Virus record (IMG/VR): IMGVR_UViG_3300030430_001650
Location: 1 to 36,620 of that record
From: a virus
Strand: one strand, 5' to 3'
DNA: 36,620 nt
Position numbers and translations under genes: made by a program. Numbering within the stretch: the stretch's first letter is position 1; every line of letters begins with the position of its first letter. Positions 1 to 36,620 of this stretch are shown piece by piece. Below the pieces are notes generated by a model. It did no database searches. It was not told the DNA's origin and saw nothing but the letters and a program-made list of their open reading frames with translations.

Positions 1-2
1 AT

Positions 3-617
3 GATGACTGTAAAAGATGGATACAGGGCTTCTCTAATATAATAAAATCTTTTACTCCTAGTCATGAAAAACATCCAGAAATTGACGAAAAAGGCGACTT
101 CAATAGTGTTACAGAAGAAGAGGCCTGTGCATTGAAAGGTCTTATTTTGAGAGAAATAAGAGCAACAGATATAGCGCAAAGCCCCCGAACAGAAATATAC
201 AGGAAAGATGATGTTCATGTAGAGTTTGAATTTTATGTGGCTGGGTCTCTTTATTCATTTGGTTATTATGTATATTTGGTTGTTAGGGATAAAGATGATA
301 GAAATATCACAAAATGGGAAATAGGATTTATACTACCAAGATTGTTTATTGGACAACTTCAAGACAATATTTCCGATTTTGAATCAATTGATAAATTTGT
401 TGATGAGTATATAGCACCTATGGAAAAAATGGTTAATAGATTAAGAAAATATACCAATAAGGAATATTTCTATAGACGATTTAGACAGAGCATGATTGCT
501 GCTATTAAAAAGGCAGTTTACGCCTTTGTATCTAACATGCGAGAACAAGGAGAAACAATTGAAATGGATTATAACAATCAAAATTATATTGATATGTATG
601 ATAAAGCATTTAAGTAA
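3..617 (+). CDS. Hypothetical protein, 5'-truncated by the window edge
   Basis: This frame is open from the first base of the window to the TAA at 615-617, so the gene very probably begins upstream. A TTG at 132 is possible as a start, but about 43 in-frame codons precede it without a stop and no good ribosome binding site is seen there. The C-terminal part is mixed helix and strand with a basic, helical end (many K, R, Y and F residues). I do not recognise a family. It lies 10 bases before the next gene in what looks like the same transcription unit. Function unknown. Confidence 0.6.
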   Translation, partial: DDCKRWIQGFSNIIKSFTPSHEKHPEIDEKGDFNSVTEEEACALKGLILREIRATDIAQSPRTEIYRKDDVHVEFEFYVAGSLYSFGYYVYLVVRDKDDRNITKWEIGFILPRLFIGQLQDNISDFESIDKFVDEYIAPMEKMVNRLRKYTNKEYFYRRFRQSMIAAIKKAVYAFVSNMREQGETIEMDYNNQNYIDMYDKAFK

Positions 618-627
618 GGTGAGTAAG

Positions 628-1353
628 ATGGGCTGGCGGGATATTCTCAAGAATGTTATAACGCAAGGAAAGATAAAAGAAATAGAGGATATTGATATAG
701 ATATAGAAGATGATGACTGTAATAGGAAACTGCAACAACTAGTAAACAAATTAAAAAACACTAAATTACTTCTTGAACAGACTTGGGACAGAGGTTGGGA
801 TGAGGATAAATATTCACAGCATCCAGATGTTCAAGATATGGCAATACCTTTTGATAGAGATGCAGTTCTAGTTGAAGAAAGAAACAAAAAACCGGAGTCA
901 AGAAATTTTTCTATTAAAGACAAAAAATCAGATATAACTATATTATCGGAGAGCCTATTTTATACCTATAATCCTGTTCCTGAAGAAGTCGCTTGTAAAG
1001 CATTAGAAATGTTAAGACTAGAAAGAACGGAGGACTATCAAATGGAGGTCGGAGGTCGGATGTATGGAATCCACCGTTTTTATGATGAAGATGCAAGTTT
1101 GACAGAATACTATGAAGTAGAGATGTTTAATGCCATTAATATTTCAGTTGGTGGTAAACGATTAGAGGATGGCTATACATATGGAGGCGAAACTCTAGTG
1201 GTTATTGAGTGGTCGGCTTCTGTATTAGAGAAAAGTAGAATTGGTCTTAGCGGAGATATTTATTCTGATGATAATTTTTATTATTCCGATTACGCAAGAA
1301 TATTATCCGAATGGGATAAAACTGGTGAGTATGGTTTAACTTGGCACAAGTGA
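628..1353 (+). CDS. Tagged hypothetical protein (N-terminal W-x-D-I-L-K tag), 241 aa
   Basis: The start is ATG at 628, preceded by an AAGGTGAG ribosome binding site. A longer reading from 496 would overlap the previous gene and lacks such a site. The protein opens with MGWRDILKN, the short tag shared by many proteins in this window. An acidic stretch (IDIDIEDDD) follows at about residues 22-30, then a mixed alpha/beta region rich in Y, D and E. No catalytic motif or family is recognised. The TGA stop lies inside the next gene's ribosome binding site (AAGTGATTAATATG), which suggests translational coupling. If the tag is a capsid-targeting signal, this would be a packaged protein; that is inference. 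Confidence 0.75.
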   Translation: MGWRDILKNVITQGKIKEIEDIDIDIEDDDCNRKLQQLVNKLKNTKLLLEQTWDRGWDEDKYSQHPDVQDMAIPFDRDAVLVEERNKKPESRNFSIKDKKSDITILSESLFYTYNPVPEEVACKALEMLRLERTEDYQMEVGGRMYGIHRFYDEDASLTEYYEVEMFNAINISVGGKRLEDGYTYGGETLVVIEWSASVLEKSRIGLSGDIYSDDNFYYSDYARILSEWDKTGEYGLTWHK

Positions 1354-1358
1354 TTAAT

Positions 1359-1529
1359 ATGAAGTGGAAAGATATTCTTAAAGAAAAAACTAATAAGGAA
1401 AGTATAGAGAAAGAAGCGGGAGCAGTCACTACTACTTCTCCTTCGGCAGTTTCAGGAAAATTATTCAACATAACTTATGGGGGGAAAAAGCATGGTAAAA
1501 AGAAAAAAGATAAAGAAGAAAACGATTGA
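1359..1529 (+). CDS. Tagged small basic protein, 56 aa
   Basis: The ATG at 1359 gives MKWKDILKEK, a full copy of the shared tag; the in-frame TTG at 1341 lies inside the preceding gene and is less likely. After the tag comes a Ser/Thr/Ala linker and a strongly basic, then acidic, tail (KKHGKKKKDKEEND). The 3' end overlaps the next gene in another frame. The size and charge fit a nucleic-acid-associated accessory protein, but no domain is recognised. The overlap with the following gene makes the exact boundaries less sure. Confidence 0.6.
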   Translation: MKWKDILKEKTNKESIEKEAGAVTTTSPSAVSGKLFNITYGGKKHGKKKKDKEEND

Positions 1530-2931
1530 TTACAAAGGTATGGGAATCAATCAGAATCTCGATAAGTATGATTTTGTTAATGAGTATGCTAAATGGAAGA
1601 AAACTTGTTTAGGTATTTCCGGAGGCAAAATGCGAGTAAAAAATATTCCAACACTTTTCGACTTTCTCAAGAATCATCTTACTGGAACTTATGTTAGAGA
1701 AAAGAGTAGAAACAGAAGGGCGGGGGCAATAGGACAAGGCGCAGTAGAGGCTATCAAAACAATGGATAGAGTTCTACAAAAAAATTACTTGAGCGAAGAT
1801 GACTTAGAAGATGTTACTGATTTAGCGAAAGTGTTGGCTGATTTATATGAAACAGGAAAGGATGTAGGCAAAGAAGGAGTAGCCCTAGACCCCGCATTTA
1901 TCGTTTTTAGTGAGCCTAGAAAGGATGCTAGAGGAAACCCAATGACACCTAAAACAATAACAGGTCACTATGCTACTGCTAAGTATGCTAAAAAATATAA
2001 TACTACTCCAGCCCCTAACGCTTGGTTTGCTGGAACAATGGATGGTGGAAATATTCCCCATCAATCATTATATAATAAAAAACCTAGTTCAGACTTTGAT
2101 TCAAGGGGTCTTAGATATATTCTAGAAGATGCGATACAAGCAGTATCAGAACCAATAGAGGTAGAGGGCGCACCGATAGGAGAAGATGATTTTATAGATT
2201 GGATAAAGTTAAATGCCTTTGAAACTTTTTTTGTTAAGTCCACTAGAAATACTGCTTTTTGGAAAGATGGTAAGTTATTGGTAAGTAAGTTGAGAAGGGA
2301 GTTTGAATCAACTGAATTTAAAATAGGTAATAAAGAAAAGAAAGAGATTGAAAGATTGACTAAACTAAATACAAAAGATGCTCCTGCGGGAGAAGTTGGA
2401 ATGGTAACTTGTAAGGCTACGCCCGAAGTTATTGTTATGTTTGTTAAGCAAGCACTAAAGATAAGAGGAACATCTAAAGCACCGGATGGAAAACCTGCGT
2501 GGCAGAATGTTATCAAAGATAAAAAGAATGGTTTTGATTTTAGAAGTGAGGGACTACAAGACATAGTAGTTCCTGTTAGTAAAAAAACACAGGCAGTAGC
2601 ATTAGCAAAGATACCGGAGATAAAGAGGTATGCGCAGGCTTTACTTAGGAATACTTCACTGTATAACGATAATGACTTTCAAACCTCTCAGTCTCTTAGA
2701 ATGCTAAGAGAAAAGAACTTTGACTTTTCACCTACTTCTAAAAATAAAATAATGGATATGTTTAATCTATCAGATGTTAGAAAAATAAATTTCAAACTTA
2801 CAAAAAATGCTATGAAGGCTTTGCTAAACCAATCAGTAATTACTCGAACTAGAGATTTACAAAGCATGAATGCGCCTAACACAGATGAAAGAATAGTATT
2901 GAAATCGTGGATGGATATTTTGAGGAATTGA
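1492..2931 (+). CDS. Hypothetical protein with C-terminal W-M-D-I-L-R tag, 479 aa
   Basis: Two starts are possible: ATG 1477 without a visible ribosome binding site, and ATG 1492 preceded by GGGGGGAAA; I prefer 1492. The N-terminus is very basic (VKRKKIKKK), followed by a mostly helical protein with no recognised domain. The last nine residues are KSWMDILRN, so the shared tag sits at the extreme C-terminus here instead of the N-terminus. That placement argues that the tag is a portable docking peptide and not a by-product of a shared translation start. The TGA overlaps the lead-in to the putative small terminase gene one base downstream. Function unknown. Confidence 0.8.
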   Translation: MVKRKKIKKKTIDYKGMGINQNLDKYDFVNEYAKWKKTCLGISGGKMRVKNIPTLFDFLKNHLTGTYVREKSRNRRAGAIGQGAVEAIKTMDRVLQKNYLSEDDLEDVTDLAKVLADLYETGKDVGKEGVALDPAFIVFSEPRKDARGNPMTPKTITGHYATAKYAKKYNTTPAPNAWFAGTMDGGNIPHQSLYNKKPSSDFDSRGLRYILEDAIQAVSEPIEVEGAPIGEDDFIDWIKLNAFETFFVKSTRNTAFWKDGKLLVSKLRREFESTEFKIGNKEKKEIERLTKLNTKDAPAGEVGMVTCKATPEVIVMFVKQALKIRGTSKAPDGKPAWQNVIKDKKNGFDFRSEGLQDIVVPVSKKTQAVALAKIPEIKRYAQALLRNTSLYNDNDFQTSQSLRMLREKNFDFSPTSKNKIMDMFNLSDVRKINFKLTKNAMKALLNQSVITRTRDLQSMNAPNTDERIVLKSWMDILRN

Positions 2932-2932
2932 T

Positions 2933-3595
2933 ATGGTAACAAGAAAGCGTTGTGGCATGTGCCAACATGAAGATAGAACAGAACTAGAAAATTTGCTAGA
3001 GAGTGGTTCTACTACTTGTGATGATTTAGATGAGAAATACGGATGGAGAAGCGGAACTGCGGCACAGCACCAAAGAAACCATATGGGAGATTTTGAAATG
3101 AGTTCTAATCCTAAATGTAAATTATGCGTAGAACCAAATAGAAAAGAAATAGAAATAGCCTTGTCTAATGGAGAAATCACTACTAAGGAAGTGGCGGCTG
3201 AATTAGATACTACTCAACAACAAATACAAAGACATCTTAAACACCACTTAACCCCTATTGTTCAAGAGAGTGCGGCTATGATGATAGCAAAGAAAGAAGT
3301 AAATGAAGTAGATTTACTTTCTAGAAATGTATCTAAATTGGATATGAGACTAGAACAAGTCTTTGATGAATTAGGAAATGATTTAGACCCTAAGATGATT
3401 GATGCTCTAACTAAACTCGCTAGAGAGATTAGAGAATCATTAAAATACTTGATGGAGTTTAAGGGTAAATTGATACATAGGCGACAAGATACCGTAATTG
3501 TTCATCAAATGCAAATAGTCCAAGAAGTATTAGCACAAAATAATCCGCAGATATGGTTAGAGATTAAACAAAGAATGCAGGAGAAATTACAATGA
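2933..3595 (+). CDS. Putative terminase small subunit-like DNA-binding protein with two zinc-finger/HTH repeats
   Basis: The 220-residue protein has two tandem repeats: C7-x2-C10 with H46 and H50, and C62-x2-C65 with H101 and H104/H105. Each spans about 45 residues with a helix-turn-helix-like body (for example TTKEVAAELDTTQQQIQRH). Proteins with a C-x2-C, an HTH and a distal H-x3-H are common near phage terminase genes and often act as the DNA-recognition subunit. The C-terminal half is helical and probably mediates oligomerisation. It lies upstream of the large terminase but 6 kb away. The end carries the repeated leader sequence, which encodes MQEKLQ. Small terminase is an inference from motif and position; another DNA-binding role is possible. 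Confidence 0.55.
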   Translation: MVTRKRCGMCQHEDRTELENLLESGSTTCDDLDEKYGWRSGTAAQHQRNHMGDFEMSSNPKCKLCVEPNRKEIEIALSNGEITTKEVAAELDTTQQQIQRHLKHHLTPIVQESAAMMIAKKEVNEVDLLSRNVSKLDMRLEQVFDELGNDLDPKMIDALTKLAREIRESLKYLMEFKGKLIHRRQDTVIVHQMQIVQEVLAQNNPQIWLEIKQRMQEKLQ

Positions 3596-3753
3596 CTTGG
3601 GAAGAAGAAATTAAGAAAAGTGAAACACCTATTGAAGATAAAATGAAAAAGGATGTTAAAGAAATTTTAAAGAAACTATTAACTGAGGGAGAAATAAAAG
3701 AAAAAATAACAGTTTCAAGAAACCTTCTTAATATGATTTATAATTTAATTTAA
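3592..3753 (+). CDS. Tagged micro-protein, 53 aa
   Basis: An ATG overlapping the previous stop (ATGA) opens a 53-codon frame ending at TAA 3751-3753. It starts MTWEEEIKK, a divergent copy of the shared tag, and is preceded by the AGGAGAAATTACA leader seen in front of the next three genes. The rest is a highly charged helix (DKMKKDVKEILKKLL) with a hydrophobic C-terminus. The leader, the start overlap and the tag together make it a convincing gene despite its size. It may be a decayed or minimal relative of its tagged neighbours. Function unknown. Confidence 0.7.
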   Translation: MTWEEEIKKSETPIEDKMKKDVKEILKKLLTEGEIKEKITVSRNLLNMIYNLI

Positions 3754-3769
3754 TGCAGGAGAAGTTACA

Positions 3770-3991
3770 ATGAGTTGGGAAGATATATTGAAAAAAGACT
3801 TCTTACAAGTTAAAGAAGCATTAAAAGAAGCCCAAAAAAGAGCAAATAAAACGGGTAAAACTCAATATGTTATTGCTGAATCGTATGGTGGAGAACCCGC
3901 AGAATATACAATTGAGACAGAAGATATTTCTTTTGAACACCCGACCCTTTCATTATACGAAAAAGTTGAACCAAAGGAGAAATTACAATGA
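3770..3991 (+). CDS. Tagged small protein, 73 aa
   Basis: The protein begins MSWEDILKKD, a clean copy of the shared tag, with the AGGAGAAGTTACA leader directly before the ATG. A charged helix rich in K, E and A follows to about residue 28. Then comes a probable beta region with Y, I and E residues. The C-terminus KEKLQ is encoded by the next copy of the leader, and the stop overlaps the next start (ATGA). No family is recognised. It belongs to a run of four short genes that share leader and tag and otherwise differ, probably products of cassette duplication. Confidence 0.75.
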   Translation: MSWEDILKKDFLQVKEALKEAQKRANKTGKTQYVIAESYGGEPAEYTIETEDISFEHPTLSLYEKVEPKEKLQ

Positions 3992-4254
3992 GTTGGCAAG
4001 ATATTGTTAAGTTTGAAGGCTTGACTCCTAAAGATATAGCAACTAAGTTTGCTGATGGCCTATTTGATAACTATGCAAGAAAAATGAAACTAGAAGAAAT
4101 AGAGCCTGATGTTAATTTAAGACTATTAATGAAACAATACAAAAGAACCCTCATTAAAAATTTACAAGAAGAAATCGAAAGGCTTGATGATGCTATCAAC
4201 ACTATTGCAGAAGGTAAAATACCATTTCAAAAAATGCAGGAGAAGTTACAATGA
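3988..4254 (+). CDS. Tagged small helical protein, 88 aa
   Basis: It begins MSWQDIVKF (shared tag) after an AAAGGAGAAATTACA leader, with a 4-base overlap on both sides. The body is predicted to be helical: a short amphipathic segment at residues 12-35, then a long charged helix at about 45-75 (QYKRTLIKNLQEEIERLDDA) that could form a coiled coil. The C-terminus MQEKLQ comes from the next leader copy. No catalytic motif is visible. Tag and context suggest the same fate as its neighbours, possibly virion packaging, which is inference. Confidence 0.75.
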   Translation: MSWQDIVKFEGLTPKDIATKFADGLFDNYARKMKLEEIEPDVNLRLLMKQYKRTLIKNLQEEIERLDDAINTIAEGKIPFQKMQEKLQ

Positions 4255-4529
4255 GTTGGAAAAATATACTAAAGATGCTACTACCTAGACAATTCATGGA
4301 GCATTTTGCATTTAAATTAGGCCTTGAGTCCGATGCAGTAAAGGGTGGACATGGAAAAGCAGGAATTAAAATGTTTATTGACTTTGAAGATAAAAGATTA
4401 GAACTATTACAAAAAGGAAGAGGGGGCTTTACTATTTTTATTAGAGAAAATAACATGGTAGTTGAGCGATTTACTAATTTTAATTTAGAAAAACTACTAG
4501 AACCCGTTGAAGAAGCACTCAATTTGTAG
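4251..4529 (+). CDS. Tagged small protein, 92 aa
   Basis: It begins MSWKNILKM (shared tag) after the AGGAGAAGTTACA leader and overlaps the previous gene by four bases. The remaining sequence looks like a small alpha/beta domain. A helix (PRQFMEHFAFKLGLES) is followed by strands around IKMFIDF and GGFTIFIREN, then a closing helix. No family is recognised. It is the last of the four genes joined by the duplicated leader; the next gene keeps the tag but has a different leader and a TTG start. Confidence 0.75.
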   Translation: MSWKNILKMLLPRQFMEHFAFKLGLESDAVKGGHGKAGIKMFIDFEDKRLELLQKGRGGFTIFIRENNMVVERFTNFNLEKLLEPVEEALNL

Positions 4530-4540
4530 GAGTTGAGCGT

Positions 4541-6577
4541 TTGAACTGGCTACAAATTTTAAAAGAGGACTTTTTACCTATAACTAGAGTAAAAGTTTTG
4601 GCTAGAACTCTAGTTAGAGAGCAAATATTCGATGATTTTTATGAAAGTTTCAAGAATGCGGATAAAAATAGTGCAGAATCCAAGCAATTTTCTAGATTTT
4701 TAGATAATCTTTCCGGAAATACACCAAATAGAAGGAGTTTGTTTGAAGAAATTGATAAATTTTCTGAAAAAAAGGGCTTAAATCCGGCAGAGGCAAAAAA
4801 AAGACTGGAAAAATTAATGGAATTGAGAGTAAAACGCCCCACTAAAACAAAAGATTCCCTAATGAAACTAATTACCGACCTTCACAATGTAACTAGAGAG
4901 GTTGAAGTTGCTAAAAAGAAGCCGGATGGTGCTAGTAATGAACTTTTAGAGGAACAAAGTAAATTAAGAAAAGAAACTGAGGCATTTTTGGAAGAAAGAG
5001 CAGGTCTACCACTCACAGGCAAGGGTGGAAATTGGAATAAATATCCCGATGCACAGACTATGTGGCAATATGTCATAACTAGAAGGCAAGAACCTTACTT
5101 TACTATAACACCATACGAAGGGAATGAAGATAAAGTCAATAAATTTGCAGAAATGATAGGTGCGAACAATAAAGATGGTAAATTATACAAGAAAAGTGGT
5201 GAGTTTACTGGATTTAATCAATTTATTAAACTAGTAAACTCAAATCCGGACATTTTAACTTACTATAATGAAAATATTAGAAATTTGAGCCTTAAATTTG
5301 TTAAGGATGAGTCATCGACCTCTCTTGATAAAGACGCTTTGAGAATGACAAGAGATAGAATACTAGGATTAGAATATACTGTTAAAACATTTACAGAAGA
5401 TACAGTATTAGAGTATATAGAAGTAATTAACGAGTCTGTTGAAGGTAGTAAGAAGATATTCATTCCTAATGAGCCATTTATTAAAAATTATGTTATGGTT
5501 TCGGGTATGGGAGATGATTTAGTTATGTCCTCAATAGCAAAAACAATACTAAGGCCTAATTTTGATGACAAATGGGTAACTACTTTAACAGGTGTAATCA
5601 GAAGAGAGAACTTATTGAGTGATTATGCCATAGAAAGAAAATTAATTGAAGAAATAGTGGAAGTTTTGCAGTCCGGAGGCACTAATTACAAAGGATTAGA
5701 CCTTTCAGAGTATGAAATAACTGGAACAAGAGAGCAAAAAAAGAGAAAAGTTACTGATTTAGTAAAAAATAGGAAAAGTCCTAGTAGATTATCGCAAGGT
5801 TTTGGTAGATTAACAGGCCAATTAAAGGCTAATTTACCTGCTTATTTAAGGGATAATCCTAGTGTTTCTGAGGCAAAAATCATTGAAAATGAGTATTCTG
5901 ACCTATATGATGTAATATATTTCAATGGTAAAGAAGAAAATAACAAACCAACTGATGAAAGAGATGATGCAGGACAGATAATTATGGCTAATACAGCCGA
6001 TGGCGCTACTCATGCTCAAATATATGACAAAGACGACCCTACAGAAATAATTCAATTAAAAGATATCTACGATGAATTGGTAGATATTGGAGAACAAAGA
6101 ACAGAAGAAGGTAGACAATTCAACAATCCCACTCTTATTAGATTGAGGGAACTAAGTGGTTTAACCGATGATGTATTTTCCAAGCATTTAATTTCTATTT
6201 CTGAAACTAAGGGACTAGTAGAGTTAGTTAATACATTTGATATTTCCGCTACTATACCTAATTTATCATTAGACGAGTTTATTGGTTTCATTGGTCTTAA
6301 TGCAGAAGTAGTGGGGGCTGATGGTCTTTTGGATGCTTATGCAGAATTAGATAAAACGGGAGATGTAAAAATAGCAGACCAAATAAAAGAAGATATACCT
6401 ATAATCTTGAACAACCTTAAAAAAGAAATTATTTCTGCATTTGAGAACCATGTCAAACTATTTGCAGAGAACTTTACTGGAGGGAAATTTAAATTAGGAA
6501 GGGGAGGCTCGACTAAAGCAAAGAAGGCTCTTGAGGCTCTATCAGATGAAAGCGTTGGGATATTAAGGGAGAGTTAG
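4541..6577 (+). CDS. Large tagged hypothetical protein, 678 aa
   Basis: A TTG start at 4541, with GTAGGAG upstream, gives MNWLQILKED, the shared tag, and so fixes the start. The protein is mostly helical and charged, with likely coiled coil at about residues 60-150 (lysine- and glutamate-rich). A more globular region containing NYVMVSGMGDDLVMSS lies near 310. The C-terminus has a Gly/Lys-rich stretch (KFKLGRGGSTKAKKALEAL). There is no signal peptide or membrane segment, and no family is recognised. Its size, the tag and its place beside another large unknown protein suggest a virion-internal or ejected protein; that is inference. Confidence 0.75.
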   Translation: MNWLQILKEDFLPITRVKVLARTLVREQIFDDFYESFKNADKNSAESKQFSRFLDNLSGNTPNRRSLFEEIDKFSEKKGLNPAEAKKRLEKLMELRVKRPTKTKDSLMKLITDLHNVTREVEVAKKKPDGASNELLEEQSKLRKETEAFLEERAGLPLTGKGGNWNKYPDAQTMWQYVITRRQEPYFTITPYEGNEDKVNKFAEMIGANNKDGKLYKKSGEFTGFNQFIKLVNSNPDILTYYNENIRNLSLKFVKDESSTSLDKDALRMTRDRILGLEYTVKTFTEDTVLEYIEVINESVEGSKKIFIPNEPFIKNYVMVSGMGDDLVMSSIAKTILRPNFDDKWVTTLTGVIRRENLLSDYAIERKLIEEIVEVLQSGGTNYKGLDLSEYEITGTREQKKRKVTDLVKNRKSPSRLSQGFGRLTGQLKANLPAYLRDNPSVSEAKIIENEYSDLYDVIYFNGKEENNKPTDERDDAGQIIMANTADGATHAQIYDKDDPTEIIQLKDIYDELVDIGEQRTEEGRQFNNPTLIRLRELSGLTDDVFSKHLISISETKGLVELVNTFDISATIPNLSLDEFIGFIGLNAEVVGADGLLDAYAELDKTGDVKIADQIKEDIPIILNNLKKEIISAFENHVKLFAENFTGGKFKLGRGGSTKAKKALEALSDESVGILRES

Positions 6578-6578
6578 T

Positions 6579-9182
6579 ATGGTAAAGATAGAGAGTGGCG
6601 GCATAGCCGTTGAAAGGAGCGAAGAGGATTTAAAAACCATAGCCGGTATTTCTGCAAGAGGGAAAAAAAGAAGGAAGCAGGAAGAGATTATAAACGAATG
6701 GGCTGAGAAATATCTTGAACAAAATAATGTTGATAGAACAGATAAGGAATACATAAAACAAAGAAAATTATTTAGAGATGCGCTAATAAAAACATTGGAT
6801 GAGTTAGAAACAACTGAGGATGTTTTAGATGCAGTGAGTTTAGAAAATCAAATACAGAACTATTCCCAGAAACTAATGTTAGAGGATAATAGAGGTAGAG
6901 TGCTGGATGCTAGGTTTTTAGTTACCACTAGACTGCCTGAAGATTTCAAAATAAATGCTAGTAAAGAAGTTCAAAATAGAACAAAGAAACTCATAGAAAA
7001 CAGATTGGGGGCAGGTCTTTTCGAGTCTAATCCGATTTCAGAAGATAATCTTATGTTCATAATAGAACGAATAGAAGAACAAGATGTAGAACCAAAACAG
7101 AGGCAATTAAAATATCCTTTGGGCGAACTCATGGGAGCAGTTGATGTTTCTAAAGGTGAAACTAGAAAGGCTGTGTATAAGTTTTGGACTAGTGTTGTTA
7201 GAGAAAAAGAAGGTAAGTTTCTTAATGATTTGAAAGACTTAGGTATTCTTTTGAAGCAGTTAAACAATGAAGAGGCTAACAAATTCATTATTAGATATAA
7301 TTTAGAAAACGACCTAACTAAATTTGTTTACATAGCAGACTTCCCATTTACTGATATACTAGTAGCAGATGCAGGAGCAAGATTAGTTCTATTGATAATT
7401 AGACTAATGCAAACTCAAGGTCTCTATGATAAAATAACTGAAATAAAAGATACTCCAGAAGAAAGAGCAATAGAAGAAGATATTTCGGGTGGAAAGCAAG
7501 AGGCTATGGAGCAAGCCTTTCTAAATACGGTTGGGGGAGATAGTCAATATACTGGTGCTACTATTTCGGAAGATGAACTACAACAATCAATAGAAGAATT
7601 TGAAGAATTAGCCGGAGAAGGAGTCTATGCTAAATTTATGGAGCAGGCAAAATCAATTCCTTCTAAAGCAGACCCTCTTCTAGTTTGGGAAAATAGTAGA
7701 AACATAAAACTTGTAGCCATTATAGAAAAACACTATACTATCTTAAAGTCTTATTTGGAAAATGCTTTGGCACAAGATGACTTAACCATAAATGTAAGGC
7801 AAGACTTTGAAAGACTAATAGATGAATTGGAAGATACACTAACGGTAGAAGGAATAGAAGATAACCCCGACGGAACTAATTCAACATTTCCTTTTGCATT
7901 ACCTCTCTCTGTTTTGGCAGATAAGGCTTTTTACTCTACTTATGGCACAAGAGACTTTGTTGAAAAAAGCGGATTCTATCCTCTAAGAAGAAGCGATGGC
8001 GGAGACAGAGATAATATAGATTACTCTAAAAAAATAGACTATGATAATATTAATTTTATTAAAGATTTCTTTAATGATTTGTCGTCGTTAGTATTGGTTA
8101 GTGACCCAGACCAATTCCCTATGGGCGCAAGAGAAGCAGTTGGAACAAGGGCGACTAGAGGCCAAGGTAAAACTACTATTGATTTTAGAGATACAACGGC
8201 TGGCTCTGCTATTGGTTCTTATGTTAAAGATACTGCCTTTAAACCTAAACCACCTAAATTCAATGAAACCTTTAACGAAGCCGAGGCAAAAAGAGTTCTT
8301 AAAAAGTTCTTCAAATCTGCTGAGGAATATTACTACGAGCCTATGAATAGAGGTATGCTACCTGTTTCTGTCCCTTCTTTTTACAATGCTGTTGGTGGAA
8401 AGGTAGTTAAAGAAATAAATAAGTTACTAGGTAATAAGACTGGTATTACTAGTCCGTTTTTTAGAGGAAGTAGAAGATTTAGAAATATAAGTTCAGTAGA
8501 TTTTAGAAACATTATAGATTATTTAAGAGACTACCAAGACATTGACACTAATGTAAATGACCAACTTATTGCGTCGGGCAAAAGAGCCGCAACCTCTCTG
8601 AAGAAATTTGGAGTAGGAGATGATGATGCCTTTGGTTTTATTTCACTTTTATTGTTTAACATAATGGATGAAACACAAGACTTTTCTAAAAAGGATAGAA
8701 AAATAAAAGGAAAAACGATAGAAGATAGGGCTAATGAAACAAAAACGGGTAGTTCTTCATTTAAGTTAGATTTTATTAATACATTAGAGGAGAAACAAAG
8801 TCTATTTGCTGGAGGCGGCCAAGACGAAAGAGACAAAAGAGAAGCCTACTTTGAACTAATACAACTATTAAGAGATAGTGTTAAGCAAGATTCTCCTTTA
8901 ACTATCGGTAAAATGGTTAATAAAAAATTATTAAAAGCGCACGATGTTATAAGAAAATCTTTAGGAAAAGAAACCGTGTATGGATTCTTACCATTGACTT
9001 TTGATAACATAGATTTGGTAATAGAAAAAATGCACAAAGAAGAAAATTTGGATTTGAGTCATATGGAAGTAGAGAATATTGTTAAGTCAATTGATTCTCA
9101 TGAATCTATAGGTAGAGATTATGGCATAACTACTGACCATGTATATTTAATTAAGGCTAGATTTAGACAAAGAGTTTGGTAG
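6579..9182 (+). CDS. Large hypothetical protein with C-terminal HTH-like segment, 867 aa
   Basis: ATG at 6579 follows the previous TAG by one base. This is the longest protein in the window. It lacks the shared tag and is rich in charged residues, with predicted helices throughout and a possible coiled coil in the first 150 residues. The last 35 residues (about 833-865) look like a helix-turn-helix: a helix containing S-H-E-S-I-G-R-D-Y-G-I, then T-T-D-H-V-Y-L-I-K, ending in basic R and K. No enzyme motif is seen. It may work with the preceding 678-residue protein, given adjacency and similar character. Function unknown. Confidence 0.75.
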   Translation: MVKIESGGIAVERSEEDLKTIAGISARGKKRRKQEEIINEWAEKYLEQNNVDRTDKEYIKQRKLFRDALIKTLDELETTEDVLDAVSLENQIQNYSQKLMLEDNRGRVLDARFLVTTRLPEDFKINASKEVQNRTKKLIENRLGAGLFESNPISEDNLMFIIERIEEQDVEPKQRQLKYPLGELMGAVDVSKGETRKAVYKFWTSVVREKEGKFLNDLKDLGILLKQLNNEEANKFIIRYNLENDLTKFVYIADFPFTDILVADAGARLVLLIIRLMQTQGLYDKITEIKDTPEERAIEEDISGGKQEAMEQAFLNTVGGDSQYTGATISEDELQQSIEEFEELAGEGVYAKFMEQAKSIPSKADPLLVWENSRNIKLVAIIEKHYTILKSYLENALAQDDLTINVRQDFERLIDELEDTLTVEGIEDNPDGTNSTFPFALPLSVLADKAFYSTYGTRDFVEKSGFYPLRRSDGGDRDNIDYSKKIDYDNINFIKDFFNDLSSLVLVSDPDQFPMGAREAVGTRATRGQGKTTIDFRDTTAGSAIGSYVKDTAFKPKPPKFNETFNEAEAKRVLKKFFKSAEEYYYEPMNRGMLPVSVPSFYNAVGGKVVKEINKLLGNKTGITSPFFRGSRRFRNISSVDFRNIIDYLRDYQDIDTNVNDQLIASGKRAATSLKKFGVGDDDAFGFISLLLFNIMDETQDFSKKDRKIKGKTIEDRANETKTGSSSFKLDFINTLEEKQSLFAGGGQDERDKREAYFELIQLLRDSVKQDSPLTIGKMVNKKLLKAHDVIRKSLGKETVYGFLPLTFDNIDLVIEKMHKEENLDLSHMEVENIVKSIDSHESIGRDYGITTDHVYLIKARFRQRVW

Positions 9183-9190
9183 GGATAATT

Positions 9191-9694
9191 ATGCCGAAAG
9201 TTTTGGATGAGATTTTTTCTTTCGAGGAGATGAAAGAAAGATGGAATACTGATAATCCAAATGAACCTTATGTTAGAGCAGGCTCTCCTCCCTCTTTTTA
9301 TGATTTAAACAAATGGATTATTAGAGTTGATGATAATGATAAAACAATCTCTACTACTGGCTGGACAGAACATCCCGATTATGTAATAGTCGGGGGAACT
9401 CAATCTATTCAAGGTTCTCCTAGAGGACATATGAGTGACCTAGTTCCTTTTCGTGCTAAAGTCATACCCAATAAGCCCCTACTTGCTACATTTGTTAATG
9501 CGCCAAGTTGGATAGCGGCCAATGAAAAAACAGGTTGGCAGATAACAAATATAGAACCTAGCCTGTTAAACTCTATTCCTAAAAATATAATTAAAAAAAT
9601 AACGGATTATGCCGAAGAAAAAGGTGCGGCTTGGGGAATCAAACCGGCTGACAAGATAGAAAAATCTTGGCATTTAATTTTAAAGAGGTATTAA
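9191..9694 (+). CDS. GNAT-like acyltransferase with C-terminal tag, 167 aa
   Basis: ATG 9191 with GTAGGGA upstream is preferred over a TTG at 9176 inside the preceding gene. The central part resembles the GNAT acetyltransferase fold. It has a strand containing DYVIVGG and a turn-helix resembling the acyl-CoA-binding R/Q-x-x-G-x-G/A loop (GSPRGHMSDL). A later strand-helix N-A-P-S-W-I-A-A-N-E-K-T-G-W has the small-enzyme N...GW ending typical of the family. The last residues are KSWHLILKRY, a C-terminal copy of the shared tag. It ends one base before the large terminase gene. The substrate is unknown and catalytic competence uncertain; GNAT assignment is moderate. Confidence 0.55.
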   Translation: MPKVLDEIFSFEEMKERWNTDNPNEPYVRAGSPPSFYDLNKWIIRVDDNDKTISTTGWTEHPDYVIVGGTQSIQGSPRGHMSDLVPFRAKVIPNKPLLATFVNAPSWIAANEKTGWQITNIEPSLLNSIPKNIIKKITDYAEEKGAAWGIKPADKIEKSWHLILKRY

Positions 9695-9695
9695 T

Positions 9696-11117
9696 TTGGA
9701 TATAGAGGCGTTAAACTTTGAACATCAAATGGATATGGAGTTATCTAAAAACTCATTTCCATATTTCTTTCAAAATGTATTAGGTTGGGAGTTTGCTAAA
9801 CATCAAGAAGAGTGGTTAGAACTTATGAATGATACTCAAAGAACTGTTATCATTTGTTCAAGAGGTCACGGTAAATCAGTATTTATGCATGCTTGGGTAG
9901 TATGGAACTTGGTATTTCAAGAACCACCATATCAAATGCTATACATTTCTTCTAACCAAAAACAGACTATGGTTCATATGAGGGATATAGATAAACTATT
10001 CAATAATCCTTTACTTAAAAAATTCAAGCCGCCTAGAGGTTGGGCGATAGGAAATATTACATTGACTAATGGTAATCAAATCTTAGAGCGTTCTGTTGGT
10101 TCACAGATTCGTGGACTTCACCCGCAAGAAATTATCATTGACGACCCTCTAAAGGAGTTTAGTATAAGTGGTATTCAAAAGGTAACTGATTGGTTTTATG
10201 GCGATATGATACCGACACTTCATCATTCAGCATCGCTAAGAGTTATTGGAACTCCATTTAGTTATACCGATATTTATGCTCAACTATCAGAAAATCCTGC
10301 ATACACTCTTAGAACATATCCATGCCTTAATGCTCTTAATGAACCGCTATGGCCTAATAGATGGGATTATGATTCTCTTATGGCTAGAAAAGCAGAGGTA
10401 GGTAGTTTGATGTTTACTAGAGAATATATGTGTGTTCCCATATCAACAGGAACTTCTCTCTTTAATCCCGAATATCTAGAGGCCGCTAAAAATAGCAGTT
10501 TAGTTCTAAAACCACATAGAAGAGAGGGCTACAAATATTATGTTGGTATTGACCCTGCTATTTCCACTGATGGAGATTACAATGTAATTACAGTAATCGA
10601 GATGGATGAAGAAGAAAATAAATCAATAGTTTATGTAGATAGGGCAAAAAATGTAGAGTTCAGAGAAAACATACAAAAGGTAAAACTAATCAATCAGGTG
10701 TTTAGACCGGAAGTAATACTGTTTGAAACAAACACTTTCGCTAAATCATTTACACAAGAATTGCGACAGGTTGCAGATTTAAATCTATATGATTTTAATA
10801 CTACTAGAAAAAAGAAACAAGAAATAATTCTTAATCTACAAATGAGTTTAGAAAATAATAAGGTTAATTTTCCTTATGGTAATGAAGAAAGTAGAAGAGT
10901 TACTTCAACATTGATAGAAGAATTATCTATGTTTGCTATTACTGAAAGAGGTAAGTTTGAGGGTGTAGGGGCGCATGACGATATGGTTATGAGCCTAGCC
11001 TTAGCGAATGCGGCCACTTACCAAATATCAGATAAATTCATACTATTAGATAATATGGGACTATTTGACGACCCTAAACCAACAAGAAACAACGGACTAC
11101 TTGGATTAAACTTTTGA
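9696..11117 (+). CDS. terL: Terminase large subunit (packaging ATPase/nuclease)
   Basis: This 473-residue protein has the full large-terminase architecture. The Walker A-type loop is SRGHGKS at residues 55-61 and Walker B is EIIIDD at 145-150. The RNase H-like nuclease follows, with D286 (VGIDPA), E344 (FETN) and the acidic pair D428/D429 (AHDDMVMSLAL). It drives genome translocation into the prohead and cuts the concatemer. TTG at 9696 is the start, one base after the GNAT-like gene. No intein interrupts it, although a LAGLIDADG gene lies directly downstream. It has no shared tag, as expected for a motor that docks outside the portal. Confidence 0.95.
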   Translation: MDIEALNFEHQMDMELSKNSFPYFFQNVLGWEFAKHQEEWLELMNDTQRTVIICSRGHGKSVFMHAWVVWNLVFQEPPYQMLYISSNQKQTMVHMRDIDKLFNNPLLKKFKPPRGWAIGNITLTNGNQILERSVGSQIRGLHPQEIIIDDPLKEFSISGIQKVTDWFYGDMIPTLHHSASLRVIGTPFSYTDIYAQLSENPAYTLRTYPCLNALNEPLWPNRWDYDSLMARKAEVGSLMFTREYMCVPISTGTSLFNPEYLEAAKNSSLVLKPHRREGYKYYVGIDPAISTDGDYNVITVIEMDEEENKSIVYVDRAKNVEFRENIQKVKLINQVFRPEVILFETNTFAKSFTQELRQVADLNLYDFNTTRKKKQEIILNLQMSLENNKVNFPYGNEESRRVTSTLIEELSMFAITERGKFEGVGAHDDMVMSLALANAATYQISDKFILLDNMGLFDDPKPTRNNGLLGLNF

Positions 11118-11126
11118 GGAATAAAT

Positions 11127-12485
11127 ATGAATCTAACAGTCGAAGAACTAGAAGAAGCCGAAGAACAGTTTGGTAGACTAAAAGAATTGAATGAAGAAGA
11201 GGATGAAATCGTAAGTAATTTACCTGAAAGTATAACAATTAAAAGTTTAGTATCAAAGGATTATGTAATGTCAGAAGTAGATGAATTGGCACTGATTTCT
11301 AAAACATATTCTATCAATGCCAGTGAAGCAAGAAAGATGCTAGATGTTTTTCCAAAACAATATATTATTCATGAGCAAACTGTTCCAGAACTCGTTAAGA
11401 AAATGAGAAACAATCGTAGAGAATTAAAAGGAAGTCTTAGAGAAAATATGTCTAAGGCTATTGATGTGGTAATAGATGCTTATAGTGAGCATTTAGAGAA
11501 ATCAATTGATAGTATCTTTTGGTTAGCACCTTACAAACAACCTTTTAGGAAAATGAGATTTACTGAAAAAGATTTATCGAGACTAAATAAAATGAAAGAT
11601 ATTAAGTCTAGAAGAGGCATAGTAGATTCGCTTTGTAAATACTGGGAGGCTGAATTAGATAGAGAAGGAATGGCTTATTCAAAAGAATATAGTAAATTAT
11701 CTAAGGAAATGTCGCAAGCAAAAAAAGAATTTAGGGAGTGTCTTAAAGCAGTAAAGACTCAGACTCTAAACAAAAGCAAAAAAGAAAGACAACTAGAGTT
11801 TATTGAAAATACTATAACAAAACACCAAGGCATTACTGCTAAGGGCATACATGAAAAGATGCCTGTTGATATGTTTAACATAACAAACCCAAATATGATT
11901 TCTAAGACAATAAGAAAGTTAGATGTTGCTTCATACAATGGTTCTTACTACAAAGTCCCATCTCTTATCAAAAAGAATATTTGGGCTTATACTGCCGCAT
12001 TTATTGATTCGGATGGCTATATTACTTTAGATAGAAATATGAATCCTAGAGTCGGACTAGTTGCTACTGGTGAAAGAGGAAAGGTATTCATGAAAGAAAT
12101 GCACAAGTCAATAGGATTTGGTCGTATGCACTTAGACCAAAAATCACCACAAGATACTAGACTAATTAATCGCTTAAACTTTTATTCTCAGGCAGATGTT
12201 AGTGAACTACTAACAAAATGTTTACCTCATTTTAGGTTGAAGAAAGGCAACGCTGAACTATTATTAGAATTGATACGCATGAAAAAATCCTACAAGAAGG
12301 CTGATTGGTATAAACAACGGTGCGATGAAATTTTTAAACTAATGAAATGGGAAAATCATAAAGACCATGTTGGTTTTGATTGGCTAAAAGAAGGAATCTA
12401 TTTAGATGACATACAGAAATACAAGGACAATTGTAAAATGTCAGTAATGGATGAACTAGAAAACATAGGAGGAATCTTGGTTTGA
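11127..12485 (+). CDS. LAGLIDADG homing endonuclease-like protein with long N-terminal extension, 452 aa
   Basis: The C-terminal half carries one LAGLIDADG-type helix (Y-T-A-A-F-I-D-S-D-G-Y-I, residues about 288-299) followed by the usual strands and a second half (LTKCLPHF...KKGNAELLLEL) typical of a compact LAGLIDADG fold. A winged-helix-like segment at about 222-278 precedes it. The first 220 residues are acidic and helical and match no endonuclease domain I know. The gene stands alone between the large terminase and a micro-gene. A mobile homing enzyme is the simplest reading; the long extension also allows a domesticated role in genome processing. Confidence 0.75.
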   Translation: MNLTVEELEEAEEQFGRLKELNEEEDEIVSNLPESITIKSLVSKDYVMSEVDELALISKTYSINASEARKMLDVFPKQYIIHEQTVPELVKKMRNNRRELKGSLRENMSKAIDVVIDAYSEHLEKSIDSIFWLAPYKQPFRKMRFTEKDLSRLNKMKDIKSRRGIVDSLCKYWEAELDREGMAYSKEYSKLSKEMSQAKKEFRECLKAVKTQTLNKSKKERQLEFIENTITKHQGITAKGIHEKMPVDMFNITNPNMISKTIRKLDVASYNGSYYKVPSLIKKNIWAYTAAFIDSDGYITLDRNMNPRVGLVATGERGKVFMKEMHKSIGFGRMHLDQKSPQDTRLINRLNFYSQADVSELLTKCLPHFRLKKGNAELLLELIRMKKSYKKADWYKQRCDEIFKLMKWENHKDHVGFDWLKEGIYLDDIQKYKDNCKMSVMDELENIGGILV

Positions 12486-12628
12486 ATTTAATCGAGTGGG
12501 TGAGATATAAACAATCCACACAATTCAAGTATTTTGGATGCTGTTACATAGCAGATATAGCGTATGCGTTTGGATTTTGTAAAGAGTGTTGGATAAAAGA
12601 AGGTAAACCAATGGAGGTAAAAATATGA
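12482..12628 (+). CDS. Cysteine-rich micro-protein, 48 aa
   Basis: A TTG at 12482, overlapping the previous TGA, opens a 48-codon frame that ends at 12628, overlapping the next ATG (ATGA). Both overlaps match the packing style of this genome. The peptide has C20-C21 and C33-x2-C36, which could bind a metal ion, and is aromatic-rich (Y, F, W). No family is recognised. The coding call rests on the overlaps and the cysteine pattern. Confidence 0.45.
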   Translation: MNLIEWVRYKQSTQFKYFGCCYIADIAYAFGFCKECWIKEGKPMEVKI

Positions 12629-12837
12629 GTTGGCAAGAAGTATTGAAAAAGAAAAAGCGAAAGCGAAAATCAACTGTTAATCAGTCGGGTAATTATACTA
12701 AACCCGCTATGCGTAGAAGAATATTCAATAGAATAAAAAGAGGAACTAAGGGTGGTGCGGCAGGTCAATGGTCTGCAAGAAAAGCACAAATGTTGGCTCA
12801 AGCATATAAAAGGGCTGGTGGTGGCTATAAGAATTAA
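12625..12837 (+). CDS. Tagged small basic protein with GQWSARKAQ motif, 70 aa
   Basis: It begins MSWQEVLKKKKRKRK (tag running into a basic patch), with ATGGAGG upstream. The body has the signature P-A-M-R-R-R-I...GGAAGQWSARKAQ...YKRAGGGYK. I know this signature from small basic proteins of other tailed phages and giant viruses, where it normally stands without this tag; that recollection is unchecked. The net charge is strongly positive, which suits binding to packaged DNA. It is the first of eight consecutive genes that all carry a tag copy, up to 15480. Confidence 0.8.
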   Translation: MSWQEVLKKKKRKRKSTVNQSGNYTKPAMRRRIFNRIKRGTKGGAAGQWSARKAQMLAQAYKRAGGGYKN

Positions 12838-13102
12838 TTGGCGTAATATCCTTAAAGCCAAAACAAAAAGGCAACGGGATTTATCCACATGGACTGATGA
12901 GGATTGGGGAAGTGCTGAACAGCATAGAGCCAAAGATAAGGGTAAAAAACCTAAATCTAAAACTAAAGGAAGATATATGCCAAGAGCAACTTACAAAAGA
13001 ACAGATAAAAAAACTCTAAGGTATCAAGATGCTAAGAAAAGAAAAGGCCGAAAGAAAGGAAAACAGCATGTTCCAACAGGAAAAAAGTTTAGTCAAAAGT
13101 GA
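12833..13102 (+). CDS. Tagged small basic protein, probable ATT start, 89 aa
   Basis: No ATG, GTG or TTG lies in frame next to the tag. The frame reads ATT-AAT-TGG at 12833, giving (M)NWRNILKAK, and GGTGG lies just upstream as a ribosome binding site. An in-frame reading from 12752 would need a long extension inside the previous gene. The protein is very basic and ends with R-Y-Q-D-A-K-K-R-K-G-R-K-K-G-K-Q-H-V-P-T-G, resembling a small-protein family seen in other phages (recollection). A tryptophan/acid patch (STWTDEDWG) is at about residues 18-26. The role is probably nucleic-acid binding. Confidence 0.65.
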   Translation: MNWRNILKAKTKRQRDLSTWTDEDWGSAEQHRAKDKGKKPKSKTKGRYMPRATYKRTDKKTLRYQDAKKRKGRKKGKQHVPTGKKFSQK

Positions 13103-13107
13103 TTAAA

Positions 13108-13596
13108 ATGTCTTGGCTAAATGTAATCAAACAAACAGCAATAGTTGGCAGAATGGCCACTAATGCTAATCTTTGGTTACAAAGAAAGGGAACTAAACAA
13201 AATATAGGTAATGTCTTTACATCTAAACCTCAAAATCTTTCTTCAATACCAATACAAGTTCCACAGGAAAAATTCCAAGAGTATTATAATTTTCTTGCTG
13301 AATTTTATGCTGATGGTAGATGGTTTGAATTATCACAAGGTAGTTTACAACAAGCGATTACTAATGGAATAGTTGAAAATGTTTTGAAAGATTTTGAAAG
13401 GGGAAAATATACACAGCGTAGAAAATATTCCGATAAATTAGATGAAGGAACAGAAGCCATGTTTCAAAAAACAATAAAGATGATGAAACTAACTGGCGAG
13501 TTGTTAATGACTGGTAGTAGAAAAAGAATCAGAGAAGGTAGAAATATGCTTAGATATGCTAAAGATTTAGAACAATCTTTTGATAGAGGCAGGTGA
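13108..13596 (+). CDS. Tagged basic helical protein, 162 aa
   Basis: ATG 13108 gives MSWLNVIKQ (shared tag). The GTGATT of the preceding stop region acts as ribosome binding site, with the previous TGA inside it. A GTG at 13099 is possible but would put residues before the tag. The protein is mainly helical with basic patches (KYTQRRKYSDKL and SRKRIREGRNMLRYAKDL). No family or catalytic motif is recognised. Context suggests a packaged or head-associated protein. Confidence 0.75.
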   Translation: MSWLNVIKQTAIVGRMATNANLWLQRKGTKQNIGNVFTSKPQNLSSIPIQVPQEKFQEYYNFLAEFYADGRWFELSQGSLQQAITNGIVENVLKDFERGKYTQRRKYSDKLDEGTEAMFQKTIKMMKLTGELLMTGSRKRIREGRNMLRYAKDLEQSFDRGR

Positions 13597-13602
13597 TTAA
13601 CT

Positions 13603-13911
13603 ATGAACTGGATTAGCATTTTAAAATCTTCTAATTTTTTAAGCAAGCATTTTAAAAAAGTTAAGAAGTCTTTGATACAAACAGTTGAAGAAATACCTAC
13701 AGGTCAAATGTTTAATTTAAAGGATAAAAAATTTATTGATAAGTTCATACAGAATATGAAAATAAATAATGTTCCTCCAAGTATTTTTAGAAATAGAAGG
13801 TCAGTATATTCTAAACTTAATAATTGGATGGGTCTAGTAGGAATGCGTATAGTGGTAGGGGCTAATATTGCTGAAAGACATAAAAAAACTACTGAATTTA
13901 CTAGAAAGTGA
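13603..13911 (+). CDS. Tagged basic protein, 102 aa
   Basis: ATG 13603 gives MNWISILKSS (shared tag). The ribosome binding site AGGTGATT includes the previous gene's TGA. The rest is basic, with helices around residues 12-30 and a conserved-looking F-I-D-K-F-I-Q-N-M-K-I-N-N-V-P-P-S-I-F segment. A short hydrophobic stretch (GLVGMRIVVGANIA) at about 77-90 is too short and polar for a confident membrane call. No family is recognised. Confidence 0.75.
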   Translation: MNWISILKSSNFLSKHFKKVKKSLIQTVEEIPTGQMFNLKDKKFIDKFIQNMKINNVPPSIFRNRRSVYSKLNNWMGLVGMRIVVGANIAERHKKTTEFTRK

Positions 13912-13916
13912 TTACT

Positions 13917-14372
13917 ATGCCTATTACTAAAAAGAAAGATGGTTATTATTGGGGTTCTAGAGGGCCATTTAAAACAAGAAAGAAAGCGGTTCAAGTCGCT
14001 CAAGCGGCTTATGCTAGCGGTTATGTCAAGAAGAGTTGGCAAGATATGTTAAAGAAAGACCCAAAGAAAGGAACTGGTAAAAAACCAAAGGGTTCTGCTA
14101 GAAGGCTATATACAGATGAGAATCCAAAAGATACTGTTCCTGTAAAATTTAGAACAGCACAAGATGTAAGAGAAACCTTCTCAAGTTCTGCGTTTAAAGA
14201 TAAATCTCACAAAAGACAATCACAAATAATTAATTTAGTAGAACAAAGAGCGAGAGTTGCGGCTAGAAGGGCTAAAGACCCCGAAGCAAAGAAGAGACTA
14301 AATTCGGCACATAAAGTAGCATTAGCAAGAAAAGAATCAAGTAAGCGAAAAACAAAGAGGATGAAAGCATGA
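13917..14372 (+). CDS. Basic two-part protein with internal tag, 151 aa
   Basis: ATG 13917 is preferred over the GTG at 13908, since the GTGATTACT stretch serves as ribosome binding site. Residues 1-36 form a small domain (D-G-Y-Y-W-G-S-R-G-P-F-K-T-R-K-K-A) seen as a short stand-alone unit in other phages, by recollection. The shared tag follows internally (KSWQDMLKKD, about residues 39-48). Then comes a strongly basic helical domain with H-K-R-Q-S-Q-I-I and R-V-A-A-R-R-A-K-D-P-E-A-K-K-R-L. The layout looks like an extra domain fused in front of a once N-terminally tagged protein. It probably binds nucleic acid. Confidence 0.75.
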   Translation: MPITKKKDGYYWGSRGPFKTRKKAVQVAQAAYASGYVKKSWQDMLKKDPKKGTGKKPKGSARRLYTDENPKDTVPVKFRTAQDVRETFSSSAFKDKSHKRQSQIINLVEQRARVAARRAKDPEAKKRLNSAHKVALARKESSKRKTKRMKA

Positions 14373-14572
14373 CATGGAAAGACATAATAAAACAAGACAT
14401 AAAAGCAAAAATACTCGCTGAAATTAAAAAAGAAGGCGGGGCATTAGGTATGAAAAATCTAAAACAATTTGGTGAAGAAGCAGAAATAAAACGAGCCTTA
14501 GCCGAATTAGAAAAAGACGGTAAGATATTCATGCATAAAGATGGAGATATTTATACTCATAAACCAAAGTGA
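14369..14572 (+). CDS. Tagged small winged-helix-like protein, 67 aa
   Basis: It begins MTWKDIIKQD (shared tag) with a 4-base overlap to the previous gene and GAGGATG upstream. The remaining 55 residues look like a compact winged helix: helix KAKILAEIKK, helix IKRALAELEKDGKI, then a beta wing FMHKDGDIYTH. DNA binding is a reasonable guess from the fold. Its TGA sits in the ribosome binding site of the next gene. Confidence 0.75.
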   Translation: MTWKDIIKQDIKAKILAEIKKEGGALGMKNLKQFGEEAEIKRALAELEKDGKIFMHKDGDIYTHKPK

Positions 14573-14576
14573 TATA

Positions 14577-15149
14577 ATGAATTGGATGGATATTCTCAAA
14601 AGAAAGTGGCAGGGAGAACTCGCCGCTAATAGAAAGAAATCCTTAGAGAGAACTCCATCAATAAAAATAAAGATACCTGAAATGAGTTATCCTAAGGAAG
14701 AAAAAGAAATACCCGAAGTTCTAAAGGTTATGAAAGAAAAGAAACTTGAACCAAAAGAAATGAAAGATGCTGATTTAAAGCCTGATATAGAGATGTTTAA
14801 AATCGTTGGAGAGAATAGGGATGACTATGAAGATTTTATGTTAGATGTGAATCACTACGCTATCACTGAAAAAATGAAGTATAAAAGACCTAGACCATTC
14901 CAAGTGAGTAATAAAATACCCACAACGAAAACAACAACTGATGATACTCCTGCTTTTCCTAGTGGTCACTCTATGCTAGCACATGGGCTAGAAAGAGTAT
15001 TAGGTAGAAAGTTTCCAGAAAAGAAGAAACAATTAAAACAAATGGCTGATAGAATATCATTATCTAGAATACAGATGGGAAGCCACTATCCAAGCGATAT
15101 AGAGGCGGGAAAAAAAATAGGATATATGTTAGGTGATGCTTATGAGTAA
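14577..15149 (+). CDS. Tagged PAP2-family phosphatase, 190 aa
   Basis: All three PAP2/acid-phosphatase motifs are present: K99-x6-R106-P107 (in KMKYKRPRP), P128-S-G-H131, and S163-R164-x5-H170-x3-D174. The predicted nucleophile is H170 and the acid/base residue H131. Substrates in the family include lipid phosphates, nucleotides and other phosphoesters; this one has no membrane segments, so a soluble substrate is likely. ATG 14577 gives MNWMDILKRK (shared tag); an upstream start at 14541 lies inside the previous gene. Residues 20-60 are a charged linker. A tagged, apparently active enzyme implies delivery to a defined site, perhaps the virion interior. Confidence 0.85.
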   Translation: MNWMDILKRKWQGELAANRKKSLERTPSIKIKIPEMSYPKEEKEIPEVLKVMKEKKLEPKEMKDADLKPDIEMFKIVGENRDDYEDFMLDVNHYAITEKMKYKRPRPFQVSNKIPTTKTTTDDTPAFPSGHSMLAHGLERVLGRKFPEKKKQLKQMADRISLSRIQMGSHYPSDIEAGKKIGYMLGDAYE

Positions 15150-15480
15150 TTGGATGGATATTCTCAAAAAGAAGAAAAAGCATCCTGCTCTTGCTAGAGC
15201 CGGAGTAAGTGGATTCAGCAAGCCAAAAAGAACTCCAAAGCACCCAAGTAAATCTCACATTGTTGTTGTAAAAGATGGTGATAAAGTAAAAACAATTAGG
15301 TTTGGACAACAAGGAGTAAAAACAAATCAAACCGCAGGACAGCGAAGGGCTTTCAAAAGTAGACATAAGAAGAATATTAAGAGGGGTAAAATGTCTGCGG
15401 CTTATTGGGCTGATAAAGTAAAATGGAGTCCTAGAAAAACAAAAGAAAAGAAAAATAAAAAGTGGCGAAAAGGAAGTTGA
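15142..15480 (+). CDS. Tagged basic protein, 112 aa
   Basis: ATG 15142, with AGGTGATG upstream, gives MSNWMDILKKKKK, the tag with one extra residue. A region like HIVVVKDGDKVKTIRFG, followed by RRAFKSRHKKNI and MSAAYWADKVKW, matches a small basic protein family I recall from many tailed phages, where it usually lacks the tag. The net charge is strongly positive. It overlaps the PAP2 gene by eight bases and closes the 12625-15480 run of tagged genes. Confidence 0.8.
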   Translation: MSNWMDILKKKKKHPALARAGVSGFSKPKRTPKHPSKSHIVVVKDGDKVKTIRFGQQGVKTNQTAGQRRAFKSRHKKNIKRGKMSAAYWADKVKWSPRKTKEKKNKKWRKGS

Positions 15481-15489
15481 GCCAAAGAT

Positions 15490-15498
15490 ACTATAATG
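15490..15498 (+). promoter_or_regulatory. Candidate archaeal TATA box upstream of portal gene
   Basis: The sequence ACTATAATG lies in a 52-base gap, 43 bases before the portal ATG. Similar A/T boxes lie 40-41 bases before the starts at 22834 and 26495. No B-recognition element is confidently visible. A moderate guess only. Confidence 0.3.
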
Positions 15499-15532
15499 TG
15501 TAGTAGATTGAGAATGATTAGGGGTAAGTTAT

Positions 15533-17167
15533 ATGGTTGAGCAAAGACGATTCTCAATTAGGAATTTATTTAGAAGAACTACTCCTAAACCTGCTGATAG
15601 GCAAATCTACAATATAGGAATACAAGAGAGGCCAAATACCTATCATATGACTGCCCCTCTAATTTACCACATAGTAAATCAGTCGGTAATTGTTAGAACT
15701 TGTATTACTCAATTAAAGCAAGAGATATTTCGTAGAGGGTATGTTTGGGAAAAGGCATACGAGGCTATGTGTTTAAACTGTAAAAAGAAACACCAAAGGC
15801 CTGTCTCTGAATGTTCTAGATGTGGTAGTGAAAAACTAAAAGTTCCGGATGTAGACCAACTAAAATATGCAGAGGAGTTTATCGAGGGATATGTCAATAA
15901 ATCGGAACAGTTGTTTATTGATGTGCTAAAACAATTAGAAGATGACCTAAATGTTATGGATGACGCTTACATCGTATTGGTAAAAGAATACTTTTTAGAT
16001 GGTAATGGCGATATTAGAATGCATCGAATCAAAGAAGTATATCGTGGCGACCCTGCAACAATGTATATCTATACCGATGAATATGGAGAAAGAGGAAATA
16101 CTGCTTTTACTTGTGTTAATCATAGAGAATTTTTCTCAAAGGACGCTCATGTTCCTTGTGAACAATGTGGTGCTAAGACATTCCCTGTTCATTATGTTAA
16201 TAGGGCAACTGGAGAAGAACAGTATTTCTTGAAAGGAGAAGTATTACATTTTAGTAAATATAGTCCATCTAGATTATATGGTCAATCTCCTATTGTTACT
16301 TTATTTAATAATATAATGACTCTTATTGCTATGGAGAACTATGTTAATTCATCTTACACTAAGAGCCGTATGCCTAGAGGATTATTAGCAGTTCAAACTA
16401 GAAACATGGACTCCATGCAATCTTTTTGGAAAGCCGTAAAAGAAAAGATGGAACAAGACCCTCACTTTATTCCTATTATGGGAATAGAAGCAGAAGGTAA
16501 AGGTTCTGTAGAATGGATTAAATTTATGGATAGTCTAAAAGAAATGGAATATGTTTCTGTTAAGGATGATTTGAGAGATAGAATTTCTGCTTTCTTTGGA
16601 GTTAGTAAAGTGTTTATGGCAGATAATACTACTAGTGGTGGATTGAATAATGAAGGTATGCAGATATTAGTAACTAATAGAGCCGTTCAAATGGCACAGA
16701 ATGTTTACAACAATTATGTATTTCCGTTTTTAGTTAAGCAATTTGGCATTACTGACTGGAATTTAAAACTACCACCGAGCGAAGAAGAAGATGAAATAGC
16801 AGTATTAAGAAAAAGAGAAATCGAAGTTAATATTGCGGCTTCTACTAAGAATCTAGGCTTTGAAGTTGAAATGGATGAGGATGGAAACTTTACTTTCAAA
16901 AAGCCCGAACCTGTTGAAGAACCTCCACAAGAAGGTTCTAGTGAGGATAAAGTCGAACTAGACCCTTATGCGGGAACTAATATTGATGCAAGCCAATTGG
17001 GACAAATGCAAGAACAACAACTACAAGGTTCAAAGAAACAAGAAAATCCAGCAACCACAAGAAATAAACCTTCTATGAGTGTAGGGCCGGATAAGCGACT
17101 AACGGGATTACCCGAAGATGCTGGCAATCAAAATGTAGATAGAAGAAGTGAGAGGAGAATACCATGA
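15533..17167 (+). CDS. Portal protein with two inserted zinc ribbons
   Basis: The 544-residue protein matches an HK97-type portal: the S-P-S-R-L-Y-G-Q-S-P-I stretch near 244-254 and the following helix that crosses the ring wall are typical. So is the later helical domain, including R-A-V-Q-M-A-Q-N-V-Y. It forms the dodecameric vertex through which DNA enters. Two cysteine clusters are unusual: C80-x2-C83 with C94-x2-C97, and C194/H197 with C209-x2-C212, both zinc-ribbon-like. The C-terminal 100 residues are low-complexity (E, Q, P). ATG 15533 follows GGGGTAAG. Confidence 0.88.
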   Translation: MVEQRRFSIRNLFRRTTPKPADRQIYNIGIQERPNTYHMTAPLIYHIVNQSVIVRTCITQLKQEIFRRGYVWEKAYEAMCLNCKKKHQRPVSECSRCGSEKLKVPDVDQLKYAEEFIEGYVNKSEQLFIDVLKQLEDDLNVMDDAYIVLVKEYFLDGNGDIRMHRIKEVYRGDPATMYIYTDEYGERGNTAFTCVNHREFFSKDAHVPCEQCGAKTFPVHYVNRATGEEQYFLKGEVLHFSKYSPSRLYGQSPIVTLFNNIMTLIAMENYVNSSYTKSRMPRGLLAVQTRNMDSMQSFWKAVKEKMEQDPHFIPIMGIEAEGKGSVEWIKFMDSLKEMEYVSVKDDLRDRISAFFGVSKVFMADNTTSGGLNNEGMQILVTNRAVQMAQNVYNNYVFPFLVKQFGITDWNLKLPPSEEEDEIAVLRKREIEVNIAASTKNLGFEVEMDEDGNFTFKKPEPVEEPPQEGSSEDKVELDPYAGTNIDASQLGQMQEQQLQGSKKQENPATTRNKPSMSVGPDKRLTGLPEDAGNQNVDRRSERRIP

Positions 17168-17388
17168 CCGAAGATAATAGACAAAAAGAAATAAGACTAA
17201 GAAAAGAGTTGGCACAGGTAAGAGCCGCTAATAACAACGAAAGTAGAAAGACTACTAAAAATAGAGATTTTAGTGTAGGACTTCCAAAAGACACTACACC
17301 AAAACCAAGGCCTAGTAGTGCGGATATCCCCGATGTGATAACTCTTCCACCTAAACAGAGAGGAAAAAAAGAAAATATTCCATTCTAA
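17164..17388 (+). CDS. Small hypothetical protein, 74 aa
   Basis: ATG 17164 overlaps the portal stop by four bases and has GAGGAG upstream. The N-terminal half is a charged helix (R-L-R-K-E-L-A-Q-V-R). The C-terminal half is probably disordered, rich in P, S, T and K. No family is recognised. Position right after the portal suggests a head-assembly accessory protein, but that is only context. Confidence 0.7.
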   Translation: MTEDNRQKEIRLRKELAQVRAANNNESRKTTKNRDFSVGLPKDTTPKPRPSSADIPDVITLPPKQRGKKENIPF

Positions 17389-17397
17389 GGTGATTAA

Positions 17398-19434
17398 ATG
17401 ACTTTGTTTTTCAAACAGGAAGATGAGGATGATGACTTCATACCTGACGAAATAGCAAGAGACTTAGAAGAAGATAAAAAATTACAAGAAGATTTTAGTG
17501 AGGGACTCGACCCTTTAGAAGATAGAACTAAACAAACTGAGGTAGAGGAAGCGGCTGAAAGGCTAAAAACCGATATGGCTAAAAAGCGGAGAAGAAAACC
17601 TGCTAGAGATATTAGAGTTCTTAATCAATATCTACAAGACATGAAAAATATAAAAGAAAGAGGAACAGTAGAAGATGGCGTTTATGATACAATGTCTAGA
17701 AATACTTTCAAGAAAATAAGTAAGGCCAACATAAATATCATTATCGACAAATTGGTATTTTTACAGAGTAGAAGAAATCTTTTGATGGAGCAACCTTATG
17801 AAGAATTTATTATTAATGGAAAGTTTAGATTGGGGGAAGGAGATAGTTCTGAATTAGTAGATGTTAAAAAACTACAACGGGAATATGCCGAACTAGGTGC
17901 AGACGAAGATTTTCTAACTTTTTTACAGGGGCTATATACTAGAAGATTTAGCGGTGAAATACCCCCTTCTTTAATTGATAAACCTAAAAGTAGACAACAA
18001 CTGAATAGACTGCTTAGTTCCATAGTTATTGGCGACCCTACCGGTGGAATAGTTAGACAAAGGGAAATACAACAGGACATGCTTAATTCGTTAAATAGAA
18101 GCATGTTTGCTTTTAGTGAACTTATGAGTGCTAAAGAATTACTAACTAAACAGATTGATGATTTGGATACTTTAAAGGATGCTGACTTAGAAATACTAAT
18201 TGAAAGAAGAATGAAGGCTCTGACCTTAGCCTATTCTACTGTTCAAAGAAAAGTTGCTGAATATGTGGCGCAGAGACTACCGGATATTACTTCCGATGAG
18301 GATAGAACACCATTAAAACCGTTTAAGGGAGTAGGAGACACAAAAACACCATCCTTAGAAGAGAGAAAAAAAGAAATAGAAAACGATTTATCTTTAACTT
18401 ATAATCAGTTTAAGGCTGATGGTGAGAAAAGAAGAAAAGAGCAAATAAAAGGCTTAGATGCTACTTATGAACGAAATAAAAAGAATGCTGATGACACTGA
18501 AAAAGATGAAGAGGGTAAAACAGACCTTGACAAATTAACAGAAAGGTATAATGAAAGAAAGGAATTTATAAATACATACTTTTCTGATTTTACTTCTAAC
18601 AATCCTGAAGAACAACAGGGTGCTTTTAGTGAGGATGCTTATGATAAAAAAATAAAACAACTAAAAGATAGATTAAAAGATATAAATCAAGAAATCGAAG
18701 ATGCGGCTAAGGTTAAAGAACAACAAGCAAGAACCTCAGCAGATATTGACGAACAAAGAAAAAAAGAAACTGCTAGATTAGAGAGATACAAAAGAGATGC
18801 CAAAAAAAGAAGGGAGTTGAGAAAATCAGACCCAAGACGACAGTTAGTTGAAGAGGCCGAAGGAGCAGTTAGAGTAAAATTAGGAGGCACTGCTAGAAGA
18901 TTAACCAAAAAACAAATAGAAGATATGTTGGAAGAACTTCAGTCTGCACAGCCGGAAATATTACAGGAAGCAAGGAAAGACATTCAAAGAGAAATAGAGG
19001 GTCAGTTGAAAATAGAAAAAGAAAGACTTGCAGAAATAGAAACTAAATTAAAAACTGTAGAAAAATATAGGCCACTATTTCGTAACGCTAAGGGTCTAAT
19101 TGGAGAATACACAGGAGACCAAGAGATATTCCAAGCCCAAGTGACTTTAGGTAACAAAGTAAAACTTGCCGCACAGGGAATAAAAGAAATAGACAGAATA
19201 TTAAGACAACTAAACAAAGAAAACGAACAGTCTTTAGAAGAGTGGGTAGGAAACGCCGAAAAGAGTGTAAGTCTAGACCTGAATATGTATGGAAAGGTAG
19301 GAGCAGGAATAGGAGATACTACCCCTAAAGAAGTTAGACTTATTGGAGATTTAGTAGACAGAGTAAATACTAGATTTGATTCTTTACAGGAACAGATAAA
19401 TATAGTTAAAAATATGTTAGACAAAAGGGATTGA
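17398..19434 (+). CDS. Long coiled-coil protein, 678 aa
   Basis: ATG 17398 has a clear AAGGTGATT ribosome binding site. The N-terminus is very acidic (DEDDDFIPDEIARDLEEDKK) and the next 300 residues are mixed helical. Residues of about 320-560 are almost continuous K/E/R/Q coiled coil. The last 90 residues include a Gly-containing segment and an amphipathic terminal helix (N-T-R-F-D-S-L-Q-E-Q-I). There is no signal peptide, no membrane segment and no tag. Its place between portal and protease is where scaffold or core proteins often lie, so an internal-core role is possible. Confidence 0.75.
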   Translation: MTLFFKQEDEDDDFIPDEIARDLEEDKKLQEDFSEGLDPLEDRTKQTEVEEAAERLKTDMAKKRRRKPARDIRVLNQYLQDMKNIKERGTVEDGVYDTMSRNTFKKISKANINIIIDKLVFLQSRRNLLMEQPYEEFIINGKFRLGEGDSSELVDVKKLQREYAELGADEDFLTFLQGLYTRRFSGEIPPSLIDKPKSRQQLNRLLSSIVIGDPTGGIVRQREIQQDMLNSLNRSMFAFSELMSAKELLTKQIDDLDTLKDADLEILIERRMKALTLAYSTVQRKVAEYVAQRLPDITSDEDRTPLKPFKGVGDTKTPSLEERKKEIENDLSLTYNQFKADGEKRRKEQIKGLDATYERNKKNADDTEKDEEGKTDLDKLTERYNERKEFINTYFSDFTSNNPEEQQGAFSEDAYDKKIKQLKDRLKDINQEIEDAAKVKEQQARTSADIDEQRKKETARLERYKRDAKKRRELRKSDPRRQLVEEAEGAVRVKLGGTARRLTKKQIEDMLEELQSAQPEILQEARKDIQREIEGQLKIEKERLAEIETKLKTVEKYRPLFRNAKGLIGEYTGDQEIFQAQVTLGNKVKLAAQGIKEIDRILRQLNKENEQSLEEWVGNAEKSVSLDLNMYGKVGAGIGDTTPKEVRLIGDLVDRVNTRFDSLQEQINIVKNMLDKRD

Positions 19435-19438
19435 TAAA

Positions 19439-19804
19439 ATGACATGGGATTATTATGAAGAAGGAAAAACATTCGATATATCTAAAGAAGAAAAGAAGTC
19501 TCAAAATATATTAGACTCTTTAAACCCTAAACAGAAAAAGAAATTAAAGAAAACATTACAAGCGGCTGAACCAACTGAATTTTTTGGCCAAGACTTTACT
19601 AAATTAGGTGATTTGCTAGAGATGATTGACGGATTAGATTTTACTAAATCTGATAAGAAATTAAATAAAAAAGTAAAATCTATGGATGAAAGGAATATTG
19701 ATATAGTCGCCACTGCTACGAAACTTCGTAAAGAGTATGAACTGCTTTATAGACAGATTAGAGATTTAATTTATCCAAAAAGAAAAGGTGAGAAAGATGA
19801 GTGA
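19439..19804 (+). CDS. Hypothetical helical protein, 121 aa
   Basis: ATG 19439 follows GGGATTGAT. It begins MTWDYYEEG, which shares the M-[S/T]-W start with tagged proteins but lacks the D-I-L-K core, so I do not count it as tagged. The body is lysine-rich and helical (L-N-P-K-Q-K-K-K-L-K-K), with a more conserved-looking F-F-G-Q-D-F-T-K-L-G-D-L-L segment. It overlaps the next gene by eight bases. No family is recognised. Confidence 0.7.
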   Translation: MTWDYYEEGKTFDISKEEKKSQNILDSLNPKQKKKLKKTLQAAEPTEFFGQDFTKLGDLLEMIDGLDFTKSDKKLNKKVKSMDERNIDIVATATKLRKEYELLYRQIRDLIYPKRKGEKDE

Positions 19805-20027
19805 AGAAGAATCAATTAATAAAGAACTACTTGAAATAATAAAAGCCCTTACTGCTAAAATAGAAAACTTAGAAAAAACGGTTTACAATGACGATAATCT
19901 ATTAATGAAATCCGGTTTTGTTGTTGTTGATAGCCCATCTCCTACGATGAAAGTAATAGATACTAAGGAAGAAGTAAGTGGCATGGAATGGAGCGAAATT
20001 CATAAAATGGTAGACAGTATGGGATGA
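19797..20027 (+). CDS. Small scaffold-like protein with C-terminal tag, 76 aa
   Basis: ATG 19797, with AGGTGAGA upstream, is a better start than 19788. An N-terminal acidic coiled coil (ELLEIIKALTAKIENLEKTV) is followed by a short beta-like region. The end, GMEWSEIHKMVDSMG, is nearly identical to the C-terminus of the prohead protease/scaffold protein encoded at 22834 (MDWSEIHKMVGGY). Two head-module proteins with the same C-terminal peptide suggest both bind the same partner, perhaps the capsid shell. A small scaffold or assembly cofactor is my inference. Confidence 0.75.
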   Translation: MSEEESINKELLEIIKALTAKIENLEKTVYNDDNLLMKSGFVVVDSPSPTMKVIDTKEEVSGMEWSEIHKMVDSMG

Positions 20028-20032
20028 TATAT

Positions 20033-20272
20033 ATGCCGGAAAGAGTGACAAAGGAAGAAAGAGTTATTTCTATGACCATAGAGAAGGCCAAAGAAGTTAA
20101 AGAAATACTACATCAATCTCTTACAGATAATAATAGGCTTCCCTCTGAAGATAAAAATGAAGCAGTGAAAGTAAAAAGACCTAAAGCAAAAGAAGAGGAA
20201 AATGTTCCAGAAAGTCAAAAAGAAGGAACAAATGTAGGTTACGGCCAAGCCGGAGATACATATGAGTTCTAA
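20033..20272 (+). CDS. Small charged hypothetical protein, 79 aa
   Basis: Two ATGs compete: 20024 (overlapping the previous stop) and 20033, with GGGATGAT upstream; I prefer 20033. The protein is highly charged, with a helix to about residue 35 and a disordered K/E-rich remainder ending in a Gly/Tyr segment (VGYGQAGDTYEF). No family is recognised. It sits between the scaffold-like gene and the ligase. Confidence 0.6.
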   Translation: MPERVTKEERVISMTIEKAKEVKEILHQSLTDNNRLPSEDKNEAVKVKRPKAKEEENVPESQKEGTNVGYGQAGDTYEF

Positions 20273-20286
20273 AAGGCGGGTTTGTT

Positions 20287-22776
20287 TTGAAACTCGGCTC
20301 TTTAGAAAAGGATAAGCGTTCTTCGGTAGAGTTAGTAAAATTATTTGAGATATCTAGAGTTGCTTTCTTATCGGCTAATAGTGACCCTAAAGAATACGGT
20401 CACAAATGGAGAAAGGCTGTAGAGCAAGTTAGAGAATCTTATGATGAATTAGATGTAGCAGGCAGAGAATTAAAGAACTTTATAGAAAGGAATCTATTAG
20501 AACACCAAGATGTTAGTGACCCCACATCTCCTCAAGCAAGAGAACTTTATGAAGATATTAAACTTATTAGATATAAATCGGATGTCGTTATAGACCCATT
20601 TGCTAAAAGATTTGGAGAGGGTGTCTTAGAAGAGTTACTAGATAATCCTGAATCTATGGTTAAGTTTGTTCATTATGCTATCAGAGATAACACTCATGCG
20701 CTAGGAAAAGAAACTCTACAAATAAAAGATATGGAAGAGGATACTTTAACCGATGGATTAGCAGGACTAGATTTAGAACCGGATGATGTAGCACTATACA
20801 TAATAGAAAACTATGGTGATGGTAAAGATTCTAAAAAAGTCAAATCCAAAGTTAAAGCCGCTATGGATATGTTAGAGTTAATTTACTTTTCACAACACAG
20901 TGAAGAAGATTGGGATGAACTTTTAGATATTGATATGAAGAAAGCAGAAAAAGCCCAAAGCGACTTTATTATTCCCAACAAACCAATGTATAGAATATTT
21001 GAGATAAATGATATGAACGAACTAAAAGGATTTAGTGGAGAATATATTGTTCAAGAAAAGTATGACGGTATGAGAATACAACTGCATAAGATAGACGGTA
21101 ATGTAAAGATATACTCATATAATGAAAAGGATATTACTGAAAAGTGTAAAGACATAGTTAAAGAATTAAAAGCAAAACACTTCGGGGAGTGTATTTTAGA
21201 TGCAGAATTGATTTTATTTGATGGTAAAGAAGCACTGCATCGGGCTGATACAATTGCTCATGTGTTTAAAAATAAATATCCTGAAGCCACTCTAAAAGCC
21301 CATGTCTTTGATATTATGAGACACGATTCTCAAATGTTATTAGAAGAAGAATTAGATAGTAGAATTAGGACTTTGTTTAATAATTATTCACAACACTCTT
21401 CTGATGTTCTACTTTTCCCCTCAAAGAAAGATACTCGATTTGCTGATTCAATTAAGGAGGTAGCAGAATACTCTAAAGACATAATGGATATTCCTACTGC
21501 GGAAGGAGTCATGATAAAAGACATTACTTCAATATATTATGTGGGAACTAAAAAGAATCCTAAGTGGGTCAAATGGAAGAAGTTTGTAGACTTAGATGTA
21601 GTAGTTCTTAGCAAAACTAAGACAAAAAGTGGCTTGCATTCTTATAGTGTAGGAGTTGGCCCAATATTAGATGATATACCTAATACTGTTGAAATAGATG
21701 ATATAAGATATCTAAATGTAGGCAAAGCACTAAACACTAAGATAGCGGTTGATGTTGGGGATATTATTAGAGTAAAGGTAGATGAAGTTAAGAAAACGGC
21801 TAACGGTTACTCTTTATTTTCTGCTAAGGTAATCGAAGTTCCGGAAGTAGAATATCCGGATAAATTAGTTACTTTAGCCATGCTTGCTAAGGACACAAAG
21901 AAGTCTTTGAACTATGATGTTTCAGCATTGGAAAAAGGAATCAAGGTAACAGATTATGTTCATGGAGAAACTACTGCTATTCTCAAATACGATATGAATG
22001 GTTTTACCCTTTATGGCTTTGAAGAAAACAATTTAATGTCAAAGAATGCTTTAGCAGATTTAGATATGTGGAAAAGCAAGGCAATAGAAATAATGAAAAC
22101 AAAACAGGGAGAACTCACTGCGGCTATTCATCAATTCCTAACTAAGAAGGGAGAGCAAACAACTCGACAACTACATGAATTCTTAGTAACTAATCATAGA
22201 AGTTTGTATCAAGATATACTAGATGCTAAACAAAACAAACTAAGAGATTGGGCTGTTCAACGAGAACCGATATTAGAAGGACAGAATAATAAAATAAAGG
22301 CAGACCCCGAATTTAAATTTGGTGCAGACGAAATTAAAAAATATGAAACACCTGAAAAATATAGAGAGGGTGAGTTCAAAATATCACTTAGAGAAGATAA
22401 CAATATACAATTTTCAATTAGATTAAAAGATAAAAATTTACACTGGACTATTGAGATTGATGATGAAAAAGAACTGTTTGATTTATTTGGTGCGGCAGGC
22501 AAATACCCTGCTGAGGTGTCAGAAAATGTTCAAAACAAAAAAACCATTGATTACGGTAAGATAAAATTAGGAATACAAAGAAATGGATATCACGAATATT
22601 TCTTAGAAGGTAACAAATTTGAGACTAAGTTACATATTAGGTATTTACCTGTTGAAGATAAAAAGATGTGGCTAGCATGGACTGGATATAAACAAAAACC
22701 TGCCGATAAAGCCGGAGATGAAGGTATTTGGGATATTTACGAAGATAAATTTAATTCTGTAAAAATACCAAAATAA
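20287..22776 (+). CDS. ATP-dependent DNA ligase with extra C-terminal domain, 829 aa
   Basis: The adenylation site is K258 in EKYDGMR. Further motifs are LDAELI (304-309), HVFDIM (339-344), EGVMIK (406-411) and KWVKWKK (426-432). An N-terminal DNA-binding helical domain (1-230) and an OB fold (about 433-545) give the archaeal/eukaryal ligase layout. About 280 further residues follow, including L-H-W-T-I-E-I and G-Y-H-E-Y-F-L-E-G. They form a beta-rich domain that I cannot name securely and that faintly recalls LigD-type phosphoesterase domains. The start is TTG 20287. The enzyme seals nicks; its place among head genes is unusual. Confidence 0.92.
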   Translation: MKLGSLEKDKRSSVELVKLFEISRVAFLSANSDPKEYGHKWRKAVEQVRESYDELDVAGRELKNFIERNLLEHQDVSDPTSPQARELYEDIKLIRYKSDVVIDPFAKRFGEGVLEELLDNPESMVKFVHYAIRDNTHALGKETLQIKDMEEDTLTDGLAGLDLEPDDVALYIIENYGDGKDSKKVKSKVKAAMDMLELIYFSQHSEEDWDELLDIDMKKAEKAQSDFIIPNKPMYRIFEINDMNELKGFSGEYIVQEKYDGMRIQLHKIDGNVKIYSYNEKDITEKCKDIVKELKAKHFGECILDAELILFDGKEALHRADTIAHVFKNKYPEATLKAHVFDIMRHDSQMLLEEELDSRIRTLFNNYSQHSSDVLLFPSKKDTRFADSIKEVAEYSKDIMDIPTAEGVMIKDITSIYYVGTKKNPKWVKWKKFVDLDVVVLSKTKTKSGLHSYSVGVGPILDDIPNTVEIDDIRYLNVGKALNTKIAVDVGDIIRVKVDEVKKTANGYSLFSAKVIEVPEVEYPDKLVTLAMLAKDTKKSLNYDVSALEKGIKVTDYVHGETTAILKYDMNGFTLYGFEENNLMSKNALADLDMWKSKAIEIMKTKQGELTAAIHQFLTKKGEQTTRQLHEFLVTNHRSLYQDILDAKQNKLRDWAVQREPILEGQNNKIKADPEFKFGADEIKKYETPEKYREGEFKISLREDNNIQFSIRLKDKNLHWTIEIDDEKELFDLFGAAGKYPAEVSENVQNKKTIDYGKIKLGIQRNGYHEYFLEGNKFETKLHIRYLPVEDKKMWLAWTGYKQKPADKAGDEGIWDIYEDKFNSVKIPK

Positions 22777-22793
22777 ATGGAAAATACCGTGTT

Positions 22794-22803
22794 CTTTAAA
22801 TAG
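22794..22803 (+). promoter_or_regulatory. Candidate archaeal TATA box upstream of protease/capsid genes
   Basis: CTTTAAATAG lies in the 57-base gap after the ligase, 40 bases before the protease ATG at 22834. That spacing suits an archaeal promoter with a short leader and would let the capsid genes be transcribed separately and strongly. No experimental support can be drawn from the sequence. Confidence 0.4.
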
Positions 22804-22833
22804 TGAAAGTTTAAAATCATTAAAACGAGAGGT

Positions 22834-24114
22834 ATGAGTTCTGCGGTGATAAGTAATAGAACCAACGACTTTAGCATCTTAAAAAGTAATCAAGACTTGA
22901 TGATTGGAGGATATGCAAGCATAGAAATCGTGGATAAACAAAACGATTTAATTACACTAAAGGCTTTAGAAGAAGCAGTAGAGAAGTATATGCAAAATCC
23001 GAAGTTTAGAAATGTAATGACAAATCACTCAAATGTTCAAGTTGGAGAAGTAGTAAAATCATATCGAGATAAAACGGGGAGATTGTGGAAAACAGAAGTA
23101 GATGATGTTGGTTTCTTCGTAGTAATTAAGTTAAGAGATGATATAGAAAAAGCCAAAGAAATAGGAAGAGGCGTAAGAAAAGGTTCATTGAGGTCATTTA
23201 GCATAGGAGGACAGGCATTACAAAAAGTAAAGAAAAGTCATCCAGAGTTAGGAGATTACAATGAAATAAGCAAACTGGAATTGCATGAGGTAACAATTTG
23301 TGAAAAAGGAATAAATCCCGAAGCAAGATTTGATATTTTAAAGCAAGATAAACAGGTGAAAAATATGAGCAAGTTAGAAAAAGCATTGGCGGAACTTGAC
23401 ACTCTAATGGAGCAAGTCAATACGCTACGAAAAGAAGAAGCCGAAATGATGGACACTGAAATGATGGATGATGACAAAGAATCCATGAAAGAGTCTATGG
23501 AAGATGAGAATATGATGGAAAACATGGATGATGAAAAAGAATCTATGAAAGACATGGAAAGGATGAAGGACATGGAAAGAATGCAAGATGTCCCTACTGA
23601 TGACATGGAAAGAGGTGCATATGGTGACAAAATGGCAGATAAAGCCTATGTTGCTACATTGGACGGAGCAGGTGTCGAAATTGGAGAACCTGCTGATAGA
23701 ATTGTTATTGATAATGGCAATCCTAAGCCAAGTGGACTTCCTGTTGTTAAAGCATTTAACAATGATGAATTAGATACACTAAACCTTTCTAACCTAAATA
23801 TTGAAAAAGCATATGAGTCTTATCGACAAGAGCAACTAGAAGAAATTGCTCTAAGTAATCTAGAAAAGCAATTTAGTGCAAGATTTAAAGCAGAAAAAGC
23901 AAACCGAGAAAACATTTTGGCAAAGTCACAATATGATGCTCAAGCCGAAATAGCATCTCTAAAAGATGAGTTTACTCAACTAAGAAAGTCTTTGACTGCT
24001 GAAAAAGAAACAATTCTAAAAGCACAAAAGGCGGCAGAAGAAGAACTCCCAAGTATGGAAGATTTGGCTGAAATGGATTGGTCAGAGATTCACAAAATGG
24101 TAGGAGGTTATTAA
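22834..24114 (+). CDS. Prohead protease fused to scaffold, with C-terminal docking tag, 426 aa
   Basis: Residues 1-170 resemble the HK97-type prohead protease (herpesvirus assemblin fold). The likely catalytic histidine is H65 (TNHS), the serine S123 (LRSFSIGG), and the third residue lies near H151/E152 (ELHEVTICEKG). A Met/Glu/Asp-rich repeat at about 205-260 is followed by a long coiled coil (about 325-405). This is the scaffold part that templates the shell and is then degraded. The last residues, MDWSEIHKMVGGY, match the shared tag. In herpesviruses and some phages the scaffold C-terminus binds the capsid protein, so this peptide is a good candidate for that contact. GAGAGGT precedes ATG 22834. 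Confidence 0.85.
   Translation: MSSAVISNRTNDFSILKSNQDLMIGGYASIEIVDKQNDLITLKALEEAVEKYMQNPKFRNVMTNHSNVQVGEVVKSYRDKTGRLWKTEVDDVGFFVVIKLRDDIEKAKEIGRGVRKGSLRSFSIGGQALQKVKKSHPELGDYNEISKLELHEVTICEKGINPEARFDILKQDKQVKNMSKLEKALAELDTLMEQVNTLRKEEAEMMDTEMMDDDKESMKESMEDENMMENMDDEKESMKDMERMKDMERMQDVPTDDMERGAYGDKMADKAYVATLDGAGVEIGEPADRIVIDNGNPKPSGLPVVKAFNNDELDTLNLSNLNIEKAYESYRQEQLEEIALSNLEKQFSARFKAEKANRENILAKSQYDAQAEIASLKDEFTQLRKSLTAEKETILKAQKAAEEELPSMEDLAEMDWSEIHKMVGGY
23464..23600 (+). repeat. Imperfect repeats inside the scaffold linker
   Basis: Two about 38-base units at 23464 and 23524 (each containing ATGGATGATGA, then AAAGAATC) are followed by short repeats of an ACATGGAAAG type. They encode the M/E/D/K-rich linker (M-K-D-M-E-R-M-K-D-M-E-R-M). 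The repeats look like local slippage and could vary in length between relatives. Confidence 0.7.
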
Positions 24115-24115
24115 G

Positions 24116-25498
24116 ATGACAGGATATATTAACACAATAGCAGATTTAGAAAGACAGACATACGGACTATCGGGCATTAGCGGTCAATTGCTAAAACAAA
24201 GTGGTGCAGTTCAAGCACTACACAGTGGCCACGATACCACATTAGGAGTAGGAAGCGGAACTTCATCAATAGGAGATAGAGCCGCTTTGTATAACCGAGT
24301 ATTTGGTCAAAAGGTTTGGTCAATGCTAAACAGAGAATGTAATGCACTTTCAGTTATTTCAAAGAGACCATATGTTTCAAGTGGTTGGAGAGTATTGGTA
24401 GAAAGACCTGCTGGTGGTAGTGGAAATTCACTAGATGTAACCGCAAGAACAGGGGCTAATTCTGATGCCCTTATTGGAGCAAGCACACTAAGACCCGATT
24501 TGATTGGTGGTGTTCCTGAAAATGCTAAACTAGGAACTAACGCTGATGGATTGTTTTCTATTGCACCAAAGTATTCTACACTATTTACAAGCCCAAAGAT
24601 TATTGCACATCAATTTGAGTTCAGCGAACTTGCTATGGAACTTGCACAAATTGATGATGGTATTGGCGACATTAGAGCGCAAATGCGTGAAGATATGGGT
24701 AAGCACCATGCAGAAGTTCAGAACCAAATGCTAGTTATGCCTCTAGAAGTTTATGACTTTGATGGCGGAGTAACAACAACAATTGCTACAATTGAAAGAA
24801 ACTATACTTCATTACTAAAGGTTGTTTCTAGTAACGATGAACTACAAAACATGAAAGCAAATGATTTGATTAAGAACGGAACATACGATGATGCAGACAC
24901 AACAAATGGTGTGGCAGAAGTTTCTACTCTATTCGGTAACAGTGATAGAGCCGCTAACGCTTCTACTTTCATGAATGCGGTTGTAAATGATGGAACTTAC
25001 TCAGCAAGTGGCCAAAGGTCTCTGACTCTAAGTTTGATTAACCAAACTCTAAGAGAAATTCGACAAAACGGTGGTTCTCCAAAGGTTATACTAACTGGAT
25101 ATGATACTCTACAAACATTGAGTGATTTGCTACAAGCACAAGAAAGATTCATGGATGGTAAAGAAATTGTGCCAACCGTAAATGGTGTTCGTGGTGTAAA
25201 GGGTCAAGAAGTCGGATTTAGAGTTTCTACTTATTACGATATCCCACTAATTCCTGTTGCGGCTATGCCATCAACAAAGCACCACTCTCTATCTACTGGA
25301 CTTTCTGATATGTTGATTCTAGATACTGACCATTTGTGGCTATCAGTTATGAAACCAACTCAATACTTTGAAGATGGTATTAGTAACGGAAACCCATTCG
25401 GTGTTGGAACTCTAGGAAACCAAGCACTTTACCGAACTATTGGTGAGGTTGGTTGTTCATACTTTAGAGGACAGGGTAAGATTACAAATCTACTTTGA
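24116..25498 (+). CDS. Major capsid protein (HK97 fold)
   Basis: This 460-residue protein directly follows the protease/scaffold, as in most HK97-type viruses. It has the expected features: a variable N-arm (1-90) and a spine-helix-like region around A-H-Q-F-E-F-S-E-L-A-M-E-L near 165. A beta-rich insert follows, then a late P-domain with I-L-D-T-D-H-L-W-L-S-V-M and a Gly-rich end. Codon use differs from its neighbours: TTA is scarce while CTA, CTT and TTG carry most leucines, as expected for a very highly expressed gene. GGAGGTT precedes the ATG. Identification rests on position, size and fold-like features. Confidence 0.85.
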   Translation: MTGYINTIADLERQTYGLSGISGQLLKQSGAVQALHSGHDTTLGVGSGTSSIGDRAALYNRVFGQKVWSMLNRECNALSVISKRPYVSSGWRVLVERPAGGSGNSLDVTARTGANSDALIGASTLRPDLIGGVPENAKLGTNADGLFSIAPKYSTLFTSPKIIAHQFEFSELAMELAQIDDGIGDIRAQMREDMGKHHAEVQNQMLVMPLEVYDFDGGVTTTIATIERNYTSLLKVVSSNDELQNMKANDLIKNGTYDDADTTNGVAEVSTLFGNSDRAANASTFMNAVVNDGTYSASGQRSLTLSLINQTLREIRQNGGSPKVILTGYDTLQTLSDLLQAQERFMDGKEIVPTVNGVRGVKGQEVGFRVSTYYDIPLIPVAAMPSTKHHSLSTGLSDMLILDTDHLWLSVMKPTQYFEDGISNGNPFGVGTLGNQALYRTIGEVGCSYFRGQGKITNLL

Positions 25499-25508
25499 GG
25501 TGGTTTAA

Positions 25509-26084
25509 GTGACTAATACTGTAACACTTTTACCCGACCATAAGGGATTTAGTAAGCCTAGAGCCGTTGGTGATGAATACATAGCATTGGGTAGCGTAGC
25601 CATTTCTTCTTACAGAACAGGAACAACCGCTACTGCGGCAAGTCAAACTATTACTGCCGCTTTACAAACTTACACAAGAGATGCGGGTAGTTATTTGGAT
25701 GATGGATTTGTTGTTGGCGACCATGTTGTTGTAGAAGGTTCAGCCGCAAATAACAATGACGATGTTATTAAAATAACTGCGCTATCCGCTACTGGTTTAA
25801 CTACTGCTCAAACAGTTACAGCCGATACTGGTGGAGGAAATGAAAAGTTTACTCATGCAGGTGAAAAAATCTTAGCATCTAGTTTTGGATTAGACACTAT
25901 AACTTCTGTTGAATTAGTGGGTCAATCTGACCACGACTGCCACTACATTATAGGAGATATCTCTGCGGATAAGACTTTCTTTTACCTTTATGCATATACC
26001 ACAGGTTCAGCCGCTTTGTTGTCGGCTTCTCTACAATCCGGTGATTTGGGAACTGTAAAACTAAAGGTCTTTGGAAACCTTTGA
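25509..26084 (+). CDS. Capsid decoration/stabilising-like protein, 191 aa
   Basis: GTG 25509 with GAGGTGG upstream starts a beta-rich, Ala/Thr/Gly-rich protein. Its middle (DDGFVVGDHVVVEGSA, then N-N-N-D-D-V-I-K-I-T-A-L) is a small beta domain of a type often seen in phage head and tail surface proteins. It directly follows the capsid gene, the usual place for decoration or cement proteins. No catalytic motif is present. Confidence 0.65.
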   Translation: MTNTVTLLPDHKGFSKPRAVGDEYIALGSVAISSYRTGTTATAASQTITAALQTYTRDAGSYLDDGFVVGDHVVVEGSAANNNDDVIKITALSATGLTTAQTVTADTGGGNEKFTHAGEKILASSFGLDTITSVELVGQSDHDCHYIIGDISADKTFFYLYAYTTGSAALLSASLQSGDLGTVKLKVFGNL

Positions 26085-26093
26085 GGTGATTTA

Positions 26094-26438
26094 TTGCCTA
26101 CTGTTATACTAACAGAAAAAGCAGAAATACAAAAAAAGAACTTAGCGGGTGTATTGATAACAAAAGATACACCCGTTGAGTTTCCTTTGAGGTCTGCAAT
26201 ATCTATGTTGGGACACCCAGACTTTATGTTTACATTTACTAAAGAAGATGAAAAAGCCATACTTGACTTAGAAGAGGCTAAACTAAAAGTGGCCGCTTTT
26301 GAGACCAAACAAGCGATAAAGACCCATCAAGATTTAGTGGATTTGCTAATACCAAAGACTGTAAAAAAGACTAGAAATACCAAACCTAAGTCTACAAAAC
26401 CTAAAACTACTAAGGCAAAAACTCCAAAAAAGGAGTAG
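26094..26438 (+). CDS. Hypothetical protein with basic low-complexity tail, 114 aa
   Basis: TTG 26094 has a perfect GAGGTGATT ribosome binding site. Residues 1-85 form a small mixed domain with a helix (EDEKAILDLEEAKLKVAAFE). The C-terminus is a K/T/P tail (about residues 90-114) resembling nucleic-acid-binding tails. Position after the decoration gene recalls small head-completion or capsid accessory genes, but no family is recognised. Confidence 0.65.
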   Translation: MPTVILTEKAEIQKKNLAGVLITKDTPVEFPLRSAISMLGHPDFMFTFTKEDEKAILDLEEAKLKVAAFETKQAIKTHQDLVDLLIPKTVKKTRNTKPKSTKPKTTKAKTPKKE

Positions 26439-26453
26439 ATTGACTTAGGAAAG

Positions 26454-26462
26454 TTATAATAG
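26454..26462 (+). promoter_or_regulatory. Candidate TATA box upstream of 26495 gene
   Basis: TTATAATAG lies in a 56-base gap, 41 bases before the ATG at 26495. The spacing matches the two other candidate boxes in this window. Low to moderate confidence. Confidence 0.3.
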
Positions 26463-26494
26463 GTATTGTAACTAACGCTGTTTGAGGAGATATT

Positions 26495-26776
26495 ATGCCT
26501 AGCGGTGGTTGTAGAACAAGTGGAGTTTTGACTGCATCGGCAACTGTTTTTACTGGCAGTTGCAGATTAGTCTCTATTCATGTTTGTGAAGTAGGTGGTA
26601 GCACAGCAGAAGTAAAAGTATTTGATGGAACTAGTAACTCCGGAAAAGAAATAGCGAGATTAAAACTATCTTCGGGACAAACGATAGAGTTTGATATGCA
26701 TTCTGTTCTTTGTGAAAATGGATTATTTTTCGAGGAAGTAAGTGGTGCAGTGGCTTGTTCTATTGAGTTCTCATGA
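26495..26776 (+). CDS. Small beta-sandwich virion-like protein, 93 aa
   Basis: ATG 26495 follows GAGGAGAT. The sequence alternates short strands and turns (V-K-V-F-D-G-T-S-N-S-G-K-E-I, later C-E-N-G-L-F-F-E-E-V-S-G) in a pattern I know from small phage head-fibre or decoration proteins. Five cysteines (C6, C23, C31, C73, C88) are notable and could form disulphides or bind metal. The assignment is by pattern only. Confidence 0.6.
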   Translation: MPSGGCRTSGVLTASATVFTGSCRLVSIHVCEVGGSTAEVKVFDGTSNSGKEIARLKLSSGQTIEFDMHSVLCENGLFFEEVSGAVACSIEFS

Positions 26777-26785
26777 GGTTTTACA

Positions 26786-27175
26786 ATGGCAGTTTTAAAT
26801 CAAGATACTAGATTAGTAATGACTATACTTTTTGTTGGAGCAGTAAGTGGGGCTAATGTCTTTGCTTATGCTAAAATAGGAACTGGTTTTCCCTATGGTG
26901 CTTTAGCACATTCTGTATTATTTGGACTAGGAACAATAGGAGCAATTATGGTAATGAAGGCTTTGTTTGATTTAGCCCTAAATGACAAGATAGAAATTTG
27001 GCTACTAGATAGAAAAATTTCTGCGTTTTGGGAAAGAAAGGCTAGAGATGACCAACAGAGAAGAAAGATGGCTGAAAGCGCAAAGCAATATAATACTAGT
27101 TTTACCTATTCAGCAAATCAGAATGAAAACGATGAAAATACCGTTAGTAATGAGTTTTTAGCAGTCCTTCAATGA
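26786..27175 (+). CDS. Membrane protein with two transmembrane helices, 129 aa
   Basis: Two hydrophobic helices (about residues 9-30 and 38-62) are separated by a short Gly-rich loop. A basic amphipathic segment (F-W-E-R-K-A-R-D-D-Q-Q-R-R-K) and a disordered N/E-rich tail follow. ATG 26786 has GAGGTTTT upstream. It is followed by a second membrane gene and the GTPase, suggesting a membrane-linked module within the virion genes. Possible roles include a virion membrane-contact protein, a holin-like protein or superinfection control; none is proven. Confidence 0.7.
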   Translation: MAVLNQDTRLVMTILFVGAVSGANVFAYAKIGTGFPYGALAHSVLFGLGTIGAIMVMKALFDLALNDKIEIWLLDRKISAFWERKARDDQQRRKMAESAKQYNTSFTYSANQNENDENTVSNEFLAVLQ

Positions 27176-27186
27176 GGGGTGGCTAA

Positions 27187-27405
27187 ATGGTTCTCGGAGA
27201 TATAATGGGTTTTTCTGATTCTGACTACGCCTATAATCAATCTAGAGCGCATTCAGCAGACATTTTCTTTTTGAAAATGAGAGCATGGTTTTGGGGAGGC
27301 TTTTCTACTTTGTCTATGTTCTTAATTGGTAATATTATGGGAGTCTTTGACATTAATATAATGGGTTGGATTATAGAGAGGGTTAAAGATATTTGGAGTC
27401 ATTAA
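27187..27405 (+). CDS. Small membrane protein, one transmembrane helix, 72 aa
   Basis: ATG 27187 has GAGGGGTGG upstream; a second ATG at 27205 is possible. A polar, Tyr/Ser-rich N-terminus precedes one hydrophobic segment (about residues 34-58, with Gly and Phe) and a short basic/aromatic end. It forms a pair with the preceding two-helix protein. A holin-like role is conceivable but unsupported beyond size. Confidence 0.6.
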   Translation: MVLGDIMGFSDSDYAYNQSRAHSADIFFLKMRAWFWGGFSTLSMFLIGNIMGVFDINIMGWIIERVKDIWSH

Positions 27406-27406
27406 T

Positions 27407-27700
27407 ATGTGGAAAAATATTCTTAAAAACTATGTTTCTATTGCTAACCAATTGTTAAAAGATTTAGAATATTTTAAACCTAAAATAGTGGGTTCGGTTG
27501 GTAAAAAGGAAAACCCAAAAGACATTGATTTGTTGTTTCCTTTAGATGTAGATTGGGATAAACTAAATAAAAAATTAAATGAGTTAGGTTGGAAATTGAG
27601 ATATGCGGATGAGGATGAGTTCAACGGTGAGATTTTTTGGAACTATGAAAAACAAATAGATGGAGATTTTGTAGGTTTAGATGTATTTATAGGTGAATAA
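27407..27700 (+). CDS. Tagged minimal nucleotidyltransferase, 97 aa
   Basis: It begins MWKNILKNY, the shared tag without the extra residue before W. The polymerase-beta-type nucleotidyltransferase pattern follows: G29-S30, D39-I-D41, and a third acidic residue, D92 (GLDVF). These match the G-S...D-x-D...D metal-binding set of minimal nucleotidyltransferases. Such enzymes transfer nucleotides to proteins, RNA or small molecules, often with a partner. The TAA precedes the GTPase gene's ATG by one base. Catalytic residues are complete by eye, but the family call needs structural comparison. Confidence 0.65.
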   Translation: MWKNILKNYVSIANQLLKDLEYFKPKIVGSVGKKENPKDIDLLFPLDVDWDKLNKKLNELGWKLRYADEDEFNGEIFWNYEKQIDGDFVGLDVFIGE

Positions 27701-27701
27701 T

Positions 27702-28364
27702 ATGTCAATAATGACAGGCTTTGCCATACTAGTTGGTGAAGCCATAATAGGTTTTTACAAAAAAATTCATGCAATAAACTTTGGTGTTTATGGCGCTACT
27801 ATGGTTGGTAAAACAACCCTAAGTCATCAATTAAGAACTAGAGGAGAAGTTCCTCAGATAAATGAAAGAACGGTGGGATTGCATAGGGCTTCTAGAAAAA
27901 CGATAAAATTAGACGGAGATTCGCATACAATAAAGAGTGCTGATATTGGAGGAGAAGCCATCTACTGGAAAGAATGGGTAAAAGATATGCAAACTCGTAG
28001 AGTAAAATATGTTATATTCATGGTAGACCATAGGCATTTAGATAATCCTTCTAATTTAGACCATCAAGTTGCTTGGAAATTTCTAGTAGATACTATTACT
28101 GCTAGTCGTTGGCCTACCGGAAGAAAGAAAAAAGATTCTGATTATCCAATGGCAGTTGCTATTTGGGCTAATAAATATGACATTTGGGGAGATAAATATA
28201 AAAGTGAAAAGCCGATAGATAAACATGAGATATTCGAGCCGTTCTCTTATGGTATGAGGCAACTTAATGATAAGGGAATACCTTGTTTCAAATATATTGT
28301 ATCAGCAAAATCAGACCCTGAAATGGTGTATAAAGGAATAACTACTATGATAAAGGATTATTGA
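27702..28364 (+). CDS. Arf/Ras-like small GTPase, 220 aa
   Basis: All core GTPase motifs are visible: G1 G31-A-T-M-V-G-K-T38, a possible G2 T57, G3 D81-I-G-G84, G4 N157-K-Y-D160, and G5 S-A-K near 200. The N-terminal 20 residues are hydrophobic (I-M-T-G-F-A-I-L-V-G-E-A-I-I-G-F), a possible membrane anchor or amphipathic helix. ATG 27702 with AGGTGAA upstream is preferred over GTG 27693. D-I-G-G resembles the Arf/SRP-receptor-beta type more than Ras D-T-A-G. Stand-alone small GTPases are unusual in tailed viruses; next to two membrane genes this suggests a membrane or trafficking role. Confidence 0.85.
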   Translation: MSIMTGFAILVGEAIIGFYKKIHAINFGVYGATMVGKTTLSHQLRTRGEVPQINERTVGLHRASRKTIKLDGDSHTIKSADIGGEAIYWKEWVKDMQTRRVKYVIFMVDHRHLDNPSNLDHQVAWKFLVDTITASRWPTGRKKKDSDYPMAVAIWANKYDIWGDKYKSEKPIDKHEIFEPFSYGMRQLNDKGIPCFKYIVSAKSDPEMVYKGITTMIKDY

Positions 28365-28374
28365 GGAATAGAAG

Positions 28375-29052
28375 ATGTATCAAAACCAGCAGATATTAGC
28401 ACAGACGAATAATATGAATTTAGGTTTATCACCTATTAAACAGGCTAGAGCAAGTGGAGCAGTGACAGAATACCACTTTATGGCTATTAAGCCTAAAAAA
28501 CAATTAGCAGAATTAACTGCTGTTTTAAAGGCAGAACCTAAGAAATTACTATTTTTAAAATATGGAAAGAAATTTAATCTCAAAGATAGATGTGTTGTAT
28601 GTGGAATGCACCATATTTGGGAAGCGGGAGATTATCTTAGGCCACCTATTCCTCTAGATAAGGTAACAAAGGGTCGTCCATTAATGGGAACTTACTGCCC
28701 TAAACATGCTTCAATGTATATGCAACTAGAAATGCTACAACAGCAAATACTAGCAGATAAGCATGGCTTAGATTTCAAGGCATTTAAGCCTAAAATGCCT
28801 AAGATTTTAAAAAGCGGCCCAGTATCTAATCTAACAAAGGATGATATTGTAGCACTAACCGCAAACGGTTATTTAATAAAGCCACCAACTTTAGGAGATA
28901 ACAGGTCAGCGACTAATGAAGCCGTAGAGATAATTGGAGAAATAAATATACTAACGGATAGATTGAATTATTTGATGATAAAAAAAGAAGTTAAAGTTGA
29001 TGATATTAAGAAAGTAAAGGAAGAAATTAGTCAAGAAGTCGTAGAGGAATAA
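28375..29052 (+). CDS. Hypothetical zinc-binding protein, 225 aa
   Basis: ATG 28375 follows GAGGAATAG. A zinc-finger-like group C73-x2-C76 with C108-x2-H111 lies in the middle and is likely structural. The flanks are helical, with a basic, Pro-rich part around residues 130-150 and an acidic coiled coil at the C-terminus. No tag and no enzyme motif. Position between the GTPase and tail-related genes suggests a virion or neck protein; function unknown. Confidence 0.7.
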   Translation: MYQNQQILAQTNNMNLGLSPIKQARASGAVTEYHFMAIKPKKQLAELTAVLKAEPKKLLFLKYGKKFNLKDRCVVCGMHHIWEAGDYLRPPIPLDKVTKGRPLMGTYCPKHASMYMQLEMLQQQILADKHGLDFKAFKPKMPKILKSGPVSNLTKDDIVALTANGYLIKPPTLGDNRSATNEAVEIIGEINILTDRLNYLMIKKEVKVDDIKKVKEEISQEVVEE

Positions 29053-29054
29053 AT

Positions 29055-29708
29055 ATGGGAATATTAGGAACAAGTAACGGAACGGTTTTAGGGGCTGTTC
29101 AGCAAGGTCAGCAAAACAACTTCAAGTCAATGAACAACTTACTTTCTTTACAAGATAATCATGTAGAAGAATTTTTCCAATATCACGGAGAAATGTTTTT
29201 GACGGCTTTAGAACAAATGATGGAAGATGTCATAGAAAGAGTAGTTAGCCAAATGCTATCAAAACTAAAACTTACTTCTAATGGTAGTAATATTATAGTG
29301 AATGCAGATTGTCTTAGAGAATATGAGAAAATTACTCAAGAAAATATAGACTTAGACATTCAAAAACTCCTTAACTCCGCCATTAACACAGAGGTAGTAA
29401 ATCAAAGAAAATTAGCAAAGCAACAATACTTAGAGTCTCAAGGGTTCAATGGTGGAGGACAAATGGCTCAACCTACCGCTACTGCCGCCATAGCAGGATT
29501 AACTGGCAATATGCAACAATATAATCAAATGCAGGGTGCTATGAATAATGGTAGTGGATATCCTATTCCACCTAGCGGAACAGATGGATATGGTAGACCA
29601 TATTGGATAGATGCTCAAGGACAAATGAGTTATGAACCACCACAAAGCGGTTTAGGTTTAGGTAGTGCAATACAAAAAGGTGCGGCTTGGGCTAAATGGT
29701 TAATGTGA
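29055..29708 (+). CDS. Hypothetical protein with Q/G-rich tail, 217 aa
   Basis: ATG 29055 lies two bases after the previous stop. The first 130 residues are helical (Q-D-N-H-V-E-E-F-F-Q and E-D-V-I-E-R-V-V-S-Q-M-L-S-K). The C-terminal 85 residues are rich in G, Q, P, N and A with a segment containing G-Y-G-R-P-Y-W, likely disordered or a surface arm. No family is recognised. Confidence 0.65.
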   Translation: MGILGTSNGTVLGAVQQGQQNNFKSMNNLLSLQDNHVEEFFQYHGEMFLTALEQMMEDVIERVVSQMLSKLKLTSNGSNIIVNADCLREYEKITQENIDLDIQKLLNSAINTEVVNQRKLAKQQYLESQGFNGGGQMAQPTATAAIAGLTGNMQQYNQMQGAMNNGSGYPIPPSGTDGYGRPYWIDAQGQMSYEPPQSGLGLGSAIQKGAAWAKWLM

Positions 29709-29717
29709 GTTGGTTAA

Positions 29718-32030
29718 ATGGTTGCTTTTGAATACGATGGAGTAACTAGAAGATTTCCTGCCGCATCAGATTTTATTAGTGAACAGATGGAAAAATACAT
29801 CTTAGGAACTAGTAAAGACGAGGGTTTCGTTGAACTCATTGAGCAGTCAATAAATTTAATAGAGGCAAGAGATAATGACCCTAAACAATTAACAGAACAA
29901 CTAAAAGGTGTTTTTGAAGAATTGTTAGAGAATCCTCTTACTTTATACTTAAAATCTAACAGACAAGCATACAGTAGTTTTGTCAAGAGACGGCCTGAAA
30001 AAAGAAAAGAAGAAGATGAAAAAATGCTGGCAGAGGCGAGTCTTAAAAATATAGAAGAAGATAATCCTGAGTTTGATGAAAAATTAGTTGCTCAGTTAAG
30101 TGGAACAGTAGTCAGCGATGTTGCTAATGTAGGAGAACAAATTAGAAAGGATATTGTTGCGGTAATATCACAAGCAGATATGTCAGATGAAGAATTTGAA
30201 AGTGATTCTTTATCGTTAGGAATAGAGTCAGAAATAAGATTTAGAACTGCTAAAACTATAACGGGCGAAAAGAAATTAAGTTTTTCAAAAAGCAACAATA
30301 GGGGGTTTAAGAATGCACACTCTGTTATGACTTTTCCAACAGATGACGGTATGGAAGAACTAATTACAAAGGCACAAAACATAATTGTTAGATATACAGG
30401 TGCAGAAGTTACCTTCCTACCAAAGAGAGGAAAGATTTTAATTGATAGTGCAATAGATAAAGAGGGGATTAAAAACGCAATTAAATTTTCTTCAATGAAT
30501 AAATATATAGAAGATGGTGAGATTAAAGATGGCCTACAGTTTGATTACAAATTTATAGACGAACTTAATTTAAAATTAGAACAGTGGTTTGATAGGACAA
30601 TTGGTGATGAATATTTTAACACTATGGTTCAAGACGGAACGCTCTATCAATTAATGGTGGAGGCCTCATTTGTTAGAGAACAAAAAAAAGAAAAAACATT
30701 AACAGAGAAAGTAAAAGAAACACTACCAGATGATGATGGTAAAATAAAGGATAAATATAGTAAATTTACTGCCTTAAAGTATAGAATACCAAAAGCGTTT
30801 GCTATTAATCTAAACTTTGATGTTACTGCGGAAGAAGAATATCCGTTGATACCTATGGAAGAATACAGAATACCCGATAGACTAAAGGGAGATAGTGAAG
30901 AAAATAAAAAGGCTAGGCAAAAAATCTACAATAAATTAAAAGAAGAGAGACAAAAAATAACTGCTCAATATAATGAATTAAGAGCCGCTACAACTGAAAT
31001 AGAAGTAGATGGAAATAAATATTTGTTGATTTTTAGTGATAGTCCTGTCTACAAAAAGGCAGAAGAAGCATATGATAAGTTTGGGTTTGGTAACAATAAG
31101 ATAAGAATGATAGTTCATAGTTTCTTTGATGAAAAATTTGAAATGATAAAAAAGGAAGGAACTGGTAAATTTAAAGATAAGGCTCTGTTTGATTCAGATT
31201 TCCAAGGCCAAGAAAGACTAAAGTATGCATATATAGATAGAAGAGACGAACCTATTACAGAAGCAGAAGCAAGACAAATAGAACAAGGTGACTTTAGAGT
31301 AGTGCAAGAAGAGTATGGAGAAGCATTTTCAGATTATATATTTTATAGAAAAGATAAGGTCAAACAAACCGATATCGGTAAATATGCTGATTTAGGCCTT
31401 AATGAAGAACAAAGGGCAGAGTTGTATTACAAATTTCTAACTGGGACTTTAGATGACCGAACAGAAGGGCAGAAGTTGTTAGAGGGTTTTTCAGATGCTA
31501 CAAGAAGGCTAAGTTCACAAAGTTTGATGGGTCGGACTAAACAGGAAAGAGAGCGTGATAAACTAGACAGTAACATAAGTGGAGTCGGTAGAAGGCTTTA
31601 CAAGCAAGACTTAGATGATATTAGCGTAGAGAAAAAAATGAAAACTAAGAGATGGATTAAACTCTATGAAACTAATAAGAAAGCGGCTCAAATATACATT
31701 CTTCTTCCTTTAGTTTCGGAAACTGCGGTTGTTGAGGGTTCTAAGATAATAGAAGGTAGTGAGTTCGGTAAAGATAAATATGAAGCAACAGCATTTACTG
31801 TTGAAGATTTAATGCAAGTAGAAGGCGATAAAAAAGATAAAGACGGTAATCCAATAATGGTAGATAATGAAGAAGATGTTTCAGTATTTTATAGCGTCTA
31901 TCTTAAAAAATACACCTCTTTTAATCTAAGCCCACTAAGAGGAAGAGGACAAAATAAAGCCATGAGGGAACACTTAGATGACCTAAGTAATAGAATACTA
32001 GATATTAGAGAAACAATAGAGGGATATTGA
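29718..32030 (+). CDS. Large hypothetical protein, 770 aa
   Basis: ATG 29718 follows GTGAGTTGG. It opens with MVAFEYDGVTRRF and has long charged helical regions and several K/E-rich coiled segments. A beta-containing middle is present, and no membrane segments, tag or known enzyme motif are seen. It overlaps the adaptor gene start by one base. It is the fourth protein of 670-870 residues in this window without a recognised domain. A structural or ejected protein is a possibility from context only. Confidence 0.7.
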   Translation: MVAFEYDGVTRRFPAASDFISEQMEKYILGTSKDEGFVELIEQSINLIEARDNDPKQLTEQLKGVFEELLENPLTLYLKSNRQAYSSFVKRRPEKRKEEDEKMLAEASLKNIEEDNPEFDEKLVAQLSGTVVSDVANVGEQIRKDIVAVISQADMSDEEFESDSLSLGIESEIRFRTAKTITGEKKLSFSKSNNRGFKNAHSVMTFPTDDGMEELITKAQNIIVRYTGAEVTFLPKRGKILIDSAIDKEGIKNAIKFSSMNKYIEDGEIKDGLQFDYKFIDELNLKLEQWFDRTIGDEYFNTMVQDGTLYQLMVEASFVREQKKEKTLTEKVKETLPDDDGKIKDKYSKFTALKYRIPKAFAINLNFDVTAEEEYPLIPMEEYRIPDRLKGDSEENKKARQKIYNKLKEERQKITAQYNELRAATTEIEVDGNKYLLIFSDSPVYKKAEEAYDKFGFGNNKIRMIVHSFFDEKFEMIKKEGTGKFKDKALFDSDFQGQERLKYAYIDRRDEPITEAEARQIEQGDFRVVQEEYGEAFSDYIFYRKDKVKQTDIGKYADLGLNEEQRAELYYKFLTGTLDDRTEGQKLLEGFSDATRRLSSQSLMGRTKQERERDKLDSNISGVGRRLYKQDLDDISVEKKMKTKRWIKLYETNKKAAQIYILLPLVSETAVVEGSKIIEGSEFGKDKYEATAFTVEDLMQVEGDKKDKDGNPIMVDNEEDVSVFYSVYLKKYTSFNLSPLRGRGQNKAMREHLDDLSNRILDIRETIEGY

Positions 32031-33409
32031 TGGGAACAACTGGATATCCAAGTGACTATTCTTTTGATGAGAAACTAAACGGTGTTGCTACATATACTGT
32101 AGCATTGGGTTTTTTTACAGGGGCTTATGATAAAGGCGTTGGATTTTATACTGACTTTGCCTCTGTAGCAGATATGTTACAAATAGCACACTTTACTGAT
32201 ACAACCTATCCTAGTAGAGCGCAAGTGGGTAAAATAATAAAAAGAATAGAAGGGACTGTTGATGAAACAACTAAGCGTTCTTATCGACCTATTATTACTA
32301 GAGATGAGTTTCATGATTTTCAATTTAAAAATCTACCAATGAATACTTACTACGGTGGGTATGTTGGTTTTATTCAGTTGCCTAAATTAAAAGTTAGAAA
32401 GATTGTATCTCTACAAGTTTGGCAAGGTAGCCATTATGAAGAATTAGCATCGGCTCAAGCACAAATAAGACTGTTAGAGAATCATACGGAAATAAAAATA
32501 ATAACTCTTAAAACACCAAATAGCACTTATTCTTTTAATTTAGAATCCTCAAATAAAATAGTTACTACCTCTTCACCAAGACTATTAGATAGTGAATTCA
32601 ACAATGCGTTTGGAATAAAGACTACTGTTAATGAAATTATTTCTTTAATTAATGAAGAAAAGCCTAGTAAAACTCAATCATTTACAAAGGCTAGAAACCA
32701 CAAAGCACTACTAGATACAACTAATCAATTATCTATTTCTGATTTCTTTTACGCTTCAAAAGATAAAAGCAGTGGGAGTAATATCTTGATATCCTCTCTA
32801 TTAGCAGGAGATGACGGTTCGGATTGTGTTGTTGAGATAACTACTCAACAGTCATGCACTACTACTTTATCTTCTGCAAATCTTACAGTTGAAGATTCTT
32901 CAAAACTTGCTGTTGGTATGACGGTAAGTGGAGCAGGTATAACAGGTAGTAAAACGATTAGTTCTATTACTGATGCTAATACCGTTGTCTTAGACAGTGG
33001 CTCAGGAATAACTGCTGGAACAAATACACTTAATTTTGTTTCAGTAAATCAAGATGTTCCTAGTGTATGTTCAGTATCTCGATTTACTGACAAAGAGGAT
33101 GTTAGAAGGCTAGGAGATTTTTGGACTATTGCCGAAGAAGGAAGAATATTTTTCATGCAAGAGTATCCTTTCCATAGCAAGAATTCTATCATAGTAACTT
33201 ATGAAGCAGGAGATAGTAGAGTCCCTGCACAAATACACGAAGCAACTACTAAATTAGTGGCGGCTGAAATATTAAGACATGATGACCAAAGCATATTGGT
33301 GACAGATACAGGGGCTAACATTTCAACTAAGGAAAAATATGATATTCTTAGAAAAGAGGCTATGGAAACCTTGAATGGAAAAAAGGATTTAGTTTATTTC
33401 TTGGATTGA
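32030..33409 (+). CDS. Head-tail adaptor (connector) protein with inserted beta domain, 459 aa
   Basis: The N-terminal region (about residues 40-95) has the A-D-M-L...T-Y-P-S-R-A-Q-V-G-K-I-I-K-R-I-E-G pattern, a helix that packs against the portal in phage head-tail connectors. A similar helical part returns near the C-terminus (A-Q-I-H-E-A-T-T-K-L-V-A-A-E-I-L-R). Between them are beta segments, including an insert like T-V-E-D-S-S-K-L-A-V-G-M-T-V-S-G near residues 285-340. ATG 32030 is preferred over TTG 32027. Confidence 0.6.
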   Translation: MGTTGYPSDYSFDEKLNGVATYTVALGFFTGAYDKGVGFYTDFASVADMLQIAHFTDTTYPSRAQVGKIIKRIEGTVDETTKRSYRPIITRDEFHDFQFKNLPMNTYYGGYVGFIQLPKLKVRKIVSLQVWQGSHYEELASAQAQIRLLENHTEIKIITLKTPNSTYSFNLESSNKIVTTSSPRLLDSEFNNAFGIKTTVNEIISLINEEKPSKTQSFTKARNHKALLDTTNQLSISDFFYASKDKSSGSNILISSLLAGDDGSDCVVEITTQQSCTTTLSSANLTVEDSSKLAVGMTVSGAGITGSKTISSITDANTVVLDSGSGITAGTNTLNFVSVNQDVPSVCSVSRFTDKEDVRRLGDFWTIAEEGRIFFMQEYPFHSKNSIIVTYEAGDSRVPAQIHEATTKLVAAEILRHDDQSILVTDTGANISTKEKYDILRKEAMETLNGKKDLVYFLD

Positions 33410-33414
33410 TTACT

Positions 33415-33630
33415 ATGGCCTTCTACATTGATATGAAAGAAATTGATGAATTAATTAGAATACAGAAAGAAAGACAATTGGTGACGCAACAACTATCAGA
33501 GCAATTAGGTATTGATATCAGTTTTAGTGATGAAGAGGTTGCCAAATTTGCACAAGAAGAGATATTAAAAAAAGTCAATAATTCAATTAAAGAAGAGGTA
33601 GAAGCATGGATGAAGTCAGTATTATCGTAG
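33415..33630 (+). CDS. Small acidic helical protein, 71 aa
   Basis: ATG 33415 is preferred over TTG 33406, which overlaps the adaptor stop. A single helical, charged protein (I-D-E-L-I-R-I-Q-K-E-R and A-K-F-A-Q-E-E-I-L-K-K) with no recognised domain. Its 3' end overlaps the next gene by 25 bases in another frame. Position suggests a neck or tail accessory protein. Confidence 0.65.
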   Translation: MAFYIDMKEIDELIRIQKERQLVTQQLSEQLGIDISFSDEEVAKFAQEEILKKVNNSIKEEVEAWMKSVLS

Positions 33631-34133
33631 AATTACTAACTGGAACTGATGCGGGGCAAAGTTCTTCTCGATGGAGTAGGGCTAGAGATGCTTTATCTTT
33701 AGATAATACTATAACAATACCTACTATAATTGATGTTAGGACTTTACAACCTAATAAGGGAAATAGATATGATATGAGTAACAGTGGTGGTGGGGCAACC
33801 ATATTAGTCTTTGAAGATTCTCAAAGCATAGACTACCCAACAATTCATTACGATATTAGAAACGAAACTTATTCTTTTACTTTACATCTTAGGGTTATAC
33901 ATGACGAAAGAGCAAATAACAATCTAAATTATGGAAGAGATAGACTAAGAGATTTATATGCTATTTTAAAAAAAGTAATAGAGGATAATAGAAAAGGATT
34001 TACCGCAAGTGATGGCTCTAAGTTTAGTCAATTATTTTTAGGTTCTAGAACTGAGAGTAATGATAGGACAAAAAGATTATATGGATATAAAGTATCGCTT
34101 GAGGTAAAGAGATTTGGACTAAGCATCCCGTAG
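33606..34133 (+). CDS. Neck/tail completion-like protein, 175 aa
   Basis: The alpha/beta protein has late segments Y-S-F-T-L-H-L-R-V-I-H-D-E-R and D-R-L-R-D-L-Y-A-I-L-K-K, followed by G-Y-K-V-S-L-E-V-K. This strand-helix-strand layout and its place just before the major tail protein are typical of tail-completion or tail-terminator proteins. The start overlaps the previous gene with AGAGGTAG upstream. The call is by position and pattern. Confidence 0.6.
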   Translation: MDEVSIIVELLTGTDAGQSSSRWSRARDALSLDNTITIPTIIDVRTLQPNKGNRYDMSNSGGGATILVFEDSQSIDYPTIHYDIRNETYSFTLHLRVIHDERANNNLNYGRDRLRDLYAILKKVIEDNRKGFTASDGSKFSQLFLGSRTESNDRTKRLYGYKVSLEVKRFGLSIP

Positions 34134-34167
34134 TAGTTTGTAAGTAAGTAGTGGGAGAGAGTTTGAT

Positions 34168-35775
34168 ATGGTAAAAAATACAGATATATTTTTAGGAAGT
34201 GGAGCAAGCATAACGAAAATACCGGAATTGGATATTTATTTTCCAATTCAAGAAACTAGTGGAACTGTAACTACGGTTACTGCTAACGGGTCTACTACTA
34301 CCACAGTAGCAGATGTGGTATTTGGAGCAGATTTTTCTTTAGTAAATAACCTTTATGTCGGCTGTTTATTTAGAAAATATAGTTCGGGAAATGCTCTACA
34401 AACCACCCATAGGATTACTGCTAACACAGCAACTACAATCTCATTTACTCCCTCTGCTACTCTAAGTAGCGGTGACTATTTTGTAATAGACAATTATGGT
34501 GCGCCTTGTCCTGCTCCAAAAATTAATACTGATAAGAAAACACTCTTAGCCGATACTTGGTTGGGAATAGTAGAATCTTTGACCTTTCCAACAACGGAAG
34601 TGGAAATGAAACAAACAAATATTTCATTAGGTGGCAAAAGAAACTTTACTTATCAATACAAGGGAATAGAAACCGCAGGTGCGGCAGATATCAACCTTGT
34701 CGCTAATCAAGGAACATGGCTCTATTATTTCTTTGGTAAATGCACTAATGTAGATATTGGAAATGTAAATGCTAGTGATGTATTAGTTGAAGCAGGTCTT
34801 AGCGGTAGCAATCCTGCTAATAGGGCTGTTCCCGCTAGTGAGAATGGCATATACATTAATTATGATGATGTAGAAGAAACTGGGCCAATTTTTCATAGGT
34901 CAATTGGAACTGTCATGACTCCCTATGTTAATCCTGCTCAAGATACTGTTGCCGGACTACATATTGTAACTTTGCCTACTGTTGGAACAAATGGCAAAAT
35001 TGAAGATGCAATAGAATATACCTTTGCAGAACAAGATGGAGATTTATTACCATCGTTTGCACTAGAACAAGTATTTAGTAAATTGGTAGACCATGATGGA
35101 GGAACTGATATCTATGAAACTGAAACAGCAGAAACAAATGAGTCATTTAACTTCGTTAAGATTGCTAGAGGATGTAGGGTCAATACTCTAACTATGACTG
35201 CTAACGAAAATGAAGAAGTAAAGATGACAGTTAATGCTAATACTAGAAATGTTCACAACCTAGAATCTAATGAAGAATATACAGCAAGAAGAGGCGTAGT
35301 AGACGAAACTAATTTCTTTAATTTTACAGCAACCCCCGAACTTAGAGAACCATTTTTCTTTTCTGATGGAAGTTTAAAAGCATTCAATGTAGACTTCTTG
35401 AAAGTAACTAGTCTTACTCTTACCATGAATAACTCTCTAACAGATAAAAGATATTTGGGAGTCGGCAATAAGTCTATACAAGAGGCTCTGCCTGCTCAAA
35501 GAACATATGAGATACAATTCAATGGATATGTTACCGACAATCAACTATACAAAGAACTAATCAATAATACAGAAAATACTGGAAGTAATCATGTTGAATT
35601 AATTTTTACTAAATCAACTGGAGAAAATATAGTTCTTAAGTTCAAAAACTATTTCTTAAGTGCCAATGAATTCCCAATGCCCGATGATAAAGGCCCAATA
35701 GAAGTTAGTGCTACTATTATGCCAAGAGACTTACAAGAGTGTAAGGTCAGAACTCATTGGATGCTACAGGGGTGA
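34168..35775 (+). CDS. Major tail (tube) protein, 535 aa
   Basis: A large beta-rich protein, placed between tail completion and the tail chaperone pair as tail-tube proteins are. Threonine-rich beta segments near residues 28-110 may be an added surface domain. The core has tube-like strands (N-I-S-L-G-G-K-R-N-F-T-Y-Q-Y and later L-T-L-T-M-N-N-S-L-T-D-K-R-Y-L-G). At 535 residues it is longer than a simple phage tube protein, so it probably carries extra domains. ATG 34168 follows GGGAGAGAG. No catalytic motif. Confidence 0.72.
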   Translation: MVKNTDIFLGSGASITKIPELDIYFPIQETSGTVTTVTANGSTTTTVADVVFGADFSLVNNLYVGCLFRKYSSGNALQTTHRITANTATTISFTPSATLSSGDYFVIDNYGAPCPAPKINTDKKTLLADTWLGIVESLTFPTTEVEMKQTNISLGGKRNFTYQYKGIETAGAADINLVANQGTWLYYFFGKCTNVDIGNVNASDVLVEAGLSGSNPANRAVPASENGIYINYDDVEETGPIFHRSIGTVMTPYVNPAQDTVAGLHIVTLPTVGTNGKIEDAIEYTFAEQDGDLLPSFALEQVFSKLVDHDGGTDIYETETAETNESFNFVKIARGCRVNTLTMTANENEEVKMTVNANTRNVHNLESNEEYTARRGVVDETNFFNFTATPELREPFFFSDGSLKAFNVDFLKVTSLTLTMNNSLTDKRYLGVGNKSIQEALPAQRTYEIQFNGYVTDNQLYKELINNTENTGSNHVELIFTKSTGENIVLKFKNYFLSANEFPMPDDKGPIEVSATIMPRDLQECKVRTHWMLQG

Positions 35776-35780
35776 TTTAA

Positions 35781-35918
35781 GTGGGTTCTAGATTTCAAAA
35801 GAATTTAAAGCGAATGCAAGAAGAGTTAGAATCTAAATCAAAGCCTAAGAAGTCTAGGGCTAAAAAGACTGAAACTAAAAAGACTGAGGAGAAAAAAGAA
35901 GAACCAAAGTCTGAATAA
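35781..35918 (+). CDS. Lysine/glutamate-rich micro-protein, 45 aa
   Basis: GTG 35781 has a strong GGGGTGATT ribosome binding site that includes the tail gene's TGA. The 45-residue product is a helix (N-L-K-R-M-Q-E-E-L-E) followed by a repetitive K/T/E tail. Size and site strength make it likely to be translated. Function unknown. Confidence 0.55.
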   Translation: MGSRFQKNLKRMQEELESKSKPKKSRAKKTETKKTEEKKEEPKSE

Positions 35919-35926
35919 GTTACATT

Positions 35927-35966
35927 CCACCAACACCGTTTGTTTGTTTGTTGGTTTTGAAGGTGG
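35927..35966 (+). promoter_or_regulatory. Hairpin with alternative pairing over a ribosome binding site
   Basis: ACCAACA (35929-35935) pairs perfectly with TGTTGGT (35949-35955) around a T/G loop with TTTG repeats. CCACC (35927-35931) could instead pair with GGTGG (35962-35966), the ribosome binding site of the tail chaperone gene. The two structures exclude each other. It could be a translation switch, or a T-rich terminator after the tail gene; both are inference. Confidence 0.4.
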
Positions 35967-35971
35967 ATAAT

Positions 35972-36334
35972 ATGACTGAAAAGAAAATAATAAGTGATAA
36001 GAGTGCGCTATTTGCGCCAAGTGAGCCTACGCTACATTATATTAAAGTAGCACCTGAAAGCGATGAATATCTAAAAATATGGGTAAAAGAACCTACATGG
36101 ATAGAAGTCGATAGAGCCATTAATACATTAATGAAAATAGATGCTAAAACGCAAAGTATGGACATTGATATAAATGGCATGTTCAAATACATGGTTGAAA
36201 ACTTTATTGTAAAAACAGAACCAAGTCTTTCAGCAATTGATATTCTTAGATTAACTCCTTATGTTGGCGACCAAATAAAAGAAATTTTGCCAAATCCATT
36301 AGCAGAAAGTGGTGATGAAGAAAAAAACGAATGA
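35972..36334 (+). CDS. Tail assembly chaperone (gpG-like), 120 aa
   Basis: ATG 35972 with AAGGTGG upstream is preferred over a start at 35948. The helical protein sits between the major tail protein and the probable tape-measure gene, where the chaperone is found in long-tailed phages. Its end carries a canonical slippery heptamer (A AAA AAC at 36322-36328) just before the TGA. A -1 slip there joins it to the frame at 36331, making a gpGT-like fusion of about 190 residues. Function and frameshifting follow the lambda gpG/gpGT model. Confidence 0.75.
   Translation: MTEKKIISDKSALFAPSEPTLHYIKVAPESDEYLKIWVKEPTWIEVDRAINTLMKIDAKTQSMDIDINGMFKYMVENFIVKTEPSLSAIDILRLTPYVGDQIKEILPNPLAESGDEEKNE
36322..36328 (+). 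promoter_or_regulatory. Programmed -1 frameshift site (slippery A AAA AAC)
   Basis: In the zero frame the codons are GAA-AAA-AAC-GAA-TGA, so the heptamer is in the correct phase for a tandem -1 slip. The new frame is exactly that of the downstream 70-codon ORF, and no stop intervenes. This is the classic arrangement for tail chaperones. Confidence 0.7.
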
Positions 36335-36543
36335 TGAGGAGAGCAATTAGGACAGGAAATGGCTCTCCTCAAGTCTTATCTAAAATAGTAGTTTATACTT
36401 TAGCGACTACTTTTTCTATAAGTCCGTTGGAAGTTTATAGAATGCCCGCTAGTTTAGTTAAGGAAATGTTATTTATACATCAAACAGTTAAGGAACTTGA
36501 AGCAGAAGAGATGGAGAAGGCTCAAAGACAGATGAAAACTTAA
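36331..36543 (+). CDS. Tail chaperone frameshift extension (gpT-like), 70 aa
   Basis: The frame lies -1 to the preceding chaperone and overlaps its stop. The segment S-P-L-E-V-Y-R-M-P-A-S-L-V-K-E-M-L and the E/K-rich end resemble the T part of tail chaperone fusions. It may be made mainly as a fusion by frameshifting at 36322; an ATG at 36331 (ATGATG) also permits re-initiation. The T part recruits the tape-measure or tube protein in known systems. Confidence 0.65.
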   Translation: MMRRAIRTGNGSPQVLSKIVVYTLATTFSISPLEVYRMPASLVKEMLFIHQTVKELEAEEMEKAQRQMKT

Positions 36544-36553
36544 GGTGTTTAAT

Positions 36554-36620
36554 ATGGTAAGTAACCCTACTGTGCTGTTATTAAGAGACATTAAATCTCT
36601 ATTAGAAAAAACTGCACCAC
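36554..36620 (+). CDS. Probable tape-measure protein, 3'-truncated by the window edge
   Basis: ATG 36554 with AAGGTGTTT upstream starts a frame that runs off the window after 22 codons (MVSNPTVLLLRDIKSLLEK and three more). The first residues are hydrophobic and helical. A tape-measure protein is expected right after the chaperone pair in long-tailed phages; this is inferred from position alone. Confidence 0.45.
   Translation, partial: MVSNPTVLLLRDIKSLLEKTAP

Follow-up and report, generated by a model that had tools for sequence, protein, structure and literature searches.

A short tag on unrelated proteins of magrovirus-type archaeal viruses as a candidate capsid-targeting sequence

The DNA analysed here (the window: the whole 36,620-nt stretch of IMG/VR record IMGVR_UViG_3300030430_001650) is, judging by its gene content and by comparison with its relatives, part of a magrovirus-type tailed archaeal virus. 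The order Magrovirales holds tailed viruses with genomes of ~90–110 kb, a halovirus-related major capsid protein (MCP) and opposed replication and morphogenesis modules (PMC12999244, PMC10768690); group members are known from metagenomes only (PMC10768690, PMC12999244). The virus of the window and its close relatives belong to this order: the relatives include records of 88–97 kb, the module layout on opposite strands is seen in two related genomes, PolB is present in four out of four related records checked, and the window MCP matches Druskaviridae. In the parts read of Druskaviridae, the nearest cultured relatives, neither the tag nor the C-tail described below was found. The setting is that of ocean viruses of archaea.

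Proteins of the window share a short peptide, the tag, with the consensus M-[S/T/N]-W-x-[D/N/E]-[I/V]-[L/I]-K. A first-pass annotation had listed 20 copies of a single motif; all of them were found at the genes it named, but they fall into three kinds. Thirteen, all N-terminal, fit the formula W-x-[DENQ]-[IV]-[LIVM]-K (genes starting at 628, 1359, 3770, 3988, 4251, 4541, 12625, 12833, 13108, 14369, 14577, 15142 and 27407). Five are looser: WEEEIKK in gene 3592, WISILK in gene 13603, the C-terminal WMDILR and WHLILK in genes 1477 and 9176, and the internal WQDMLK in gene 13908 (the last three genes had earlier been given starts at 1492, 9191 and 13917, respectively). The two remaining copies, WSEIHK in genes 19797 and 22834, were correctly placed among the four C-terminal ones but form a separate, related motif class, the C-tail. 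About 18 copies in the window are counted as cargo tags. An extra formula match, WQNVIK at residue 342 inside gene 1477, was absent from the earlier list. Gene 12833 has ATT directly before its tag, with no ATG, GTG or TTG there. The features, read from the sequence with any further source in brackets, are:

628–1353, + strand: N-tagged protein, 241 aa, tag WRDILK at 634–651
1359–1529, + strand: N-tagged protein, 56 aa, tag WKDILK at 1365–1382
1477–2931, + strand: 484-aa protein, C-terminal tag WMDILR at 2908–2925 (homologue alignment)
2933–3595, + strand: untagged 220-aa protein, weak HTH similarity; its 3′ end, MQEKLQ-TGA, is the first likely cassette junction
3565–4273, no strand assigned: junction repeat in four copies (ribosome-binding site, ATGA overlap and tag) at 3565–3614, 3743–3792, 3961–4010 and 4224–4273
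3592–3753, + strand: N-tagged protein, loose tag WEEEIKK at 3598–3618
3770–3991, + strand: N-tagged protein, tag WEDILK at 3776–3793
3988–4254, + strand: N-tagged protein, tag WQDIVK at 3994–4011
4251–4529, + strand: N-tagged protein, tag WKNILK at 4257–4274
4541–6577, + strand: N-tagged 678-aa protein, tag WLQILK at 4547–4564 (family comparison)
9176–9694, + strand: 172-aa protein directly before TerL, C-terminal tag WHLILK at 9668–9685
12625–12837, + strand: K/R-rich N-tagged protein, tag WQEVLK at 12631–12648
12833–13102, + strand: K/R-rich N-tagged protein, tag WRNILK at 12839–12856; the apparent ATT start overlaps the upstream stop
13108–13596, + strand: N-tagged protein, tag WLNVIK at 13114–13131
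13603–13911, + strand: N-tagged protein, loose tag WISILK at 13609–13626
13908–14372, + strand: K/R-rich protein, internal tag WQDMLK at 14037–14054 (cluster comparison)
14369–14572, + strand: N-tagged member of a common tagged family, tag WKDIIK at 14375–14392; weak winged-helix similarity
14577–15149, + strand: N-tagged PAP2 phosphatase, tag WMDILK at 14583–14600 (Pfam)
15142–15480, + strand: K/R-rich N-tagged protein, tag WMDILK at 15151–15168
19797–20027, + strand: 76-aa head-operon protein, C-tail MEWSEIHKMV (WSEIHKMV at 19989–20012)
22834–24114, + strand: prohead protease (Peptidase_S78) with presumed scaffold region, C-tail MDWSEIHKMV (WSEIHKMV at 24079–24102)
24116–25498, + strand: major capsid protein without a tag, proposed as shell or receptor
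27407–27700, + strand: small N-tagged protein, nucleotidyltransferase-like by eye only, tag WKNILK at 27410–27427

The sharing of a short motif by unrelated proteins was borne out, and its extent exceeds the earlier count. The window and 160 related loci together gave 601 protein clusters, of which 129 have a strict N-terminal tag (W at residue ≤6; default gene starts, with no tag-guided choice of start). The comparison with shuffled proteins that had been proposed with the first-pass annotation was run in these related viruses and put the tag far above controls: whole-protein shuffles gave a mean of 0.13 tagged clusters (maximum 2), and shuffles within residues 2–13 gave 0.84 (maximum 3). None of 720 orderings of the same residue classes beats the true motif, the best alternative yielding 84 clusters that mostly overlap with it. 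At the DNA level, 122 tag matches were found in 20 related records versus 0 for the reversed pattern. Aligning 150 tagged proteins left MxWxDILK as the sole consensus and no majority residue beyond the tag, in agreement with the claim that the carriers are unrelated. Single-linkage clusters may split families of short proteins, so that 129–150 is an upper bound on the number of independent families; 84 of the 150 tagged clusters are singletons.

In the gene 4541 family, W3 and K8 of the tag are kept in 96% of 23 members, 20 of which are only 17–21% identical to the window member, and strict N-tags occur in 61 of 83 members of the gene 14369 family. Other positions within the protein are also seen. 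At the C-terminus of the gene 1477 protein, K476 and W478 are invariant in 17 aligned homologues (cluster of 18, window included); relatives of gene 9176 have the motif at domain junctions; and 11 of 19 members of the gene 13908 cluster have a strict N-terminal tag, versus the internal copy of the window. The tag is one-sided in 25–38% of the homologue pairs sampled, and untagged homologues are frequent.

Tags are confined to the morphogenesis strand. Among distinct proteins, 369 of 2439 encoded on the strand of MCP or TerL are tagged versus 0 of 438 on the other, and in all records compared (20 of 20, and 22 of 22 of a further set) the tags point the same way as MCP or TerL. No tag was found in 113 gene calls, 75 of them <150 aa, on three replication-strand-dominated pieces with PolB from two genomes. 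Two tail-side pieces of the same genomes have no tag in 32 gene calls; thus, late genes as such do not carry the tag. The carriers fall in the late/morphogenesis gene set, as judged by strand and position only. Each 21-kb stretch examined around TerL holds 3 to 10 strict N-tags, and 3 of 21 MCP loci >21 kb are without one. Of 50 viral records selected solely by tag DNA, 31 contain the cognate MCP, and the cognate TerL is present in 5 others; the tag is linked to this capsid lineage.

As had been noted earlier, the main structural and packaging proteins are untagged: clusters of TerL, portal, MCP and the tail protein (gene 34168) score 0/72, 0/91, 0/67 and 0/22. The shell gene is a tailed-virus MCP (SU10_MCP; phrog_24667) within a TerL-portal-protease gene block, with no solved relative by sequence at E ≤ 0.01. 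The head protease, whose C-terminal part is assumed to be scaffold, and the 76-aa head-operon protein both end in M-[D/E]-W-S-[D/E]-I-H-K-M-V, a conserved C-terminal segment of the scaffold or protease type. Its W is kept in 142 of 142 sequences (protease 62/62, 76-aa protein 80/80); over both proteins in 8 diverged records, W is found in 16/16, an acid at +2 in 15/16, and I, V or L at +3 in 15/16. The C-tail differs from the cargo tag at +4, where it has H, N or D (E in 3/142) instead of L or I; no N-terminal tag with H at +4 was seen except one outlier, WRELHR. Since this position shifts in diverged clades while the tag stays constant, a common receptor is a candidate only. According to excerpts of the sources, a C-terminal helix-turn-helix of the P22 scaffold is essential for assembly (PMC9962691) and the C-propeptide of the SPN3US protease has been proposed to target the protease to the prohead (PMC7411985). 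The C-tail is comparable to both as they are described there, although P22 has a helix-turn-helix and magroviruses also spread a similar peptide over cargo.

Strand confinement, the C-tail of the head proteins and the logic known from T4 make prohead loading the best explanation, and argue against a general host-factor signal. The hexapeptide is therefore somewhat more probably than otherwise a capsid-targeting (docking) sequence, T4-like in logic and residue pattern by analogy, and non-homologous. Of the loading signal proposed in the first-pass annotation, a real, portable, strand-confined tag with a related head C-tail stood, while from these we infer loading itself, as we do binding, ejection and an anti-defence role of the cargo. 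The tag may form a short N-capped helix whose one face carries W, I and L, with K at +5 and, in most cases, N or an acid at +2 (344 of the 464 N-termini that have W, [IV] at +3 and K at +5 show D, E or N there). Located at an end of the cargo or in a linker, it would dock on a receptor of the virus within the prohead as this grows; the capsid protein and the scaffold core are the two candidates. In this way unrelated cargo would be built into the head during assembly and would probably leave it together with the DNA on ejection, the genes of the set being exchangeable and the tag the one element that stays constant.

The T4 internal proteins, in the excerpts consulted, are unrelated except for the N-terminal leader that packages them (PMC12373910, PMC3012670), and the cargo enters the prohead core and is then injected (PMC9958956, PMC7411985, PMC12373910); the sources differ on the carriers of the capsid-targeting sequence (CTS), giving IPII and IPIII only (PMC9958956) or all internal proteins and Alt (PMC7411985). 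The likeness in logic suggested earlier holds, a short peptide being the only part common to otherwise diverse proteins, and the T4 leaders we fetched (MKTYQEFIAEA, MKTFKEFT) have an aromatic-x-acid-hydrophobic pattern near the N-terminus, as does the magrovirus tag. Homology is rejected: by inspection, only this residue-class pattern is shared, and the W and K fixed here are absent in T4. Nor is the tag N-terminal only, given the family-invariant C-terminal copy and the copies at internal domain junctions. T4 carriers are a handful, compared to up to 150 clusters across the relatives, and packaging is a proposal here. A prohead protease is encoded in the window; at the 10 positions after the tag K (360 N-tags) no residue exceeds ~22%, which gives no sign of a common cleavage site such as that of T4. 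Encapsulin cargo peptides, as described in part of PMC8229669, are likewise short, portable and terminal and dock cargo in a pocket on an HK97-fold shell, but they are mostly C-terminal, ~10 aa long and serve one or few cargos of a non-viral shell; an encapsulin cargo peptide proper is rejected since the shell here is a tailed-virus MCP. The N-terminal capsid-targeting region of phage P1 DarB also differs: its study reports a length of >9 and <30 residues and found no consensus among Dar proteins.

The tag could instead dock late proteins onto another viral assembly, such as the terminase/portal machine, a tail part, or a replication or assembly focus, with no head packaging. Tags do cluster around TerL (all within 15.1 kb of it in the 5 records where TerL could be placed, 7 from the set of 20 having been used), a C-tagged protein directly precedes TerL, and all tags lie on the late strand. 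Yet portal, TerL and the tested tail protein have neither tag nor C-tail, while the protease and the 76-aa protein have the latter, and the variety of rare cargo seen in the many singletons better fits an internal-protein set, making this reading unlikely. A still smaller chance is given to binding of a host factor (RNA polymerase, proteasome, chaperone, clamp or membrane protein) that would recruit or stabilise viral accessory proteins. Host-takeover proteins are often small ORFans, as are many of the tagged proteins, and the amphipathic W-x-x-I-L helix resembles a common type of binding motif; however, the small-ORF-rich replication pieces and the other strand are devoid of tags, and in 84,980 cellular species scanned with tag DNA the 31 matches are scattered, with MGII or Thermoplasmatota in none of their titles. 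It is very improbable that the tag is a membrane-docking amphipathic helix placing proteins at the envelope: W at an interface position, the hydrophobic face, the terminal K and a PAP2-family phosphatase among the cargo would suit this, but the tag has only six residues, the prevalence of D, E or N at +2 disfavours insertion, and copies occur inside proteins at domain junctions.

In a subset of the tagged genes the same DNA junction recurs, made up of ribosome-binding site, start and tag, with the leader followed by ATGA in 90 of 90 cases; this is likely a cassette format. That the tag is a feature of nucleic acid or translation (a start region or junction) and its protein reading accidental has very little left in its favour: this subset and the somewhat skewed codon use of the tag (GAT 0.92 versus 0.74; ATA 0.49 versus 0.29) speak for it, but it is largely refuted by synonymous variation of the I, L and K codons and by the C-terminal and internal copies, and the exact leader is absent from 314 of 354 strict-tagged genes. 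Chance, compositional artefact or a single gene family miscounted, which single-linkage clustering of short proteins might have favoured, is refuted by the shuffle, reversed-pattern and permutation controls and by the lack of a majority residue outside the tag.

Returning to prohead loading, all observations can be joined, tentatively and with rather less than even confidence, into a modular packaged arsenal drawn from up to 150 clusters. One six-residue prohead label, at either end or internal, would borrow the docking mode of the scaffold C-tail, cassettes would be gained via the ribosome-binding site-start-tag junction, and the cargo would be injected with the genome against host defence or for takeover, as an archaeal counterpart of the T4 internal proteins on a far larger scale. 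To our knowledge, no capsid-targeting code has been described in an archaeal virus (literature listings gave none). If the reading is true, a single short regular expression picks out the probable virion cargo in a group of archaeal viruses that is widespread in the ocean, and provides a ready candidate list of anti-defence or takeover proteins against Poseidoniales; it would also supply a small handle for bringing foreign proteins into the shell of a tailed virus, and suggest an independent origin of the T4 internal-protein strategy in archaeal tailed viruses.

The tagged proteins are almost all unannotated: a Pfam scan of 150 produced 6 matches at member level. Of the functions assigned in the first-pass annotation, the PAP2 phosphatase (gene 14577) has a Pfam match at E 3.6e-12; the nucleotidyltransferase (gene 27407) is not upheld, with DUF6932 only at E 0.011, which misses the cut-off, and neither is the GNAT-like protein, with no Pfam match at E 0.1. 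AlphaFold models of two tagged proteins had no solved-structure match at E ≤ 0.001. In line with prohead loading, a weak match to a PHROG annotated ‘head protein’ (E 0.00045) was obtained for one of the 150 tagged proteins.

All 20 tag copies listed by the first-pass annotation exist in the window. Its single formula for them, W-x-[DENQ]-[IV]-[LIVM]-K, holds for 13; five are looser, and the two in genes 19797 and 22834 (genes are named by their start coordinate in the window) are a distinct sequence, which we call the C-tail. The tag was then followed through a comparison set of 160 related loci and the window, with genes called by a simple longest-ORF rule; the loci overlap, so that 3449 gene calls correspond to 2877 distinct proteins. 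The proposed enrichment at termini was borne out: with default starts, an N-terminal tag was found on 129 of 601 protein clusters, compared to a mean of 0.13 tagged clusters in shuffled proteins, while tag-guided starts gave 150 clusters. Because clusters were built by single linkage at E < 1e-5, these counts are an upper limit on the number of independent families. Chance is rejected by the shuffles and also by the corresponding DNA pattern, which matched 122 times in 20 records, always on the strand encoding the major capsid protein (MCP) or large terminase (TerL), and never when read backwards.

The set contains 413 distinct strict matches, of which 364 are at the N-terminus, 44 are internal and 5 are at the C-terminus. 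Examination of 360 distinct strict N-tags placed W at residue 3 in 262 and showed an ATG start codon in 340; no residue after the tag K is conserved. When position +2 (counted from W) was left free, 464 N-termini had W at residues 2–5, [IV] at +3 and K at +5, with D, E or N at +2 in 344 of them. Alignment of 150 tagged proteins yields the consensus MxWxDILK and no majority residue thereafter. A DNA or translation feature was rejected as the basis of the pattern, since synonymous codons for I, L and K vary within the tag; the exact leader of the repeated gene junction considered below is present at just 40 of 354 strict-tagged genes.

The tag is portable between protein families. In the family of gene 4541, 20 of 22 relatives are at 17–21% identity to the window protein, and conservation of W3 and K8 (96% of 23 sequences) is among the highest in the alignment. 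The gene 1477 family carries the motif C-terminally, with K476 and W478 invariant in 17 aligned sequences. In the gene 9176 cluster the placement of the motif varies: some members have it C-terminally, some N-terminally, and others where a common domain meets varied added modules; this cluster is chained together by module fusions and is therefore not one family. Relatives join the domain encoded directly before TerL (9176–9694, cluster 1) to many kinds of tagged module, and the tag sits where the two meet. When homologous pairs with one or both members tagged were sampled, both carried the tag in 62–75% whatever the level of identity; loss, gain or mis-calling of the tag therefore also occurs. 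AlphaFold predicts a helix at the tag in gene 4541 (residues 4–8; mean pLDDT of the model 77.7) and gene 1477 (residues 470–483, where pLDDT is under 50; mean 71.4). Fold searches with these two models gave no match at E ≤ 0.001, and searching solved structures with a profile of the gene 4541 family produced three weak matches, the best at E 0.016. Cargo (tagged proteins) with a named function is nearly absent; at E ≤ 0.001 the 150 tagged proteins matched 5 families in Pfam, 9 in PHROGs, 4 in PADLOC and 4 in NCBIfam. The earlier description of some cargo as basic, DNA-binding-like proteins does not generalize, since tagged and untagged clusters are not separated by net charge (median per residue 0.000 and 0.012, respectively).

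The window is contained in a 38,283-base virus record. Its MCP (24116–25498) matches SU10_MCP and phrog_24667, and a Peptidase_S78 prohead protease, TerL, a portal protein and an ATP-dependent DNA ligase are also encoded. IMG/VR records holding close relatives reach 97 kb, with several of 88–97 kb and one of 185 kb. Among named phage records, the window MCP matches Druskaviridae haloviruses (~24% identity) and a single uncultured Methanofastidiosa virus. A family-B DNA polymerase was found in 4/4 relatives tested, and in the two genomes examined the replication genes are oriented oppositely to the morphogenesis genes. Record sizes, MCP relatives, polymerase and opposing gene modules agree with the gene content and layout described for magroviruses of Poseidoniales (PMC12999244, PMC10768690), and we thus consider the window to be of magrovirus type. 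The ligase is large (829 aa; 20287–22776), lies between the portal and prohead protease genes and is kept in relatives (69 cluster members). The product of gene 27693–28364, between the capsid and tail genes, resembles small GTPase domains (MMR_HSR1, Roc) weakly and below the cut-off. One IMG/VR record of 184,733 bases has two MCP and two TerL genes ~90 kb apart (loci L117 and L151) and probably represents two joined magrovirus genomes.

Tags are confined to the morphogenesis strand. Tag and MCP/TerL strands coincided in 22/22 further records having both data. Across the comparison set, the tag is carried by 369 of the 2439 distinct proteins encoded on the morphogenesis strand and by 0 of the 438 on the other strand, part of which are spurious ORFs (425/2948 versus 0/501 gene calls before deduplication). 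Two genomes were divided into pieces overlapping by ~1 kb: in L398, L403 and L404, where the replication strand predominates, none of 113 gene calls was tagged (75 of these calls are under 150 aa), and the tail-side pieces L399 and L402 had no tag in 32; tagged calls were 10/26 in L400, 2/31 in L401 and 3/14 in L405. The zero counts on the replication side and among other-strand proteins led us to reject an early host-takeover signal. In five records with TerL placed, tags lie within 15.1 kb of it. At least one strict N-tag is present in 76/80 TerL loci, and each of the 27 TerL loci longer than 21 kb has between 3 and 10; for MCP loci the proportion with a strict N-tag is 46/80, or 18/21 of those over 21 kb.

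A stringent tag-DNA pattern gave 31 scattered matches across 84,980 cellular species, none titled Thermoplasmatota or MGII, and a host-wide signal was rejected on this count. Poseidoniales genomes were presumably among the cellular contigs scanned. The viral collection yielded at least 119 matching stretches. Fifty tag-bearing viral records were tested: the cognate MCP (51–69% identity) is present in 31, and the cognate TerL in 5 of the other 19. The last 14 comprise five records over 50 kb with a single match each, the level expected by chance, three of 36–39 kb with 3–4 matches each, which may be fragments, and six under 28 kb. No tag was found in two cultured haloviruses, HVTV-1 (one half of its genome covered) and HCTV-1 (nearly all covered), or in the uncultured Methanofastidiosa virus vir519; of two loose-motif matches in Druskaviridae and vir519 stretches, one falls within the vir519 MCP and the other lies outside it, and neither is a terminal tag in the proteins inspected.

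The prohead protease (gene 22834) and a 76-aa protein encoded upstream of it (gene 19797) both end in the C-tail, M-[DE]-W-S-[DE]-I-H-K-M-V. Its W is present in 62/62 proteases and 80/80 76-aa proteins, which form one BLAST cluster joined partly via the shared tail. Eight records of greater divergence retain W in 16/16 proteins, an acid at +2 in 15 and I/V/L at +3 in 15, with H, D or N at +4 in all 16. C-tail and cargo tag share W, +2 and +3 and differ at +4. No other single clue is as suggestive of prohead docking as the likeness of this presumed scaffold end to the cargo label; such docking may involve a common receptor. All 67 MCPs examined contain an internal HLWLSVMK-like segment resembling the tag; this conserved stretch raised the idea that the tag mimics an MCP segment, and nothing was found linking the two.

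Unrelated internal proteins of phage T4 are packaged via an N-terminal leader, the capsid targeting sequence (CTS), according to PMC12373910 and PMC3012670. The fetched T4 leaders (MKTYQEFIAEA in IPII and IPIII, MKTFKEFT in IPI) share with W-x-[DNE]-I the order aromatic, any, acid, hydrophobic. Given this likeness and the unrelated cargo, the tag most probably works like the CTS; it would direct cargo to the growing prohead by docking. It lacks homology to the CTS, is allowed at three positions and has no visible cleavage site, and is thus not a member of that family. Overall, we lean towards a prohead docking signal; the fuller picture, in which an injected, cassette-borne arsenal of proteins is delivered, we regard as tentative. 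No description of such a tag appeared among the titles and abstract openings listed in literature searches, some of which covered a fraction of the matching papers; an earlier mention in the founding magrovirus paper or a 2025 survey is possible. In the magrovirus papers examined, by keyword or, where the text is short, in full, no mention was found, and PMC12324425 concerns a different Poseidoniales element.

Genes 3592, 3770, 3988 and 4251 start inside a 50-nt repeat combining a ribosome-binding site (RBS), an ATGA stop-start overlap and the tag:

3565–4273, island downstream of gene 2933: repeated junction, ATGCAGGAGARRTTACA followed by ATGA (RBS, stop/start, tag)

The core AGGAGRRRTTAC[AG]ATG occurs at 90 distinct places, all with ATGA; 83 lead to W at residues 2–4, loose tags such as MSWEEEIKK included, and at 49 an open upstream frame terminates at the overlapping stop. 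Forty upstream proteins, many from the gene 2933 family, end in xQE[KR][LI]Q. The junction looks recombination-friendly and would allow swapping of tagged cassettes, and its repetition suggests that gene cassettes are exchanged in this island. Tagged gene 12833–13102 has an apparent ATT start overlapping the upstream stop (ATTAA). In its cluster (cluster 32, with members in L082, L126, L120, L107, L089 and other loci; 20 sequences inspected), ATT stands at the start in 13, window included, and ATG at the same spot in 3; the 13 were counted by eye as having no ATG, GTG or TTG within two codons before. This cluster likely uses a conserved non-canonical start codon.
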